NCBI RefSeq assembly: GCF_002741015.1
Contig: NZ_CP016616.1
Coordinates: 417,501 to 481,500 of the forward strand
Source of the DNA: Microvirga ossetica
GTDB lineage: Bacteria; Pseudomonadota; Alphaproteobacteria; Rhizobiales; Beijerinckiaceae
Direction: 5' to 3'
DNA: 64,000 nucleotides
A program made the translations under genes and the position numbers. The notes below the pieces were generated by a model. The model saw nothing but the letters and a program-made list of their open reading frames with translations, was not told where the DNA came from and did not search any database. How positions within the stretch are numbered: the first letter of the stretch is position 1; each line of letters opens with the position of its first letter. Below, piece by piece: positions 1 to 64,000 of this stretch.

Positions 1-1
1 C

Positions 2-1201
2 TACCGCTTCGCCTGCCTTCAGGGTGGTGCTGGTGTCGGCAAGACGCACACCACAAAAGCGATCTGTGCCGTTTGGGAAGCCACCGGAGGTAAGGTCCTG
101 TTGGCGGCCCTCGCTGGCAAAGCAGCCCTGCGCCTAAACCAATCGACAGGCCGCCTGGCCCGAACCCTTTTCCGAACAATCCAGGAGCTGGATGAGCGAG
201 CTAGCATCCTTGAGCGCCAGTCGGATCCGGATATGGATCCCAACGAATACGCGGCCCTGGAGCTTCGGCTCCTTCGCCTCCCTGAGATCACGCCTCAAAC
301 CCTGGTGCTGGTCGACGAAGCCTCAATGGTTGACATCTCTACCTTGCATGCCCTTCTCCGTCGGATGCCGCTGGGCGCTCGCCTCCTCATGGTTGGTGAT
401 GACCGCCAGCTTCCTCCAGTTTCCTTCGGGCTGACCTTCCACAGCGTCGTTGCCGATCCTGAGATCACAGCCCGCCTGACGGTCGTCCATCGGCAGACCG
501 GGGAAACCGGCATTCCAAGTTTCTCAGAAGCCCTACGCAACCGCAAAATGCCACCCGTGCCCCTCTACGCCGGCATTGCTCAGGACGGTGTATTCCTGCT
601 ACCGGCCTCTTCACCGAACGAGATCTCGGACGGTGTTGCCCGAGCCTTCCAGGAACTCGCGCAGGACGAGGTGGTGGTTGTATCCCCAATGAACGAGGGA
701 ACGGCCGGCGTAAGAAGCCTGAATAAGAATCTGCATCGACTTCATCTTGAGGCCAACGATGGCTTGGAAATATCAAGCCCCCTCGGCGAGTGGTTCTCTG
801 TCGGCGAGCCGATCGTCCATCGACGCAACGATTACCAGCGCGGCCTCTACAACGGGAGCCTTGGTGTCGTGAAAAGCATTGACCCCAACACCAAGTCGCT
901 CGTGGCGACCTTCGATGGCGACGAAGAAGGCGAACATGTTTTCAACTCCGGGGAGACAATCGATCTTTCCCTTGCCTACGCCCTCACTTGCCATCGTGCC
1001 CAAGGATCCCAAGCTAGACGGATTGTTATTGCTTTGATGCCTTCCCGCCTCCTGGATCCATCTTGGCTCTACACAGCCGTAACGCGTGCTGAGAACCAAG
1101 TCGTAATCGTCGGTAGTGTCGACACGATCGCCGACGCGCTCAAGGTTCCATGGGCCGCAGAGCGGCGACGGGTCGGGCTTCGCTGGCTGGAGGGCGTATA
1201 G
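2..1201 (+). CDS. RecD-like DNA helicase (5' end outside window)
   Basis: The frame is open from base 2, so the N-terminus lies outside the window. Residues 8-15 of the visible part carry a Walker A motif (GGAGVGKT), and further on LVLVDEASMVD is a Walker B motif. Near the C-terminus CHRAQGSQ followed by LYTAVTRAENQVVIVG is the UvrD_C_2 signature of RecD/RecD2 superfamily 1B helicases. These proteins are ATP-driven 5'-3' DNA helicases, either the alpha subunit of RecBCD/AddAB-like complexes or stand-alone RecD2. No recB or recC partner is visible downstream, which favours a RecD2-like or accessory helicase. The gene ends with TAG. The family is secure; the exact subtype is not. Confidence 0.88.
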   Translation, partial: YRFACLQGGAGVGKTHTTKAICAVWEATGGKVLLAALAGKAALRLNQSTGRLARTLFRTIQELDERASILERQSDPDMDPNEYAALELRLLRLPEITPQTLVLVDEASMVDISTLHALLRRMPLGARLLMVGDDRQLPPVSFGLTFHSVVADPEITARLTVVHRQTGETGIPSFSEALRNRKMPPVPLYAGIAQDGVFLLPASSPNEISDGVARAFQELAQDEVVVVSPMNEGTAGVRSLNKNLHRLHLEANDGLEISSPLGEWFSVGEPIVHRRNDYQRGLYNGSLGVVKSIDPNTKSLVATFDGDEEGEHVFNSGETIDLSLAYALTCHRAQGSQARRIVIALMPSRLLDPSWLYTAVTRAENQVVIVGSVDTIADALKVPWAAERRRVGLRWLEGV

Positions 1202-1465
1202 AACTCGCTTACGCCTGGGTCGTTCAGAGTTCGCGAGCATAGATCTTTCCATAACGTGCTTAGTCGTCCATGGCCGACGACAGCACCATCACAAATCGCG
1301 AGCCCATGGCCCGAGCCTGTCGCAAGATTGTCACGACAGCAACGCAGTCGATTGTTGGAGACGTTTTAGATTTAGGCAATGGGGTTATCATTCCATAGCG
1401 ATGAGAGTCCCACAAAACATCTTTCATCTACAATTGCACAATTTAACTTGATAAGGGACTATTCA

Positions 1466-1827
1466 ATGCAGTTTGCTGTGACATCTATCAAACGCCCCAA
1501 GCTCGAGGCCAAGCTGTTAAAGCGCTTTTTAGCTGCTTTGGGATATGAGGTTCGTCTTGGAACCTGTCAGCAACAGTCGCTCGAATGTTGGGCTACCGAG
1601 ACTATCGCGAACTTAGTCGCCTTGCGGACACGCTGCCATTAGCGGACGGTGACGCCTCTGTTGACGAGGAGACGCGCGAAATGCGACGTCGGTGGCAGAT
1701 CAGCGTACTCATTGACGACGGCTTCGGACTAGAGCACGCGGCAGCCGCGGTCGACGAAATCCAACCGACAGGCTACGGGCCACGACCCGACTCTGCTCCT
1801 AAAAACCGAAACAAATTTGGGGCATGA
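1466..1827 (+). pseudogene. Glyoxalase-superfamily-related small protein, frameshifted
   Basis: Translation from ATG 1466 (AAGGGA about 9 nt upstream) gives a short basic protein containing AKLLKRFLAALGYEVRLG. Around 1585 the continuation moves to another frame, with MLGYRDYRELSRLAD and then an acidic tail ending at 1827. Joined, the two halves look like the common alphaproteobacterial small-protein motif AKRLKxALxxxGxxLSxxQxLExVARxxGYRDWxEL, annotated as glyoxalase-superfamily-related. The break is a one-base frame change near 1570-1590. The function of the family is not established. This may be a decayed gene or a single-base assembly error. Confidence 0.5.
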
Positions 1828-2257
1828 GTGGGGACTGCGAGGCGTAAACCGATCCCGTACTGTCGAGGTCAGAAGTCAAGTTGGCGCGCGTTCAATGAGC
1901 TGGTTTGGACACAACAGAACCTCATAATTGAACGATCTCCTGTATTTAAGGGCGATGTGCATCGCAAGATGCACATCGAATATCAGGCGGCGCTTGGAAA
2001 TACTCTTGTCCTTAAGAATAGACCGGCTTAGTGATCTAGGAACTTTGAAAGGTAGAGGCTCTCATGCACTTTGTTCCTTTACTAAATCTGACGAAGTGAG
2101 GTCCTTCCGAGAGAGGCATGGTCCCCTTAAAGGCATAGGCCCACCCCTCCGACTAAAAGCACCGTCAGCCGTTGACCATTCATTGATTAAAGTACCAGCG
2201 ACGCCAACTGCATCGATAGCAAGCGGCATGGTCACGGGGCATGGAATACGTCTTCAT
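1828..2257. other. Non-coding stretch, nothing recognised
   Basis: Only short open frames without recognisable protein character occur here. I see no RNA gene or repeat. Confidence 0.5.
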
Positions 2258-2686
2258 TCATCGTTTCGGGTCTATTGCGTCGAGCGCGTTGGATTTATCA
2301 AAGGCCTTGATGTCGTTGCTACTCGGATGATCTGATGAGCGCAGCGTTTCATTCTGCGCACCACGAGGTCGGATCCGCCCTCGAAGGTTTGAGTTGATCT
2401 GGCTCAAGATATCCGCTCTAGCCGCGAGCCCATCAGACATGGCATCTGTAATAAACCGCCTAAGTTGTTCATTTTCTTCTTCCAGTTCCTTGAGCCGCTG
2501 ACTGTGCTTGAATGACGGGAGAAACAGAGCCCTCCACTGATAAATTACGCCCACCGGTACATTGTATTTCTCGGATAAGGTGTCGACCGTCACCCCCGCG
2601 TCGGACTCTCGCAAAATTGCATCGATGAATTCAAACCCAGATGAGCTTTCGGCATTATCGTCCCGCTTTTGATGGAATTGTTCCAT
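2258..2686 (-). CDS. IS3-type OrfA-like HTH protein, orphan
   Basis: The N-terminal 80 residues follow the pattern of IS3-family OrfA: DAILRESDAGVTVDTLSEKY and VIYQWRALF form a helix-turn-helix, then LKELEEENEQLRRFITDAM is a leucine-zipper-like coiled coil. In IS3 elements this protein binds the ends and is followed by a frameshift-linked OrfB with the DDE domain. No OrfB is present here, and the C-terminal 50 residues do not look like OrfA. It is therefore either a truncated transposase remnant or a reused DNA-binding protein. It is divergent from the S24-like regulator at 2893. Confidence 0.55.
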   Translation of the reverse strand: MEQFHQKRDDNAESSSGFEFIDAILRESDAGVTVDTLSEKYNVPVGVIYQWRALFLPSFKHSQRLKELEEENEQLRRFITDAMSDGLAARADILSQINSNLRGRIRPRGAQNETLRSSDHPSSNDIKAFDKSNALDAIDPKR

Positions 2687-2840
2687 TGTTCATCCTATCA
2701 TTTTGACCAGTGTGGTTATCCTGCCAGAGCTGGGCAGTTGCGCCGTATTTGCAGCGAAGATTGCTTGCGCTTTGAACTAGAAAGCCTTGACGTGCTCTCA
2801 TCATGAGGAACGATTCTCTCTTCGATCTCCGACTCACTTG

Positions 2841-2860
2841 ATGTCTAAGTTCTTAGACAT
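2841..2860. promoter_or_regulatory. Palindromic operator candidate for the downstream repressor
   Basis: ATGTCTAAG-TT-CTTAGACAT is an inverted repeat with 9-bp arms and a 2-nt spacer, centred about 42 bp upstream of the TTG start at 2893. A further half-site, CTTAGACA, lies inside the gene at about 3090-3097. Position and symmetry fit autoregulation by the XRE-type protein encoded downstream; binding is an inference. Confidence 0.55.
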
Positions 2861-2892
2861 ATGAGATCGAAAGCACTGGAAGGTCAACACTC

Positions 2893-3567
2893 TTGTCTCG
2901 CGATCGCTCGCTTGTACCACCTGAAAATGCAAAATATAGCAGTGATTTCAAAGGAATAGCTGAAAGGCTGCGCAGTATCATTGCTGGCGAAAACGTCATC
3001 TCCTTTGCTCAGCGGGTCGGCGTTTCGCGTGCCTCGATCTACAACATTCTTGACGGGAAGTCGGTTTCTCTTGCTATTTTGTCCAGAGTCTTAGACACTA
3101 CAGGTTACAGTTGGACATGGCTCATTACAGGCAAAGGGATGCCGTCAACGCAATGGGAGGAAGCGACGATACTTGTCCCCCGCTTAAAATATGTGGAGGT
3201 CGAGCGTGGGTCGCGGACGCTTCAGCCTACGGGCAGGCACAAATTATTCGAAACAGAGTTACTACAAGAGCTGGGACTCTCTGCAGATGATGCTGGAGTG
3301 ATTTCCGTTTCAGATGCGGACATGGCGCCGCTGATGAATCCATTAGATGACGTTCTCATTCATCTCAAGGAATGCAGTTTTTCTCAAGACGAGCTTTTTG
3401 TGGTCGCGGTTGAAGACCAACTCACGATCCGCCGAGCCGAGCGGGTTACAGGAGAAGCCTCTTGGATCCTCACAGCAGAACGTCGGGACGTCCCGGCGGT
3501 CGCGGTTTCGGGCAACTTGCCTCTGCAGGTTTATGGGCGTGTCAGGTGGATAGGTCATAAGCTCTGA
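2893..3567 (+). CDS. XRE/S24-like transcriptional repressor, catalytic dyad lost
   Basis: A 224-residue protein with an N-terminal XRE helix-turn-helix (residues about 20-75, SFAQRVGVSRASIYNILDGK) and a C-terminal S24/LexA-like fold (about 130-220). In self-cleaving repressors the fold carries a Ser in a G-D-S-M motif and a Lys in a VKR motif. Here the matching positions read DADM (Asp at about 143) and IRR (Arg at about 180), so both catalytic residues look replaced. RecA-stimulated self-cleavage is therefore unlikely. The start is TTG 2893 with GGAAGG about 10 nt upstream; no in-frame ATG is better placed. It probably represses itself through the palindrome at 2841 and may descend from a lost prophage. 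Confidence 0.75.
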   Translation: MSRDRSLVPPENAKYSSDFKGIAERLRSIIAGENVISFAQRVGVSRASIYNILDGKSVSLAILSRVLDTTGYSWTWLITGKGMPSTQWEEATILVPRLKYVEVERGSRTLQPTGRHKLFETELLQELGLSADDAGVISVSDADMAPLMNPLDDVLIHLKECSFSQDELFVVAVEDQLTIRRAERVTGEASWILTAERRDVPAVAVSGNLPLQVYGRVRWIGHKL

Positions 3568-3622
3568 GGGCGCATTTTTAGGCTGAGATTAGTCACAAGC
3601 TCTTTCTGCGGGAGGATAGTGA

Positions 3623-4240
3623 TTGGATAACAGTTGCGATGCTGAACCGAGGGCCGAAACGTCAGAGGCGTACCCTGGCCCGCACGCAGTTCTCTCCCCA
3701 AGAGATCAGCGGCCCATCTTCCGGTCGCAACTGGATGTCTATTTTCAGGCTATGTACCCGCTGTGCCCGCCTGAAATGAGGAACGAACTGTTGGCACGGG
3801 CCAAGAGGAAGGGTCATTACGGCAGGCTAAGCGTAATTGCAGGGATACTGACGACAAATCATATCCGTCATGAGCTTACCGACTATGAGTGGCTCATGAA
3901 TTTTAATGGACCCTGGCAAAGCCTGACACGGGATGAGGCCCGACTTGTCGTTGCGGCCGAAGTTCGGGACATTTCCGATGAATGGCGGAATGGATCAGCT
4001 CAATCTGACCGTGGATTACGCCGCATCACTAAGCAATTCGTACGCCGCAGAAGAGATTTCAAACGATTGTGCCAAACACTTTCCGCAGACGCGGCGAAGT
4101 TCGCTGAGGACCAGCTAATTCGTGAAGAGAACGCCGCTCTCACGGACTATCTCGGCCAATGGTTAGACGCACGGCGATCTCCAACACTGGACTCTACAGG
4201 AGAGCCACCGCCCGAGGGACTACAAGATGAGCACAACTGA
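3623..4240 (+). CDS. DUF2293 domain protein
   Basis: The central part (YPLCPPEMRNELLARA, then IRHELTDYEWLMN, then RDEARLVVAAEVRDISDEW) follows the DUF2293 pattern of a pair of Pro residues, an IRHxxTxYDxLL motif and an ARxxVxxxIxxxLxxW helix. The biochemical role of the family is unknown. The TTG start at 3623 has GGAGG 7 nt upstream. Residues after about 120 are charged and helical without a recognised domain. Immediately after the TGA stop, in the same frame, a degraded copy of the small peptide encoded at 5203 continues. Confidence 0.6.
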   Translation: MDNSCDAEPRAETSEAYPGPHAVLSPRDQRPIFRSQLDVYFQAMYPLCPPEMRNELLARAKRKGHYGRLSVIAGILTTNHIRHELTDYEWLMNFNGPWQSLTRDEARLVVAAEVRDISDEWRNGSAQSDRGLRRITKQFVRRRRDFKRLCQTLSADAAKFAEDQLIREENAALTDYLGQWLDARRSPTLDSTGEPPPEGLQDEHN

Positions 4241-4252
4241 TCCGTATGGGAC

Positions 4253-4330
4253 ATGCCAACGTACTTGATCATCGACAAGGTCATCGCCGACGATTCCGCC
4301 GTGTGGGTTGTGAATCCCTCGCGGCGCTAA
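4253..4330 (+). pseudogene. Degraded copy of the 58-aa peptide encoded at 5203
   Basis: Read in the frame of the preceding gene, directly past its TGA, the sequence gives SVWDMPTYLIIDKVI and then AVWVVNPSRR before TAA. The C-terminus of the peptide at 5203-5379 reads AVWDTANYSIVDRVI and then AVWIVQPLRR. The first half of the peptide is missing here. This is either a remnant of a duplication or, less likely, a short independent peptide starting at ATG 4253. Confidence 0.5.
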
Positions 4331-4341
4331 GCAGGTCTGAC

Positions 4342-5202
4342 ATGACGGATACAGAGACACTGACGAAAGAAGACGCGCTGGCTTTCACGAAGGTGTGGAT
4401 CGACAACCGGCTTGAGCCGACAAAAGATCGCTGGGCGTTCAGTGAGGCGAACTGGTTGATGCAGCAGCTCGCCGCCCGGTGCATCGCCGAGACCCTGCGG
4501 GAAGGCGGCGACGAGGTGATGCTGCAGGACCGGCTCGCATTCGTTTATGACCTCCTGCGGTCGGTCCGGTTGAACGCGCAACGCAAGGACGTCAAGAACC
4601 TGACCTGCAAGAACCGCGAGGACCTCGACGAAACCCAGCAAAGGATCGTCGAGAACGCCCGGCACGAGATCTGGCGCCGGCACGATCCCAAGCGGGCGTT
4701 CAACGAGGGCCTCAAATCGGAGCACATGCCGTCCATCCACAAACAGGTGATTTGGACGCGGTTCGCGGAATACCTGGACAAGCCATGGCTGAGACATCCA
4801 GTCCTGGACTGGGTTTTCGTCGACATGCTCGTCTCGGCCGAGATTGCTTTGTATGGCGAGCACATTAAGCAATTCGTCATGCCGTTCCCGCGCGACGCCA
4901 TCGGTATGAACTCGGACTACCTCCGCAGCCAGGGCAACCTCGAAAAGATGCGCGAGCTCAACAGGACTGCGATTCTCGGCAGGGCCCTTTGGAACGTCGT
5001 CTGCACCTGGATCTTGCCGCCAGTCGCGATTGGCGCGGCCTTCTACTTCGGATGGTCGACCACCGGCATGATGCTGCTAGGCCTCTACTTGCTGATCATC
5101 GCCATCGGGCTCGGCGCAGAGGCTGGCACCGGCGTCAAGAAATTACTCGGGAAGGAGGTCCCTCAATCGCCGTCGGACGCCGCGATGAGCATCATGCTCT
5201 AG
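4342..5202 (+). CDS. Hypothetical protein with C-terminal membrane hairpin
   Basis: A 286-residue protein not assignable to a family by eye. About 210 residues are soluble, charged and Trp-rich. Two adjacent hydrophobic segments follow, ALWNVVCTWILPPVAIGAAF and MMLLGLYLLIIAIGLGA, and then a short cytosolic tail. ATG 4342 is chosen because the upstream in-frame extension overlaps the peptide remnant at 4253-4330. It lies between two copies of a small peptide and directly abuts the second (TAG at 5200, next ATG at 5203), suggesting co-translation. The role is unknown. Confidence 0.55.
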   Translation: MTDTETLTKEDALAFTKVWIDNRLEPTKDRWAFSEANWLMQQLAARCIAETLREGGDEVMLQDRLAFVYDLLRSVRLNAQRKDVKNLTCKNREDLDETQQRIVENARHEIWRRHDPKRAFNEGLKSEHMPSIHKQVIWTRFAEYLDKPWLRHPVLDWVFVDMLVSAEIALYGEHIKQFVMPFPRDAIGMNSDYLRSQGNLEKMRELNRTAILGRALWNVVCTWILPPVAIGAAFYFGWSTTGMMLLGLYLLIIAIGLGAEAGTGVKKLLGKEVPQSPSDAAMSIML

Positions 5203-5379
5203 ATGAGCAAAGTGTGGGACGAGTTGGAGGGGCCCACGGTCAACCCGACCATGCTGCGCGAGGCGCTTCTCAAGAGCCGTGACAAGGGAGCTGTCTGGGA
5301 CACAGCCAATTACTCAATCGTCGACCGGGTAATCAGCATCGATCGAGCGGTCTGGATCGTGCAGCCGTTACGGCGCTAA
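5203..5379 (+). CDS. Small conserved-looking peptide, 58 aa
   Basis: A 58-codon frame starts with ATG immediately after the TAG of the preceding gene, so translational coupling is likely. The product begins MSKVWDELEG and ends AVWIVQPLRR. Its last 29 residues are repeated, diverged, at 4243-4330, which argues that the reading frame is real and was duplicated. It has no signal peptide or membrane segment. The function is unknown. Confidence 0.5.
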   Translation: MSKVWDELEGPTVNPTMLREALLKSRDKGAVWDTANYSIVDRVISIDRAVWIVQPLRR

Positions 5380-5440
5380 AACGGGCAATCAGCAAACGCT
5401 GTGCTGTTCGCAGCTCCTCAAGAAAGGACGGTCGTTACCC

Positions 5441-6538
5441 TCATCCGAAATCGTTCACCCCTTCCGCCGCTCTGACTACCTCATCGATGTATTTCGAGCG
5501 CAACCGGTCGATCGGAGCCTCGTCATTGGTGTATCGACAGGGCGTGACCAGCCACTCCCACGCCTCTTCCGGTGAAGGGAGGAACGCGACAACTCGATTA
5601 AGCCCCTCAACCGGTTCTGATCCATCGAATTGCCGAACCGGGTAGATGTACTCACCGGCGTCATTTCGAAAAGCGATCGTCCTTTTGGCCGTGCGCCAGG
5701 CGTCCAGAGTTGCCAGGGAGATTTGAAGTCTCTCCGCCAAGTTTGTTGGGTTCAGAAGCTCGGATGCGGCCCAATCCGTCGAGTCGTCATCGATTGTGAT
5801 CTCATCGAGCAGGGCCTTGCCCTCCTCCAAGCTGACTAAGCGCCCAAGTCCGGACCCCTTGACGAAGAGGGTCGGCTTCGGCGGGTCATCCGCCGGCGCC
5901 TGCTGGGGGCCAGAGCCGTATTCTGCCGCCTCGATCATCGCGACAATATCTTCAGGTAGATCACCGACTACGTATACTCGCCTTGCCAAATAGGCCTCGA
6001 AATCGGCAATCAGCATCGCCGGCATGCCGATTGCTCGTGGCCCATCGACGTCGGCTGACGGCGTGTCGCCCACAAATTGGATTTCCGCCGGCTGTAGACC
6101 GAGCCGATCACAAACCAGATGGAATATGGCGGGATCCGGTTTTACCAGCCCGACCTCGTAGGAGAGGATCACGGCGTCCGGAGCGTCTGGCAGGGCAGCT
6201 AGGAGCGGCACCCCATAGGGTAGCGCCAGGTTGGAACAGACGGCGATCCGCAGGCCTCGCTCCCGCAGGGACTGCCAGATTTCGGCGATCCCAGGCCGGA
6301 GGCGGATAGAGGCGCATTCAGCCTCCAGGTCCGCTTCCAGTTCTGCCAGCCCGCCCTCTCCGAGCTCATGGCTGACACCCGCAGCGACTTCCCGGAGGTT
6401 CAGAGGCTTCGTGAGGACCTCCTCGGCCGAGATCCCCTTCACATCTCGCCGCAGCAGGGCTCGGAACGGCCGACGCTTGTCGGTAATCTCGACCAGAGTC
6501 CCAAAGGCGTCAAAGCATATGGCTTGGATCTTGGTCAT
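5441..6538 (-). CDS. HAD phosphatase fused to MbcA/Xre-like antitoxin domain
   Basis: A 365-residue two-part protein. Residues 1-200 are a haloacid-dehalogenase-type hydrolase: FDAFGTLV (nucleophile Asp10), CSN (Ser102), VKPDPAIF (Lys133) and GDTPSADVDG (acidic motif IV), so the catalytic set looks complete. Residues about 235-360 resemble the toxin-binding domain of Xre/MbcA/ParS antitoxins (DUF2384-like): AERLQISLATLDAWR, then YPVRQFDG, then EEAWEWLVTP, APIDRL and IDEVVRAA. Its start overlaps the end of hipA by 4 nt, so both are made from one transcript. It may neutralise HipA by binding, by dephosphorylating its targets, or both. The domain calls are fairly firm; the antitoxin role is inferred from context. 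Confidence 0.72.
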   Translation of the reverse strand: MTKIQAICFDAFGTLVEITDKRRPFRALLRRDVKGISAEEVLTKPLNLREVAAGVSHELGEGGLAELEADLEAECASIRLRPGIAEIWQSLRERGLRIAVCSNLALPYGVPLLAALPDAPDAVILSYEVGLVKPDPAIFHLVCDRLGLQPAEIQFVGDTPSADVDGPRAIGMPAMLIADFEAYLARRVYVVGDLPEDIVAMIEAAEYGSGPQQAPADDPPKPTLFVKGSGLGRLVSLEEGKALLDEITIDDDSTDWAASELLNPTNLAERLQISLATLDAWRTAKRTIAFRNDAGEYIYPVRQFDGSEPVEGLNRVVAFLPSPEEAWEWLVTPCRYTNDEAPIDRLRSKYIDEVVRAAEGVNDFG

Positions 6539-7761
6539 TGACCTTTTAACCCTCTCAGAAGCACTCGGTCGGCTTGGCTCACCTCACGACGATCAAAGAA
6601 CTCAGGTAACTGACCCATCGCTGACATAACATCGTCCAGCATTGCTTCAGCCCGTTCAAGGGGGAGTCCAAACGCGGTGTAGGATGCGAACGCCGTTCGC
6701 GGGTTACACTCGTCACCAAATCCAGGCGCCGGAGCGCAAACATGGCGCTTTCGTCCAAGATTAGGAACAACGTCGAACACCGGCGAGAGCTCCCACCCCT
6801 CCCCTGTGTTAATGACGGCATGGTTGCGCAGGTGGTCGTCGGTGTTGTGCAAGGAGGCATTCACCAGCAGACGGCGGTACATCTGCTCTTCCGGAGCCTC
6901 GACGCCGATCGCACGAGAAGCCGCAGCCATGTCTCGATAGGTTCTGGTCGTTCCATAGCTGCTCGCAGGCTCATTAAGCAGCGTTCCCATACTTAGATAA
7001 GCATAGGGCTTGCCGTCCTCCGACCGGTCGAAGCGCCGCACGAGCAGGACGGTTTTGCCCGAGAAGGTCATTAGCCGACGTTCAGGAATCGGGAGCCTAG
7101 CAGCCTCCGCAACGTCCAGGCAGACGGCCTCGATGCGGGGATCGTCGAACTTGTCGCCCCAGGTTGGAAACTTCGCAATCCATCCCCCTTCCCTGTCGCG
7201 CCATCTCACCTTCGGGCGGGCTCCCCCGATATCGGCACACGCTCGCACGAGCATCGCGATTTGATCGGCTGTCGCGTCGCTTTCATCCGCCGCGATGGCG
7301 GCAAGCATGAAGGCTTCGAGATCGTCGCATTGGTTGGACCTCCCCAACGACTGGGAGCCATCAGGCCGCCAATGTCCTGGTCCTGCTTCAGCAGAGGCGC
7401 CGAAGGCCAGATCACCAGTCCGGTTCGTGGTACCTGCCGCGAGGAATTCAGCTGCACCAAGAACCGATCCCTCGAAGGCCATGGCGAGCACGCTCCGACC
7501 CCAGCCCTCCGGCCCAGTGTCGAGCAGCGCAAGTGGAGCCTCTGGGACACCTTGGAAAACCTGTGACACGATGGGAAGGCCAAGAGGATCGAGCGGCGTT
7601 GCGCCAGGTGTCTCAAGATAACTTTGGTCATATTGAAATGCACCGGGACGAAGAAACTCACCGCCCTCGAATGTCATCTCGCCGGCCGGGACGTAGCCGC
7701 GTCCGACATGCTTGAAGACCGTGAGCCTATCCAGGCGCCCAGTAGGGGAGACGTGCCACAT
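6535..7761 (-). CDS. hipA: HipA-family Ser/Thr kinase toxin
   Basis: A 408-residue protein with HipA features. The N-terminal subdomain contains PLALLDTGPEGWGRSVL (about 76-92). The kinase core has GGARPK (179-184), IAKFP with the ATP-site Lys (195-199), RRFDR, the catalytic loop NTDDHLRNH (306-314) and the metal-binding SPVFD (326-330). HipA toxins phosphorylate translation components such as glutamyl-tRNA synthetase and cause dormancy. The usual upstream HipB gene with a Cro-type HTH is absent: upstream lies an IS481 fragment. The downstream overlapping gene encodes a HAD/antitoxin-like fusion instead. The ATG is preceded by a weak GGAAA. All catalytic motifs look intact. Confidence 0.88.
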   Translation of the reverse strand: MWHVSPTGRLDRLTVFKHVGRGYVPAGEMTFEGGEFLRPGAFQYDQSYLETPGATPLDPLGLPIVSQVFQGVPEAPLALLDTGPEGWGRSVLAMAFEGSVLGAAEFLAAGTTNRTGDLAFGASAEAGPGHWRPDGSQSLGRSNQCDDLEAFMLAAIAADESDATADQIAMLVRACADIGGARPKVRWRDREGGWIAKFPTWGDKFDDPRIEAVCLDVAEAARLPIPERRLMTFSGKTVLLVRRFDRSEDGKPYAYLSMGTLLNEPASSYGTTRTYRDMAAASRAIGVEAPEEQMYRRLLVNASLHNTDDHLRNHAVINTGEGWELSPVFDVVPNLGRKRHVCAPAPGFGDECNPRTAFASYTAFGLPLERAEAMLDDVMSAMGQLPEFFDRREVSQADRVLLRGLKGQ

Positions 7762-7795
7762 TCAGGTTTCCGATTAGTTGGGCGAATGCTACGGC

Positions 7796-8150
7796 CTACC
7801 TTATTCTACGGCAACGACGTATTATCATCACCAGCGTGTCTGGATGCGAGACCTCCTTGGCATGGGCGACGACCTGGAGGGCCTCGGGCAATGCGTGTGG
7901 GTCGGGTCGCTTCGAGCGCCGATCGGCCAACTTCGGCTCGGCGGCCAGACGGCTTCGCACAACGTCATCCGGTGATCGCCCCTTCAACACGCGTTGTCGT
8001 CTCATATTGTAGGCCTGATTGAAGCCCTTGAGCAGCGTCTCCAGATCCCGATGGCTGGAGTTGGTGATGCGCAGCACCTCGCGCTGCACCCATCTGCTGA
8101 AGCGCTCGTCCAAGCTTTTGGTCTGAGGCGTGTAGGGCTTGGTCTTGCGG
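7796..8150 (-). pseudogene. IS481-family transposase, 3' fragment
   Basis: The minus-strand frame reads RKTKPYTPQT, LDERFSRWVQREVLRI and GFNQAYNMRRQRVLKGRSP, the C-terminal end of an IS481-type integrase-core transposase. The catalytic N-terminal two thirds and any inverted repeats are missing. It sits just upstream of hipA and may have replaced the original promoter or antitoxin region. Confidence 0.7.
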
Positions 8151-8414
8151 TGGAGATTTGGACCGGATCGGGACGGCGAGTTGTGTTCAGTATTCGTGCG
8201 GCAGCTGCGGCTTTCTCAGGAGCGTAATAGACTAGTTTTACTATGTTCTCATATAAACGGGTGATGAATTCTTCCGAATACGCTCAAATGACACCCTATC
8301 CAGATCCATAAAGGGGCTTACGCGCAATTTGCCGCGCGCTTTGCGGATGATCTTCCCATGTAGGCGCGAGGCTGATAGAGCACTGGTCCAGAACAATTTC
8401 GCCTAGGGGCACGA

Positions 8415-8600
8415 ATGAAAGCCTACGATAATTCTGAGAAGGCTAAGCATGAGCAGACGAAGCAGCGAAGCCTGGAAGCCATCGACGCCCGTTTGGCGCG
8501 GCACGAAAAGCTAACGCGGATCACCCTGATCCTGGTCGTGATCCTGGCCGGGCTGTCGCTCGCCGTGCTGGCTACTCAACTCATCAACTATTCAAATTAG
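8415..8600 (+). CDS. Small single-pass membrane protein
   Basis: A 61-residue protein with a charged N-terminal half (many Lys, Glu and Arg) followed by one membrane helix, LTRITLILVVILAGLSLAVL. ATG is preceded by AGGGGC at a suitable distance. The next gene, folE, starts 24 nt after the stop, so the two may share a transcript. No family is recognised. Confidence 0.5.
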   Translation: MKAYDNSEKAKHEQTKQRSLEAIDARLARHEKLTRITLILVVILAGLSLAVLATQLINYSN

Positions 8601-8624
8601 TCGCAGAACAACTGCGCCGGGGCC

Positions 8625-9302
8625 ATGATGAACTTCCACACTCGTGATGTGAACCTTGCACGCCTGTGCAACGAGGCGCTTGAGCAGCCGCTCACAGAGG
8701 CCGAGCGCGACGCCATGATGATGGCCGCCGCTCAGAAGATTGAGGAGCTGTTCGACATCCTGCGCATCGATCATCGGAACGACCACAACACCCGGGAGAC
8801 GCCCCAGCGCCTGGCCAAGATGTACGTCGAGGAGATCCTGGAAGGCCGCTATACTGCCCCGCCGAAGATCACCGAGTTTGACAATGCTCAGGCCTATGAT
8901 CAGCTCATCATCACCGGCCCGCTTGAGCTGCGCTCCATGTGCGCCCATCATATGATGCCGATCTATGGCGCCGCTTACATCGGTATCCTGCCCTCCGCCG
9001 ACGGCAAGATCATCGGCCTGTCCAAGTACGACCGCATCGTGGAGTACTTTGCCGCCCGCCTGCAGATCCAGGAGGAGTTGGTCAAGCAGATCGGTCAGTA
9101 CATCATGGACATGACCTCACCCCGCGGCCTGGCGGTGCGCATCAGCGCGGTGCACATGTGCAAGACCCAGCGTGGTGTGCGCGCCAGCCATCGCAGCCGC
9201 ATGGTCAACACCTACTATTGGGGCGAGATGGCTAGCGATGCTGCCCTCAAGAGCGAGTTCCTGCAGGAGTGCACTGCTCTCGACCGGGCAGGATCAGCCT
9301 AG
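8625..9302 (+). CDS. folE: GTP cyclohydrolase I
   Basis: A 225-residue protein with the FolE signature: ETPQRLAKMYVEE, SMCAHHMMPIYG (zinc Cys and catalytic His), GLSKYDRIVEYFAARLQIQE and HMCKTQRGVR with the second zinc Cys. The enzyme converts GTP to 7,8-dihydroneopterin triphosphate for folate, pterin or 7-deazaguanine synthesis. The usual CEHHL reads CAHHM, and the N-terminal region is unlike housekeeping bacterial FolE, so this may be an additional or horizontally acquired copy. No fol or que genes are adjacent. Tandem ATGs at 8625 and 8628 are both possible. Confidence 0.88.
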   Translation: MMNFHTRDVNLARLCNEALEQPLTEAERDAMMMAAAQKIEELFDILRIDHRNDHNTRETPQRLAKMYVEEILEGRYTAPPKITEFDNAQAYDQLIITGPLELRSMCAHHMMPIYGAAYIGILPSADGKIIGLSKYDRIVEYFAARLQIQEELVKQIGQYIMDMTSPRGLAVRISAVHMCKTQRGVRASHRSRMVNTYYWGEMASDAALKSEFLQECTALDRAGSA

Positions 9303-9356
9303 GCCTCCTGCACCCGAGCGGGACAGTCCGACATTCTCCTTTGAGGCTTTTTGATC

Positions 9357-9518
9357 ATGCGCTCGTCCTGGGATCGCCTCCGGCACGCCATCAGCTTTGA
9401 GCTCGGGGGCCTGGCCCTGATTTCCCCGCTTGGTGCGTGGGCCTTCGGCCTGCCGGTGGCGGATGTGGGTGTGGTGGGCGTGGCCTGCGCGATCATCGCA
9501 ATGGTTTGGACCTACATC
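9357..9518 (+). pseudogene. PACE-family efflux protein, truncated by IS66
   Basis: The protein starts MRSSWDRLRHAISFELGGL and continues through AWAFGLPVADVGVVGVACAI to AMVWTYI. This matches the first half of a PACE (AceI, bacterial transmembrane pair) transporter: an R-x-x-HAxxFE motif, a Trp and a second helix ending AMxWNxxYN. The IS66 left end begins at the next codon and the second transmembrane pair is gone. Intact family members export chlorhexidine, acriflavine or short diamines. Confidence 0.65.
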
Positions 9519-9623
9519 GTACGCATCCGGAGACTCCGTGGTCGTCACCGGAGTACGCATCCGAGTTAGGCCGCCTTGTGGAACTGAGGCATTTGGCAGA
9601 GCACTGGCTATATCGACGTCGAT

Positions 9624-10067
9624 ATGGACGGTGTTGTAGCCATGGACATTATCAGGGACCGTGGGCCGGTCAGCCGCTTGGACGTGGTCGACAGTGGTCG
9701 TCGCCGCCGGTTCAGCGATGAAGCAAAGCTCGCGATTGTGGCCGAGAGCTATCGCGGGCCAAAGCAGGTCTCGGCCACGGCGCGCCGGCACGGGATCACC
9801 CGCTTTCAATTGAACAGCTGGCGCAAGGCTCACAGAGAAGGACGGCTTGGCGCTGGTTCATGCGATGGATTTGTGCCCGCCCTGGTCGTTCCGGACGCTC
9901 GCGCGCCCTTGGAGCCTTCCGCGCCATTGGCACCGGTGCAACATCCCCCACGCGGCCTCGGTCGGATGGAGGTCGTCACTGCGAACGGGCGGCATGTGAT
10001 CGTCGACCGGGATGTCGACGTCGATGCGCTGCTGCGGATCATCCGCGGCCTTGAGGCGCTGCGATGA
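9624..10067 (+). CDS. tnpA: IS66 accessory protein TnpA
   Basis: The first ORF of the IS66 trio. It has an HTH_Tnp_1-type helix-turn-helix near the N-terminus (RRRRFSDEAKLAIVAES, VSATARRHGITRFQLNSWRK) and a C-terminal segment MEVVTANGRHVIVDRDVDVD typical of IS66 TnpA. It probably binds the element's ends. The start is 9624 or ATG 9642. It overlaps tnpB by 4 nt, so translation is coupled. It appears intact. Confidence 0.85.
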   Translation: MDGVVAMDIIRDRGPVSRLDVVDSGRRRRFSDEAKLAIVAESYRGPKQVSATARRHGITRFQLNSWRKAHREGRLGAGSCDGFVPALVVPDARAPLEPSAPLAPVQHPPRGLGRMEVVTANGRHVIVDRDVDVDALLRIIRGLEALR

Positions 10068-10414
10068 ACCTCTTTCCGATGAGCTCGAGCCTCAAGGTCT
10101 GGCTGGCAACCGGGCATACCGACATGCGGTGTGGTTTCCCCACTCTGGCTCTTCGGGTGCAGGAGATTTTGAAGCATGACCCTTTGGCCGGCCACTTATT
10201 TTGCTTCCGGGAACGCAAAGGTGACCTGATCAAAGTGATTTGGCATGACGGTCAGGGAGCCTGCCTGTTCACGCGAAAGTTGGAGAAAGGCCGCTTCATC
10301 TGGCCGACTGTGGAGGGCGGCGCGGTTGCGATCTCACCGGCGCAGCTGTCTTATCTTCTGTCCGGAATCGACTGGCGCAATCCCCAGGAAACCTGGCGTC
10401 CGACGCGGGTGTGA
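10064..10414 (+). CDS. tnpB: IS66 accessory protein TnpB
   Basis: A 116-residue IS66 Orf2 protein with the diagnostic features TDMRCGFPTLALRVQE, LFCFRERKGDLIKVIWHDGQG and FTRKLEKGRFIWP. It is required for transposition in several IS66 elements, by an unknown mechanism. Its ATG lies inside the end of tnpA (ATGA-type overlap). The length is normal for the family and the frame is intact. Confidence 0.92.
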   Translation: MNLFPMSSSLKVWLATGHTDMRCGFPTLALRVQEILKHDPLAGHLFCFRERKGDLIKVIWHDGQGACLFTRKLEKGRFIWPTVEGGAVAISPAQLSYLLSGIDWRNPQETWRPTRV

Positions 10415-10461
10415 GCCGGTTTTACCATTGAAGTTACTGGGAAATCTGATTCAATGGTGCC

Positions 10462-12132
10462 ATGTCATCGGCACCGTTCTCGCTGCCTTCGGACCTTGCC
10501 AGCGCCCAGGCCGCGCTGCTGGCCGAACGCGAGGCGCGGTTGCGCAGCGAGGCCGAGCGCGATGCGGCGGTGGCCGATGCCGCCAATGCGAAGGCCAGGC
10601 TGTCCAGCACCGAAGCGCTGATCGCGTATCTGCAATTGCAGATCGGAAAGCTGGAACGTGAGAAGCATGGCCGACGCCGTGAGCGCACCCAATGGCTGAT
10701 CGACCAGCTGGAGTTGCAACTCGAAGAGCTGGTGACGGCGGCGACCGAGGATGAACTGGCGGCGGAGGTTGCGGCGAAGGCGCAGACCGCGCGCGCCTTC
10801 ACCCGCAAGCGCCCGCTGCGCAAACCCTTTCCGGATGGCATAGAGCGCGAACGCGTCGTGGTTGCGGCGCCGACGGTCTGCGGGGGCTGCGGCAGCGCAC
10901 GGCTGTCGAAGCTGGGCGAGGACGTGACGGAAACGCTGGAGGAGATCCCGCGCCGCTTCAAGGTGATCGAGACGGTGCGGGAGAAGTTCACGTGCCGGGA
11001 TTGCGAGGCAATCAGCCAGGCGCCGGCACCGTTCCATGCCACGCCGCGCGGCTTCCTCGGCCCTCATCTGCTGGCGACGATCGTGTTCGACAAGTTCGGA
11101 CAGCATATCCCTTTGAACCGCCAGAGCACGCGTTTCCACTGCGAAGGCATCGATCTGTCGACCCAGACGCTAGCCGATCAGGTCGGCCATGTCAGCGCCG
11201 CGCTTCAGCCTGTCTTCGCCCTGATCGAAGCCCATGTGTTTGCCGCCGAACGGCTGCATGGCGACGATACGACGATCCCGATCCTGGCCAAGGGCAAGTG
11301 CACGACCGGACGGATCTGGACTTACGTGCGCGACGACCAGCCGTTCGGCGGGCCTGCGCCGCCGGCCGCAGTCTATTATGCCTCCCGCGATCGGCGCGGC
11401 GAGCATCCGCAGAAGCACCTGGCCGGGTTCGGCGGCGTGCTTCAGGCTGATTGCTACAATGGTTTTAATCCGCTGTTCGACCCGGCGAAGAAGCAGACGC
11501 CCATCACGGCCGCTTTCTGCTTTGCGCATGCGCGCAGGAAGTTCTTCGAACTGGTCGATGTCGCCCGCAATCCCCGGCGCGGCGGGAACGCCAGGCCGGT
11601 CTCGCCGATAGCGCTGGAGGCGGTCCGGCGCATCGATGCGCTGTTTGCCATCGAGCGTGACATCAACGGCCGGAGCGCGGCTGAGCGGCTCGCCGTGCGG
11701 CAGGCGAAGAGCAAGCCGCTGCTCGACGAGATGGAGGCCTGGCTGCGCCAGGAGCGGGGTCATCTGTCGCGATCCTCCCCGGTGATCGAGCCGATCAATT
11801 ACATGCTCTCGCGCTGGGCCGACTTCTCCCGCTTCGTCGAGGATGGCAGGATTTGTCTCACCAACAATGCCGCCGAAAGAGCGTTGCGTGGTGTGGCCTG
11901 CGGCAGGAAATCGTGGCTCTTCGCCGGGTCCGATCGCGGTGCCGACCGGGCCGCCGTCATGCTGACGCTGATCATGACGGCCCGTCTCAACGATGTCGAC
12001 CCGAAGGCCTGGCTCGCCGATATCCTCGCTCGTCTCGCCAACCTGCCGGTCTCACGCCTCCATGAAATGCTGCCATGGGAATGGAAGAGGTTGCGCCAGA
12101 CCGAAGATCCGGCTTCGCAGCAGGCCGCCTGA
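10462..12132 (+). CDS. tnpC: IS66 DDE transposase TnpC
   Basis: A 556-residue transposase. The N-terminus has a long coiled coil, then a zinc-finger-like CGGCGS and FTCRDCEA segment, then the RNase-H-like catalytic core (LHGDDTTIPILAKGK with the first Asp, GVLQADCYNGFNPL with the second, LTNNAAERALRGVACGRKSW towards the Glu) and the IS66 C-terminal domain. The length is typical. With tnpA and tnpB intact, the element could be active, although its unmatched flanks show later rearrangement. Confidence 0.93.
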   Translation: MSSAPFSLPSDLASAQAALLAEREARLRSEAERDAAVADAANAKARLSSTEALIAYLQLQIGKLEREKHGRRRERTQWLIDQLELQLEELVTAATEDELAAEVAAKAQTARAFTRKRPLRKPFPDGIERERVVVAAPTVCGGCGSARLSKLGEDVTETLEEIPRRFKVIETVREKFTCRDCEAISQAPAPFHATPRGFLGPHLLATIVFDKFGQHIPLNRQSTRFHCEGIDLSTQTLADQVGHVSAALQPVFALIEAHVFAAERLHGDDTTIPILAKGKCTTGRIWTYVRDDQPFGGPAPPAAVYYASRDRRGEHPQKHLAGFGGVLQADCYNGFNPLFDPAKKQTPITAAFCFAHARRKFFELVDVARNPRRGGNARPVSPIALEAVRRIDALFAIERDINGRSAAERLAVRQAKSKPLLDEMEAWLRQERGHLSRSSPVIEPINYMLSRWADFSRFVEDGRICLTNNAAERALRGVACGRKSWLFAGSDRGADRAAVMLTLIMTARLNDVDPKAWLADILARLANLPVSRLHEMLPWEWKRLRQTEDPASQQAA

Positions 12133-12276
12133 ACATCCACCATCATACGACAAACCGGATTACGCGCGACACTTGAAGTCCGCGTGGCTCCTCGGATGCT
12201 TACTCACCGGATGCGTACGCCCGAAGTCGTGTACGCCCTTGATCTCCTTGATGAAGTTCTCGACGTCGTAGAGATG

Positions 12277-12417
12277 GATCTGTTGCAAACTTCGAGTATA
12301 GCCACGTCAGATGCCGTTTTGCCGTTGTGACATGCCCCTTAAGTGATTGATTTCTCAGTCGCGAGCCTTCGCAACTTAGTTGCGATTTACGAGCAAAAAG
12401 CAAGTTTGCAACAGATC
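12277..12417. mobile_element. IS6-end MITE-like element, copy 1
   Basis: A 141-bp non-coding unit with perfect 16-bp terminal inverted repeats, GATCTGTTGCAAACTT and AAGTTTGCAACAGATC. The core CTGTTGCAAA matches the classic IS6/IS26 terminal repeat. The same arrangement, with shared internal words such as GTATAGCCAC and GTTTTG, recurs at 56464-56600. It encodes nothing and was probably mobilised by an IS6-family transposase. Confidence 0.7.
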
Positions 12418-12660
12418 CCGCGCGCCTCCCTTTGCGCCGAGTCAACATACGATGACGAAGGTCCTTAGAAACCCGTAGATCATTATGGCTCACCGCGTCG
12501 CCACCAAGCCACGGGAGACCTGCCGCTCTTAGAGAGGCTCACAGTACAGGCCCCGTTGATGCACGCTCGGCTCATGCACGCGTTGCCGCGGGGGCTCCGC
12601 GTCTCCTGCCCTGCCCAAACGCGGATAACTATCAGCCGGGATGGTGCCCTTCGCGGGCAG

Positions 12661-12691
12661 GGTTGATCTCCGCTCTTGAGTGAGATCAACC
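12661..12691. promoter_or_regulatory. Perfect 10-bp inverted repeat upstream of deg
   Basis: GGTTGATCTC and GAGATCAACC are separated by 11 nt. It lies about 120 bp upstream of the Deg start and just before the dispersed motif at 12712. It could be an operator or a hairpin terminator; no T-run follows. Confidence 0.35.
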
Positions 12692-12711
12692 AGCCAGGTG
12701 CGAATTGGCCT

Positions 12712-12735
12712 CTGTCAAATCTCACAGGCTGACAT
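12712..12735 (+). promoter_or_regulatory. Dispersed oriented motif, upstream of deg
   Basis: CTGTCAAATCTCACAG followed by GCTGACAT, about 76 bp upstream of ATG 12811 and in the orientation of the gene. The next 23 bases also resemble the copy at 21670 (6 mismatches in 47 bases overall). Confidence 0.7.
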
Positions 12736-12810
12736 CGCGACGGGGCGACCCGATGTTCTCACCGACATCATGCCGCCTTCACGCTCGGATTCATTCAAGG
12801 AGTGGGTGCT

Positions 12811-14319
12811 ATGCCGAACAGAAACTCTTTCGCAGCCCGTAAGTGCTCCAAGCGGGCGCTGGCGTCCGTTGCTGCCACCGCTATTATCCTGTCAGGCATT
12901 ACCGCCGGTACGACGCTGGTGGAATCGCGGGCGCCGGCGCTCGCGCAAGATGCCTCATCCTCCCCTACGATGCTTGGCCAAACTGCAACGCGGAACCAAC
13001 TCACGCCGACATTCGCCGACGTCGTGGACAGGGTGAAGCCTGCTGTCGTTGCCGTGCGCGTCGACGTCGAGACTACCAGCTCAGCTGACGACAGGCTTTC
13101 GTCGCGCGAGCTGGACCAGCTTCCGCCGCAGTTGCGCGAGTTGCTCCGTCGTTTCGGCCAGAGCAGACAACCGCAGGTCGGCATCGCACTGGGCTCCGGC
13201 TTCTTCATCTCATCCGATGGCTATGTCGTGACGAACAACCATGTGGTTGAGCACAGTAGAACAGTCCAGGTCACAACAGATGATGGCCGGACACTCGACG
13301 CGAGAGTGATTGGCACCGATCCAAAGACGGACCTCGCGCTCCTGAAGGTTACTGAGGGCGGCAACTATCCCTACGTTCCGCTCGCGAAGGTCACCCCTCG
13401 GGTCGGCGATTGGGTTGTGGCGATCGGCAACCCCTTTGGCCTCGGCGGCACGGTGACCGCCGGCATTATTTCGGCCCGCGGCCGTGACATCGGGGAGAGC
13501 CAGTATGATGATTTCCTGCAGGTCGACGCCCCAATCAATAAGGGTAATTCGGGAGGCCCAACCTTCAATCTCAGCGGTGAGGTTGTCGGTGTGAATACCG
13601 CGATCTACTCGCCTTCGGGCGGCAGCATCGGGCTCGGGTTCGCAATCCCATCCGACACTGTTCACTCAGTCGTCGCGCAGCTCGAGAAAGATGGCAAGGT
13701 CACCCGCGGCTATCTCGGCGTGCAGATCCAGCCGCTCTCAAAGGACCTTGCCGAAGGTCTTGGGCTCGCGACCGAGAAGGGCGCTTTGTTTGGCAATGCA
13801 CAGGAGGGTTCACCGGCCGCCGCTGCAGGCCTGCGAGCTGGCGATGTGATCACAGCGGTCAACGGTGAGCCCATCGCCGACGCGCGTGAACTGTCGCGGA
13901 AGGTGGCAGCGTTCAAGCCGGGCAGCATGGTCGAATTGACGTACCTCCATGGGGGCAAGCAGCAGACGGCGAGCATTACGCTTGGGATCCAGCCGGAGGA
14001 GAAGTCGGCTCAGGCCGAGACGCTGCCGGAGCATGGCCCCCAGCTTGGGCTGGGCCTCGCGCCGGCGGCATCGATCCCTGGTGCCGGCAATAAAGGTGTT
14101 GTCGTGGTCGATGTTGATGCCTCAGGCGCGGCTGCCGCCAGGGGTATTGAGGTTGGGGACGTGATCCTTGAAGTCGCTGGCCATGCCGTCTCGAGCCCGG
14201 CTGACGTCAAGGCAGGTCTCACAAGGGCCCAAAACGAAGGGAAGAAGATCGTTCTTCTGCGCATCAAGAATCAGCAGGGCACACGGTTCGTGCCACTTGG
14301 TTTGGGAACCGTTGGCTAA
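12811..14319 (+). CDS. Deg/HtrA periplasmic serine protease
   Basis: A 502-residue exported protease and chaperone of the DegP/DegQ type that degrades misfolded envelope proteins. A signal peptide ends near APALAQD (about residue 47). The trypsin-like domain has His144 (TNNHVV), Asp174 (DPKTDLALLK) and Ser247 (NKGNSGGP). Two PDZ domains follow (GYLGVQIQPL onward, and GVVVVDVDASGAAAARGIEVGD). ATG 12811 has AAGGAG 8 nt upstream and is preferred over the in-frame GTG at 12802. The gene is monocistronic and preceded by the dispersed motif at 12712, suggesting membership of a shared envelope-stress regulon. It is intact. Confidence 0.93.
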   Translation: MPNRNSFAARKCSKRALASVAATAIILSGITAGTTLVESRAPALAQDASSSPTMLGQTATRNQLTPTFADVVDRVKPAVVAVRVDVETTSSADDRLSSRELDQLPPQLRELLRRFGQSRQPQVGIALGSGFFISSDGYVVTNNHVVEHSRTVQVTTDDGRTLDARVIGTDPKTDLALLKVTEGGNYPYVPLAKVTPRVGDWVVAIGNPFGLGGTVTAGIISARGRDIGESQYDDFLQVDAPINKGNSGGPTFNLSGEVVGVNTAIYSPSGGSIGLGFAIPSDTVHSVVAQLEKDGKVTRGYLGVQIQPLSKDLAEGLGLATEKGALFGNAQEGSPAAAAGLRAGDVITAVNGEPIADARELSRKVAAFKPGSMVELTYLHGGKQQTASITLGIQPEEKSAQAETLPEHGPQLGLGLAPAASIPGAGNKGVVVVDVDASGAAAARGIEVGDVILEVAGHAVSSPADVKAGLTRAQNEGKKIVLLRIKNQQGTRFVPLGLGTVG

Positions 14320-15263
14320 GACCGTACCTCGTCAGTAAAGTTGCTCTCGATGTTGATCCTCGCCGCGACGATGGATGGCGAGCCCTAAGGCGGACGGGAG
14401 CAGCCTGCATTTCGAATGACCGGACAGTCGGGGCTCGCAGGGCCCCAGTTGTCCCGCTCAATGAGAATAAGGAATCCTGAGGCTGGTGCTCGGCGTGGGT
14501 GGTGCCCAGCAGCAGCCTCTCTTAGGTCCGGGATTTCGAACACATCTCAACATGTCCTCGATTGTCGCCGACCCGTTCACGGACCGGATGGCAGGCACGG
14601 TGCACCATAACCTGCGCATAATCCTGTTCCATCATCTGAGCAACTGCGGCGGGCGCTGCAATTCAGGCTGTTGTCTGGGCGTTTGTCCCATCTGCCGCAG
14701 CGCCAATGCCGACTCGGTAGCACGCGCTGTGCCAATGGCTGGAACGCTCCAGATGGGCAAAACCGAGATGGGCTTAGCGAATGGATGGTCGAGGTTGCGA
14801 GCGCTAGGGCGACCTCGCACCTATAAGGATCTTTTTTCATGATCGTTCCGGTAAGACTTCCGCAAGTGAGCGCAGAAGGGTACCAGCCAGAAGATGGACG
14901 TGCCTGCCATAACTCCAGACTTTGATATCTGACAAGGGGCTCGGCGATGCCATAGGCACCAGGAACGGCTCAGAAGATTGATCGGGCATACAATGAGCGA
15001 GGCAGAATGAACCACACGGCCATCACACCCTCCAGCTCCTGGCCTTGACTGCCATGGCTCAGCTGGCAAGAGAGTCTGCGCTCTGGACGCATCCTTCAGC
15101 CGACCCTATTGCCTCGCTGAAGGTTCATGATCTCAACGGGATCGGAAAGGACGATCTCAGTGTGTTGCCCCGATGATGTTCGGCAAGCATGAAACGACAA
15201 GCAGAAGCGGGATAGGACAGGCAAGGCCGAGGTATACGATGCTGCTCTTGTCTCGGGTTTAAG
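14320..15263. other. Non-coding stretch, nothing recognised
   Basis: About 940 bp between deg and the Nramp-like gene. Short frames occur on both strands but none has recognisable protein character, a good ribosome site or a repeat. Confidence 0.5.
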
Positions 15264-16571
15264 TCAAAACGACGTGATGAACATAGCTAGGGCAGCGAGG
15301 GTCATCACCCCCGTCGCGATCCAGCCAACAGCCTGTAGCCATCCCCTGACAGCAAAAGGCCCCATGATATCCGAGCGGCACGTGACAAGCATCATTGTTG
15401 CCATGACAGGGACAGCGATCACCCCGTTGACCACGGCACTCCAAAATAAGGCTTTGATAGGGTTGATCTCACTGAAGTCGATGATGGTTCCGATTAGGGT
15501 CGCTAGGGCCACCGTACCATAGAAGGATTTCGCCTGCATCGGCCGGCGGGAGAACCCAACACTCCAACCACGGGCCTCTCCGATGGCATAAGCAGCCGAA
15601 CCCGCGAGAACAGGGACCGAGAGTAGGCCTGTACCGATAATCCCGAGCGCAAATACGACATACGCGAAGCGCCCTGCAATGGGCCGCAACGCCTCCGCTG
15701 CCTGGGAAGAAGTCTGGATGTCGGTGATCCCATTCACGTTCAGCGTTGCTGCCGTCGTGACCATGATCGCGAGTGCAACGAGGTTCGAGAGAGCCATGCC
15801 GACCAAAGTATCGATCCTGATGCGTTGCAAAGCGGCGTTACCCTGCTCCGGAGAACCGATCAGTGCATGACGGCCCGGGTGCGCACCAATGTCCTCTACC
15901 TCCTCGGCCGATTGCCAGAAAAAGAGATACGGGCTGATCGTGGTGCCGAAGACCGCAACGATGACGGTGAGATAGTCCTTGTCCCATCGCACAGCTGGAA
16001 GCAATAAACCAGACGCGAGCTTCGCCCAATCAATGTGGGTCGTGACCATGACTGCAAAATAGGCGAAGAGCGCCAATGTCAGCCACTTTAGGACAGCCAC
16101 GTACTGCGTGTATTGCAGGAACACCTGCATAGAGACGCAGACCGCTGCAAAGACGACGACGTAGAGCGCCGGTGGGCCGGGTAGGAGCAAGTGGACGGCA
16201 TCGGCCATCGCCCCGAGGTCCGCCGCGAGATTAATGGTATTGGCAATGAGCAGCAGGATCACAATCACCTGGAGAAGCCAATTCGAGTAGTACGTCCGAA
16301 GAACGCCCGCAATGCCGTGCCCTGTGGTGCGCCCCAGGCGAGCGCAGATCATCTGAACCGCTGTCATGAGCGGATAGCTGAACAGCATCGTCCAAGTCAG
16401 CATGTAGCCGAACTGAGCGCCTGCCTGACTGTAGGTGGCGATCCCACTGGGATCGTCGTCCGAAGCACCCGTGATCAGGCCGGGGCCAAGCAGACGGAAG
16501 AGGCGTGGCCTCTTTGAGCCGGGAGTCCGGCCCCAATCCTCTGGATCATCGTCGACGATGTGCGGCTCCAT
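15264..16571 (-). CDS. Nramp-family divalent metal transporter, variant motifs
   Basis: A 435-residue, roughly 11-helix carrier. Helix 1 reads GASDDDPSGIATYSQAGAQF and helix 6 reads FGTTISPYLFFWQ, the positions where canonical MntH/Nramp proteins have DPGN and MPH. Such substitutions occur in Nramp-related carriers whose ion choice differs from Mn/Fe (some plant and bacterial relatives move Al or Mg). The family assignment is good, but the substrate cannot be taken as manganese. The ATG is preceded by a GAGAGGAGG-like site. It is a single gene with long empty flanks. Confidence 0.85.
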   Translation of the reverse strand: MEPHIVDDDPEDWGRTPGSKRPRLFRLLGPGLITGASDDDPSGIATYSQAGAQFGYMLTWTMLFSYPLMTAVQMICARLGRTTGHGIAGVLRTYYSNWLLQVIVILLLIANTINLAADLGAMADAVHLLLPGPPALYVVVFAAVCVSMQVFLQYTQYVAVLKWLTLALFAYFAVMVTTHIDWAKLASGLLLPAVRWDKDYLTVIVAVFGTTISPYLFFWQSAEEVEDIGAHPGRHALIGSPEQGNAALQRIRIDTLVGMALSNLVALAIMVTTAATLNVNGITDIQTSSQAAEALRPIAGRFAYVVFALGIIGTGLLSVPVLAGSAAYAIGEARGWSVGFSRRPMQAKSFYGTVALATLIGTIIDFSEINPIKALFWSAVVNGVIAVPVMATMMLVTCRSDIMGPFAVRGWLQAVGWIATGVMTLAALAMFITSF

Positions 16572-16964
16572 TCTCTAGCCTCCTCTCGCTATGCTATTCA
16601 GGCCCATGGGGCTTAACCACCGCCCTGTATCCGGGCCTCTGTCGGACCATACGGACTGGTGTTGTGACGAGACCACACGATCACCGGATGACGATGTGCA
16701 GCGGACGGCATGAGGGCAGCTGATCTTGGTAGTCCGCGCCCCCGCGAGTGTACTGGCCACGTTGCTGCGTTCTATGTCCGGATTACCGCGTATCTCGGCT
16801 GAGCCTTCATGGACACGGCTTCTCTGACGAGGAGGCTGCACTGTAGCGGGCCGGTTGATCGACGGTTGGATGGGAGGCTGCCAATCTACCCAGCCCACGC
16901 ACCTTGCATTGCCGAGTGTCCGGCCCAAAACTGGAGTTCTTGCTCGCACGCGGAGGCGGATTTT
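16572..16964. other. Non-coding stretch, nothing recognised
   Basis: About 390 bp between the small gene at 16965 and the Nramp-like start. No convincing frame or repeat was seen. Confidence 0.4.
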
Positions 16965-17117
16965 CTATGGCCCTGCAGGATAATCCATCTTCAATCCATG
17001 TGCTTTAGCCGCCCCCATCGCGAGGGTCGTTCCAGCGCCGCCGAGATCTATTGCCAAGACCCAGACAAGGAAGAGGATCGTCATCCGCCCGGCCGTCCAA
17101 ATGCTCCGATTGGTCAT
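16965..17117 (-). CDS. Small secreted or membrane-anchored peptide, 50 aa
   Basis: A 50-codon frame with ATG at 17117 and GGGAG about 7 nt upstream. The product has a short basic N-terminus, then a hydrophobic segment MTILFLVWVLAIDLGGAG and a short polar tail ending MDYPAGP. It looks like a signal peptide or single membrane anchor. A copy of the dispersed motif lies 227 bp upstream in the matching orientation, as for other small exported proteins here. No family is known to me. Confidence 0.45.
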   Translation of the reverse strand: MTNRSIWTAGRMTILFLVWVLAIDLGGAGTTLAMGAAKAHGLKMDYPAGP

Positions 17118-17683
17118 GTGATTCTCCCAATGCCTCCTGTTCCAGGCGCAAGCTCATTGCAAGTGGCTTGGTTAGCCACGCCGGTCTGGAACGGTTCAGA
17201 TTTCCCAGTTGGCTGATGCCCGAGAGAAGTGTGTCCGCAGTGCACTATCCTCCAGCTGTCACGCCAGGAGACATTGCCATGGCCTCCACCGAGACGGGCA
17301 CTTTGCCTATGAGAGATATGATGTATTCGGGAGCCGGCGACATCCTGTGAGATTTAACAGACAAGAGCTTCTCGCCTTACGGGGTTATGTCTTCTCGGGG
17401 GCACGATGACGTTCCTGGTTCATCAGGGCTTTGCGGGTACGATTGCGGTGGACGATCGCCTGGAACGCGCACGGTGGACACACTCGTGGCTATATCTTCG
17501 CTGCAGCCGCAGGAACGACTGCTAACTCTTCTCGTGCCCTGCGTATGTTCGAACGGCGGGAATACCAGGCAGGAGCGGAACCGACCTGCACCGGGCGGAA
17601 TGAGGCATTCCCAGAATTGTTTGGCTCGGGCAGAAGTCGCGGCTTCCTTTTCAAGCCCGGGAGCAGCGTCCTGCCGCTCCTCC
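17118..17683. other. Non-coding stretch containing a dispersed motif copy
   Basis: No gene was recognised. It contains the motif copy at 17344. Overlapping open frames around 17431-17748 look like shadows. Confidence 0.4.
17344..17360 (-). promoter_or_regulatory. Dispersed motif, weaker copy
   Basis: CCTGTGAGATTTAACAG matches the reverse form of the motif and lies 227 bp upstream of the minus-strand small gene starting at 17117. The outer GTCAG arm is lost. Confidence 0.5.
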
Positions 17684-18244
17684 TCAGGAACTGGCGTGGT
17701 CCTGGACCCGGCACAGGAGCGACAGGTCGGCATCTGGACCTGCCGTAAGCTGCAACGCCATGAATTGGTCGATTTGAGCCTGGAGGCGGTCCATCTTGTC
17801 GTTCAGGGCTGCGATCTCCGCTTCACTTTTCAAGTTGATCTCATAGTCCATCGCTGCAGCAAGGCGGTCCTTCGCGGCGTGACGATTCTGGCTCATCATG
17901 ATGATGGGCGCTTGCACAGCGGCGAGCATCGACAGGAGCAAGTTCAAGAAGATATAAGGGTAAGGATCGAAGGCGTTGGAGGCGAGCAGAATGGTATTGA
18001 TCAGCGCCCAGCCTCCGAGAAACAGACCGAAGCCCATGATAAAGCTCCAGGAACCGCCGATGGCCGCAACCCGGTCGGCCAGACGCTGGCCCAAGGTGAG
18101 GCGGCCGTCAAACTCCTGATTCAGGTTTTTGGCTGTATGGACGCGCCGGGCCACCCGCGCGATGACGCGCCGCCCCCGGGTGCCAAGTGGAGAAAGGCCC
18201 GCATGTAACAGATGCTGGGCAAGGAAGCGAATTTCTGCATTCAT
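17684..18244 (-). CDS. DUF1003 membrane protein
   Basis: A 186-residue protein whose core is DUF1003: LTLGQRLADRVAAIGGSWSFI, a first helix, DPYPYIFLNLLLSMLAAVQA as the second helix, then IIMMSQNRHAAKDRLAAAMDYEIN and a C-terminal coiled coil. The two helices anchor it in the inner membrane with a cytosolic coiled-coil tail; the molecular role of the family is unknown. The ATG follows a strong GGAGGGTGA site. The last 20 residues (DLSLLCRVQDHASS) are not typical and may be extra sequence. Confidence 0.82.
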   Translation of the reverse strand: MNAEIRFLAQHLLHAGLSPLGTRGRRVIARVARRVHTAKNLNQEFDGRLTLGQRLADRVAAIGGSWSFIMGFGLFLGGWALINTILLASNAFDPYPYIFLNLLLSMLAAVQAPIIMMSQNRHAAKDRLAAAMDYEINLKSEAEIAALNDKMDRLQAQIDQFMALQLTAGPDADLSLLCRVQDHASS

Positions 18245-18684
18245 GGCTCACCCTCCTTTCAACCGACCGTCCTGGGCCAGCGGCAGGTGAACCGATCAGG
18301 AGATCAGGCCCCTGCGCAGAACCGTGACGGGATGGTCAATCGACTGTGACTGTCGCTCGGCATGACACTCAGGTTTCCTCTTGAAGTACGTGCCTCATGT
18401 GGCAACGCATCCGCAAAACGCAATATAACTCTTACGGTTCCAGGCCGCGTCAGTCAGGCGCGATCGACGGCGCGGCCAGCTTCGTCGGGGCCGTCGCGCA
18501 AGCCACCCGCAGAATCAAATTAAAAGAGGGAGCTCTGTATTCTCACCAAGCACCTTCACGAGGATCAAGGTGCCGACAGGAGGTGATTAGGTATTCATAA
18601 CGCGGCCGTTTGAATGATCAGGCTGATTAGGGCAACGATCCATAATGTCGACTGCAGGTGGTTTTGGCTTTACGAAGCTTTTGA
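18245..18684. other. Non-coding stretch, nothing recognised
   Basis: About 440 bp upstream of the DUF1003 gene. No convincing frame, RNA gene or repeat. Confidence 0.4.
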
Positions 18685-19038
18685 TCAGCTGTGATTTCGA
18701 CTGTATCGCCTCGTGTTGCTGATCATCTCCACCGCAGCACTCAGTTCTTCCTCACCAAGCTCAACGCATCCATAGCTGTCGATCGTGGCTCCGTCGCTGC
18801 GTGAGAAGACCTCAAACCACAAAGGTGGTAGCGACGAAAGTGCACGTGCTCGAGGAAGCTCCGTGAGTTGAACCTCGATCCCTCCGAACGGTCCCACCGT
18901 TGCAGTCCGACAGTCATACTCATCAGGTTCCGTCACTTCAAGCTTGATATAAGCCTGGACGAGCTCGCGTTCGAGCCATTCACGATCGCTCTCAGCTGAA
19001 GCAGCATGATCCAAGCATTTCCCATTGTATCGGGACAT
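18685..19038 (-). CDS. Hypothetical protein, 117 aa
   Basis: A soluble acidic protein with no signal peptide or membrane segment. Central hydrophobic strands (VGPFGGIEVQLTEL, PPLWFEVFSR) suggest a small alpha/beta fold. The ATG has GAGGAAAGAGA immediately upstream. A strong motif copy (reverse form, 19192-19211) lies about 154 bp upstream in the orientation of this gene, so it may belong to the same regulon as deg. No family is recognised. Confidence 0.5.
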   Translation of the reverse strand: MSRYNGKCLDHAASAESDREWLERELVQAYIKLEVTEPDEYDCRTATVGPFGGIEVQLTELPRARALSSLPPLWFEVFSRSDGATIDSYGCVELGEEELSAAVEMISNTRRYSRNHS

Positions 19039-19191
19039 TCTCTTTCCTCACCAGCTACGAGGGTGTGAACAGAGTGTCGATAAGCTCCACGACAAGTAGT
19101 CTGAGTGACGCTCTTATTTGGTCGGAGACAAAAGAACCCGGTGAGCATCAACATCGTTATCGATGGAGATGGCCCTCGTTCAGCCTGAGGG

Positions 19192-19211
19192 CAGCCTGTG
19201 AGATCTGACAG
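19192..19211 (-). promoter_or_regulatory. Dispersed oriented motif, reverse form
   Basis: CAGCCTGTGAGATCTGACAG, a near-perfect reverse-form copy upstream of the minus-strand gene starting at 19038. Confidence 0.7.
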
Positions 19212-19235
19212 TCACACTGCGGAAGTACAAGGCAA

Positions 19236-19250
19236 GGTCAGATCTCACAG
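19236..19250 (+). promoter_or_regulatory. Dispersed motif core, second nearby copy
   Basis: GGTCAGATCTCACAG, the core in opposite orientation, 25 bp beyond the copy at 19192. The pair could bind cooperatively. Confidence 0.5.
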
Positions 19251-19416
19251 TCCCCTAGCCGGCGGCTCCAGCACTGTGCTCTGGTGATACAACGATAAAA
19301 GGTCTGGAGTTCACCGGGGATCGAAGTGACTGCTTGCGTGATCGCCACGTGGTGTATCGATAGCAATCTCGCAAGCAGCGGAAGCGCCACAAACGTCGGT
19401 CGACCCCGGCGCTCGC

Positions 19417-20016
19417 TCACCTGGTGATCAGGCCTTGGTCAATAGCCTTGACAACCGCCTGCGTGCGGTTAATGACGTCAAGCCGCTTCATGGCCTGATC
19501 GCAGTGAAAATTGACCGTTCGCTCGCGGATGCCCAGGATAATGGCGATCTCGGACGAGGTCTTGCCACGCCCGACCCAGGTCAGGATCTCGCGCTCGCGA
19601 TCGGTCAGATGAATGTCAGATGGTGGCCCGAACCGGTCATATCGGCGCCGGAGCCTGTTCTCGATCACGGCGCCGAGCATCTCGAAGTCGACAGGCTTAG
19701 TCAGGTAGTCGTCCGCGCCGAGCCTCCGCCCGATCAGCTCGCTGTCCCGGTCACCGAGTGCAGTCAGAAAAACGAATGGGATCTCGGCAAATGCCGATCC
19801 GGCTGCTGCTACCCGCTCCAGAAGCTCGAAGCCAGTCATGCCCGGCATGCGCACGTCGCAGACCACCAAGTCGGGCGGGGTCGATAAGATGGCGGCGAGA
19901 CCCCGCTCGCCATCCGGTGAGCGCTCAACTGTGTAGCCGAGCTCGCTCAGCGCCTCCACCAGAAGGCTCGCCGTCTCGTCGTCGTCCTCGATACACAAGA
20001 TCCTGCTCACTCGCAT
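19417..20016 (-). CDS. LuxR/NarL-type response regulator
   Basis: From MRVSRILCIEDDD the protein has a receiver domain with an acidic pocket (Glu10, Asp11-13), phospho-acceptor Asp54 (VVCDVRMPG), the TALGD segment and Lys in YLTKPVD. A LuxR-type helix-turn-helix follows: LTDREREILTWVGRGKTSSEIA, then GIRERTVNFHCDQAMKRL. It is the cognate partner of the overlapping upstream kinase. An earlier in-frame start at 20046 exists, but homologues normally begin a few residues before the first beta strand. It is a natural candidate for the protein that binds the dispersed motif; that is an inference. Confidence 0.9.
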   Translation of the reverse strand: MRVSRILCIEDDDETASLLVEALSELGYTVERSPDGERGLAAILSTPPDLVVCDVRMPGMTGFELLERVAAAGSAFAEIPFVFLTALGDRDSELIGRRLGADDYLTKPVDFEMLGAVIENRLRRRYDRFGPPSDIHLTDREREILTWVGRGKTSSEIAIILGIRERTVNFHCDQAMKRLDVINRTQAVVKAIDQGLITR

Positions 20017-21634
20017 CCTCCCGCGGTGATGGCCCTGGACCGTCAATCGGCAACGACACCGTCATCCGTGTCCCCCGACCGACCTCGCTGTCGATTCGGA
20101 GGCTGCCCCTATGCTGACGAACGATCAGGTCGACAAGATACAGCCCCACGCCGGTGCCAGGGAGGGTGCCGACGTTACTGCCACGATAAAAACGCTCACG
20201 AACCCGATCGATCTCATCGGGTGGTATGCCCACACCCCGATCCTCAACTGTAATCTCAACGCAGGCGTCCGTTACCTTTGTCACCAGCGTAACAATACCA
20301 CCTTCCGGCGAGTATTTGAAGGCATTCGAAATCACGTTGCTGAAAGCGTAATAGAGGAGTTCCGGGTCGCCCGTGATTTCTTGAGGCAGATCGCCGATCT
20401 CCTCTTCAAGGATATCGCCCATGCCAATCTCGCGATAATAACCCTGGAGATCGCGCAACATCCGGGAGAGATCAAAGCGGCGTGTCCGGGGCTGGGCCTG
20501 TCCGCTCGCTATCTCCATGGCACCGGTAAAGCTGACCACGAGGCTGGTCATCCGGAAGACCGCAGCCCTGATCTTGTGTGCGCGATCGGCAATCTGGCTC
20601 GGAGGGACTTGGTCCTTGGTTGCAAGGAGACGCTGGGCGTGGCCATCAATGCTGGTCAGCGGCGTGCGGAACTCATGCGACATAGTCGTTATGAAGTTGC
20701 GTTGCTCAACCGCGAGCGCCCGCTCCTTCTCGAGGGCCCCCGCCAGAATGTCGGCCTGTGTTGCGAGGCTCTTGCGCGATTCCAGAAGCTCGATCGTGTT
20801 TCGCCGAAAGACAGCGAGTGAGCGTGCCACATCCCCGATCTCGTCTCGCCGGCTCTCGAACGGGACCGAGAAACGCGTGTCGTGGGAAGCGAGGCGCCGC
20901 ATCAGTCCGGCAAGATCGAGAAGTGGGCGCGAGAAGGAGTGCCACAGATAGGCGGTAAGGGTTACAAAGAGGACGAGCATGGCAAGGATCAGGTCCGACA
21001 CGAAGCGCTGCGCTCGCGCGATCGCTTCGGCTGCAGCCTTGCGTGCTGCGTCGGCCTTTGTCTCGGTGAGATCGATCAGGCTGCGAAGACCGTCAGCAGC
21101 CGCTTGAAAGCTCGAGTGCGCCTCCCCCTCGAACAGGGCAGTCGCCGCGTCTCCCTGTCCACCTTGAGCCAACGCTACGATTGCTTGCGCATGTTGGCCA
21201 TGATCAGTCCAATCCTTCAGGAAGCTGTCAAATGCCAGGCTTTCATCACGATCGTGCGGGATCGAGCGATAGCGTTCGACGTCTTGCGTAATTTCATTGA
21301 GAGTCCGCAGCAGATCGTCTGAGCTGGTCGAGATACCTGACGCATCACGGTGGAGCAGAGCCTCAGCCTCCTGCGCCCGAACCGTCGCAATGTGATGGTT
21401 CACCGTCCCCAGCAGCCGGACCGAATCCAGCCAGCGATTGTGGACCTCCCCCGACACGGCATCCACATGGGCAAGCCGATCGAGGCTCAAAACCCGCACA
21501 GTGACGACGGCCAGCACGAAGAGGGCAGCCAGAAGGGCAAGCTTGGCCGGCAGAGAACTGCGTCGAGAAAATAAAGGACGAGACGATCGCATGATCCGCT
21601 CCGCGTGGGCCATTGCATCACGTTTCAGCTTCAT
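19925..21634 (-). CDS. Membrane sensor histidine kinase
   Basis: A 569-residue kinase: a first membrane helix (about 28-50), a roughly 160-residue periplasmic four-helix-like sensor, a second helix (about 212-232), a HAMP domain, then HisKA with His320 (MSHEFRTPL) and an HATPase with SNAFKYS (N box), DRGVGIP (G1) and GTGVGLYLV (G2). All catalytic boxes are present. The C-terminal 35 residues after SLPIDGPG run over the start of the response regulator in another frame; an overlap of about 92-122 nt is unusually long. The start at 21634 lies divergent from the RND pump, with a motif copy between them. Confidence 0.9.
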   Translation of the reverse strand: MKLKRDAMAHAERIMRSSRPLFSRRSSLPAKLALLAALFVLAVVTVRVLSLDRLAHVDAVSGEVHNRWLDSVRLLGTVNHHIATVRAQEAEALLHRDASGISTSSDDLLRTLNEITQDVERYRSIPHDRDESLAFDSFLKDWTDHGQHAQAIVALAQGGQGDAATALFEGEAHSSFQAAADGLRSLIDLTETKADAARKAAAEAIARAQRFVSDLILAMLVLFVTLTAYLWHSFSRPLLDLAGLMRRLASHDTRFSVPFESRRDEIGDVARSLAVFRRNTIELLESRKSLATQADILAGALEKERALAVEQRNFITTMSHEFRTPLTSIDGHAQRLLATKDQVPPSQIADRAHKIRAAVFRMTSLVVSFTGAMEIASGQAQPRTRRFDLSRMLRDLQGYYREIGMGDILEEEIGDLPQEITGDPELLYYAFSNVISNAFKYSPEGGIVTLVTKVTDACVEITVEDRGVGIPPDEIDRVRERFYRGSNVGTLPGTGVGLYLVDLIVRQHRGSLRIDSEVGRGTRMTVSLPIDGPGPSPREDASEQDLVYRGRRRDGEPSGGGAERARLHS

Positions 21635-21669
21635 AAGTCTACCTTAACCCCGCGACCATAGCCGTACCC

Positions 21670-21693
21670 CTGTCAAATCTCACAGACTGACAT
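21670..21693 (+). promoter_or_regulatory. Dispersed motif between kinase and efflux genes
   Basis: CTGTCAAATCTCACAG then ACTGACAT, in the divergent region between the kinase start (21634) and the membrane fusion protein start (21741), oriented toward the pump. It is the closest relative of the copy at 12712. Confidence 0.7.
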
Positions 21694-21740
21694 CGTGACC
21701 GGGCCGCCCGATCTTCGTGTCCAAGGACGAGGATCAGGAG

Positions 21741-22931
21741 ATGGCGGTGGACAGGAACGATCGCTCTGCGAAACGGCAGCCTCTCATTCCTCGCATCGTC
21801 CTCGTGCTGGGGGTGGCCACGGCTGCAATAGAGCTGTGCGCGATCTGGCTGCATGCTGAACCGGCCACGTCGGCCTCCGCGCAGCACGCGGTGCCAGCCA
21901 TTCCCGTCCAGGCGACGGTTGTCAGCTCGCAACCGGTCGACCTTTCGCTGACGGCCCTTGGAACGGTGCAGGCGTGGAACACGGCGACGGTCACGCCGCA
22001 AGTCTCGGGTCAATTGACCGAACTTCCGTTCCAGGAGGGTAGTCTCGTCCATGCTGGCGACATCTTGGTGCGCATTGACCCGCGACCATTCCAGGCCGCG
22101 CTCGATCAAGCCCAGGCCAAGAAAGCTCAAGATGCCGCCAATCTCGCTGCGGCACAGAAGAATCTTTCACGAGATCAGGTGCTTCTGACCAAGGGCGGCT
22201 TTGCAACCCAACAGACGGTCGACAATGAGCAGGCGCAGGTCGAAGCAGACAAAGCCATGATCGCAGGAGACCAAGCTGCCATTGAAACGTCTCAACTCAA
22301 CCTGGATTTTGCGACGATCAAGGCACCGTTCACCGGCATCATTGGCCTGAGCAACATAGACATTGGCAATGTTGTTTCGCAAAGCACCAGTATTGTTACG
22401 ATCACCCAGATCGAGCCGATTGCGGTCGAGTTCACCCTTCCTCAGGCTGACCTGAGTGACGTTCAGGCCGCATTCGCTCAAGAAAGGCCCGCGGTTCTTG
22501 TTTCCGATCAAAACGGCAAGACCCTGCGGGCGCGCGGCAGCCTCGATGTTATTAACAACGAGGTCGACTCGGCCAGCGGAACGATCAAGCTCAAGGCACG
22601 CTTCGACAACAAGGACCACAAGCTCTGGCCCGGGGCCTTCGTGCAGGTCCGGATTGTCACAGGAACTGTGCCAGATGCCATTGCTGTGCCCTCGCAGGCG
22701 GTCCAGCGTGGTCCGAACGGTTCCTATGTTTGGCTGGTTTCTCCCGACCATACCGTGCGGCCACAAACGGTTGCGCTCGGACAGATCCAGGACGAACGGA
22801 CCGTGATCACGAGCGGACTTTCGGCGGGCGACCGGATCGTCGTTGCGGGACAGTACCGTCTCACCCCAGGAGCTCGCGTGAGCGAGACCGACTCCGCGCA
22901 GGTCGCTCAAGCCCACGACGGCCAGCCATGA
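21741..22931 (+). CDS. RND efflux membrane fusion protein (MdtA-like)
   Basis: A periplasmic adaptor of a tripartite RND pump. It has an N-terminal anchor (IPRIVLVLGVATAAIELCAI), a lipoyl-like half-motif (VTPQVSGQLTELPFQEGSLV), a coiled-coil hairpin (residues about 110-170), a second lipoyl half (FATIKAPFTGIIGLSNIDIG), then beta-barrel and membrane-proximal domains. ATG 21741 is preferred (GAGGA 7 nt upstream); a GTG at 21717 would add 8 residues. It overlaps the pump gene by ATGA. No outer-membrane TolC-like gene follows, so a channel encoded elsewhere is probably used. Confidence 0.92.
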   Translation: MAVDRNDRSAKRQPLIPRIVLVLGVATAAIELCAIWLHAEPATSASAQHAVPAIPVQATVVSSQPVDLSLTALGTVQAWNTATVTPQVSGQLTELPFQEGSLVHAGDILVRIDPRPFQAALDQAQAKKAQDAANLAAAQKNLSRDQVLLTKGGFATQQTVDNEQAQVEADKAMIAGDQAAIETSQLNLDFATIKAPFTGIIGLSNIDIGNVVSQSTSIVTITQIEPIAVEFTLPQADLSDVQAAFAQERPAVLVSDQNGKTLRARGSLDVINNEVDSASGTIKLKARFDNKDHKLWPGAFVQVRIVTGTVPDAIAVPSQAVQRGPNGSYVWLVSPDHTVRPQTVALGQIQDERTVITSGLSAGDRIVVAGQYRLTPGARVSETDSAQVAQAHDGQP

Positions 22932-25900
22932 ACCTGTCTGCTCCGTTTATCCGCCGCCCAGTCGCGACCTCGCTGTTGATGTTGGCAATCGCCATCATCG
23001 GCATGGCGGCCTACCCATTGCTGCCAGTGGCACCATTACCGACTGTGGATTTCCCGACGATCCAAGTTTCAGCCTCGCTGCCGGGAGCCAGCCCGGAGGT
23101 CATGGCGTCGGCAGTCGCAACTCCGCTGGAGAAGCAACTCGGCATCATTCCCGGCGTGACGCAGCTCACCTCATCCAGCAGCCTCGGCAACAGCCAGATC
23201 ACAGTGCAGTTTGACCTGGGCCGTAACATTGATGCAGCCGCCCAGGATGTGCAGGCTGCCATCACGGCCGCCTCGGGCCAGCTTCCGCAAACCTTGCCGA
23301 GCCCCCCGACCTACCGGAAAGTCAATCCGGCGGATCCACCTATCCTCGTGCTCAGCGTTCGCTCCGATACCGTCCCGCTTACGCAGGTCGATGATTATGC
23401 GGAGAACATGCTCGCGCTGCAGATCTCGCAAATGCCGGGTGTCGCCCAGGTCTCGATTGGCGGGCAGCAACAACCGGCCGTGCGTGTCCAGGTCGATCCG
23501 GCGAAACTGGGCGAAAAGGGTCTCACGCTCGACGATGTTCGCGGCGTGATCGCTGAGGCGACAGTCGATGCCGCCAAGGGTACCCTGCGCGGTCCGACGC
23601 AAAGCTTCACCATCTACGACAATGACCAACTGACCAAAGCCGCGCCTTACAATGACCTGGTCATCGCCTACCGGAACGGCGCTCCGATCCGCATCCGCGA
23701 TATTGGCCAGGCCGTGGATGGCCCGGCCGACACGACCCTGGCCGCCTGGATCAATGGTCAGCGCGCCATCGCGCTGATCGTCTCCAAGCAGCCGGGAGCC
23801 AACGTGATCGACACCGTCGACCGGGTCAAGGCCGAGCTGCCGCGCCTGCGGGCCAGTATTCCGCCAAGCGTCGCGGTGACCCCGGCTGTCGACCGCACGA
23901 CCACCATCCGCGCCTCGGTCAGCGACGTGCAGTTCACGCTCATTCTAACGATGATTCTCGTGGTCCTGGTGATCTTCGTATTTTTGCGCAACCTGCGCTC
24001 GACGATCATTCCAGGGCTGGCCGTTCCCCTCTCCATTATCGGCACCTTCGCAGTCATGTATGCGTTGGGCTATAGTCTCGACAATCTCTCGCTCATGGGG
24101 TTGACGATTGCGGTCGGCTTCGTGGTCGACGATGCCATCGTGGTGCTTGAGAATATCGAACGACATATGGAGGAGGGCCTCCCTCCGCTACAAGCTGCGC
24201 TGACAGGCGCTGGCGAGATCGGTTTCACGGTACTCTCGATCAGCCTGTCACTCGTCGCCGTCTTCATCCCGCTGCTGTTCATGAGCGGCCTCGTCGGACG
24301 CCTTCTCCGCGAGTTCGCTGTGACTGTCACCGTCTCGATCTTGGTGTCACTCATCGTTTCATTGACTTTGACGCCCATGCTGGCGAGCCGATTTCTGAAG
24401 CCGAAACGCCCCTCGACAGAGCAGAGCCGCCTCTATCGGGCCAGCGAGCGCGCGTTCGAGGCGCTTATCCGCGGCTACGCGAGAACGCTAGACGTGGTGC
24501 TACAGCACCGAAGGCTGACGCTGCTCGGCTTCGCTGCGACAGTCGCGGCGACCGCATGGCTTTTCGTGACAATTCCAAAAGGTTTCTTCCCGATCCAGGA
24601 TACAGGCTTCATCATAGGCCAGACACAGGCGGCACCGGACGTCTCCCCCAGCGAGATGGCCCGCCTGCAGCAGGCACTGGCTGGCGTTGTCTCCAAGGAT
24701 CCGGATGTTGCGCAGGTGGTCTCGATGATCGGCGGATCTCGCACGGTCAACGAAGGACTGATCTATGCAAGTCTGAAGCCGCTCGACCAAGGCCGCGCCA
24801 GCGCCATGGAAATCGTGAATCGCTTGCGACCACAGCTTGCCCAGGTACAGGGCGCTCAACTCATCATGCAACCGGCCCAAGACATCACCGTCGGGGGCCG
24901 CCAGTCGAAGGGACTGTTCCAGTACACGCTCCAGGGTGAGCAGGCCGATGAACTGAGCACATGGACGCAACGGCTCTTCACGAGCCTTCGCAATGTTCCG
25001 CAGATCACCGACCTCTCGACCGATCAGGAGGCGAACGGGCCGACGGTTACCCTCACGATCGACCGCGACACCGCCGCCCGCTTCGGCATTCAGCCGGCCG
25101 CGATCGACGCCGTCCTGGCGGATGCCTTCAGTCAGCAACAGGTCACGCAGTTCTTCACTCAGTTGAACACCTACAAGGTCATCCTTGAGGTTCTGCCGAG
25201 CATGCAGGGAACACTGGAAACGCTCTCCAAGCTCTACATCCCGGCCCTCACGAACGGCCAGCCAGTGCCTCTCTCAAGCCTTGTGTCCCTCGACACCCAG
25301 CCGGTTGCTCCCCTGACGTTCACACATCAAGGCAGTTTCCCGGCCGTAACGTTCTCGTTCAATTTAGCTCCCGGCGCCTCGCTCAGCGATGCCGTGGATG
25401 CGGTTCAGGCGGCGCGGGCCGCTATCGGCCTTCCTCCATCCATCGTAGGATCCTTCCAGGGCAACGCGCAGGCCTTCCAAGACTCTCTGGCGAGCGAGCC
25501 TTTCCTCATTGTCGCAGCCCTGTTCGTGATTTACGTGCTTCTCGGCGTTCTTTACGAAAGCTACATTCACCCCCTTACGATCCTGTCCACTCTACCCTCG
25601 GCGGGACTCGGCGCACTGCTAATGCTGTCTGTGTTCCATATCGATTTCACGATCATCAGCCTGATCGGTCTCATCCTCCTCATTGGCATCGTGAAGAAGA
25701 ACGGGATCATGATGGTGGACTTCGCACTCCACGCAGAGCGCGAAGAGGGACTGCCGCCGGTCGATGCGATCCGTAAAGCTTGCCTGTTGCGCTTCCGCCC
25801 GATCCTGATGACGACCGTCTGCGCCATTCTGGGTGGGTTGCCGCTCATGCTGGCGCACGGGACTGGATCGGAGTTGCGCCAGCCACTCGGCTATGCCATC

Positions 25901-26023
25901 GTCGGCGGCCTCGCCCTGAGCCAAATCCTGACTCTTTTCTCGACGCCCGTCATCTACCTTGCCCTGGATCGATTCCGGGTGCGACCAATGCGGGAACGCC
26001 AAAGCTTTGCTCCGGCAGAGTAG
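22928..26023 (+). CDS. RND efflux inner-membrane pump (MdtB/C or AcrB-like)
   Basis: A 1031-residue RND/HAE1 transporter beginning MNLSAPFIRRPVATSLLMLA. Helix 4 carries the proton-relay acidic pair in GFVVDDAIVVLENIERH, and the second half has LLIGIVKKNGIMMVDFAL. Two large periplasmic porter loops and 12 helices fit the family. The start is the ATG overlapping the adaptor's TGA, although the frame is open further upstream. The pair exports drugs, bile-like compounds or other hydrophobic molecules; the substrate cannot be read from sequence. Control by the divergent two-component system or through the motif at 21670 is plausible. Confidence 0.94.
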   Translation: MNLSAPFIRRPVATSLLMLAIAIIGMAAYPLLPVAPLPTVDFPTIQVSASLPGASPEVMASAVATPLEKQLGIIPGVTQLTSSSSLGNSQITVQFDLGRNIDAAAQDVQAAITAASGQLPQTLPSPPTYRKVNPADPPILVLSVRSDTVPLTQVDDYAENMLALQISQMPGVAQVSIGGQQQPAVRVQVDPAKLGEKGLTLDDVRGVIAEATVDAAKGTLRGPTQSFTIYDNDQLTKAAPYNDLVIAYRNGAPIRIRDIGQAVDGPADTTLAAWINGQRAIALIVSKQPGANVIDTVDRVKAELPRLRASIPPSVAVTPAVDRTTTIRASVSDVQFTLILTMILVVLVIFVFLRNLRSTIIPGLAVPLSIIGTFAVMYALGYSLDNLSLMGLTIAVGFVVDDAIVVLENIERHMEEGLPPLQAALTGAGEIGFTVLSISLSLVAVFIPLLFMSGLVGRLLREFAVTVTVSILVSLIVSLTLTPMLASRFLKPKRPSTEQSRLYRASERAFEALIRGYARTLDVVLQHRRLTLLGFAATVAATAWLFVTIPKGFFPIQDTGFIIGQTQAAPDVSPSEMARLQQALAGVVSKDPDVAQVVSMIGGSRTVNEGLIYASLKPLDQGRASAMEIVNRLRPQLAQVQGAQLIMQPAQDITVGGRQSKGLFQYTLQGEQADELSTWTQRLFTSLRNVPQITDLSTDQEANGPTVTLTIDRDTAARFGIQPAAIDAVLADAFSQQQVTQFFTQLNTYKVILEVLPSMQGTLETLSKLYIPALTNGQPVPLSSLVSLDTQPVAPLTFTHQGSFPAVTFSFNLAPGASLSDAVDAVQAARAAIGLPPSIVGSFQGNAQAFQDSLASEPFLIVAALFVIYVLLGVLYESYIHPLTILSTLPSAGLGALLMLSVFHIDFTIISLIGLILLIGIVKKNGIMMVDFALHAEREEGLPPVDAIRKACLLRFRPILMTTVCAILGGLPLMLAHGTGSELRQPLGYAIVGGLALSQILTLFSTPVIYLALDRFRVRPMRERQSFAPAE

Positions 26024-26103
26024 ATTAACTCGTCTCCATTCCATCTCGCCATCCATTGGGGATATCGGCATGGATCGCTTTGGTCGATTCCTCCTCTTGA
26101 ATC

Positions 26104-26663
26104 ATGGCCGATGCCGGCAGCACTCGAGCCTTCGGGCCATCATTTGTGAGACACGCACAGGACATAACGTCGGGGATATCTCTCACGATTGCCGTGGGTC
26201 TTAGCGTCCTGCTCTATATCGGCACAGTCCATTGCCACTACGAGGCGTTGCGGATTATCTCCCAACTGGTGGAACGGTCCGGATTAAGCCGAGACTTCGC
26301 ATACTTCTCGTCTTGTTCGGCACCGTCCTGGCGCACCTTCTGGAAATCGTCTTCTACGCTCTCATGCTCTGGTATGCCGACACCATTGCTCATATCGGTG
26401 GGTTCACTGGACTTGGTGCAGACGAGGTCGCAAACTACTTTTACTTCTCGGCCGAGACTTTTACGTCCCTCGGAATGGGCGATCTGTACCAATGGGGCGC
26501 TTTGCGTCTGATGAAGAGCCTGGAAGTCCTGAATGGACTGCTTCTCATTGGATGGTCAGCATCATTTGCGTTTCTCGCCATGTCGCGCCTTTGGGCGCTT
26601 CACGCCTCCGCTGCTGCAGCCGAGACGCACGTGCTTTCTCACCGTGAGAATGACGAGCCATGA
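26104..26663 (+). pseudogene. Two-helix potassium-channel-like protein, frameshifted
   Basis: The C-terminal part, in frame from 26232, reads GTVLAHLLEIVFYALMLWYAD, then the pore loop FSAETFTSLGMGDLYQWG and a final helix SLEVLNGLLLIGWSASFAFL. This follows a small ion-channel family with a TFTTLGYGD filter and an E-x-x-NG-x-L-x-GWS motif. The matching first helix (ISLTIAVGLSVLLYIGT) lies in another frame from 26104, so a one-base shift near 26270-26290 separates the halves. The filter also carries Met for Tyr. It is a decayed gene, or intact with an assembly indel. Confidence 0.6.
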
Positions 26664-27691
26664 TGCGCGGCTCTACCTGAAACACCACATCCAAGTAGCA
26701 AGGCGTCAGCGGGAGACTACACAATCACTTAAGATCGGCTTGAGCAGCTTCTGCATGCCGGTTAACAAGCCACAGCGCGCTCTCTTTCTGAATATCCCCG
26801 AAACGGACCAGGGTCTCGATGAAGAAGTCGTTCCCGCTGAGGATTGATTAAACACGCGAGAATGCGGTGTGCTGGGCCTTGAGCAGGGCTGCCACAGGCC
26901 CAGAATCTCCAGTTCTATGCTCGCGCATGGGGGCGAGCCGTGCATCCAGGACTTGCAGTCGCTGAACTTCCAAAACGACGAGATTTCTCCTTCTCCGGCC
27001 GAGTCGTGAGGAAACCAAGATCAACCATGTCAAGACGGGAGTCCGCTGCCGGGGAATCGCTCACAATCAGCAACGTCTCTCGCTCCAATCATGTGTCTGG
27101 CGCATAGTCAGTGACTGACGCTCGACACGCCTGCAGTCCGCCTCATTGAAGATCGCGCCTATCGCGTGGATCGAAGGGACCAACTGCGGCAGCACTGCGG
27201 CCTGGGCGACGCCGACTACACCATAGACGAACGCAGGGTAGCCTGGGACGGACGGCGCTGAGCACCGGGGGAGTGATTCGTGTATGATAACACCACACGG
27301 CGATGCTCCGGGCGCCGCCGTATCTTATAATGCACAATCCGTCTCCAGCCCTGTCACATATCACAGGCTGACGGAAGTCCGGAAGTACACCATCTTTCTG
27401 CATGAGTTAATCGGTCGAAGCAGTCGCTGTGGACTTCTACGTCCAGGTGACTTCAACGAAGGACACCCGAAGTTATGCGGTCGGACCCTGCTACTATTGC
27501 CGCTATATGCTTTGCTCGCTCCTGCCTCAGAGCAGGGACCGATGATAGATCCGGCGTGAGCTGCAGTATAGCGTCGACGATGAGCAACCGGCCAAACAGT
27601 TGCAGCTTTTCAACGCGGGACTGCCCACACCGGGCGAGACCTTCAACAGAAGCTCGCCCGACCTGCTTGAGAAGGCAGGAGGATGATCGCC
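26664..27691. other. Long intergenic region with one motif copy
   Basis: About 1 kb in which I recognise no gene. It contains the motif copy at 27351. The short frame ending at 26847 has no recognisable features. Confidence 0.45.
27351..27372 (+). promoter_or_regulatory. Dispersed oriented motif
   Basis: CTGTCACATATCACAG then GCTGAC, about 320 bp upstream of the secreted protein at 27692, in its orientation. Confidence 0.6.
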
Positions 27692-28300
27692 ATGATCTTG
27701 CGCATCGAGCCAATCATCTACGTCGCTTTTACTTCTCTTATCATGATCGTCTCGATCGACGGTGTTGCAGCCGCTCGAGAAGGTGGAGGATCACACGGTG
27801 GCAGCGGCACCTTAGGCAGCCGAGACGGTCCCGCGGGCAGTGGGTTTGACGCTGCACGAGAGGCAGCCGGCCCAATCCTCAGGCGAGAAAATGTCATTGG
27901 GAGAAATGCTCTCGTTGGCCAGATGTTGGGATGGGAGAAGCCTCAGGAATGGCACTCGCGGGCTGACTGGATCCGTAGTCACCGCGGCTGGCGGCCGGAT
28001 GATGAGTGGACAACCTATGCTTATCCCTATCCAGTCTACGGATGCCAGTGGCCGTGTGGTCTCAGCACCTGCCGCTATTACCCCACTGCTTACGGGCCTT
28101 ATGCATACTACTTGCGTCCCAGATTGATCGAACGCTCCGGCGCTGTTCGCTCACATTCGGTGCAAGATGGCCGGTCGTACATGACGCGCGCACCCCGAGT
28201 TCCGAGTTCGCGTCCGGCGAACTCGAACAGACCGGCTGGATCTCGCGTGCTAAGTTCCACGCAAAAATTGGCGCACCCGATGCGCCGCGCGAGTACATGA
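27692..28300 (+). CDS. Secreted Gly/Tyr-rich hypothetical protein
   Basis: About 202 residues with a signal peptide (MILRIEPIIYVAFTSLIMIV, cleavage near VAAA). A Gly/Ser-rich linker follows, then an aromatic region (WHSRADWIRSHRGWRP, YAYPYPVYGCQWPCG) with three Cys, and a basic Ser/Arg/Pro-rich tail. AGGAGG at 27677-27682 is too close to ATG 27683 but well placed for ATG 27692, which I choose. It is likely a periplasmic or surface structural protein. No family is recognised. Confidence 0.55.
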   Translation: MILRIEPIIYVAFTSLIMIVSIDGVAAAREGGGSHGGSGTLGSRDGPAGSGFDAAREAAGPILRRENVIGRNALVGQMLGWEKPQEWHSRADWIRSHRGWRPDDEWTTYAYPYPVYGCQWPCGLSTCRYYPTAYGPYAYYLRPRLIERSGAVRSHSVQDGRSYMTRAPRVPSSRPANSNRPAGSRVLSSTQKLAHPMRRAST

Positions 28301-28768
28301 TCTGACTGCTGAGGAGCTTTTAGGGGGAAAGACGTTCCGCTGATTAGGTTTGTGAAGTTCTCCTGCAATGCGGACGCCAGTCTTCGAGAACGGTGAAGGT
28401 TGGGCCAAACTTGAGTGATCACTGGTGGTTGACCTCAGTAGAGTGTCCCAGGGATGAACGCCATAAGCCGCTCTCGACCAACGTAGATTTAACAATGGCA
28501 ATGCGCCGGCTGGGAGTGCTCGCCTCCGTGAAGGCGAATTGCAGTCTCTGCGGACGACGTGATCGTCAGATCTCACATGCCAACGAAAGACACGAGAATG
28601 ACCGTGACAATGTGGCAGGCACCTGGAAGATCATCTTCAGTAGGTGAGCACGCTGTCGACCCAGGGGGTGAGTTGAACAGCGCCCACCGAATCCTACGAC
28701 ATTCGCCAAATCGGCGTGTGATGCAATCTGCACTGCAGCCCGTATCGGCAGTTACCTCGGATTCCGTA
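28301..28768. other. Upstream region of rpoH with a weak motif copy
   Basis: The frame of rpoH is open back to 28559, but upstream residues do not resemble the family. The core CGTCAGATCTCACA occurs at 28564-28577, about 190 bp before the chosen start. Confidence 0.4.
28564..28577 (+). promoter_or_regulatory. Dispersed motif core upstream of rpoH, weak
   Basis: CGTCAGATCTCACA keeps the palindromic centre only. The outer GCTGACA arm is missing, so this may be chance. Confidence 0.35.
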
Positions 28769-29704
28769 ATGATGGGCCTGAGACTGTCAGCGCCTATTCC
28801 GTTTCCTGCCAATGAAGGAGGCCTTTCGCGCTATCTCGACGAGATCCGTCGCTTCCCCATGCTCGAGCCGCATGAGGAATACATGCTCGCCAAAAGCTGG
28901 CGCGAGCATGGAGATCGCGAGGCCGCTCACAAGCTCGTGACGTCCCACCTGCGCCTGGTCGCCAAGATCGCCATGGGCTATCGCGGCTACGGCCTGCCGA
29001 TCGGCGAGGTGGTTTCCGAAGGCAATGTCGGCCTGATGCAGGCCGTCAAGCGCTTCGAGCCCGACAAGGGCTTCCGCCTCGCCACATATGCCATGTGGTG
29101 GATCAAGGCGGCGATTCAAGAATACATCCTGCGATCCTGGTCCCTCGTGAAGATGGGCACCACCGCGAACCAGAAGAAGCTGTTCTTCAACCTGCGCAAG
29201 GCCAAGGGCCGCATCTCCGCCTTCGAGGAAGGCGACCTGCACCCCGACCACGTCAAGCAGATCGCCACCCAGCTCGGTGTGACCGAGCAGGATGTGGTGG
29301 ACATGAACCGCAGGCTTGGCGGTGATTCTTCGCTCAATTCGCCACTGCGCGATGAAGGCGAAGGCGGTGGCGAATGGCAGGACTGGCTCGTCGACCATGG
29401 CCAGAGCCAGGAACAGGTGCTCGTCGAGGAGGAGGAAGGCCAGAACAGGCTGAAGGCTCTTCGCGGCGCGCTCTCCGTGCTCAACCCACGCGAGCGCCGC
29501 ATCTTCGAGGCTAGGCGTCTCTCGGACGACCCGATCACCCTGGAGGAGCTCTCCACCGAGTTCGGCGTCTCCCGCGAGCGCGTCCGCCAGATCGAGGTTC
29601 GCGCCTTCGAGAAGATCCAAGAGGCGGTCAAGAAGAACCTGACCCAGATCGAGCGCGATAGGTCGAAGATTCAGGGAAGTCATGGATCCCACGTTTTGAG
29701 ATAG
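28769..29704 (+). CDS. rpoH: Heat-shock sigma factor RpoH
   Basis: A sigma-32-type factor of about 311 residues that directs RNA polymerase to heat-shock promoters. Region 2 is near perfect (HKLVTSHLRLVAKIAMGYRG, EGNVGLMQAVKRFEP, RLATYAMWWIKAAIQEYI). The RpoH box QKKLFFNLRKAK is diagnostic. Region 4 carries LNPRERRIFEARRL and the helix-turn-helix LEELSTEFGVSRERVRQIEVRAFEK. Alphaproteobacteria often carry several rpoH paralogues, and this one sits outside a housekeeping context. The start is uncertain: tandem ATGs at 28769/28772 give a family-like N-terminus, while ATG 28721 adds 16 residues. Confidence 0.93.
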   Translation: MMGLRLSAPIPFPANEGGLSRYLDEIRRFPMLEPHEEYMLAKSWREHGDREAAHKLVTSHLRLVAKIAMGYRGYGLPIGEVVSEGNVGLMQAVKRFEPDKGFRLATYAMWWIKAAIQEYILRSWSLVKMGTTANQKKLFFNLRKAKGRISAFEEGDLHPDHVKQIATQLGVTEQDVVDMNRRLGGDSSLNSPLRDEGEGGGEWQDWLVDHGQSQEQVLVEEEEGQNRLKALRGALSVLNPRERRIFEARRLSDDPITLEELSTEFGVSRERVRQIEVRAFEKIQEAVKKNLTQIERDRSKIQGSHGSHVLR

Positions 29705-30106
29705 GATCTGCCACTTCATGAAGCTCTATCATGGGCCTATGCGATCGATTTCTCGGTGGCGGCGTCAGGCAGGCACGTGGCACCCTACTGGAACCAGCAT
29801 GCTGCTACCTGTGCATACAGGGACTAGGTCCAGTTCCAATCGCATCCACTTTACCACACGAGCGAGTAAGGCCGAAGGAGCGGGCCCTGCCCTATCAGAC
29901 CTTGCAGGCGGAAGCAGGTTTGAATGCACGGCACAATCCTCTCCACACCTGGCGAGTGCAAGGGCGCACCTGGCATCGATCGCAGCCCTGGACCTATATG
30001 AGTGGAGAAAGAGCTTATCACCGACCCAACCCATTCATCGATCAAAGTCACGGATCGGCCAAAGCGCAATGGGCCAGGATCGGCCAACCTCGGATGGGGG
30101 AGCACA
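29705..30106. other. Non-coding stretch, nothing recognised
   Basis: About 400 bp between rpoH and the GH1 gene. Open frames here lack protein character. Confidence 0.4.
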
Positions 30107-31423
30107 ATGACAGCGCTCTGGTTCATGTTCGCCACGGGGATCGAGAACAGCTATCCGACCATCAGGAACGGCAGCGTCCGCATCGACGAGATGGAGAAGT
30201 GTGGACATTATCAGTATTGGCGAGAGGACTTCGAGCTACTGCGGGAACTTGGTATCCACTATCTACGTTACGGACCACCAATTCACCATGTATGGCTTGG
30301 TCCCAATCGGTATGACTGGATCTTTCCGGATGACACCTTCGGGATGATCAAAGCTCTCGATGTAGTGCCAATTGTCGATCTCTGCCACTTCGGCGTGCCG
30401 GGTTGGATCGGCAACTTCCAGAACCCTGACTTTCCTGAGCTCTTTGCCGACTATGCAAGATCCTTCGCGCAACGGTTCCCCTGGGTTCAACTTTACACAC
30501 CTGTGAACGAGATGTTCGTCTGCGCGACCTTCTCGGCCGCGTATGGGTGGTGGAATGAGCAGCTCGCGAGTGATCAGGCGTTTGTGACAGCACTCAAGCA
30601 CATCGTCAAAGCAAATGTTCTGGCCATGGCGGCGATTCTCGAGGTCCGGCCGGATGCCATATTCATCCAGAGTGAATCGACCGAGTACTTCCATGCCGAT
30701 GAACCGGAGGCCATCAGGTCGGCTGAAATTATGAACGCGAAGCGATTCCTGTCACTTGACCTCAACTATGGCCGCCGGGTCGACTCGGAGATGTACGAGT
30801 TTTTGATGGATAGCGGCATGACACGCGAGGAATATCATTTCTTCCTTACCTACCAGCTGCGGCAGCACTGCATCATGGGCAACGACTACTACGCTACGAA
30901 TGAACACAGGGTTGCTCGGGACGGGCGGAGCTGGGCGTCAGGGGAGATATTCGGGTATGCTGAGATCACGCGGCAATACTACGATCGGTATCGCATTCCA
31001 ATCATGCATACGGAGACGAACCTTGCGCAGGGTGCGACAGGCGAGGAGGCTATCATTTGGCTGCAAAAGGAATGGGCCAATGTTCTGCGGGTTCGCAACA
31101 GTGGCATACCGATTGTCGGCTTCACCTGGTACTCATTGACGGACCAAGTCGACTGGGACGTTGCCTTGCGCGAGGAGCATGGTCGGGTAAACCCGCTCGG
31201 CCTCTATGATCTTGACCGGAATATTCGTCCCGTCGGAAGAGCCTATCAGCAGCTGATCCAACGGTGGCGGCGGGTCCTGCCGACTCAAAGCGTGTGTCTG
31301 ACGGTACCGGTGATCCGACCGAGCCAATTCGACAGTGCGCACACAGCGTCCCAGGTGGAGAAGGCCCTCGACCTTACCCAAGGGATATCCACCACGCAGG
31401 CCATCCCGGGTCATGCAGGATGA
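30107..31423 (+). CDS. Family 1 glycoside hydrolase-like protein
   Basis: A 438-residue TIM-barrel protein resembling beta-glucosidases of family GH1. It has the N-terminal strand (FATGIENSYPTI), HYLRYGPPIHHVWLGPNRYD, the acid/base motif in LYTPVNEMF (Glu135), and the nucleophile region IPIMHTETN (Glu303). ATG 30107 has GGGGGAG upstream. No signal peptide is seen, so it should be cytosolic. The substrate cannot be inferred. A partial second copy, truncated and carrying a nonsense codon, lies at 52653-52943, so this locus was duplicated. The tail after about residue 400 is low in conservation signals. Confidence 0.8.
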   Translation: MTALWFMFATGIENSYPTIRNGSVRIDEMEKCGHYQYWREDFELLRELGIHYLRYGPPIHHVWLGPNRYDWIFPDDTFGMIKALDVVPIVDLCHFGVPGWIGNFQNPDFPELFADYARSFAQRFPWVQLYTPVNEMFVCATFSAAYGWWNEQLASDQAFVTALKHIVKANVLAMAAILEVRPDAIFIQSESTEYFHADEPEAIRSAEIMNAKRFLSLDLNYGRRVDSEMYEFLMDSGMTREEYHFFLTYQLRQHCIMGNDYYATNEHRVARDGRSWASGEIFGYAEITRQYYDRYRIPIMHTETNLAQGATGEEAIIWLQKEWANVLRVRNSGIPIVGFTWYSLTDQVDWDVALREEHGRVNPLGLYDLDRNIRPVGRAYQQLIQRWRRVLPTQSVCLTVPVIRPSQFDSAHTASQVEKALDLTQGISTTQAIPGHAG

Positions 31424-32529
31424 GGAGGGAGGAACGCGTGCTCCCCTGGGTGGACTGCTCGACAGTGAGATCGTTCTCTCTCGTCCAGCCGCATCGAAGC
31501 CCGGTCCCGCGAGGTCAGGCGGCACAACCTCACTGCGTCTCACAGGAGTTCCGGCTGTTCTTCTGCACTTTCCGTGTCATTCCAGCCGCAGGGGCATCAC
31601 TCCGATTCCAGACTTAACGTGTCAATCGCGGTCGCGAGCGTCCGCCCTACTCTGGGTTCGGCCGCGCAAGAGCCGATTAAGGCCTCCTCTCCTAACGCGG
31701 GGATCTGTAGTGTTTTACTAGGGCCTAACCGCCCGGGACCTCCCCGAATGCGGGAACAGGTGTTTTGCATCAGCCGCCGGGAGCATCGGTCTACTGAAGA
31801 CTAGGCCTTACTGTGGACGCGCTCAGGAGTTGCCCGGTTACTCAGGAGATATGGACGATGTTAGCGGGAAAGGATTGAAAGTCCTCATCATCTGTCATGT
31901 CTCAGAACGAGAGTTCGACCCATATTAGGGCTGACGCAGCGCCCGATCGCGTTAGCCGGCAAGAAGCCTTGGCAGGGTTTTCAAAGTGGGCCACAGTTCT
32001 GTGGACTCGCACGGGTTGTCAGAACATGAGCCGTAATCCCTCAAGCGTGCATCAATGCGGCGAGGGGTATCGCTTAGTCAGCAGATCGCGCCGGCCGGAA
32101 GAGGCAGTCATTGTGCATCTGTGGTAGCTGCACTCTGGCACAGTTGGCTTCAGAATCTGCAAAGTGTGGCGAAGGCGTGATGTGAGCTGGCCACGACGGG
32201 AGCCGGACAGCACGAAGAATGGTAGGTCCTGGGCACATTCGGTTGTTTGATCTCCGGTCTGCAGACTGCATCGGAACTAGCGGGCGCGGAAACCACATCG
32301 ATGATCGCAGTCCGCAGGTGTCACTGCTTCCAGACACGTCAACGAATCCTTCTCAGAAGCGAGCACTCACATTGGCCGCACAACGTCTGATAATGATTGC
32401 AGCCTTTGCGTTGCGCGTTCGTGTGCAACGACCCGAAATCATGCCCCACCTCCACTTGATGAAGGCGAAGCAGATCGAGCGGCCCAGCGCCTCAGAGAGA
32501 CGAGCGACGCCGTAGTTGTGCCTTCTAAC
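31424..32529. other. Long intergenic region, mostly featureless
   Basis: About 1.1 kb. Only the truncated frame at 31851 shows gene-like character. Confidence 0.4.
31851..31928 (+). pseudogene. Possible 5' remnant of a truncated gene
   Basis: A 25-codon frame with a good AGGAG and ATG 31851. It encodes LKVLIICHVSEREFDPY and then TAG, which looks like the first beta strand of a larger Rossmann-type enzyme, but nothing recognisable continues. Weak evidence. Confidence 0.25.
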
Positions 32530-32805
32530 TTAGTACGGCAGTCCCTGCGTCGCGCGGTAGTAGTGCAGGTTTGGGTAGCCAGCTGCCGTGCAAGCCGGCG
32601 GCCCCTGCAGGCAAGAGGGCCACCGCTCGGAGCGAGCATAAGGAGCCGTGGCTGGCATCCCGAAGGAGCGATCAGCGTACGCAGCGAGAGTGTGGTTCGG
32701 CGGAAGCTCATTGATCTCTCTATGGGAGAAGGGCGCTGCCTGCGCCATTGTGGACGCGACCACAAGTGCGACAGCGGTCAGGGGGACGAGTCGGATCGAA
32801 AGCAT
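32530..32805 (-). CDS. Small secreted protein, 91 aa
   Basis: A signal peptide (MLSIRLVPLTAVALVVASTM, cleavage near AQA) is followed by about 65 mature residues rich in Pro, Tyr and Ala with two Cys (SCLQGPPACTAAGYP), which could form a disulfide. ATG 32805 has AGGAG upstream. A clear motif copy lies about 90 bp upstream in the same orientation. Probably periplasmic; no family is recognised. Confidence 0.6.
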   Translation of the reverse strand: MLSIRLVPLTAVALVVASTMAQAAPFSHREINELPPNHTLAAYADRSFGMPATAPYARSERWPSCLQGPPACTAAGYPNLHYYRATQGLPY

Positions 32806-32895
32806 GAGGAGTTCTCCTAGTCACTTGCTGCGTTGAACGGCGTGAGCATGAGCGCTGTTGCCGCTGCTGAGTAGATTGTCGTTGGTCAGACGCAT

Positions 32896-32917
32896 GTCAG
32901 CCTGCGAAATCTGACAG
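32896..32917 (-). promoter_or_regulatory. Dispersed oriented motif, reverse form
   Basis: GTCAGCCTGCGAAATCTGAC followed by AG, 91 bp upstream of the small secreted protein start at 32805 and in its orientation. Confidence 0.7.
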
Positions 32918-33178
32918 TCCATTCTGTCGAGACAAATCCTAACCTCATTCCATCTTCCCAGCTCAGTCGACGTGCCTTTTGGATTGTCCCAGTGCGTCAT
33001 CCCATTGGCCTACTGAGACATGAACGAGGGTCGCCCGATGCCAAGTTGCGCTATCGACAGGAGAACGGGATCCGGTGGGTCACCAATTTACCCCTAACCA
33101 GTCTTGGATTGTCGGGGTTGAATTGCCATATATTGATCAGCTGTTGGATCGTGGGTTGAACTTGCACGGAGTGCTGCT

Positions 33179-33544
33179 ATGACCCGTCTGATTGTGCCCA
33201 ACGACGCAATGATCAATCGACTTACTGCGACCCTGGGCCTGCTTCTCCAGCTATCCCCTTGGGCGCTGGGCTTCGCGACCGTTGAAGCCGCTGCTTGGAC
33301 GGCCGGGATTGGCGGGATCACCGTTACTGTGATGTCGTTTGCGGCCTTTATCTACCTGCGGGAATGGAAAGAATGGGTTTGTCTGATGACGGGGCTGTTC
33401 CTCATCGTCTCACCTTGGCTTCTCGGCTTCGCGCGGAATGCATCCGCCACATGGGTCCATGTGACTATTGGGCTGGTGGTCACAGTATTGGCGTCCATCG
33501 AGCTTCGGCGTCTTCACGGATTGCCGCCTAACAAGCCCGCGTGA
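33179..33544 (+). CDS. SPW-repeat membrane protein
   Basis: A 121-residue membrane protein with four helices and two copies of the SPW signature: LLLQLSPWALGFA at about 21-33 and GLFLIVSPWLLGFA at about 71-84. Repeats of this type occur in small bacterial membrane proteins of unknown role. ATG 33179 has CGGAG about 10 nt upstream. It is monocistronic. The family match is clear by the duplicated motif. Confidence 0.75.
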   Translation: MTRLIVPNDAMINRLTATLGLLLQLSPWALGFATVEAAAWTAGIGGITVTVMSFAAFIYLREWKEWVCLMTGLFLIVSPWLLGFARNASATWVHVTIGLVVTVLASIELRRLHGLPPNKPA

Positions 33545-33662
33545 GGAGGGCGTGAAGGGGCAAGTGGCAGACGTATCTGTGGTGTCTAGACCTGATCCGA
33601 TCCTGAAGGGCTCTGCTCAAGCAGGGATTAGCTCATTAAGATCACGCAGGAGCCCCAGCCGC

Positions 33663-33684
33663 CCTGTTAGATCTTGCTGGCTGC
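33663..33684 (+). promoter_or_regulatory. Dispersed motif, diverged copy
   Basis: CCTGTTAGATCTTGCTGG then CTGC. It is oriented toward the remnant gene starting at 33843, about 160 bp away. Confidence 0.4.
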
Positions 33685-33842
33685 ATCTCACCTGAAATGG
33701 CGCCAAATTCAGTGCTCGGTTGATGGGCTGATTATGGGCCTAAGGGGCGCCTTAGCACCGAGCGGCCCCTCGCCTGTTATCTGACTCACTGGAGTCGGCT
33801 CAAGGTTTTCAACGGGTTGCACGACGCATTTGGATAGCCAAG

Positions 33843-34088
33843 ATGTGGCCTAAGCAGAATGTCGAACGGGATCTCCGCACCCTTCTAACGCGGATTGGGG
33901 CAACCTCGGAACTGACGGAAAGACTCGTAGCGAGTGTGTTGCAATACGCCTGCCCCGGGCTCAATGCGGCCTGCCGCCCAATACCTGCGTGCGGAAACTG
34001 ACCGAGGCAGAGGCCTGGATTGATCTAGGCTTCTGGCTGATCGGTTCGGAACTCCCGGACTGTGTCATCCATCACCTATCCTGTGATG
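33843..34088 (+). pseudogene. Diverged, frameshifted copy of the gene upstream of kup
   Basis: From ATG 33843 the product reads MWPKQNVERDLRTLLTRI and VASVLQYACPGLN, closely matching the N-terminus of the protein at 55362-55829 (MWPKQNLERDLRSLLRRI, VADVLQYACPRLK). After a frame change near 33970 the match continues in the frame of the next gene (EAEAWIDLGFWLIG, LPDCVIHHLSCDD) and ends abruptly at about 34088. Confidence 0.65.
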
Positions 34089-34597
34089 ACCAAGGCCCTG
34101 CCGAGCCCACTCCGGCCTGGCTGAACTTGTGCGAACGGGCGCCTGCTGAATGCATGATTGACCTCTCTGAGCCAGTCGATGTCTCGCTCAAGACCGAAGT
34201 TCTGGTCCTACTGCGGAAAGTCACGAAGGAGGTCAACCTCGCTGTCGTGCCGATGACCGATCGCACACACTGGGGCGTCGAGGACCGCTGGGATTACCCG
34301 AAGGGCAGCTACGGGGACTGCAAAGACATCCAACTCCCCAAGCGCAAGCGGCTCATCGAAGCGGGGCTACCCCGCCGCGCCCTGCTGATGGCAGTGGTTA
34401 TCGGTCAGAATGACGAGGGTCATGCGGTCTTGATGGTGCGCACCACGGCGGGTGATCTCGTTCTCGATAACAAGACCTCGGCGGTCCTGCCTTGGCGTCT
34501 GACGGGCTACCGCTTTGTCAAGCGGGAGGGTCAAAACGGGTTCGGCTGGGTCAGTCTGATTGAGCCGCCCTTGCCGGCTGCCCACGCGAGCCGCTGA
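33989..34597 (+). CDS. BTLCP transglutaminase-like cysteine peptidase, chimeric N-terminus
   Basis: Residues from about 43 onward are a bacterial transglutaminase-like cysteine proteinase (COG3672): LNLCERAPAECMIDLSEPV, TDRTHWGVEDRWDYP, the catalytic Cys111 in YGDCKD, His145 in EGHAVLMVRT and Asp160 in LVLDN, then VLPWRLTGYRFVKR. Family members are normally periplasmic with a signal peptide and are linked to adhesin processing (LapG-like). Here the signal peptide is missing, and residues 1-34 come from the unrelated kup-linked gene family. The catalytic triad is intact but export is probably lost, so this may be non-functional. The GTG start is tentative. Confidence 0.72.
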   Translation: MRKLTEAEAWIDLGFWLIGSELPDCVIHHLSCDDQGPAEPTPAWLNLCERAPAECMIDLSEPVDVSLKTEVLVLLRKVTKEVNLAVVPMTDRTHWGVEDRWDYPKGSYGDCKDIQLPKRKRLIEAGLPRRALLMAVVIGQNDEGHAVLMVRTTAGDLVLDNKTSAVLPWRLTGYRFVKREGQNGFGWVSLIEPPLPAAHASR

Positions 34598-35003
34598 GAC
34601 GGACTACCCGTCATGATGGGTTCGCTGGCATCCGGGAAACGCCTAGTGCCGGACACCCGCTTTGCTCTGTTGCCGTATCTGTTGAAGGCCGACCCATCGC
34701 GGCTTCCTCGGCGTGACCACCACTACGCGTTGCGGCTTGGCCCGATCATAGGCATGGCGGCCAAGCCGAGTTTGTCGTTTACTAGGCGATGCAGTCGATT
34801 TCCTATTCCTGTCACCGGTTCCCGTGACAAGGCCGCCAAGGAGCCCAATTTTCGGGATGTCGGCGTCTCTCGAAATCTGCAGAGCCGATGGCCTGCTTAA
34901 ACCTATGTATGGTTCGAGTTCTGTGCAATCGGATCATACATATCTCCTGTCAGGTCACCCTTCGCCTGGCCTTGAATCCATCGTATGAATGAGGACGGGC
35001 TGC
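34598..35003. other. Non-coding stretch, nothing firm
   Basis: A 95-codon frame at 34613 has no recognisable features. CCTGTCAGGTCACCC near 34950 resembles half of the dispersed motif and lies just upstream of the receiver gene. Confidence 0.35.
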
Positions 35004-35396
35004 GTGCACAAAGTTCCAGTTATCACGATCATTGATGACAACGAGGCCGTCCGGATCGCGATGTAGAGCCTCCTGAACTCACTCGGATATGTCGCTTACA
35101 CGTTTGCGTCAACAGAGGACTACTTGTGCTCGCCCCGCGTGAACGATACGGCGTGCCTGATCACGGATGTTCAAATGTCGGGAATGAAAGGCATTGAACT
35201 GCAACGCCGTCTGATGGAGGAAGGTCGGCGCACACCCATGATCTTCACCACAGCGTATTCTGAGGAGGCAACCCGGGCCCGTGCGCTGGAGGCCGGAGCG
35301 GCCGGATTTCTGAGCAAGCCATTCGATGAGCAAGCTCTGATTTACAGTCTCGACAAGGCTCTCAAGGAGAACCATGACGGGGCCATCGAAAGCTAA
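35004..35396 (+). pseudogene. CheY/FixJ-like receiver gene with in-frame TAG
   Basis: Read from GTG 35004, the product is a complete receiver domain: VPVITIIDDNEAVRIAM, then TAG at 35064-35066, then SLLNSLGYVAYTFAST, LITDVQMSGMKG with the phospho-acceptor Asp, IFTTAYS and GFLSKPFDEQ with the conserved Lys. A single C-to-T change (CAG to TAG) explains the stop. Downstream ATG starts would lack the acidic pocket, so the product is probably inactive. Intact relatives are single-domain or FixJ-type regulators. Confidence 0.75.
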
Positions 35397-35690
35397 ACTC
35401 CAACAGGATCTTCGTCGCAACCTGAACAGTGCACCCCGTGCTTGCCCATTAAGCCTTCGATGGGGTCGCCGCAGCGCGCCCGCCGCGATCGGGGAACTCG
35501 GGTGTTCTGCCGCGATATCCCCTGACAGATCTAGCAGGCAGTGGATCGCTACTGACGCTGTTAGCGTTTCACCCGCGACAGCACAGTCACAGCCGATCGA
35601 CCCGCCGTCACCGATGAGCGTGGATATCTGATCGATTGATCGGCTCGCGTACGACTGGCGCGGGACCGCTGGTTGAGAACGAGGTGTGCC
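35397..35690. other. Region upstream of mgtE with a weak motif copy
   Basis: No gene was recognised. A diverged motif copy lies at 35521, about 150 bp before mgtE. I see no obvious magnesium riboswitch fold. Confidence 0.35.
35521..35541 (+). promoter_or_regulatory. Dispersed motif, diverged copy upstream of mgtE
   Basis: CCTGACAGATCTAGCAGG then CAG. The core AGATCT and spacing are kept and the arms have changed. Confidence 0.35.
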
Positions 35691-37061
35691 ATGCAACACA
35701 ACACCAAGTCAGCCGAGGTTGTTTGCGATCCTTCTGTCTTGGCGACGGAGTTGGAGACCGAGCACGTTGCCGACATCGCTGAAATCCTGAACGAGCAGCC
35801 CACCGCAGTTGCGTCGGAGGTTCTCGCACATTTGCTGCTCGATGTGGCAGTCGGAGTGCTTGACCAGCCGGAACTGGAAACGTCTGCCAATCTGCTTGCC
35901 GCCCTGCCGGATGAGCGGGCGATAGCGCTCCTCTCCGGTATGTCGGCCGACCAAGTCGCGGAGGTGTTCCGTGAGCTTGAAGAGCCCCGCCGCTCGGTCC
36001 TGCTGGAGCGCCTTGACGACGAGACGCGGCTTTCGGTTCTACGGCTCCTGTCCTATCTGCCAAACACAGCAGGCGGCATGATGACCACCGAGTTCGTCAG
36101 CGTGCCGACCACATGGTCGGTTGTGCAAGCGCTCGATCATATTCGCCGCGTCGAGCGGACGCGCGAGACCGTCTACACGATCTACGTGCTCGATCCCCGG
36201 ACGAAGAGGCTCGTCCAAGCCGTGTCGTTGCAGCGGCTCATCTCGGGCGAACCTCACGCCCCGATCCTGTCTGTCGCCCGCCCCCGTCGGCCCGTTACCG
36301 TCTCGCCACTTACTGACCGGGAAGAGGTCGCGCGGATCATCTCGGAGTACAATCTTCTGGCCGTTCCGGTTGTGGACCGGGGGCAGATTATTGGGATCGT
36401 GACCGTGGACGATGTGATCGACGCGATCGTCCAGGAGAGCACGGAGGACGTGCAGAAATTCGGCGGTGTGGAGGCCCTAGCCGAGCCCTATATGCAGATC
36501 AGCTTTGTCGAGATGATCCGCAAGCGCGCCGGGTGGCTCTGCGCTCTGTTCCTGAGTGAGATGCTAACCGCCAGCGCCATGCAGTATTTCGAGGGCGAAT
36601 TGGAGAAGGCTCTCGTCCTGAGCCTGTTTATTCCCTTGATCATGAGTTCAGGTGGGAGCTCCGGATCCCAGGCAACCTCATTGCTCATCCGGGCGCTCGC
36701 CCTTCGGGAGGTGAGGCTGCGGGACTGGTGGCGTGTCGCTCTACGGAAACTGCCCACGGGCATCACCCTGGGTGCGGTCTTGGGCCTGATCGGCATGATC
36801 CGCATCACCCTGTGGCAGCAGCTCGGGTTCTATGACTATAACGAGCGCTGGCTGGTCATCGCCTTCACGGTTGGAGTAGCGCTTGTCGGGATCGTGACCT
36901 TTGGCTCGTTTGCTGGGTCGATGCTTCCCTTTTTGCTCCAGCGGATCGGCTTTGATCCGGCCAGTGCTTCGGCTCCGTTCGTTGCAACCCTGGTCGATGT
37001 GGCAGGGCTGATCATCTACTTCACGGTCGCGCTCGTACTCCTGAGGGGGACCCTGCTCTGA
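35691..37061 (+). CDS. mgtE: Magnesium transporter MgtE
   Basis: A 456-residue channel. The N-terminal superhelical MgtE_N domain (about 20-140, with AIALLSGMSADQVAEVFREL) is followed by paired CBS domains (about 140-265: YTIYVLDPRTKRLVQAVSL, VDRGQIIGIVTVDDVIDAIV). Five membrane helices follow, starting after AEPYMQISFVEMIRKRAGWL and including MSSGGSSGSQATSLLIRAL, the pore segment. The N-terminal and CBS domains sense cytosolic magnesium and gate the pore. ATG 35691 with GAGG upstream is preferred over an in-frame start at 35673. It is intact and ends TGA at 37061. Confidence 0.95.
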   Translation: MQHNTKSAEVVCDPSVLATELETEHVADIAEILNEQPTAVASEVLAHLLLDVAVGVLDQPELETSANLLAALPDERAIALLSGMSADQVAEVFRELEEPRRSVLLERLDDETRLSVLRLLSYLPNTAGGMMTTEFVSVPTTWSVVQALDHIRRVERTRETVYTIYVLDPRTKRLVQAVSLQRLISGEPHAPILSVARPRRPVTVSPLTDREEVARIISEYNLLAVPVVDRGQIIGIVTVDDVIDAIVQESTEDVQKFGGVEALAEPYMQISFVEMIRKRAGWLCALFLSEMLTASAMQYFEGELEKALVLSLFIPLIMSSGGSSGSQATSLLIRALALREVRLRDWWRVALRKLPTGITLGAVLGLIGMIRITLWQQLGFYDYNERWLVIAFTVGVALVGIVTFGSFAGSMLPFLLQRIGFDPASASAPFVATLVDVAGLIIYFTVALVLLRGTLL

Positions 37062-37390
37062 ATGCTGGGAGTTCCCGAACAAGGCTTCATCACGATCGCC
37101 TGGATCGCGCACTTCATGGCATGTTTTCGTCCCATGAGCGACATATGCATAGGTATCGCTGTACGAAAGGTGGAGAAGGAGCTCCGCCCTTCGCCCAAGA
37201 CCGACTCCTCGTGCCAGGGTGATCAGCCTTTTCTGGCTGCAGCGGACGGGAGGGCGCATCAAGTCAGCCGGACAGGTGCAACGTTCTCTCAGTCCACAAT
37301 GTGGTCGGAATTCTCTTACGCGACCTCGGCAACTGCAGCGCCGCCGATCATCGCACATTCCGAGCAGATGCGCTCCGGGTGCTGTTGTAG
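37062..37390. other. Non-coding stretch, nothing recognised
   Basis: Lies between mgtE and the convergent receiver gene. No terminator with a T-run and no convincing frame seen. Confidence 0.4.
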
Positions 37391-37753
37391 TCATGAGAAT
37401 AGACCCAACAGCATATTGACCAGGTCGGCAGCCCCGCATGCTCTTTGGATCCCGATTTCATTAACGAGCGGTAGCAAGCCCTCACTGACACCCTTTGCGG
37501 AGTAGATGATAACAGGAACGCCTAAATCATGAAGTTTGTTAAGAAGGTCAGGATATGCGCCGTCCCGCAGAACAGGATCGATCACCGCGACATCCGGGGT
37601 GAACCGGCCAAGCCAATCCAGCGCCGCCTGACCTGAAGTGAGCGGGCCAGCCACAAAGAAGCCGTGGGGGTCCAAGGCGTCAGCAAGGTCGAGACCAGCT
37701 TTCGGATCTTCTTCGATGATGAGGCAAAATCTCGTACGTTGCAGTGATGACAC
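37391..37753 (-). CDS. Divergent single-domain receiver protein
   Basis: A 120-residue CheY-like fold: FCLIIEEDPKAGLDLADAL (acidic pocket reduced to Glu-Glu-Asp), VAVIDPVLRDG with the acceptor Asp, and VPVIIYSAKG. The conserved Lys near the end is replaced (IQRACGAAD). Proteins of this type occur often in rhizobia as orphan receivers lacking an output domain. With an altered switch region it may act as a phosphate sink or not be phosphorylated. It is located downstream of csbD on the same strand. Confidence 0.65.
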   Translation of the reverse strand: MSSLQRTRFCLIIEEDPKAGLDLADALDPHGFFVAGPLTSGQAALDWLGRFTPDVAVIDPVLRDGAYPDLLNKLHDLGVPVIIYSAKGVSEGLLPLVNEIGIQRACGAADLVNMLLGLFS

Positions 37754-37883
37754 GCCTCACCTCTGCATTGGATATGGATAGGTCGATCAGCGGCACAGGG
37801 ATGCTGAAGCAGTTCTGACGAACTGCTCCGTCGAGACACTCTCTGGTTCGGGTATGCGCCCCGGCTCTGCCGCAAATCATCAG

Positions 37884-37905
37884 AGAGGGGCCGATTGGCC
37901 CCTCT
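37884..37905 (-). terminator. Hairpin downstream of csbD
   Basis: AGAGGGGCC-GATT-GGCCCCTCT, a 9-bp GC-rich stem starting 9 nt after the csbD stop. The T-run lies on the plus-strand side, so termination may be strongest for transcripts reading right, or the hairpin may be bidirectional. Confidence 0.6.
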
Positions 37906-37913
37906 TGAGGTTT

Positions 37914-38084
37914 TTACTTCTTGAGCGCGTCCTTGATGCTGCCTACGGCATTCTGGGCCTTGCCCTTGGCCTGATCCATCTTGCCCTCAGTCTGCATCTT
38001 GGTGTCGCCGGTCAGGTGGCCTGCGGCTTGCTTGATCTTGCCTCCAGTTCGGGTGGCGGAACCTTTGATCCGGTCTTTGTCCAT
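37914..38084 (-). CDS. CsbD-family stress protein
   Basis: A 56-residue hydrophilic protein, MDKDRIKGSATRTGGKIKQA, followed by KMQTEGKMDQAKGKAQNAVG and SIKDALKK, a complete CsbD/YjbJ-like domain. These abundant proteins are induced by general stress in many bacteria; their mechanism is unknown. ATG 38084 has AGGAGG 6 nt upstream, which fixes the start. A motif copy (38254) lies about 170 bp upstream in the same orientation, consistent with a stress regulon. Confidence 0.88.
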   Translation of the reverse strand: MDKDRIKGSATRTGGKIKQAAGHLTGDTKMQTEGKMDQAKGKAQNAVGSIKDALKK

Positions 38085-38455
38085 GATATCCTCCTGGAAC
38101 AGTAGATGCCTACCTGCGTGACAGGATGTGTGACTGATCATGCAGGCTATCTTCGATGAGGTCACATCCGCGACAGCATGATTGCAGTATTCCAACCTCT
38201 GCTCTCGGTTGTTTCATGACCACTGGGTAAAGGTGAGGTCGCATGCCCGCGGTGTCAGCCTGTCAAATTTTACAGCTTGAGGACTGAGAACGGCCCACGG
38301 GTTCCTCAACGCTTCAATGCCAGCACTTCAACCTGCGGCGCATAATAGTAAACGCGCCTCTTCCTCACCGTCTCATTCAAGAAGACATTTCTCTCAGTCG
38401 CCGGCAATAAGCGGTCGTGATGCAGAAGATCTTGACGAAAGTGGCTTCTGCGTGC
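38085..38455. other. Region upstream of csbD
   Basis: No gene was recognised; holds the motif copy at 38254. Confidence 0.4.
38254..38275 (-). promoter_or_regulatory. Dispersed motif upstream of csbD
   Basis: GTCAGCCTGTCAAATTTTAC then AG, the reverse form. GTCAGCC and the CTGTCA arm are kept and the centre has drifted to AAATTTT. Confidence 0.6.
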
Positions 38456-39366
38456 TTACGTCGGACTTGCTGTGTCAGCTCTGGCAATCAGCACCGCGAG
38501 CGGCAGCATGACCAGTTGAGCCGCCACGATGCGGGCCACATCAGGGTGGCCGCCCATTCCCTGTTGGCCTGGGCAAGCTTCGGACCGACCAGCGGCAGCA
38601 GGGGCGCGTTGGCAACGTGACACAGCAGCACACACAAGGCGAAAACGAGTAGGGGCCGGCATGAGACCAGTACCTTGAGCCTCTTCAGTCCTCCGTGACC
38701 TTCCCGGGAGGCTTCTTCCGTCGCCCCGCGGGCACTCTCATAGTCGATGGCTTGTGCCGGAATGAACAGGTTTGCGATTGCTGCCAGAACCGCAGACAGA
38801 GGCACCGGCAGCAACACGGCGCGCTGCGAGAACGCCCAGCCCACCGCACCCGCCACGACGGCAATGGCGACGTTGCCCGCGTGATCGAAGGCGGCGTTGC
38901 GGCCCATGCGGCGGGCAAGCGCGCGGTGGGCGTAGAGCCCGAGCGTCAGCGCCGCGACGGCCGGACCGAACACGTCGCTGACCATGGCTATCAGCGTGTT
39001 GGCCACCATCACCGGCCAGAATGCCGGGAATGCAGCCAACACGATCCCACTCACGCCGAGCACCGCGAGCGCCGGTATCATCAGCCCGAAGATGCCACCA
39101 ACCATGGTTATCAATCCAACCTCGGATTGGCTCTAATGCTGGTCGGTCACCAGGAACACGTTGAGATCGGGCCCGAGCGCACCGCGGACATCGGCGAGCA
39201 GCAGGTTGATCGCGTCGTGCGACAGTGGCTTGAACCCGGCCTCGACCGCCCGCGTCATGCCCGCTTCATCGGCCTTGTCATGGATCGATCCAGCATCGCC
39301 GCCGTGTCGCTCAGCGCTGGTCTGCGCTGCGTTGCTCAGTTCAGGATGGATGACGGCATCGGCCAT
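38456..39366 (-). pseudogene. MFS transporter, amber codon plus frameshift
   Basis: From ATG 39366 the product reaches SHDAINLLLADVRGALGP and FLVTDQH, then TAG at 39133-39135 where Trp (TGG) is expected. It continues in frame SQSEVGLITMVGGIFGL through several helices (ANTLIAMVSDVFGPAVAALT, VAIAVVAGAVGWAFSQRAVL). Near 38540 a one-base shift moves the C-terminal helix (IVAAQLVMLPLAVLIARAD) to another frame. The content is that of a roughly 12-helix major facilitator transporter that has lost its last helices. No function is possible without repair. Confidence 0.75.
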
Positions 39367-39525
39367 GGCCTTCCCCCAGTCAGGATCCGGAGGTCGACAA
39401 CAAGGCCGCGAGCGCAAGGAGGAGCGCGGATGGCATGACCAGCAGACCGAGCTTCAGGAAGGCCCAGGTGCTGACGGGTTTGGACTTGCATCACTTGACC
39501 AGCCCTCGGAGGGGCCAGATCCCGC

Positions 39526-40149
39526 CTACCGCCCGAAGATGCCCTTGAGGACCTGAGCCAGCTTGTTGTGCTTCTTCTTGCGGTCGATGTCGGCCTGGCT
39601 CTTCACCCAGGCGATCTGCACCACGCGGCGCTCGCCGGCGAAGGGTAGATGGCCGTGCCAGGAATGGTCTGAGCGCAGGAAGGCGAACATGGTGCCCATG
39701 ACCGGCGGCACTTCGAGCTTGTAACGGTCGTAGTTCTTCTGGTCGTAGAGCACACGCAGGCGTCCACCCTCGTCCTGCTGCCACTCGTCGTTCATATAGA
39801 CCAGCATGGTCATGACCTTGGACGGGCCGTCCGTGTGGATCGCGCCATATTTGGGCTGCGACTGCTTCATGATGGTGGTCAGGCGCGGATATTGGTGGAG
39901 ATCCAAACCGAACTTCTTCGACAGCTCCTCGGTTAGCTCGGGGCCTTCGAGCTCGTCGATGAGCTGCTTGAAGCAGCCCTGAAGCTTGACCTCGTCCACG
40001 GTCAGATAGCCCGGCTTGATGATGGCGGGAAAGTCCCGCCGCAACTCGTCGATGGCGTCCTGCTTCAGGAGGTTCGAGGCGAGGACGTAATCATACGGCT
40101 CGCTGGACCGTTCCGCGTTGCGAACGGCATCAAGGTTGATGGTCTTCAT
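39526..40149 (-). CDS. 2-oxoglutarate/Fe(II)-dependent dioxygenase
   Basis: A 207-residue prolyl-4-hydroxylase-like 2OG oxygenase. Iron ligands are His105 and Asp107 (YGAIHTDGPSK) and a distal His near 165 (DHSWHGHLPF); the 2OG-binding Arg follows at about 174 (GERRVVQIAWV). A double-stranded beta-helix fits the spacing, and the C-terminus is Lys-rich (KKKHNKLAQVLKG). ATG 40149 with GGAAG upstream is chosen over an in-frame ATG at 40176. It may hydroxylate a protein or small molecule. No linked gene suggests a substrate; the neighbouring MFS gene is dead. Confidence 0.78.
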   Translation of the reverse strand: MKTINLDAVRNAERSSEPYDYVLASNLLKQDAIDELRRDFPAIIKPGYLTVDEVKLQGCFKQLIDELEGPELTEELSKKFGLDLHQYPRLTTIMKQSQPKYGAIHTDGPSKVMTMLVYMNDEWQQDEGGRLRVLYDQKNYDRYKLEVPPVMGTMFAFLRSDHSWHGHLPFAGERRVVQIAWVKSQADIDRKKKHNKLAQVLKGIFGR

Positions 40150-40846
40150 CGAGTCTTCCAAAGCAGTTGAAGTCAACCGAGGCTACATTCAGCAGCGCGT
40201 GAGTGGCGATCCTCCTTTCGGATAATGGGCGGCTGAGTCGCAGATCTGAGTACGATTAGGCGATGCCCACGGCTCTTCTCTATTCTGCGGTTTGAGGTCA
40301 AGCGCCTTCAGGCCTTCCATCTTCCCGATGTTTGATGTCACTCGCGGGCCCTTGTTTCTCTTCGGATCAGCTTTTGGGCGCTCCCAGCATAGGATCAGAA
40401 GAATGAGGCAGCCCAATCTGTTGCGCGTTCTGGCCGTGCCAGAGGCGACCGACACCAGAGCCCGCGCGAACTTACCTCATCATCGTCCCGCGAGGGACGT
40501 CTCTCCACCGACTGGCGGATCTCGGATCTCCTCCTATTCGGGTGACAGGCTGTTCCGGTGAGTGATCCGGCGGCCGCCATGGCACTCACCTTCGTCCAGC
40601 GGAATTCGGCGCCATCGCTTCAGAGGCCGGGCATGATTACGGCCAAGCGACGCGCCAGAGCCACGATTGCCTTTTGCAAACCGCGCCGTCGGGCCAAGTT
40701 CATGGCCCGGGCCTTTAGCCTGGGCCGCCAAACCCATGCGCTTCAGATCAACGCTGAATTAACATCACACCCGGATCACCCACTCGGGGCAGGCCACCCT
40801 TCGCCATTCATGTCCTTCGATTGAAATGGTCAATTGTCGGCTGTGC

Positions 40847-40869
40847 GTCAGCCTGCAAGATCTGGCAGG
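40847..40869 (-). promoter_or_regulatory. Dispersed oriented motif, reverse form
   Basis: GTCAGCCTGCAAGATCTGGC then AGG. The nearest recognised minus-strand gene (2OG oxygenase) starts about 700 bp away. Confidence 0.6.
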
Positions 40870-41035
40870 AGACCCGATCGCCAGTTGAATTGGATGCTTG
40901 TAGATGATGTTGCGGGCCCGGGCGGCATGGGATCCCGCTGTTCTCCCGCATAGGCCGCTTACGTATCCAAACTGTTGTTTCACGTCGAGTTTTAATCACT
41001 CAAGTCAGTCCTAACCCTATAGGCGCAACCAAGAT

Positions 41036-41059
41036 CCTGTCAGATCTCGCAGGCTGACA
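41036..41059 (+). promoter_or_regulatory. Dispersed oriented motif, consensus copy
   Basis: CCTGTCAGATCTCGCAG then GCTGACA, the copy closest to consensus, 86 bp upstream of the BA14K-like gene start at 41145. Confidence 0.7.
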
Positions 41060-41144
41060 CCATGTCGACAGTGCCCATTTCTTGGACGGCAGGCATCAGC
41101 AACGAGGAGCGAAGATCATCGTTCGCTAGCGACAGGAGGTTTGG

Positions 41145-41552
41145 ATGTTCATCATCTCGTACTGCAACAAGCCCATCTGCTGGCTGCGCTCACCAGGGGG
41201 TCGAGCGTTTGGCCGACATCCGCTCAGGCGCGATACGTTGGTACGCACCTCGGCGGCCCGGGAGCTTGGCACTCCTTTGACCACTCCTCATACTTGCATG
41301 GCCGTCCCTATGTCGGCCGGTGGCACGACGGCTGGTATCCTGGGACGGTTGGCGGTCTGGCGACGGGCGCCATTATTCGGCGGGGCAATTGCATCCGAAG
41401 AGGCCGCACCCTTGTATGCCGTGCCGGTCTACCCGGCTGCTCACACAGCAGATCCTTATCGGCTCGCCTACTGCTCACAGCGCTCTCGCTCCTTCGATCC
41501 AGCGACCGGGACCTATCTTGTCGAGGACGGGTCGCGGCCCTTCTGTCAGTGA
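41145..41552 (+). pseudogene. BA14K-like secreted protein, frameshifted
   Basis: The C-terminus DPYRLAYCSQRSRSFDPATG then TYLVEDGSRPFCQ matches BA14K-family proteins (AYCAQRFRSYDPxSGTYLGxDG). The expected His/Gly/Trp-rich middle (GAWHSFDHSSYLHGRPYVGR, HDGWYPGTVGGLATGA) is in the overlapping frame that opens at 41141, so one shift near 41370-41400 splits the gene. AGGAGG at 41134 supports ATG 41145. Intact members are secreted lectin-like surface proteins of rhizobia and Brucella. Confidence 0.6.
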
Positions 41553-41769
41553 GTTTCCGAGGATCACGACATGGATGGCGCGAGAAGGATCCGTGGCGCA
41601 GTTGAAGCACAGCGTTCTACACGCCGCATTGACCTTGCCTTCATGCGCCTAAGGCGTCGATTTTACAGTCCGCAGAACGCGGGACTAAGCCACTCTCGAT
41701 AAGTAAGAAGCATTTGCGACGGATCCACGCCGATTCATTCCAATTCCAAGACGTTGCGAGATCGCCCTT

Positions 41770-44433
41770 ATGTCGCCCCACGTCCTTCAGGCCGCGACGG
41801 CTGATCAGGTTGACAGCACATTGCAGTCCTCCCGCCTCAAGGCCGAGGCCACTTCGGCAGAGCCGCATGAACTCCTCCGTCCTATCATGAGGTGGGCTGC
41901 TCCTGTGCTCGTCTTGGGCGTCATTGCCTCCATCACGGCGCTGCTCGCCGAACTCCTTTCCGGCCTCGACTTCGCAGCCGTAACCGCAAGCGCCGCGCAG
42001 ATGCCGCTCCCGCTGATTGGCCTGTCGCTTCTCTTCAGCGCGATCAGCTATCTCGCCCTTATCGGCTACGATGCCCTGGCACTGAGAGTAATAACCGACA
42101 AGCGGGTTCACTTCACAACGATCGCGATGGGCTCCTTTACGAGCTATGCCATCGGCCACACCCTCGGCTTTCCCCTGATGACGGCGGGCGCCGTGCGCTG
42201 GCGTGTCTATGGCACGGCCGGCCTGTCGCTTGCCGAGGTGGCGAGGCTGACAGCCGTCGCGGGCTTCACGCTCTGGATCGGCATGGCTGCCGTTGTGGGC
42301 CTCAGCGCCGCGCTCGAGCCGCAGGCGCTCGCCGCGCTCGACCAACTGTCTGTCCGCCTCAACCAGGGCCTTGGCGTCGCCCTTCTGGCCGCCCTCGCTC
42401 TCTGGCTGCTGTGGAACCGCCAGGGCGGCCAAGAGATCGGCCGGGGGGATGTGCGGGTTCGCCTCCCGGGCGGCAAAGCCGTTCTTCTGCAAATGGGTCT
42501 TGGCCTCCTCGATGTGTCCGCCGCTGCCACGGCTCTCTGGGTTCTCCTGCCCCATGAGGTCACCATCGGCTTTCCTGCCTTTGCGACGGTCTTCGCGGGC
42601 GCCATCCTGTTGGCCGTCGTCAGCCATGTCCCGGCGGGTCTTGGAGCGTTCGAGGCGGCGATCCTGCTGGCGTTTCCGAATGTTCCCACAGCCGACCTGC
42701 TCTCAGCGGTTCTCGTCTGGCGGCTCACCTATACGCTGATCCCCTTCCTGCTCGCCCTAGTACTCGTCGTCACGCACGAGTTGCGGTATCGAGACACGAA
42801 GCTGGCCCAGGCGGCCCGACGCCTCCGGCGGCTGATGCTGCCCTTCGTGCCGATAGCGCTCGCCACTTTGACATTCCTGGGTGGTCTCGTCCTCCTCACC
42901 TCCGGTGCGCTGCCCAACGACTACTCGCGCATCCGGGCGCTGAGGCATCTCGTGCCGCTGCCCTTCGCCGAGGTGTCACACCTCGTCGGCAGCACGGCCG
43001 GCGTGGTGCTTCTCATTCTCTCTCGTGGCCTGATGCGCCGTCTCTCGAGCGCCTGGATCCTCGCCGTGGTCGTCATCGGCGCTGGGGCAATCGTGTCACT
43101 CGCCAAGGGCTTCGATTGGGAGGAGGCGTTGATTCTAAGCTCGGTGTTGATCCTTCTCCTGGCTTATCGCGGGGCGTTCTACCGCAAGGCCGGCATCTTC
43201 GCGGAGCCTCTCGAGCCGCGCTGGCTCATCGCCATCGCGTTCGTTGTCGGCTGCACCATCTGGCTCGGCCTCACGGCATTCCAGGATCTCGACTACAGCC
43301 ATGATCTCTGGTGGCAATTCAGCTGGCATGACGATGCATCGCGATTCCTGCGCAGCAGCCTTGTCGCGGTCATCGTCGGCGCTGCCCTGTCGCTCTATGC
43401 GATGATCCATCGCTCTCCCTCTACCCAAAAAGCCGAACCGCTCAAGCTCAATGCCCTCGCGCCTGCCTTGGCCTGTGCCGACCGGGCAGACGCCCAACTC
43501 GCTCTGCTTGAGGACAAGCGCTTCTTCTTTCATGAGGCCGGCGACGCCTTTCTCATGTACGCCGTGCGCGGCAAGAGCTGGATTGCCATGGGCGACCCTG
43601 TCGGCAATCCCGAGCGCGCGGCCGACCTCATGTGGCGTTTCCTGGAGGAGATCGACCGACATGACGGCTGGCCGGTGTTCTATCAGGTGAGCCCGAGCCA
43701 TCTGCCGCTCTACCTTGATGGCGGCCTGTCTCTCGTCAAACTCGGAGAAGAGGCGCGTGTCGATCTCACCACGTTCACCACGGAGGGCAAGGCCGGCAAG
43801 GACTGGCGTGCCGCCCTCAACCGCGCCAAGCGCGAGAACCTTGAATTCACCATCATTCCGGCTGCCGAGGTGCCAACACATCTTTCCGAGCTCAAGGCTG
43901 TGTCGGATGCATGGCTTACGAAGCAAGGCGCTGGGGAGAAGGGATTTTCCATTGGCTTCTGGTCTGAGACGTATCTGTGCCGCTTCGATGTCGCCGTGGT
44001 TCGGCGCAAGGGTCGAATCCTCGCCTTCGCCAACATCTGGTACGGACAGGCGGGCGGCGAGATCGCGGTCGATCTCATGCGCCACGTGCCCCATATCTCC
44101 GGCCTTATGGATTTTCTGTTCGTCAGCCTGATGCAGGAGGGAATGGCACGCGGCTATCGCTGGTTCAATCTTGGCATGGCTCCGCTTTCGGGCCTGTCGG
44201 ACCATCGTCTTGCTCCGAGCTGGCACAAGGTCGCTGCCTTCGTGGCCCGCAACGGCGAGCGCTTCTATGGCTTCAAGGGTCTGCGGGCCTACAAGGAAAA
44301 GTTCGGTCCTGTCTGGGAGCCGCGCTATCTCGCCTGCCCGGGTGGATGGGCGCTGCCGCAGATCCTGCTCGACGTCACGAACCTTATCTCCGGCGGCCCG
44401 ATCGGAACCGTCAGCAAGGAAGTAAGGTTATGA
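41770..44433 (+). CDS. mprF: Lysyl-phosphatidylglycerol synthase/flippase (LpiA/MprF)
   Basis: An 887-residue bifunctional protein. About 14 N-terminal membrane helices form the flippase (PVLVLGVIASITALLAELLS, SYAIGHTLGFPLMTAGAVRW, and so on). The C-terminal soluble DUF2156 domain (from about residue 560: LLEDKRFFFHEAGDAFLMYA, GKSWIAMGDPVGNPE, LGMAPLSGL, FYGFKGLRAYKEKFGPVWEP) transfers lysine from Lys-tRNA to phosphatidylglycerol. Lysyl-PG reduces surface charge and gives acid and cationic-peptide tolerance. It overlaps acvB by ATGA, as in the lpiA-acvB operons of Rhizobium and Agrobacterium. It is fully intact in an otherwise decayed area. The start is a plain ATG with a weak ribosome site. 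Confidence 0.95.
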   Translation: MSPHVLQAATADQVDSTLQSSRLKAEATSAEPHELLRPIMRWAAPVLVLGVIASITALLAELLSGLDFAAVTASAAQMPLPLIGLSLLFSAISYLALIGYDALALRVITDKRVHFTTIAMGSFTSYAIGHTLGFPLMTAGAVRWRVYGTAGLSLAEVARLTAVAGFTLWIGMAAVVGLSAALEPQALAALDQLSVRLNQGLGVALLAALALWLLWNRQGGQEIGRGDVRVRLPGGKAVLLQMGLGLLDVSAAATALWVLLPHEVTIGFPAFATVFAGAILLAVVSHVPAGLGAFEAAILLAFPNVPTADLLSAVLVWRLTYTLIPFLLALVLVVTHELRYRDTKLAQAARRLRRLMLPFVPIALATLTFLGGLVLLTSGALPNDYSRIRALRHLVPLPFAEVSHLVGSTAGVVLLILSRGLMRRLSSAWILAVVVIGAGAIVSLAKGFDWEEALILSSVLILLLAYRGAFYRKAGIFAEPLEPRWLIAIAFVVGCTIWLGLTAFQDLDYSHDLWWQFSWHDDASRFLRSSLVAVIVGAALSLYAMIHRSPSTQKAEPLKLNALAPALACADRADAQLALLEDKRFFFHEAGDAFLMYAVRGKSWIAMGDPVGNPERAADLMWRFLEEIDRHDGWPVFYQVSPSHLPLYLDGGLSLVKLGEEARVDLTTFTTEGKAGKDWRAALNRAKRENLEFTIIPAAEVPTHLSELKAVSDAWLTKQGAGEKGFSIGFWSETYLCRFDVAVVRRKGRILAFANIWYGQAGGEIAVDLMRHVPHISGLMDFLFVSLMQEGMARGYRWFNLGMAPLSGLSDHRLAPSWHKVAAFVARNGERFYGFKGLRAYKEKFGPVWEPRYLACPGGWALPQILLDVTNLISGGPIGTVSKEVRL

Positions 44434-45839
44434 AGGCAATAAGCACATTCCGCGGGCTCATCATCGCGGCGGCGCTGGTTGCTCTCACACTCGGAAGTGT
44501 TCTGCTGGGTCGCACTGCCCGGTCGGCCGTGACGGGGCCGAGCGTCTCCACCACCTCCCTCGAGGTTGACGAGTTCGGCGCCGTCGATGTGGTGCGGTCC
44601 GACCGCCCAGCCCTAGGTCTTATCATCCTGGCGGAGGATGCGTCCCATGCGCAGACGCGCCAGCAGGATGCGCTCGCCCTCGCGAAGAGCGGGCTGATCG
44701 CGGTCTCGTTCGATTTCGAGAAGTTCCGTGCAGAGCTCGCCAAGTCTCCTCCTTCGGATGAGTGCCATTACATCGCCGATGACATGAAGGATCTCGCCCA
44801 GGCCGTGCAGCGCAAGCTCGGCCTCCAACGCTACTTCTTTCCGGTCATCGCCGGACGAGGCGACGGCGCAGCCTTCGCGTATGCCGCCCTGGCTCAGGCT
44901 CCCGCGAACACTTTGGGCGGTGCGATCAGCATCGGCTTCCAGCCAGTCCTGCGGTCCGACCGAACCTATTGCTTCGAACCGCCACTGGATCCTGCCGGAG
45001 ATGGCCTCTTCGCCCTTCGCAGCGAGGCAAACCTGCCGGGGCCCTGGCGCGTCATCGCGCCCGAAAGCGAGCGTCAGCGGATAGAGGCCTTTCAGGAATC
45101 CGAGAACGACGCGGAATTCGTGCCAGCGCAGGACGATGGCTTAACGCGGCAAGCCCTGGTCGAGAGCGCGAACCTGCTCAGCCGGACCGGCGAGCACGGT
45201 TATTCGCAACTGCCCGTGTCGGTCATCAAGCCGGACGGCCCGGTGAAGGGGCTCGCGATTATCATGTCGGGCGACGGCGGCTGGCGCGACATCGATAAAT
45301 CAATCGGCGAATGGTTAGCCGAGCACGGGGTCGCTGTTGTCGGAATGGACTCGCTGCGCTACTTCTGGTCAAAGAGAAGCCCCGGGGAGGTCGCCGCCGA
45401 TCTCGCCCTGTTATTCGACCACTATGGCGCTGAACTCCGCACGGACCACTATGCAATCATTGGCTACTCATTCGGCTCGGACATCATGCCGGATGTCTGG
45501 CCGCAATTGCCGAAGCCCGTCAAGGACCGTGTGGCCGTCGTCTCGCTGCTTGCGTTGGGTACCAACGCCGACTTCGAGGTGACTGTGGAAGGTTTCATCG
45601 GCACGGTCTCAGCCGAAAGCCGACCTCTGCGTCCGTTACTTCGTCAGCTGCCGCTTGACCGGACACAGTGTATCTACGGCAAGGAGGACGCGGAGGACAA
45701 CGAGACCTCGTGTACAGCTCCCGAACTCGGCCAGGCGCAGCGAATCGCCCTTGAGGGCGGGCACCATTTCGATGGAGACTACACCAAAGCCGCGGAGGCG
45801 ATTTGGGCACGTCTGCAGAACGGAAGCCCAAGGCTTTAG
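44430..45839 (+). CDS. acvB: AcvB/VirJ-type lysyl-PG hydrolase
   Basis: A 469-residue periplasmic alpha/beta-hydrolase. A signal anchor (FRGLIIAAALVALTLGSVLL) is followed by two related hydrolase-like halves. The C-terminal VirJ-like half has IIMSGDGGWRDID, the nucleophile elbow IIGYSFGSDIMPDVW (Ser) and the late His in ALEGGHHFDGDY. In Agrobacterium, AcvB degrades lysyl-PG made by LpiA and is needed for virulence and membrane homeostasis. ATG 44430 overlaps the mprF stop. The frame is open far upstream inside mprF, but that extension is not part of the gene. Confidence 0.93.
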   Translation: MKAISTFRGLIIAAALVALTLGSVLLGRTARSAVTGPSVSTTSLEVDEFGAVDVVRSDRPALGLIILAEDASHAQTRQQDALALAKSGLIAVSFDFEKFRAELAKSPPSDECHYIADDMKDLAQAVQRKLGLQRYFFPVIAGRGDGAAFAYAALAQAPANTLGGAISIGFQPVLRSDRTYCFEPPLDPAGDGLFALRSEANLPGPWRVIAPESERQRIEAFQESENDAEFVPAQDDGLTRQALVESANLLSRTGEHGYSQLPVSVIKPDGPVKGLAIIMSGDGGWRDIDKSIGEWLAEHGVAVVGMDSLRYFWSKRSPGEVAADLALLFDHYGAELRTDHYAIIGYSFGSDIMPDVWPQLPKPVKDRVAVVSLLALGTNADFEVTVEGFIGTVSAESRPLRPLLRQLPLDRTQCIYGKEDAEDNETSCTAPELGQAQRIALEGGHHFDGDYTKAAEAIWARLQNGSPRL

Positions 45840-46095
45840 ACCGGCCATTAAGAGCCGCATGCCGAAGTGCGCCGATGGTGGGCAGGAGCGGGAGAGGACC
45901 GTTACATGGACAAAAGGCGATCAGGGAGAGACGGTGCGGCGGACGAAGCTTAGTGCAGAGGGGTTAGCCACGTCCGCGCTGGTACCGTCGCATGAGAGAG
46001 GCATTCAGTTCGCCTGGTCGTAGGCTCGGCACCAGCTGTGCTTCCTGCCTGACACTGCGCGAAAGGGGCTGTGCGGTCCCTTCCGTCACGGCCGA

Positions 46096-46480
46096 TCATC
46101 TCACCGGGCAAATTTGTTCGGGAGCTGCCTTCACCTGCTCCTTGGTCAAATTCACTGTAAGCACGGCGTGATCAGGAGCCGAACGGTTCACCGCGTTGGC
46201 GGTCCGGTTTGTCGTCGCTGATCCCGTGGTGGCGGGAGCATTCGGCTTCGCTGTCGATGCCGGAGAATGCGGTTCGTTTATAAACGTAAGCTCGTTGATG
46301 GGGATCGCCATATCGTGCTGATCCATGCCGAGGACGCCATTGACGCCAACAACCGCGGACTGGATCTTGCCGCTGCTGCCGCAATCAGCTCTCTGATATC
46401 TCCAATCTTCTCATTATTCTGGTTGTACACATCCAAGCCCTTGAGCTTGGAGGTCCGCCATTGCTCTGGTTACTCCTCGA
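46096..46480 (-). pseudogene. PRC-barrel protein, broken
   Basis: Minus-strand pieces read WRTSKLKGLDVYNQNNEKIG, then DIRELIA in one frame, and after a one-base shift KIQSAVVGVNGVLGMDQHDM and AIPINELTFINE, ending HAVLTVNLTKEQVKAAPE. Joined, this is a classic alphaproteobacterial PRC-barrel protein. An in-frame TAA lies just before the domain as well. Intact proteins are exported and stress-related, with unknown function. Confidence 0.68.
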
Positions 46481-46573
46481 TCATCCAATTGCACATGCTC
46501 ATCTGCCCTGAAGCTGGTACGGCCGAGCCTGCCGGCTGGCTCGTCTGGGCCAGCGCCGGGACTGCCCTCAAGG

Positions 46574-46925
46574 GTGTTAAGATGTGTGACCACGAGATTC
46601 TTCGCGAACGTGTCATTCCGCATATTTTGCATCGGCGCCGTGTTCATCCTGCTTGAGGTGCGTGATTTCGCGGAACTTGTCGCCCGCGGGGCAGGGCCGA
46701 CTCGTAGCGCATTCCTCTCAGCCGTCTTCATGCTGGTGGGGTGCCACGCCTCCATGTGACCGCGGGCCTGCTGTGGCTGCTGACGATGATGGCGTAGATC
46801 CGCGTAACGGGATTCCGGGCGACATCTTCAGGCGCTTCCTTTGCCTCAGCCTGTTCTGGCACGTGCTCGATAGTATCTGGGTTGCCCTCTTCACGGTCGT
46901 CTACCTTATGGCGGTCAGCAGATGA
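46574..46925 (+). pseudogene. cyoC: cyoC (cytochrome o oxidase subunit III) remnant
   Basis: Three frames together give IGAVFILLEVRDFAELVARG, AGPTRSAFLSAVFMLVGCHA, LHVTAGLLWLLTMMA then TAG, and finally FRRFLCLSLFWHVLDSIWVA and LFTVVYLMAVS. This is the last three helices of ubiquinol oxidase subunit III, whose family reads GxHGLHVTAGLxWxxxxMAQ and CLSLFWHFLDIVW. At least two frameshifts and a CAG-to-TAG stop are present. No other cyo genes are nearby. Confidence 0.72.
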
Positions 46926-47609
46926 GCTATGAAGGCGTCGCGACGCTCTCGACCAATGGGACTACACCGGGCTTGCGCTCTACTTCATTCGGGCTATGGG
47001 CCCTGCAGCCATTGACACATCACCCTATGTCACGGTGCTCCAAGATGAGCTTAACGCACCTCAAGCAACCCCAAAGCCATAGGCTACTTCCGGTCCGGAT
47101 CGTCGCAAACCGAGGGGTATCAGTTCTCACTTGTACGGTAAGTGGATCACGCGAGCCTCGCTCGATCCAAGCAAAAGCCGAATGCCCACATCAGCCACAA
47201 GGCTGGGTGCTGAACATTCGATGATGGGAAAGCAAAGGTCGCATCGTAGCAGGTCTGAGTCCTAAGCGGGGATAACCCGGAGCGGCCCTGTTGTATGTCC
47301 TGACATCGGTCGCGGTTTCGATTGCGCCCATTTTTGCGCCTTGCTCCTGATGTGGCGATGGTGGTAGAATCTTCTGGTTCCGCGATATTCCACAAATGAA
47401 GGAGTGGACGACCCCTGCTCCCAGGAGTGCCCTTTGAGACAAGGCGGCACCTTTGTTGAGAAAGACCGAGTGCTCCGCGGGCTCGCAACGGGCGCAGTTG
47501 AAATGGTAGCGCTCCTGTCACCGTGCCGATGCTGGAAAACTCTCCCACGAAGCGCAACGGATGACTGGCCAAGCCGCGCTTGTCCGGTATAAGAACCCGC
47601 GGTTACTCG
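46926..47609. other. Non-coding stretch, nothing recognised
   Basis: About 680 bp following the cyoC remnant. A cyoD sequence is not visible. Confidence 0.4.
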
Positions 47610-48287
47610 TTAACACCCTTGGCAGACCCCGCGCAAGATGTTGGGATCAATCGCCTGGGCGTGATCCAAATCACTCTCGCTTGGAATGCGAATAGTCCGC
47701 GCGACTGACCGAGCATTTTGCTTTATCCTTGCACTTTCCCGGGCCTCGGAACCTTGCCCTGTGATTGAACCCGTCGTTTCCGTAGACGTGGTCATGTCAA
47801 GGCCGTTGCCAGTCGCCTCGAGGTGGGCCGCGTCCTTGGCCATATCCATGCACTCGAACAGGTCGACATAGCTCGGGCTGCCCCCAGTTGTCGCTTCCCC
47901 TGTACACCGTGCGCGGATTGCAGGTGAGTAGCTCGACCAACCCTTGCGAATCTGATTGCGCGCTTGCTGCTCATCCTGCATACAGGTGTTGTAGTCCTGG
48001 CCGTCGGTCAAATGGAGGTTTGTGGCCGCACGGCAGCTGGAAGTGACATCGAGCGTCGGCACGCCCATTCCCTCTCGGCCACGTGCCGCCACTGAGACGG
48101 GTACCGCCTTATCGCAACCCTTTGCTTCAACAAAGTAGCGCGCGATGGCCGCAGATGAGACAGGCAGAACGCGCTGTGCCGCCTCGTGCGCTGTGGAGCC
48201 GCCGCTCGCCGCACCGAAGTCTTGCGCCAGAGCCGGGTTTGCGAGGCCGACCGCCACTGTCGCCACGAATGCACCGCGCCTGATCAT
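47610..48287 (-). CDS. Secreted Cys-containing hypothetical protein
   Basis: A 225-residue protein with a signal peptide (MIRRGAFVATVAVGLANPAL, cleavage near ALAQ). The middle shows VPTLDVTSSCRAATNLHLTD, DYNTCMQDEQQARNQI, WSSYSPAIRARCTGEATTGG and SYVDLFECMDMAKDA, a four-Cys pattern that I associate with small exported proteins of Hyphomicrobiales of unknown role. It ends ILRGVCQGC. A broken second copy lies at 56752-56932. A motif copy (48384) lies about 100 bp upstream. Confidence 0.68.
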   Translation of the reverse strand: MIRRGAFVATVAVGLANPALAQDFGAASGGSTAHEAAQRVLPVSSAAIARYFVEAKGCDKAVPVSVAARGREGMGVPTLDVTSSCRAATNLHLTDGQDYNTCMQDEQQARNQIRKGWSSYSPAIRARCTGEATTGGSPSYVDLFECMDMAKDAAHLEATGNGLDMTTSTETTGSITGQGSEARESARIKQNARSVARTIRIPSESDLDHAQAIDPNILRGVCQGC

Positions 48288-48383
48288 GAATCTTTCCTTT
48301 CACCGGAAAACCGCCTTGATGGAGAGACCGCCTTCACAGTTCGGTTTCTGCCAGAGAGATTGTTATTGCGGGCGCCTGCGCCA

Positions 48384-48401
48384 CCTGTGACATCTCACAG
48401 G
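48384..48401 (-). promoter_or_regulatory. Dispersed motif, symmetric copy
   Basis: CCTGTGACATCTCACAGG, an almost perfect palindrome 97 bp upstream of the secreted protein start at 48287. Confidence 0.6.
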
Positions 48402-49394
48402 GTCCGATGCCGCACCGCAGTCCCGTCGAAACGTAGAACGCAGGTCTGACGGGCTCGGTGGGATAACAGGAACGAGTGAGCGTGCGCTAAGCCCTACCGG
48501 CGAATGTGAAAAGGATTGCTACTCCTAGGGTGCTGCACCTCCGCAGTTGATGTAAACTGAAACTTACATTTCGACGGGAGCTGCTGCGATCAAAGGTTCG
48601 CGTGCGGGCGTGCTCGTCCGCAACAATCGTGGCGAAAGCGTCGCCGGCCGAATATGGGTTCTTCCAGTACTTGCGTGCCAGTTTGTCCCGCCAGTACTTC
48701 GACCCCGTTATTCTATCTTGGCATTGCCAGCGCCTCCGAGTCAGCCCCTACGCTGAGAGGAGCAACAACGGTGCATCAATCTGTTACCTCGCACATTGTG
48801 CCCGTACCCTTTTTGGCTTGTCGGCTGCGGTCATCAACTCGATCAGAAGCGGGACTCATCGGGCTCCACCCGCGGCAGCGTAAGCGGTCGTGTCGGTGAG
48901 GCTGGTGCGAGCAGTAAGGTCGAAGGAGTGGAATGACGCAGGGGTCATTAAGGCGGGATCAGAAAAGCCAGCTTCGCGACAGTTGTCGCAAGCATATGGT
49001 TCTGATTTGGTCCCGATCCGCGTACTACCATCTGGGTCCGCGGCGTGTGAAAGGCTACATACATGGCCGTATTGATCACGCGCTGCATCAAATCTGAAGA
49101 TTCCACTTGCACCATAAGGGGCGCCCGCACATGTTGCAGTAACCTCAAGGGGCACAATTACGAGCGTGCTTGCCTCAGACGGCCGCTAATGCATCCTGTG
49201 GTTTGACAGGCGGGTGCAACACCCCCCGCGCATTTGCCCTGTCAGTTATGAGAGGTTGAACCTGCGAGGATAGTACCCAGAATTGCAAAGAGAATCTTCA
49301 GAAGCAGCAGTAGTTCGCCAGAAGAGGATAGATCCATATGTCGAAGCTTGCATCTGGTTCCAATATCTAAACGTGGATCTTCTGCATCACTCTC
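48402..49394. other. Long non-coding stretch, nothing recognised
   Basis: About 1 kb. Frames on both strands lack recognisable protein character; no repeat was seen. Confidence 0.4.
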
Positions 49395-49739
49395 TTGTGG
49401 GTGTCGATCACGCCGGGGCACGCCGCCTCTTGCAAAGCCCAGATAGAGCAAGTGCAGAGTCAGATAGACGCTAAGGCTGATGCCGTCGCTGGTGCAGGTC
49501 CGGCAGCATCTGAAAGCGCAGCCGCACGGCTGCACAGACAGCCGACGCCTCGTTCGATCGCGCAAGCGGAAGGGCGCTTAGGTGAGGGAACTGCCATCGA
49601 GAGAGCGCTTGCGGCGCTGGGGCGTGCGCGAGAGGCTAACCGAATCGGAAACAAGAATAGCTGCGAGCAAGCACTTGTAACGGCACGAAGCGCGATCAGT
49701 CCCGAATGTCTCGTGATATCAGAGCCCACTGGCTGCTGA
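49395..49739 (+). CDS. Probable exported hypothetical protein, start damaged
   Basis: The mature-like part reads ASCKAQIEQVQSQIDAKADA, ESAAARLHRQPTPRSIAQAE and RALAALGRAREAN, then KNSCEQALVTARSAI. This helical, Ala-rich pattern with paired Cys resembles small secreted proteins of rhizobia. A signal-like stretch (WIFCITLLWVSITPGHAAS) precedes it but is cut by a TAA and has no ATG; only TTG 49395 inside it is available. It is therefore probably a gene whose start has been lost, or whose start is mis-assembled. Confidence 0.45.
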   Translation: MWVSITPGHAASCKAQIEQVQSQIDAKADAVAGAGPAASESAAARLHRQPTPRSIAQAEGRLGEGTAIERALAALGRAREANRIGNKNSCEQALVTARSAISPECLVISEPTGC

Positions 49740-49899
49740 ATCTTTGACACTAAGCCCAACAACACAGGAGCGGCTCACGTTCGCTCCGCGTCTGTGGCGG
49801 CATAATTCACAGAGGACTGCGTTCAATGTCTCAACGTCTACGAGGCGCTCGCCATCATCCGCAAGCCAGCGATACCGTTGCGCCTTAAACAGCTCAAGC

Positions 49900-50520
49900 G
49901 GCCGTGGTCCACATCCGGATGCTAGCAGCAAGTGCCCGGCCGGTCACCCTCCAGCTCATTGACGTGCGGACCTGGCGAAGTGGTAATCGTGAATCTCGGC
50001 ACCTGAGGGCGTGGGTCCTAGCGGATATTACACCGCTGCGTCGACGCCGGGACCAGGTAGATCCTCGCATCAGAGTTGCCCTGCAATGGGATCGATGATG
50101 GCTCCCAAGTTAGCCGGTGCCCGATCAGATCCTGGCTCCACTCGCCTCATTCGTCGGCGATGGAGCCTACAAGCAAGCTAGCTTCTACGTCACCATCGCA
50201 AAGCGCCATCCGGATGCTCACGTGATCGTTCCACCCCGATTGACGGCAACGCCGAGTGATGATGTGGCGACCACTTCGACCCGGCGCGACAAACTTCTCC
50301 AAAACGTTGCGGAGCATGGATGCATGGGCTTGCACAAGAGGTCCGGGTACTCTCCACGAGCCCAGCTGGAGGCGGCTGTTAGCTGATGGAAACGTGTGAT
50401 GGATCACGAGTTGCACTGGTGGGTGGAACGGTATCGCGCGACTGAGGCCGCTATAGCAGCTCATGCCTTGAACAACATGCACGAGCTTGGACGCATGAAG
50501 TCCTTCCGCGCGCCCAAACA
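49900..50520 (+). pseudogene. IS5-family transposase, heavily broken
   Basis: Fragments in several frames follow an IS5-type DDE transposase: CGPGE near 49965, DDGSQV near 50095, PGPLASF-like LAPLASFVGDGAYKQASFYV and AHVIVPPRLTATPSDD (50117-50386), then WVERYRATEAAIAAHALNNM and HELGR after 50420. Multiple frameshifts and stops are present. No inverted repeats were located. Confidence 0.7.
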
Positions 50521-51221
50521 AGGCCGCGAGGTGAGCTCTGCGCGCTCCACAGCCAATCCGTGCGCTCAGTCCTGTGGCGGTGGTCCCGTACGCAACAGTC
50601 ACTGGAGAAGGGTCGAGAGCGCAGTACCCACCACCGGCGCGAAGGTAAAGAAGGTACCGCAGGCAGGCGCCGTCGGGTTTCGGCCGCTGGGCAAACTCTC
50701 CTGGAGTGCTGCGGGGCCGCCTGCCTAGGCAGTCAGCTCGCCTGGCCCGTTGCGACGGGGGCGATCGGAACGCACGGAAGAGCTAACACACCGGGATCTG
50801 GCGCGGTGACCCTTCTAGCTGCTAATGGTAGCGGAGTTCCTCACGGCACCGCGGAAAGGCTCGGGGGAAGTCGGGATTGCGCGGCTCGCAGCTAAAATGC
50901 AGGGCCGTCGCAATGGCGAGTGCACGACTTGCTGTTGTGATCCGCAAACTACATAAGAGCGACGCGCTTGAGTGGTAGAAGGATTCAGTCGAAAGCCTCA
51001 AGGATGATGGTGCTGTGACAGACAGGTTGCCGTAGTGCCACTGGCAGACCTGACAGGCTGACATGGTTGATAGATCCTATATTCTGTCTTGACGCACACT
51101 GTTCGCTACTACAAGGGAGCGCAATGGTGACCCTGGCGAAGGCTCTGATGCTGTTTGCGGCTGAGCGCCTGATTCTCGCTTGCGCATCGTTCCGCAATGG
51201 TCACTAGTTGTGGGCTAGAAG
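50521..51221. other. Non-coding stretch with one motif copy
   Basis: No gene was recognised. The motif copy at 51041 precedes the small membrane protein at 51222. Confidence 0.4.
51041..51063 (+). promoter_or_regulatory. Dispersed oriented motif
   Basis: CTGGCAGACCTGACAG then GCTGACA. Three core substitutions; oriented toward the gene at 51222, about 160 bp away. Confidence 0.55.
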
Positions 51222-51500
51222 ATGGACACAGAACAATACCGTTGGCAGGACCACGTGATCCGTTCCGACTGGTGGATTATCGATCTTTTTGTAATGCTAA
51301 TTGCTTGCGCAGTGGTGCTCGCGGCGGGCTTGGACGAGAAGTCGATCGACAGCAAGCATCACCGCATCGAAGCAGCGCGTGCGTGGGATCCTGCGATACT
51401 GGAGCCTCGTGCAGATGCTCAACAATCTAGAGCGCAATCATCTGAAGCATCGAAGCTCCCTTCCTCGGTACCACGACAAGCGGGTGTTGAGAGGGGTTGA
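51222..51500 (+). CDS. Small membrane protein, 92 aa
   Basis: A short N-terminus (MDTEQYRWQDHVIRSDWW) is followed by one membrane helix (IIDLFVMLIACAVVLAAGL) and a hydrophilic Ala/Ser-rich tail. The tail lacks clear character after about residue 60, and an overlapping frame from 51301 has more Arg-rich residues, so the C-terminus may be affected by a frameshift. No family is recognised. Confidence 0.4.
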   Translation: MDTEQYRWQDHVIRSDWWIIDLFVMLIACAVVLAAGLDEKSIDSKHHRIEAARAWDPAILEPRADAQQSRAQSSEASKLPSSVPRQAGVERG

Positions 51501-51790
51501 CGAAGAAGCGAGTAAGAATGCCCGTTTAAGGGTCGGTAATCCACGGCGGAGATCATCCTATGGGTTCTCCGCCAAAGCGCTTTTGATCTGGGCTTCAATC
51601 CGTTCGTATGGCAAATGACTGGGCGTTGGATGCGAGGTCACGCCACGACGTTTGCCTGTGAGATCCTACGGGAGCCCGGCTCCGGCCAGTGGGTTAAGGT
51701 CAGCCTGCACGTACAGGCGCGGCGTGCCACCTTGCCGCTCGAAACCTCGGCAATCGCCGGCGGCAGTACCCCCATGACGGAGTTGCGTGA
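51501..51790. other. Non-coding stretch, nothing firm
   Basis: A partial motif-like GCCTGTGAGATCCTACGG occurs near 51655. No convincing gene. Confidence 0.3.
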
Positions 51791-52551
51791 ATGGATCAAG
51801 TGTGCCAGCAGAAGGCGGAGAGGAACGGCGGCTTCTGGGAGACCATTCAAGTCGTCCTCCGGGCACTGCTGATCGCACTTGTGATCCGCACCCTTCTGTT
51901 TCAGCCCTTCAACATCCCCTCAGGTTCGCTGACTCCGTCACTGCTTGTTGACGATTACCTGTTCGTCTCGAAATATGCCTACGGCTTTTCCGGCTATTCC
52001 GTGCCCTTCGGTCTACCTATTTTTCCGGGCCGGATCTGGGGCGCCGAGCCGAAGCGGGGCGATGTCGTGGTCTTCAAGCTGCCCAAGGACAACTCCACCG
52101 ACTACATCAAACGGGTTATCGGCCTGCTGGGCGACCGGATCCAGATGATCGGCGGCGTTTTGCATATCAACGGCCAGTCCTTCAGCGGGAGCGGATCGAG
52201 GATTACAAGACCAGAGATTTCTATGGCCGCCCCGTGGCTGTTCCTCAATACATCGAGATGCTGCCCAATGGTGTGAAGCACCGGATCATCGAAATAGAGG
52301 GCGGCCACGGGGTATGGGACAATACGCTCGTCTACACTGTGCCAGACGAACACATCTTCATGATGGGCGACAACCGGGACAACTCGGACGACTCTCGCGA
52401 CCTGTCGAACGTCGGCTATGTGCCGTTCGAGAATCTCGTTGGTCGCGCCGAAATCATCATCTTCTCGATCGATGACGATGCCGCCGCCTGGAAGGTCTGG
52501 GATTTGCCCTGGACGGTGCGCTGGGATTGGCTGCTCCGACCTGTGACGTGA
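51791..52551 (+). pseudogene. lepB: Signal peptidase I (lepB-like), frameshifted
   Basis: The first frame (51791-52190) gives a membrane anchor, catalytic Ser46 in NIPSGSLTPSLLVDDYLFVS and catalytic Lys107 in STDYIKRVIGLLGDR. After GVLHINGQS the sequence continues in the +1 frame with QRERIEDYKTRDFYGRPVAV, PQYIEMLPNG, then FMMGDNRDNSDDSR and the C-terminal strands to 52551. The joined product, about 250 residues, is full length. A single indel near 52175-52185 breaks it. Signal peptidase I is essential, so another copy must exist, or the indel is an assembly error. Confidence 0.8.
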
Positions 52552-52652
52552 GGTCGACGGAGGATGTGCTTCGCGGCCTTCGATCTCACCATCGTGGCCG
52601 GCACCGAGACTCGCATTCAGGCTGCTGTTCTGGTCCAGCCCGGAGACACGCA

Positions 52653-52943
52653 ATGACAGTATAGTGGTACATGTTCGCGAAGGGTATCGAGAATAGCTAC
52701 CCGACCATCAAGAGTGGCAGCGTCCGTGTGGACGAGATGGAGAAGTGCGGACATTACGAACATTGGCGGAAAGACTTCGATCTCCTGCAGGAACTTGGTT
52801 TCCGCTATCTGCGTTACGGACCGCCGATCCACCATGTGTGGCTTAGCCCCAACCGGTATGATTGGAGCTTTCCGGATGAGACCTTCGGGGTGCTGAGAGC
52901 TCTCGACGTGGTGCCGATCGCCGACCTCTATCGAACCCCCTGA
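52653..52943 (+). pseudogene. 5' fragment of a second GH1-like gene with TAG at codon 4
   Basis: ATG 52653 is followed by MTV, then TAG, then WYMFAKGIENSYPTIKSGSV and RVDEMEKCGHYEHWRKDF, closely similar to the N-terminal 90 residues of the intact gene at 30107. Homology stops at VVPIADLY, after which unrelated sequence brings a TGA. Both the nonsense codon and the 3' truncation prevent function. Confidence 0.82.
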
Positions 52944-52951
52944 ACGGTAAA

Positions 52952-53068
52952 CTAGGCGTCATGTGACAGGCCGATCGTATTCGGCAACGCGAACAGATGA
53001 GCCCCGGCCGGGATCAGGACGAGAGCGGTCAGCAGGAACGCCAAGAATTGGATCACACGCAAGATCAT
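52952..53068 (-). pseudogene. N-terminal fragment of a small membrane protein
   Basis: A 38-codon frame from ATG 53068 with a strong AGGAGG reads MILRVIQFLAFLLTALVLIP, then AGAHLFALPNTIGLSHDA and TAG. This looks like the first helix of a larger membrane protein with a GAHLxELPNKIGL motif. The remainder is missing because the sequence meets the GH1 fragment. Confidence 0.5.
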
Positions 53069-53444
53069 GCGATGCCTCCTCTTCCAAGAGTGATCAGGTC
53101 TCTTTTTACTCGTTAACGGCACTCGAAGCCCAGCGACCGGGCGCTGGAAATCCGGTCACTTAGCGCGGCTGCTGTCACGCCAAAGTAATGCAAGGGGTCT
53201 GGTCAACACCTCCCAGCAAATAGAGGCGTCGGGTGAGCGCTTGGCGGCTGAGTTTCAGCGCCTCTGCGTAATTATCTGACATGTACCAGGCGTCAGCGCT
53301 GGTCAGGGTGGCTAGCACACCAGCGTCCGGTTCTGGGGTAAATGGCTGGCCTACATCGATGCGAGGTCGTGCTGGAGCCACTCCATTGGCTTCCAGTCCC
53401 CGATCCACCGGAGGCGGACCGATCCGGTTTCCTTGTTACCGGAC
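53069..53444. other. Region downstream of kup
   Basis: It contains a 77-codon minus-strand frame (53175-53408) with GVAPARPRIDVGQPFTPEPD and a helical C-terminus. This could be a fragment of a gene, but I cannot name it. Confidence 0.3.
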
Positions 53445-55361
53445 TCACACCGTCACCTGCGTGCCGACCTCAACGACGCGACCGGTGGGGATCTGGAAGA
53501 AGTCCGTGGCATCGCTCGCCGACTTGACAAGGCTGATGAACAGCTTGTCCTGCCAGAACGACATCCCGCCATGGACCGAGGGTCGGATCGAACGCCGCGA
53601 GACGAAGAACGAGGTCGCCATGATGTCGAATTTGAATCCCTGCTTGCGCAGGAGGACCAGTCCACCCGGGATGTTCGGCGCCTCCATGTAGCCGAAGGTC
53701 ATGGTCACGCGCCAGAACGAGTCGCCGAGGTGCTCGATCCGAACACGCTCGTCGTCCCCGACCCGTGGGGTGTCCGCAGTCCTGACGGTCAGCACCACGT
53801 TCTGCTCGTGCAGGATCTTGTTGTGCTTGAGGTTGTGCAGCAGTGCAGCCGGAGCAGTCTCGGGATCGCTCGTCAGGAACACGGCCGTGCCCTTGACCCG
53901 GTGCGGCTGGCTCTTCTCCAGGATGCCGACGAGTTCGATCAGCGGCACGTCCACTTTCCGGGTCTTGTCAAACAGGATGTGCGTGCCGCGCCGCCACGTC
54001 ATCATGAGCAAAACCAGCAGGCCGCCAACCAGCAGCGGCATCCAGCCACCTTGGGGGATCTTGAGAGCGTTCGCCGTCAGGAAGATCGCGTCGACAAGCA
54101 GGAAGGGCGCCACGACCGCCGTGGCGAGCCACAGCGGCCACTTCCAGCACCGCCAGACCACGAAGAAGGCCATGATGGCCGTCACCACCATCGTGCCGGT
54201 CACGGCAATGCCGTAGGCGTGGGCCAGGGCGCTCGAACTCTTGAAGGCGATGATCAAGAGCAGCACGGCCGCCAGGAGCAGAATGTTGACCTTCGGCACG
54301 TAGATCTGGCCCTTCTCGGTCTCGGACGTCCAGCGGATCTCCAACCGCGGCAGCAGGCCCAGCTGGATCGCCTGCTGGGTCAGGGAGAACGCTCCTGTGA
54401 TCACCGCTTGGCTCGCAATGATGGTGGCGACGGTCGCCATGCCGACCATTGGCAGGAGGGCCCAATCGGGATAGAGCAGGAAGAAGGGGTTCTCGATCTT
54501 GCCGGGATCATCGAGCAGCAGCGCACCTTGACCAAAGTAGTTCAGGGCGAGGCAGGGCAGGACAAAGCTGAGCCAGGCGAGTTGGATCGGGCGTCGTCCG
54601 AAGTGGCCCATATCGGCATACAAAGCCTCGGCTCCAGTGACGGCGAGGAACACGGCCCCGAGGGCGAACAGGCCCGCCGTGCCGTGGGAGGCGAGAAACG
54701 CGATGCCGTAGGTGGGGCTGATCGCGGCCAGGATGCTCGGCTCATCGGCAATGTGAAGCAGGCCGCCGAGAGCCATGAGGGCGAACCACAGCACCATGAT
54801 CGGACCAAACCAGGCCGCGACGCGGGCCGTGCCATGGCTCTGTACCATAAACAGGCCAATCATGATAACGCCGCTGAGCGGCAGGACGTAATGGTCGAAG
54901 GCAGGCGTGACGAGCGTCAGGCCCTCAATGGCCGAGAGCACCGAGATCGCTGGCGTAATGATGGCGTCGCCATAGAACAGGGCGGCGCCGACCATGCCGA
55001 GCAGGGCGATCACGAGGATGTTGTGGCCCATGACCTTCTGGGTGAGCGCCATCAGCGTGAGCGTACCGCCTTCGCCGTTGTTGTCGGCCCGCAGGATGAA
55101 CAGCACGTACTTGACCGTCACAATGAAGATCAGGGCCCACAGGATCAGCGATACGATTCCGAACACCATCTCGCGCGTAACCGTACCGCCCGCCGCGGCT
55201 GCCGAGAGCGACTCCTTGAGGGCATAGAGCGGGCTCGTGCCAATGTCGCCATAGACGACACCGAGTGTACCGAGCGTCAGGGTCCAAAAGCCCGTGTGTG
55301 GAGCGGCCGGTTGAACTGCCGGCTCCGCGGGACGGGGCTGGCTGGAAGCGGCTGCGGTCAT
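53445..55361 (-). CDS. kup: Low-affinity potassium transporter Kup
   Basis: A 638-residue KUP/HAK/KT carrier. The N-terminal signature [20 protein letters not shown] is exact. Twelve helices follow, including [19 protein letters not shown] cytosolic and helix regions ([20 protein letters not shown]) and the Asp/Glu-rich helix 2-3 loop. A cytosolic C-terminal domain runs from about residue 480 ([20 protein letters not shown], then [20 protein letters not shown]). It performs proton-coupled potassium uptake. ATG 55361 directly abuts the TAA of the upstream small gene, so the two form an operon. It is intact. Confidence 0.96.
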
Positions 55362-55829
55362 TTATCTCTCCACACCATGGGTCATCGAGGCCGCTCCGGA
55401 TCTGTTCCTCCGCCTGAACGCCGTCACGTTGCTTGGAGCCCGGCCCTGGGCCTTCTGGAGCTGGGCCTGGACGAGGGCACCAAAGATCGCGAGCGCCGGG
55501 TTGTCGTGCTGGAACTCGGCCACGTCCTCAACCCAGTTGATCGCCAGCCCGCGGACGCAGATTGCGCAGTTCCAGCGACTGTCATCGCAGGACAGGCGGT
55601 GGATCACCCAGTCCGGCAGTTCCCAGCCGATCAGCCAGAAGCCCAGGTCGACCCAGGCCTCCGCCCCGATCAGGCGCTGCACGAGATCGTGGGGCTGGAT
55701 GCCCGACTTGAGCCGGGGACAGGCGTATTGCAGCACATCCGCCACGAGGCTGCCCGTCGGCTGGCAGGTCGTCTCGATCCGCCTCAGAAGCGAGCGGAGA
55801 TCGCGCTCCAGGTTTTGTTTCGGCCACAT
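55362..55829 (-). CDS. Conserved-looking protein coupled to kup
   Basis: A soluble 155-residue protein starting MWPKQNLERDLRSLLRRI, with LVADVLQYACPRLKSGIQPH, EAWVDLGFWLIGWELPDWVI, an HRLSCDDSRWNCAICVRGLA cluster with three Cys, and an Ala/Gln-rich helix. The stop codon is immediately followed by the kup ATG, indicating translational coupling and perhaps a regulatory role. A diverged copy at 33843-34088 shows that the family is present more than once. ATG 55829 is chosen; 55844 adds five residues. Function unknown. Confidence 0.6.
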   Translation of the reverse strand: MWPKQNLERDLRSLLRRIETTCQPTGSLVADVLQYACPRLKSGIQPHDLVQRLIGAEAWVDLGFWLIGWELPDWVIHRLSCDDSRWNCAICVRGLAINWVEDVAEFQHDNPALAIFGALVQAQLQKAQGRAPSNVTAFRRRNRSGAASMTHGVER

Positions 55830-56234
55830 CTTGGCTATCCACACAGGTCAGAACCAGGCCGGACAACCGGTGCCCCTCGGACAACAATCGGTTCCTGACC
55901 TTTCAGATCAGACATGGCCAGGGCCGCATAAAAAATCGATTGGGAGGTGAAAGGCTCGATCTAAAGGCTGCTGCTTTGCAAACATATTGCCCTCAACAGT
56001 TTGCGTCTGCGGTATGCGCAGACACGACAAGTCAGTTTGGTGCTTCCGACCGGAGCGTCAGCCTGCGAGATCTGACAGGGGATCGGCGTGCTCGTCTGGT
56101 CTAGGTTGTGAGGGTGAAGTCAGCAAGGTTTGCGGCTTGCGGTTGCGTCCGTCACCAGGGGAATGCACGAGATCTAGGGCGCTCGAAAAGGAGCGCCAAA
56201 TCAGTTCATTGGCAGGGGAGCAGTGGGGAAGGCA
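55830..56234. other. Divergent intergenic region with one motif copy
   Basis: Lies between the kup operon and the small gene at 56235. It holds the motif copy at 56057, oriented toward kup. Confidence 0.5.
56057..56079 (-). promoter_or_regulatory. Dispersed oriented motif, reverse form
   Basis: GTCAGCCTGCGAGATCTGAC then AGG, one of the best copies, 228 bp upstream of the kup-operon start at 55829 and in its orientation. Confidence 0.7.
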
Positions 56235-56453
56235 ATGGATACCTATAACTTGTTCCGGCGCAAGGGCTATAGTGCGCTCTGCTGTGTGGTGCCGGCACAC
56301 TCCCCGACCCCCGGCTTCCTCAGCGCGACAATCTGGGACTTCATGGGTGGGATCAATACCGAAGAGTCGCCGGTGTTAACCGGATTTGACAAAGCCGCTG
56401 CGAAGCTCGTGATCCCCCTCAACGGTTTCTATTTATTCCAGGAAGTGGCCTAA
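56235..56453 (+). CDS. Small conserved-looking protein, 72 aa
   Basis: From ATG 56235 (GGGGAAGG upstream) the product is MDTYNLFRRKGYSALCCVVP, then TIWDFMGGI, ending FDKAAAKLVIPLNGFYLFQE. The start YNLFRRKxxxxLxCAVPE and the end VRFNGFYLFQ recall a family of roughly 70-residue alphaproteobacterial proteins of unknown function. No signal peptide. The 3' end lies 10 bp before the MITE copy at 56464, which may have inserted close to its terminator. Confidence 0.55.
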   Translation: MDTYNLFRRKGYSALCCVVPAHSPTPGFLSATIWDFMGGINTEESPVLTGFDKAAAKLVIPLNGFYLFQEVA

Positions 56454-56463
56454 CAGAGTTCCG

Positions 56464-56600
56464 CCTGTTGCAAATGTGAAGTATAGCCACTACAGATACT
56501 GTTTTGGCGCCGCGCCATACTCGCCGAATGCTTGATTTCCCAGCCGCGCGCCTGCACAGCGCAGTTGCGACATGTAAGTGGAAAGCAAGTTTGCAACAGG
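56464..56600. mobile_element. IS6-end MITE-like element, copy 2
   Basis: A 137-bp unit with terminal repeats CCTGTTGCAAA and TTTGCAACAGG. Internal words GTATAGCCAC, GTTTTG and CTTGATTTC/CTTGATTTCCC-like segments align with the copy at 12277. It is non-coding. Confidence 0.7.
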
Positions 56601-56751
56601 TCCTGATCAGGCGCAGTGCAGCAGTGCACTTGCAGCGGCAATCTCTATTGCCATGGTGGCCCCGGACCGCGCGCGTATCATTGACGTGGCGAGAAGATTT
56701 CGCAGAACCCGAGGCGCCACAGTGCATTTTGCCTGTCATGCCCGCGACAGA

Positions 56752-56932
56752 TGGGCACGACGTGGGCGAAGCGAATGGCGGGCAGGAAACTGTGCTTGTG
56801 CCCTTGGCAGCGCACAACCGGAAAGTAAGGAGCGTGCCGACGCTTGATGTCTCATCGACCTGCCATGCGGCCATAGACCTCCACTGGAGCGACGGCCAGA
56901 ACGACAACAACTGCTTTGAAAGAAACAGGACA
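56752..56932 (+). pseudogene. Fragment related to the secreted protein at 47610
   Basis: The frame reads DVGEANGGQETVLVPLAAHN and RSVPTLDVSSTCHAAIDLHW, then SDGQNDNNCFE. This aligns with VEAKGCDKAVPVSVAARGRE, VPTLDVTSSCRAATNLHLTD and GQDYNTCMQDE of the intact protein. The signal peptide and the C-terminal third are missing, and the MITE lies just upstream. Confidence 0.6.
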
Positions 56933-56976
56933 CTATTAGACTACTCCCTGATAACCCGAAGCTTGAGGAACCTGCC

Positions 56977-57545
56977 ATGCGTCTGGCCCTACTGTCGCCT
57001 TCCGATCTCGGCTCTCAACAGCACGAACTCTATGATGACATGCGAAATGGCATCGAGAACAACTTCAAGGGCTTTCAGGCCATCAACAGCGAGGGCGCAT
57101 TGATCGGTCCTTGGAATCCATGGCCGCATTTTCCGAAGTTCGGCCGCCCAATATGGCATCTCGTCAAAGCTCTCTCCACTTCGCCGACATTGCCGCAACC
57201 GGTTCGTGAAGTCGCCGTCCTCGTCACCGGGGCTCATTTCCACTCAGCCTACGAGCTTTACGCCCACGTTCTTCTCGCGGAGGCGCGTGGGCTATCAGAC
57301 GAAAAGATCGCGACCGTCGTGGCTGGGCAGCGCCCGATAGATCTCACTCGGGAGGAGACGGTCGCATATGACGTTGCTTCGGCGCTGGTGTCGGGCAGCG
57401 CGTCCTTGCCGAGCTGTTCTATCGTCAGGCAATGGCGACCTTCGGCCAGGATGGTACCGCGGAACTAATCTATCTGGTCGGGCTCTACTGCTTGGTCTCA
57501 GTGACCCTGAACGGCTTCGACGTGCCCGTGCCGGAAAGCAATTGA
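56977..57545 (+). pseudogene. Carboxymuconolactone decarboxylase-family protein, frameshifted
   Basis: From ATG 56977 (GAGGA upstream) the product shows GPWNPWPHFPKFGRPIWHLV, LPQPVREVAVLVTGAHFHSA, YELYAHVLLAEARGLSDEKI and DLTREETVAYDVASALV. After a one-base shift near 57395 it continues VLAELFYRQAMATFGQDGTA and ELIYLVGLYCLVSVTLNGFD to TGA at 57545. This is an AhpD-like CMD fold of the type with a His/Tyr active site rather than paired Cys. The full-length content is present but the frame is broken. Confidence 0.75.
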
Positions 57546-57622
57546 GGAACGGATATTCGGACCTGCCATTGAAGCTCGTCTCCGGATGAGGGACGCCTGT
57601 GTCCAGGATAGGCAACCCCGCT

Positions 57623-57644
57623 CCTGTCAGATCTCCCAGGGTGA
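57623..57644 (+). promoter_or_regulatory. Dispersed oriented motif upstream of bdhA-like gene
   Basis: CCTGTCAGATCTCCCAGG then GTGA, 57 bp upstream of ATG 57701 in the orientation of the gene. Confidence 0.6.
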
Positions 57645-57700
57645 TCAGCTACCTGCAATACACCACCTTGCAAGTCTAATGCGCATGCCCGTGCGGTGAC

Positions 57701-58229
57701 ATGGAGGCTTCAGTGACGCTTCGTTCCAAAACAGCCGTCATGACAGGCTCGACCAGGGGCATCGGCCTCGCCATCGCCCGGGCTCTCGCCAAGGAAGGGG
57801 CCAATGTGGTCATCAACGGCTTCGGCGATGCGGGTGAGATCGAGAAGACGCGTGCCGGCATCGAGAGCGAATTGGGCGTCAAGGCGATCTATTCGCCGGC
57901 CGACACGTCGAAGCCGCACGAGATTGAGGAAATGATCCGCCTTGCCGAAAAGACATTCGGCAGCGTCGACATTCTCGTCAACAATGCGGACATCCAATTC
58001 GTCTCGCCGGTGGAGAATTTCCCGGTCGAGAAATGGGACCAGATCATCGCCATCAACCTGTCATCCGCCTTCCATGCGATCTGCGCCGCGGTGCCGGGCA
58101 TGAAGGCACGCAAATGGGGCCGCATCATCAACACGGCCTCCGCCCATTCGCTCGTGGCCTCACCATTCAAATCGGCCTATGTCGCCGCCAAGCACGGCAT
58201 CGCGGGTCTGACCAAGACGGTGGCGCTGG
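57701..58229 (+). pseudogene. bdhA: 3-hydroxybutyrate dehydrogenase-like SDR, cut by IS6
   Basis: A short-chain dehydrogenase with TGSTRGIGLAIARALAKEGA (NAD-binding), an NNAD motif at the usual NNAG position, catalytic Ser in INTASAHSLVASP and the Tyr-Lys pair in SAYVAAKHGIAGLTKTVAL. The order and residues fit BdhA, which interconverts 3-hydroxybutyrate and acetoacetate in polyhydroxybutyrate turnover. After TKTVAL the IS6 left end begins and the last roughly 80 residues (substrate loop and tetramer interface) are lost. The Gly-to-Asp change suggests further decay. Confidence 0.82.
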
Positions 58230-59043
58230 GGCGCCGTCAACTTAACGAGGCGGGATAGGTTGGTCTACCACCGGTCATCGGATCAGAGGCCAGCGGCGAC
58301 GCCAGTCACTTCGTTCCAAACCCGAAAGGCTTAAGCCCAAGACGTGCGATGCTCAGCGGCGTTGATGTTGGCGGGACGGCGGAAGAGGTTGGCAACCTGC
58401 TCGTGGACTGAGAGGAAGTATTGCGCCTGCCCAGCTGACTTGAAGCGCTTCATGATCCGCTCGCGTCGTCGGGTCGGCTGATGGCTGTTTTCTGCTCGGT
58501 TGTTCAAGCCCCGATGTTGTCGGTGTTCAACTCCGGGCATCACCGCTCTTTTCGCGACAGCATAGCTGGCCAGCTTGTCTGTGATCAGCACGCGCGGTGC
58601 CCTGCCCTGCTTCTTGAGCAACTTGCGCAGCAGCCGCTTGGCAGCCTGCGCATTCCGGCGGATCTGAACCAAGATGTCCAGCACGACCCCATGTTGATCC
58701 ACGGCTCGCCAGAGCCAGTGCTTCCGGCCGCCGATGCTGATCACCATCTCATCTAAGTGCCATTTGTCTTCGGCTGCCGGAACACGCCGACGGATCTGGT
58801 TCGCGAAGCCGTGACCGAACTTCAGCGCCCATTGCTGGACCGTCTCATGGCTGACTAGGATGCCTCGGGCCGCTAGCCTCTCCTCAACCATGCGCAGGCT
58901 GAGTGGAAACCGAAAGTACAACCAGACGGCATGACTGATCACTTCAGCCGGGTAGCGGTGGCGAGCATAACGGGGATGACGGGTCTTCTTCATCCCTCAC
59001 ATATGTCAGGATCCCGTCACCTCCGGGTTAAATTGACGGTGCC
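58230..59043 (-). mobile_element. IS6-family insertion sequence
   Basis: About 814 bp bounded by imperfect inverted ends: GGCGCCGTCAACTTAAC at 58230-58246 and, complemented, GGCACCGTCAATTTAAC at 59027-59043. It encodes one transposase. The 8-bp flanks (TGGCGCTG and TATCCAAC) differ, and the rest of the interrupted SDR is not found on the far side, so the insertion was followed by a deletion or cointegrate resolution. Confidence 0.8.
58331..58993 (-). CDS. IS6-family DDE transposase
   Basis: A 220-residue transposase starting MKKTRHPRYARHRYPAEVIS with an N-terminal HTH (LSLRMVEERLAARGILVSHE) and the DDE core: WHLDEMVISIGGRKHWLWRA (first Asp), VLITDKLASYAVAKRAVMPG (second Asp) and NNRAENSHQPTRRRERIMKR (Glu). 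The length is slightly short of the usual 230-240, but all catalytic residues are present, so it may be active. It could also supply transposase to the IS6-end MITEs at 12277 and 56464, although its own ends differ from theirs. Confidence 0.92.
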   Translation of the reverse strand: MKKTRHPRYARHRYPAEVISHAVWLYFRFPLSLRMVEERLAARGILVSHETVQQWALKFGHGFANQIRRRVPAAEDKWHLDEMVISIGGRKHWLWRAVDQHGVVLDILVQIRRNAQAAKRLLRKLLKKQGRAPRVLITDKLASYAVAKRAVMPGVEHRQHRGLNNRAENSHQPTRRRERIMKRFKSAGQAQYFLSVHEQVANLFRRPANINAAEHRTSWA

Positions 59044-59067
59044 TATCCAACACGAGCCAGGACGCTA

Positions 59068-59111
59068 GACCATCGGACCCAAAAGTGGAACGACTTCTGA
59101 GTCCGATGGTC
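59068..59111. repeat. Inverted repeat next to IS6 right end
   Basis: GACCATCGGAC and GTCCGATGGTC are separated by 22 nt containing CCAAAAGTGGAA. It resembles interspersed or terminator-like palindromes of Methylobacteriaceae genomes. No T-run follows. Confidence 0.45.
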
Positions 59112-59161
59112 ATCTTCACGAGCGCATTGCTCGGTGCGGCCCTCCTCTTCCGCACGATACG

Positions 59162-59815
59162 CTAGTCACCGACGGCCGATGATTTCTTTCGCGCTGAGGA
59201 CCGCCTGCCGCCCTTGCGGCTGTCGCCGTTGCCGCGGTCCTCGCCCGACGAGCCGCTGAGGGCGCCCATCACGACCTCCCCTGCGGCTCCGATGGCAGCC
59301 GCTGCAACCTCGAGCGGAGCCGCAACGATCTCCGCCCCAAGGCTTCCCACGGCTGAGACGGCGGCCCTGCCTTCCTGGGTTGCGCTGCCCTGTCCCTGCT
59401 CACCGCCCTGCGGCTTCTCGAGCACGTTTGCAATCGCCCTGAGGGCTTCTGCCATCACCGTGCGGGCCTGTGGGGAGGTGAGCGTTGTCTCAAGTGTCGA
59501 GAGCCAGGCCATCGGGTTCAGCAGGCTGCCCTGCGCCCGGGAGCGGGCCTGCGTCGTGGAAAGCGATCGCGATGTGCCGGAGGTCGAACGTGCTGCCGTG
59601 CGCGATCCTGCGGAGGACCGGGACTTCGCGGGAACAGCCTGGGACTTCGTTGCAGACCGGGAGCCGGCCATCGCTTTAGGCTGGGCACGCTTGGAGGCGC
59701 CAGTCTGCTTCTTCGTGGCAGACCGGGAGGCGGAGGTCGACGCGGACTTCTCCGGCGTATTCCGGCTCCTGCTGGGTTGGGAGGTGTCGTCCTTTTTTAT
59801 TCGAGCCATTGTCAT
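59162..59815 (-). CDS. Basic Ser/Arg/Lys/Ala-rich protein
   Basis: From [10 protein letters not shown] the first 100 residues are low-complexity and strongly basic (repeats of [21 protein letters not shown]), like histone-H1-like tails. A central helical segment follows ([40 protein letters not shown]), then an Ala/Gly hydrophobic region ([20 protein letters not shown]) and a basic tail [14 protein letters not shown]. It may be a nucleoid-associated or polyhydroxyalkanoate-granule-associated protein; the helical part and Ala/Gly region would suit a phasin-like role. No family is firm. The start is at 59815 or 59809. Confidence 0.5.
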
Positions 59816-60135
59816 TCTTTCATCTGCTGGGGCCGCAAGCCGGCCGTACCGAGGAACAGCGTTCCTCCGCGATGACAATGACGGCGTCGCCGTTCGGTTC
59901 GTTCGCGAAAATAGGCGAAGGCGAATTAGCTCCGCCGCAAGAACTCCAGGCCAGCCGGAAGATCGTGCTCCTGCCGTGCCGGTCGAAAGGCTTTGATGGA
60001 CGATCTCGCACTCGGTGGCGCCTCGTCAGTGATCCAAGCGGCTTTTCCATCGCGCGTCTGCGGCGGGCATGCCGCTTCGACGTGGAGCATCGCTTCCTGC
60101 AGCCATTCGGCCAGTTGCGCCGCACGAGGTTGGCA

Positions 60136-60618
60136 TCAGGCCTTAATGTGTTGGGCTTCGGGCTTGCGCGTGCCGGCGTGCAGTTGCCGATTGCCCCAAC
60201 TCTGGAGCGCCCGTTGCGTGATGTTTGTGATCTTCCATGCGCCTTCGGCCCTGCCGAACAGGAACTCGTAGGCCCTGCACGAGTGATAGAAGTCCTCACC
60301 CTCACCCGTGAACGCACGGTCGAACCTTAGGATCAGGTAGTTGCAGCGTCCTCGCACACCATCCGCCCCCGTCGACAACAGCAGGTTGGAGAAACTGTGA
60401 TGTTTGGCCAGGGTATCGACTGCATCCTGCCGACGCTTGACGAACTCGGTACTACTCATGACGCTGGGCTGCTCGCGACCAGACGAGGAATAGTCAATAA
60501 ACACTTCAGTCGCGAGACAGTCTTCCATGGCTGTCCAATCCCGCTCGTCGAAGGCGAGGAAGAAACGGCAGAGGACATCGTTGATGGCGATGTGGTCGAG
60601 AGCGTCCAAGGATTCCAT
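60136..60618 (-). CDS. SnoaL-like (NTF2-fold) protein
   Basis: A 160-residue protein with the SnoaL_4-type pattern: IAINDVLCRFFLAFDERDWT, AMEDCLATEVFIDYSSSGRE, HHSFSNLLLSTGADGVRGRC and GEDFYHSCRAYEFLFGRAEG followed by AWKITNITQR. The NTF2-like cone fold occurs in isomerases, dehydratases and ring-hydroxylating dioxygenase beta subunits. A catalytic His (HHSF) is present but the substrate is unknown. MESLD at 60618 is chosen; 60627 adds three residues. It is a single gene. Confidence 0.72.
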   Translation of the reverse strand: MESLDALDHIAINDVLCRFFLAFDERDWTAMEDCLATEVFIDYSSSGREQPSVMSSTEFVKRRQDAVDTLAKHHSFSNLLLSTGADGVRGRCNYLILRFDRAFTGEGEDFYHSCRAYEFLFGRAEGAWKITNITQRALQSWGNRQLHAGTRKPEAQHIKA

Positions 60619-60857
60619 GCCAGTCATCCTCTGTGGCGAAACGAGAGCGGTCGGCGCCGACGTCAGCAATGCAGGCTGAGGTCGCTACTGCCATGGAAGC
60701 CCAACCCAGGAAAGTAGCACCTGGAAAGTCCACACTGGTCGATGCCGTTGAAAAAGTCCGCAACTGCCGTTTCCAAGTGGTCAGCATGCAGGATGACGGG
60801 CCTGGACATACGCGGCAAAGGCACCAGCAGCGCGGAAGACACCGGCCTTAAGGGAAT

Positions 60858-60876
60858 GAGGCCAGCAAGTGGCCTC
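60858..60876. terminator. Hairpin downstream of tctC
   Basis: GAGGCCA-GCAAG-TGGCCTC, a 7-bp perfect stem 67 bp after the tctC stop. No T-run on the tctC strand, so it may be a processing or Rho-linked hairpin. Confidence 0.35.
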
Positions 60877-60942
60877 AAACCCTGGTCGCATCGTCCGAGG
60901 TGATTGGTTGGTCAATTGGATGAGTTCGCTTCAACCCAATGA

Positions 60943-61914
60943 CTAACCGAGGCCAAGCTCTTTCAGGATTGCCGTGATACGAGCCTGCTCCTCCTTGATG
61001 AACGTCCCGAACTGGGCGGACGGCATGTAGAGGTCGACCCATTCCCGTTCCTGGAGCAGCTGCTTCCAAGAGGCGCTTTGCATCAGCTTGGCGACCGCCG
61101 CTTCGAGCGCTTGCTTGTCCTCAGCACTGACATTGGGAGGAGCCATCAATCCGCGCCAGTTCACCAGCGTCGCATCGACACCCTGCTCCCGGAAGGTCGA
61201 AATGTCGATGCCGGGCAGGCGCTCCGGCGATGAGATGCCGATGGGCCGAAGCTTGCCCACCTTGAATTGGCTCGTGACCTCGTTGAGACCCCCGGTTGCA
61301 ACGGTGATCTTGCCGTTCATCACCAGCGGCAGCATCTCGCCACCGGTTCCGACGGGAATGTAGTTCATCTTCTTGACGTCACCACCGCCGGCCTTGGCGA
61401 CCAGGCCGCAGAGGACGTGGTCGGGCGAGCCATGCGCAAAGCCACCCCAGGTGACCGATCCGGGGTCCTGCTTGAACTTGTTGACCAGATCCGTGACGGT
61501 CTTGATGGGCGATTCAGCGGCAACGAACAGCGGCTGGTACTCGCCCTGGAGACGGGCGAGCGGGGTGGTCTGCTCAAGAGTCACCGGTGACTTGTTAATG
61601 ACGGGTGCGCCCACAAGGCCGAAACCAGCGACCATCAGCGACGGGTCACGATCCTTGGAGTTGATGAACTGGGCCAAGCCGATGGTGCCGCCGGCGCCTG
61701 GAACATTCTGAACCTGCACGCTGGTGGCGATCTTTTCCTTCATCAGCACATCCTGCACCGCGCGGGCGAGTTGATCGTATCCGCCTCCAGGGCCGGCCGG
61801 CGCGACGATCTTGAGGCTCTTGAGCTCTTGCGCCCATGCCGGCACCGCCGGCAGAAGGCTGGCCGAGGCGGCGGCAAGGAGGGCCTTGTTGAAGCTGCGG
61901 CGATCTAAGGTCAT
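60943..61914 (-). CDS. tctC: Tripartite tricarboxylate transporter receptor TctC
   Basis: A 323-residue periplasmic binding protein of the Bug/TctC family. The export signal carries a twin Arg (LDRRSFNKALLAAASASLLP, cleavage near AWAQE), so Tat export is possible. The mature domain has LKIVAPAGPGGGYDQLARAV, VQNVPGAGGTIGLAQF, GGFAHGSPDH, GGEMLPLVMNGKITVATGGL and a C-terminal helix VDLYMPSAQFGTFIKEEQAR. It binds a di- or tricarboxylate and delivers it to TctA/TctB, encoded divergently at 63403 and 63912. ATG 61914 with GGGAGACAGGA upstream is chosen over in-frame codons back to 61971. Confidence 0.9.
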   Translation of the reverse strand: MTLDRRSFNKALLAAASASLLPAVPAWAQELKSLKIVAPAGPGGGYDQLARAVQDVLMKEKIATSVQVQNVPGAGGTIGLAQFINSKDRDPSLMVAGFGLVGAPVINKSPVTLEQTTPLARLQGEYQPLFVAAESPIKTVTDLVNKFKQDPGSVTWGGFAHGSPDHVLCGLVAKAGGGDVKKMNYIPVGTGGEMLPLVMNGKITVATGGLNEVTSQFKVGKLRPIGISSPERLPGIDISTFREQGVDATLVNWRGLMAPPNVSAEDKQALEAAVAKLMQSASWKQLLQEREWVDLYMPSAQFGTFIKEEQARITAILKELGLG

Positions 61915-61978
61915 TTCCTGTCTCCCATGGTTCTTCTTCGACACGTCACGTTGGTTGGTCGTGGATCGCACCTGAGAC

Positions 61979-62305
61979 TCAATCGGTCACTGCCACCTGA
62001 CGAAAGGCTTCACGGTGATAGGTGCGGAGTTTGTCCCGGACCTGCCGTTCGGAAAACGGCAAGCCGCGAACCGAAAGATCACGGGTGATCTTTCCGACGA
62101 TGTCCTCGTCGCCGTCGACCTCGAAGTCGGCCCGGTGGACCTCGGTGGCATAGGAGGAAAGATCGGCGTTCGACAAGCCAAGGAGGCGGCCGGCCCAAAG
62201 GCCGGCGAGAACGTTCCGACGCGCGATCACGCTGTCACGGGTGTCATTGTCGAGACACCAGGATGACAAGTTCTGATTGGAAGTCTTTGTGCCTGTCACA
62301 TTCAT
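61979..62305 (-). CDS. DUF1476 protein, F1-ATPase zeta-subunit-like
   Basis: A 108-residue protein with the DUF1476 pattern DTRDSVIARRNVLAGLWAGR, then LLGLSNADLSSYATEVHRAD, FEVDGDEDIVGKITRDLSVR and RQVRDKLRTYHREAF. In Paracoccus the zeta protein of this family inhibits ATP hydrolysis by F1FO ATPase through its N-terminus. Most alphaproteobacteria have one housekeeping copy; this one sits directly upstream of tctC (65 bp) on the same strand, an unusual location. It may be a paralogue with another role. A motif copy lies 32 bp upstream. Confidence 0.8.
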   Translation of the reverse strand: MNVTGTKTSNQNLSSWCLDNDTRDSVIARRNVLAGLWAGRLLGLSNADLSSYATEVHRADFEVDGDEDIVGKITRDLSVRGLPFSERQVRDKLRTYHREAFRQVAVTD

Positions 62306-62336
62306 CGAAGCTCTCCGTCAAAGGTTCAGCAGCCGG

Positions 62337-62352
62337 CCTGTCGGATCTGACG
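62337..62352 (-). promoter_or_regulatory. Dispersed motif, weaker copy
   Basis: CCTGTCGGATCTGACG, 32 bp upstream of the DUF1476 start at 62305, in its orientation. Confidence 0.45.
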
Positions 62353-62389
62353 ACCGTCATCGTCATGCAATGAGCCTATAGACGCTTCA

Positions 62390-62406
62390 CCTGACATGAA
62401 CCTGAC
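62390..62406 (-). promoter_or_regulatory. GTCAGGTT direct repeats upstream of DUF1476-tctC
   Basis: CCTGACATGAACCTGAC, which on the minus strand reads GTCAGGTT-CAT-GTCAGG, two half-sites with an 11-bp period. The same arrangement occurs at 63057 upstream of the plus-strand tct genes. Confidence 0.55.
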
Positions 62407-62635
62407 AAAAACAACGGAATCTTGCATGTGAGCCATGCATGGACGCAACCTTTCCAGGCTTGTCTTCGGCGACAGGTCACATATGTCGTAGCTTCAAGAC
62501 AGTTGAGGGTCCGGTCACCGAGCCTTCAATGTCCGGTTTGAGCCTTGTTATCCAGCAAGAGAACCCGAAACGCGGGTCATACGTTCAAGGAAGCGCTCGG
62601 GCACCCTTCTAGATCCAGGATCGTCAGGGGAACCG

Positions 62636-62848
62636 ATGAAACAGACCGACGAGGCGGACGAGGCCCTCGCCCACATCAGGCGGACTACGGCAGCCCCAAT
62701 CCAACGCTTCCTTGACTCGATCGCCGCTGCAAGGCTCGAGGAGACGACAAGCCGTCAGAACACAGTGGAAGACGGTCCATCAAGGCCCGGCCGCTCAGGC
62801 ATGGCCAAGGGCCTGCACAGGTTCTTGGAAGCCCTTGGCTTTTCCTGA
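62636..62848 (+). CDS. Small hypothetical protein, 70 aa
   Basis: A hydrophilic helical protein: MKQTDEADEALAHIRRTTAA, then FLDSIAAARLEETTSRQ and a C-terminal KGLHRFLEALGF. AGGGGAA before the ATG is a good ribosome site. No signal peptide or membrane helix. It lies between the two tct units; no family recognised. Confidence 0.4.
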   Translation: MKQTDEADEALAHIRRTTAAPIQRFLDSIAAARLEETTSRQNTVEDGPSRPGRSGMAKGLHRFLEALGFS

Positions 62849-63148
62849 AGAGAGCCCTCGGCATAAAGTCCCTCGTCCATATCATCGGCCGCATTCACCT
62901 GCGCGGATAGATCCGTGTAGGGATCAGGGCGCAGTGGACGGCTTCGCCGCGTGATCGCGCTCCTCCTGCGAAGACAGATCCGGCTCTCGCATCAGGAGAG
63001 TCCTGCCAAGCCTGCTTATTTCCTACATTTTCCAGCCAAGGCTGTCCCGCAAGTTAGTCAGGTTGCTGTCAGGTTCATCCCATAGGCCATTTCCTGCGAC
63101 TGCATAAAGCAGCCGGAGAGCACCTTAGCCATCCTGGGAGGATGACCC
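62849..63148. other. Upstream region of the plus-strand tct genes
   Basis: No gene seen. It contains the direct repeats at 63057-63076 and a strong GGAGG site before ATG 63149. Confidence 0.5.
63057..63076 (+). promoter_or_regulatory. GTCAGGTT direct repeats upstream of tctB-tctA
   Basis: GTCAGGTT-GCT-GTCAGGTT-C: two perfect 8-bp half-sites with an 11-bp period, 73 bp before ATG 63149. Direct repeats spaced by one helical turn are typical of OmpR-family regulators such as TctD, the known regulator of tct operons. Confidence 0.6.
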
Positions 63149-63346
63149 ATGTTACACTTCCGCCCGAGCCTGCCACCGGCATCGATCGTTGCTACGACAG
63201 CCCTATTCGCCACCTCAACCTTTGCTCAATCCGAACCGGAACTCATAGCCCTGGCGGCGCCGGGTGATGAACCCGCAGCCTTTCCGAAGGCAGAGAAGGC
63301 CTGGGTCCGCGAGATTCCCTCTTCCATGGGCTCGGCACAGTCCTGA
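63149..63346 (+). pseudogene. Signal-peptide leader, probable truncated receptor
   Basis: A 65-codon frame with GGAGG and ATG 63149. It encodes a signal peptide (ASIVATTALFATSTFAQS) and then about 38 residues without recognisable fold. It stands where a tctC would be expected as first gene before tctB, so it is most likely a receptor gene that lost its body by deletion. It could also be a short exported peptide. Confidence 0.4.
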
Positions 63347-63402
63347 TCGCCAGCAACCCGCGCGCGTCTTCGCGCCGGTCTCATGATGCCAGGGAGATCC
63401 CA

Positions 63403-63903
63403 ATGTCAAACGTTCAACAGATGCCGATGCCTAGAGTACACCCCCGCATGCACATCGACATCGCGGGCCTCGCCATCGCTCTTATTCTGCTAGCCCTGGC
63501 CGGTCTGGTCTGGTGGGACATGACCAAGCTCCAGCTTCTGTCCCCCTATGATGTCGGCCCGAAAGCCATGCCCGTGATCGTCTCGGCCGGTCTTGCCCTC
63601 CTGGCGGTCGGCAACGGGATCAGCGCCTTCCGGGGTGATCTCCCCGCCCGCGACAGCCTCGACTGGCGGCCGATCATCCTGATCCTCGGCGGTCTCGCCT
63701 GCCTCATTGCCCTGATCGCCGTCGGCGGCGGCTTCATGATCGGCACGGCCATTCTGTTCGCGACCACATCGGCAGCCTTCGGACGCCGGGCATTCTTCAC
63801 TGATCTTCTGATCGGCGCGGTCATCGCCGTCGTCGTCTACCTGCTCTTCGCCAAGCTCCTGGCCCTGTCCCTGCCGGCTGGGCCGCTTGAAAACCTGTTG
63901 TGA
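63403..63903 (+). CDS. tctB: Tripartite tricarboxylate transporter small subunit TctB
   Basis: A 166-residue membrane protein with four helices: IAGLAIALILLALAGLVWWD, AMPVIVSAGLALLAVGNGIS, IILILGGLACLIALIAVGGG and FTDLLIGAVIAVVVYLLFAK. The YDVGPKAMP loop after helix 1 is typical of TctB (S-x-GPxxFP). It partners TctA in proton- or sodium-driven carboxylate uptake. The ATG has GGGAG upstream. tctA starts 8 nt downstream, confirming the operon. Confidence 0.9.
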   Translation: MSNVQQMPMPRVHPRMHIDIAGLAIALILLALAGLVWWDMTKLQLLSPYDVGPKAMPVIVSAGLALLAVGNGISAFRGDLPARDSLDWRPIILILGGLACLIALIAVGGGFMIGTAILFATTSAAFGRRAFFTDLLIGAVIAVVVYLLFAKLLALSLPAGPLENLL

Positions 63904-63911
63904 GGCCTGTC

Positions 63912-64000
63912 ATGGAAGCCTTCCTGTCACTGGCCGGCGGCCTGTCCGTCGCGATCCAGCCGATGAACCTGCTCTTCGCCCTCATCGGCGTCCTGCTCGG
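63912..64000 (+). CDS. tctA: Tripartite tricarboxylate transporter large subunit TctA (3' end outside window)
   Basis: ATG 63912, 8 nt after the tctB stop, opens MEAFLSLAGGLSVAIQPMNL and LFALIGVLLG, the characteristic N-terminal helix of the roughly 500-residue TctA permease. Only 29 codons are visible; the frame is open to the end of the window. Confidence 0.85.
   Translation, partial: MEAFLSLAGGLSVAIQPMNLLFALIGVLL

Follow-up and report, generated by a model that had tools for sequence, protein, structure and literature searches.

Genes and boxes of the window

The window analysed here, a 64-kb stretch of a Microvirga genome, encodes on its minus strand a response regulator (19417-20010; the start codon is uncertain, GTG at 20010 or TTG at 20046) with an N-terminal receiver domain and a C-terminal GerE/LuxR-type HTH (PF00072, 1.9e-21, and PF00196, 1.6e-16, for the 209-aa form in Pfam), the composition of the NarL/FixJ type. 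Its gene is overlapped by that of a sensor histidine kinase on the same strand (19925-21634; 4HB_MCP_1, HAMP, HisKA and HATPase_c domains), and the adjacency of the two, which recurs in four other Microvirga, predicts that they are partners. The initial annotation had guessed that the LuxR-type protein at 19417 reads a motif recurring in this region; it remains the best candidate, although as a two-component response regulator (REC plus GerE) that carries a receiver domain where a quorum-sensing LuxR protein has its autoinducer-binding domain. No close paralog of the regulator was found in its own genome, in which the next best protein is 39% identical (E 4.6e-28). When its HTH was compared with solved structures, the best 12 of 24 matches were all quorum-sensing regulators (RhlR, SdiA, CviR, QscR, LasR).

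Searching both strands of the window for the box CTGTCAGATCTCRCAG with up to three mismatches returned 30 strand-wise matches, as compared with 1.5 expected (100 shuffles, maximum 6), which merged into 20 sites of a 16-bp palindrome, none of them within a listed gene. This confirms both the recurrence of the motif and its intergenic placement. All 12 copies previously described as clear were recovered. Mismatches per site were counted against CTGTCARATCTCRCAG on the better strand, and five of the six weaker copies held, at 17345 (one mismatch), 19235 and 35522 (two each), and 28563 and 33664 (three each). The sixth, at 62337, exceeded three mismatches and was dropped, and with it the DUF1476 gene as a target, whereas three sites with three mismatches each (14920, 29892 and 51656) were new. 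Rfam at gathering thresholds and a tRNA search both gave no matches, so that an RNA element is not indicated.

Core sites, defined by a box with at most one mismatch or by at least 5/7 of GCTGACA (n = 12), all lie outside listed genes. In nine, no more than 300 nt separate the predicted transcription start from the start of a same-strand gene (random-placement mean 2.1; nine reached in 1/5000), in agreement with the earlier observation that the motif is oriented with its downstream gene. The other three (40853, 41037 and 51041) are 668-699 nt away from such a start, and no listed gene lies nearer to them than 600 nt. The two exceptions already noted also hold, as 19235 has no plus-strand gene nearby and 40853 is 668 nt from the nearest minus-strand gene.

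The box at 21670-21685 lies between the divergent kinase-regulator operon (minus strand) and an RND pump (plus strand; MFP, 21741-22931; AcrB-like, 22928-26023). Plus-strand boxes precede genes for DegP/HtrA (box 12712-12727, with -35 gctgac and -10 CGATGT; gene 12811-14319), a 205-aa ORF (27351-27366, -10 CCATCT; 27683-28300) and an SDR protein (57624-57639, -10 CCACCT; 57701-58258). The box at 41037-41052, with a full -35, lies 682 nt before its predicted targets MprF/LpiA (41770-44433) and AcvB (VirJ domain, 44430-45839), and the MprF/LpiA orthologues of M. lupini and M. vignae have a box upstream as well; the one at 51041-51056 (three mismatches, GCTGACA complete) is 699 nt from signal peptidase I-like ORFs (51791-52551). 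Weaker plus-strand boxes lie upstream of an RpoH (sigma-32) gene copy (box 28563-28578, three mismatches; gene 28769-29704, plus strand, TIGR02392 374.3 bits against a cut-off of 323.1), which shares 97% identity with the one at C1:1791220, and of genes for Peptidase_C93 (33664-33679, three mismatches; 33989-34597) and MgtE (35522-35537, two mismatches and no clear -35; 35691-37061).

On the minus strand, the predicted targets are a conserved 50-aa ORF (box 17345-17360; ORF 16965-17117), with Nramp (15264-16571) further on in the same orientation; a conserved 117-aa ORF (19196-19211; 18685-19038), whose box has a second, partial plus-strand box 39 bp away that lacks a -35 (19235-19250); a 91-aa ORF, by eye putatively secreted (32902-32917, -10 CAATCT; 32530-32805), which together with its box also occurs in M. 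lupini, M. vignae and M. massiliensis; CsbD (38260-38275, three mismatches, GCTGACA complete; 37914-38084); a 225-aa ORF (47610-48287) behind a near-symmetric box without a -35 (48385-48400, two mismatches, GCTGACA only 3/7), to which a related gene in M. terrae (46%) is preceded by a weaker box (PWM 15.9); and a 155-aa ORF (55362-55829) with Kup (53445-55361), behind the box at 56063-56078. For the box at 40853-40868 (-10 CCATTT), which is present in M. vignae too, the nearest listed minus-strand gene encodes a 2OG-Fe oxygenase (39526-40149).

Promoter elements next to the box

The GCTGACA arm had been described as half of an outer inverted repeat. It is best read as a -35 element rather than as a second operator half-site, although both can hold. 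The box directly abuts this -35, and a -10 element that was not used for site selection, C-A/C-A-T-C-T, occupies columns 39-44 (permutation 0/2000; window alone, n = 10); its fixed distance places the centre of the box near -43. Box, -35 and -10 are retained in related promoters while the flanks have diverged: over 18 comparisons, identity was 91% in the box, 88% in the -35 and 79% in the -10, as opposed to 57% in the spacer and 42-46% in the flanks. An element CCTTAACCCC, seen by eye upstream of several boxes, was rejected as a shared feature, since no column between -40 and -2 exceeded 0.25 bits across all copies; at 21670 we read it as the -10 of the kinase side.

It is possible, if on balance doubtful, that transcription from these promoters depends on a sigma factor of the RpoH type while the response regulator or another protein reads the box; the rpoH copy would then make the island a two-key regulon. 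That copy does lie in the island with a weak box upstream, and column 43 of the -10 is C in 7/10 window copies and 16/32 overall (A in 0 and 3), which resembles the -10 of the RpoH2 promoter, described in PMC4843759 as CTTGCC-N15-16-CCTATCT, and differs from the CTATAT of RpoD. By eye, hexamers at equal distance on the kinase side look unlike this -10 (TAAGGT, CTAGGG, TAAAAT, CTAGAA, TTAAGC, TAAGCC). Nevertheless, the T expected at column 40 for both RpoH and RpoD occurs in 0/10 window copies and 3/32 overall, and the -35 GCTGAC is nearer to the -35 given for RpoD, CTTGAC, than to either RpoH form. Set against an RpoH promoter (CTTG-type -35, CCTATNT -10), the -10 is partly similar and the -35 is not, and the RpoH and RpoD motifs are themselves described as similar (PMC3616915). 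The rpoH copy has no full-length match in the examined stretches of M. lupini, M. vignae, M. terrae and M. massiliensis, and four groES loci contain no strict RpoH promoter and hence provide no standard of comparison.

Distribution in the genome and among relatives

The motif had been called dispersed, which does not hold at the scale of the genome: throughout its 9.63 Mb, all 8 copies with at most one mismatch fall in the window, inside 45 kb, and no off-island promoter carries such a copy (0/8). With up to two mismatches, 16 of the 29 strand-wise matches lie in the window (0.66% of the genome) and 13 outside the island, as compared with five matches genome-wide for a reversed control pattern. 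In relatives, at one mismatch, some matches lie apart from the cluster: 6/17 in M. lupini are on other contigs, 3/11 in M. terrae on C1 and not on the C2 plasmid, and 2/10 in M. vignae on contigs that have no cluster.

The regulator is present in 5/48 Microvirga genomes (including this one), patchily among close relatives, and box clusters, defined as two matches within 20 kb, occur in all five of these and in 0/43 without it, a comparison that ignores kinship. In 5/5 Microvirga with the pair, this one included, a box begins 49-52 bp upstream of the start of the kinase gene. M. massiliensis has three boxes around the pair (80-kb stretch), where others have many, which suggests an intermediate state within the genus; on the M. 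terrae plasmid the same box stands upstream of mostly different genes. A 40-kb plasmid stretch of M. oryzae (regulator 67% identical) has its sole match (up to three mismatches) just before the kinase, and M. organophilum (45%) has two palindromic boxes there, with two mismatches each. Among relatives further away, sampled at the level of order, class and family, regulators at 46-55% have the box in some cases only. Altogether, 9/20 regulator loci are preceded by a box at a distance of 2 kb or less, of which one is weak (Indioceanicola) and two are apparently a single locus (M. organophilum and G175), whereas the 4.5 kb upstream of seven others (G251, G125, G861, G958, G648, G215 and G089) contain none.

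Proposed mechanism and alternatives

We consider it likely that the motif is the operator of response regulator 19417-20010, acting by class II activation on its own operon and on stress and envelope genes of the island. The kinase would sense a stress and phosphorylate the regulator, a dimer of which would bind the palindrome CTGTcArATCTcrCAG about 43 bp upstream of the transcription start and, abutting the -35, activate transcription in class II fashion. The box at 21670 would autoregulate the kinase-regulator operon and drive the divergent RND pump, and the remaining boxes would control the other genes; given the gene content, the signal may be acid, cation or envelope stress. The box/-35/-10 geometry, the island confinement, the conserved related promoters, the co-occurrence with the regulator and the fixed position before the kinase are read from the sequences; binding by the regulator, activation as the direction of control, the signal and the sigma factor are inferred. 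The earlier proposal of an operator for a shared regulon thus gains sequence-level support from confinement, promoter geometry and co-occurrence.

The same regulator could instead act as a repressor, as a box at -43 that directly adjoins the -35 overlaps RNA polymerase contacts and might block transcription until a signal arrives. This seems quite unlikely to us, because the -35 and -10 match the RpoD consensus imperfectly, a common trait of activator-dependent promoters, and a centre near -43 is the usual site of class II activation. The box also fits CT-N12-AG, the form described for RhlR sites (CT(N12)AG; PMC2018727), and the genome does encode one Autoind_bind protein (C1:3762015), whose HTH, just behind that domain, is 49% identical to that of the regulator over 61 residues, the highest among the non-self matches listed. 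That this autoinducer-binding LuxR protein reads the boxes in quorum sensing, as las/rhl-type sites, is nevertheless very improbable, and we rejected it because its distribution does not follow that of the boxes: Autoind_bind proteins occur in 44/48 Microvirga and box clusters only in the five that encode the response regulator, boxes occur in M. massiliensis (G682) without any Autoind_bind match, and no box-like site lies in the 3.4 kb around C1:3762015.

Least credible of all is an interspersed, promoter-carrying repeat of the REP or MITE type spread by duplication, which would be suggested by the crowding of many near-identical copies into a single region between transposase genes (IS66 transposase, 10462-12132; DDE_Tnp_IS240, 58331-58942). 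The flanks of the copies are unrelated, with similarity at or near the shuffled level (z 0.6 for the upstream flank, 2.3 for the spacer and 1.4 for the downstream flank; 10 window copies), conservation ends at functional positions, and there are 0 copies with at most one mismatch elsewhere in the genome. We therefore rejected the duplicated repeat; of the earlier wording, the promoter elements stand, whereas the sites do not look like copies of one repeat, as little is common beyond box, -35 and -10.

On the preferred reading of an operator, the island resembles a gene set that is portable and regulates itself. Ends of synteny blocks tend to fall near boxes: a box lies no more than 35 bp from 7/25 noncoding ends in M. 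lupini (null 1.5; 3/5000) and from 7/22 in the other species (null 1.3; 0/5000), although some of the blocks have genes in common and lack independence. A reduced set (4/18 and 5/21 blocks omitted) gave 6/21 (6/5000) and 5/18 (21/5000), and its M. lupini blocks with at least 80% identity 3/6 (22/5000). These ends may be the outer edge of conserved promoters. Speculatively, and with less expectation than for the sigma factor, box, promoter and gene could form modules that gather around the kinase-regulator pair and move among islands and plasmids, the box-promoter serving as their joint; this would make the regulon self-wiring, maybe with an RpoH-type second key. On the operator reading, one 45-kb stretch would hold a complete testable circuit of sensor, regulator, operator, promoter geometry and targets, and suggests a route by which an acquired stress island stays under its own control.

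Comparison with known systems

Among the matches listed from open-licence PMC (titles and abstract starts), no paper describes this operator or a Microvirga regulon. In the DosR dormancy regulon, a single NarL/FixJ regulator has numerous matching palindromes ahead of stress genes that lie in clusters; the operator, host and gene content differ from those of the island described here. SsrA-SsrB of Salmonella pathogenicity island 2 is likewise described as a two-component system of an acquired island, whose palindromic operator stands at promoters of the island and before its own kinase and regulator genes, the operator here being predicted. In PMC2837388, SsrB is described as having a degenerate 18-bp palindrome of 7-4-7 form that keeps no strict distance from the start, and 256 binding peaks are reported, as is a motif search across the genome; the boxes of the island, by contrast, are near-identical and stand at a fixed distance from -35 and -10, and those with at most one mismatch are confined to the window. 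As a further difference, the scanned proteins of the window include none of type III secretion.

As a CT-N12-AG palindrome, the box resembles the las/rhl boxes of RhlR and LasR (described in PMC2018727), and the regulator's DNA-binding domain has RhlR and SdiA as its nearest matches. Unlike RhlR and LasR, the regulator carries a receiver domain in place of an autoinducer-binding one and has a predicted partner kinase, so that a DNA-binding domain of quorum-sensing type and an operator resembling the rhl box appear here linked to a two-component system. FsrR-TcrA-TcsA is reported to control the acid-induced lpiA-acvB of Ensifer medicae and, in the same paper (PMC9048898), to be absent outside that species, other rhizobia inducing lpiA-acvB in acid by an unknown system. 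The island is similar in placing lpiA-acvB under a dedicated regulatory system, with control predicted here; the kinase-regulator pair is thus a candidate controller of lpiA-acvB in Microvirga.

A palindromic box confined to one island

The 16-bp palindrome (the box) gave 30 strand-wise matches in the window at up to 3 mismatches, against 1.5 expected, bearing out its reported recurrence; merging strands left 20 sites. As initially proposed, these lie outside genes (0/20 within our compiled gene list, which rests on ORF codon usage, Pfam and conservation in relatives and is incomplete). At nine of the 12 core sites (box with at most 1 mismatch, or at least 5/7 of GCTGACA), a gene on the same strand starts no more than 300 nt from the predicted transcription start, a count equalled by 1 of 5000 random placements; the claim that copies precede same-strand genes holds at this distance for these sites, and at the other three the gene lies 668-699 nt away.

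Scanning the whole 9.63-Mb genome, we found every copy with at most 1 mismatch (8/8) inside the window (417501-481500 of contig C1), at contig positions 430212-475139. Exactly 2 mismatches gave 21 matches, 8 in the window and 13 elsewhere. With the pattern reversed as a control, the genome had 5 matches at up to 2 mismatches. Among 298 family genomes, its own included, no other genome exceeded 2 box matches at 1 mismatch. The box is therefore an island feature, enriched in the window and not genome-wide. A frequent match in many family genomes, CTATCAGATCTCGCAG, may belong to a conserved gene. Downstream of the regulator gene, at 19196-19250, two boxes lie in opposite orientation 39 bp apart, the second without a -35.

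The box is joined to a predicted promoter

We aligned 32 copies selected for having the box plus at least 5/7 of GCTGACA, taken from the window and from M. vignae, M. lupini, M. terrae and M. oryzae. Besides these selected elements, the alignment revealed another conserved block, at columns 39-44 counted from the first base of the box (C, A/C, A, T, C/T, T; n = 32). Its information content was reached by 0/2000 rotations, both for the subset of 10 window copies that pass this selection and for all 20 window sites. GCTGACA, initially described as a 3' arm, fits by its position the -35 of a promoter, with GCTGAC at columns 16-21, a 17-nt spacer and the -10 at columns 39-44; the box centre falls at about -43 relative to the predicted transcription start. 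The spacing fits the alphaproteobacterial RpoD layout as excerpted from PMC8844928 (CTTGAC-N17-CTATAT), although not all letters do. The -10 has features in common with the RpoH2 form CCTATCT, as quoted from PMC4843759, but lacks its T at column 40 (0/10 window copies, 3/32 of all copies).

We compared 18 pairs of promoters, orthologous or co-located, between the window and M. lupini, M. vignae, M. terrae or M. massiliensis. Identity was 261/288 in the box, a value favoured because pairs were picked for carrying a box in both (some share a common ancestor). It was 95/108 in the -35 and, in elements not picked on, 85/108 in the -10 and 175/306 in the spacer; upstream and downstream sequence gave 334/720 and 248/596. 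The -10 was poorly kept in three pairs: mprF and 40853 versus M. vignae, and kup versus M. lupini, where a different gene lies behind the box.

Boxes accompany a two-component system

The regulator at 19417-20010 (-) is a receiver-GerE response regulator that overlaps a kinase (19925-21634, -) with 4HB_MCP, HAMP, HisKA and HATPase domains; we found no close paralog of it in its own genome. Microvirga is among the named records that carry the closest regulator and kinase. The regulator was present in 5 of 48 Microvirga genomes (E 1e-50), which had 10, 17, 2, 11 and 10 matches to CTGTCARATCTYRCAG with 1 mismatch allowed, versus 0-2 each (11 in all) in the 43 genomes without it. Two matches within 20 kb occurred in 5/5 and 0/43, respectively. 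Autoinducer-binding LuxR proteins occurred in 44/48; none was found in M. massiliensis, where boxes are present.

In all five Microvirga a box starts 49-52 bp before the kinase and 1673-1676 bp before the regulator. More widely, 9 of 20 regulator loci had a box less than 2 kb upstream: these five, an M. oryzae plasmid stretch (regulator 67%; a single box, upstream of the kinase), Indioceanicola (50%; one box with 3 mismatches), and M. organophilum and genome G175 (45%; two boxes each), apparently the same locus. G175 has a third box, a perfect palindrome, on the same 43-kb contig. A longer related palindrome, GTCTACTGTNANNNNTNACAGTAGAC or near it, lay 2.1 to 3.4 kb away in G161, G078 and Cupriavidus metallidurans, and one lay 5.1 kb away in G089; Aminobacter had a weak palindrome only. 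No box or related palindrome was found at 6/20 loci. The upstream scan does not cover the kinase promoter everywhere, since at several distant loci the kinase lies across the regulator gene from its usual place or is oriented differently. Four related loci (L130, L135, L137, L075) carry GTCTACTGTNANNNNTNACAGTAGAC or a close form, which suggests that the operator changes with regulator clade. Besides its complete pair, M. lupini has a further kinase match at L060 10001-11311, beside the RND pump; it is partial, covering residues 1-437 at 88% identity.

Candidate targets

Close behind core boxes are DegP (12811-14319), the RND pump (21741-22931 and 22928-26023, +), Kup (53445-55361), CsbD (37914-38084), an SDR (57701-58258) and several small ORFs; MprF-AcvB (41770-44433 and 44430-45839) lies 682 nt behind one. 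MgtE (35691-37061), Peptidase_C93 (33989-34597) and an rpoH copy follow weaker boxes. Envelope, cation and acid stress recur among these genes, and from this we would guess at acid, cation or envelope stress as the signal. On a 40.6-kb M. terrae plasmid stretch, 8 boxes (matrix score at least 15) lie near the same pair but mostly by other genes, assigned by position (trpC, a CBS protein, cytochrome bd, a multicopper oxidase); this stretch shares the 117-aa ORF with the window and also has an ORF related to the 225-aa one.

The boxed stretch is closely flanked by IS66 (10462-12132) and DDE_Tnp_IS240 (58331-58942) transposases, possible markers of the island edges. The rpoH copy (28769-29704) is a second such gene, and over 294 residues it is 97% identical to that at C1:1791220; just a short stretch of its region matches M. 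lupini. A signal peptidase I domain spans two overlapping ORFs (51791-52276 and 52234-52551), and the gene (51791-52551) looks interrupted. ORFs 30107-31423 and 52671-52943 start similarly (ENSYPTI...GSVR(I/V)DEMEKCGHY), the latter resembling a short partial copy of the GH1-like protein.

Comparison with known systems

The initial annotation had proposed either a shared-regulon operator or a promoter-carrying repeat. An operator set with promoter elements agrees with the data, but beyond box, -35 and -10 the 10 window copies have little in common (z = 0.6 upstream, 2.3 spacer, 1.4 downstream). Judged from sequence, the boxes probably form an island-confined operator set of the two-component system, which would bind them and activate the genes behind them. 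When the regulator's HTH was searched against solved structures, the top 12 of 24 matches were quorum-sensing regulators, namely RhlR (5.6e-14, an entry also listed as an engineered RhlR variant, and 1.5e-12 for another), SdiA, CviR, QscR and LasR, followed by response regulators such as VraR. RhlR sites are given as CT(N12)AG in the portion cited of PMC2018727, and CT-N12-AG is common to these and the box; domain likeness need not imply identical specificity. An acquired two-component system ruling its own island is a known kind; the present case is a variant by virtue of its quorum-sensing-type HTH and rhl-box-like operator, its many near-identical promoter-proximal sites and their confinement.
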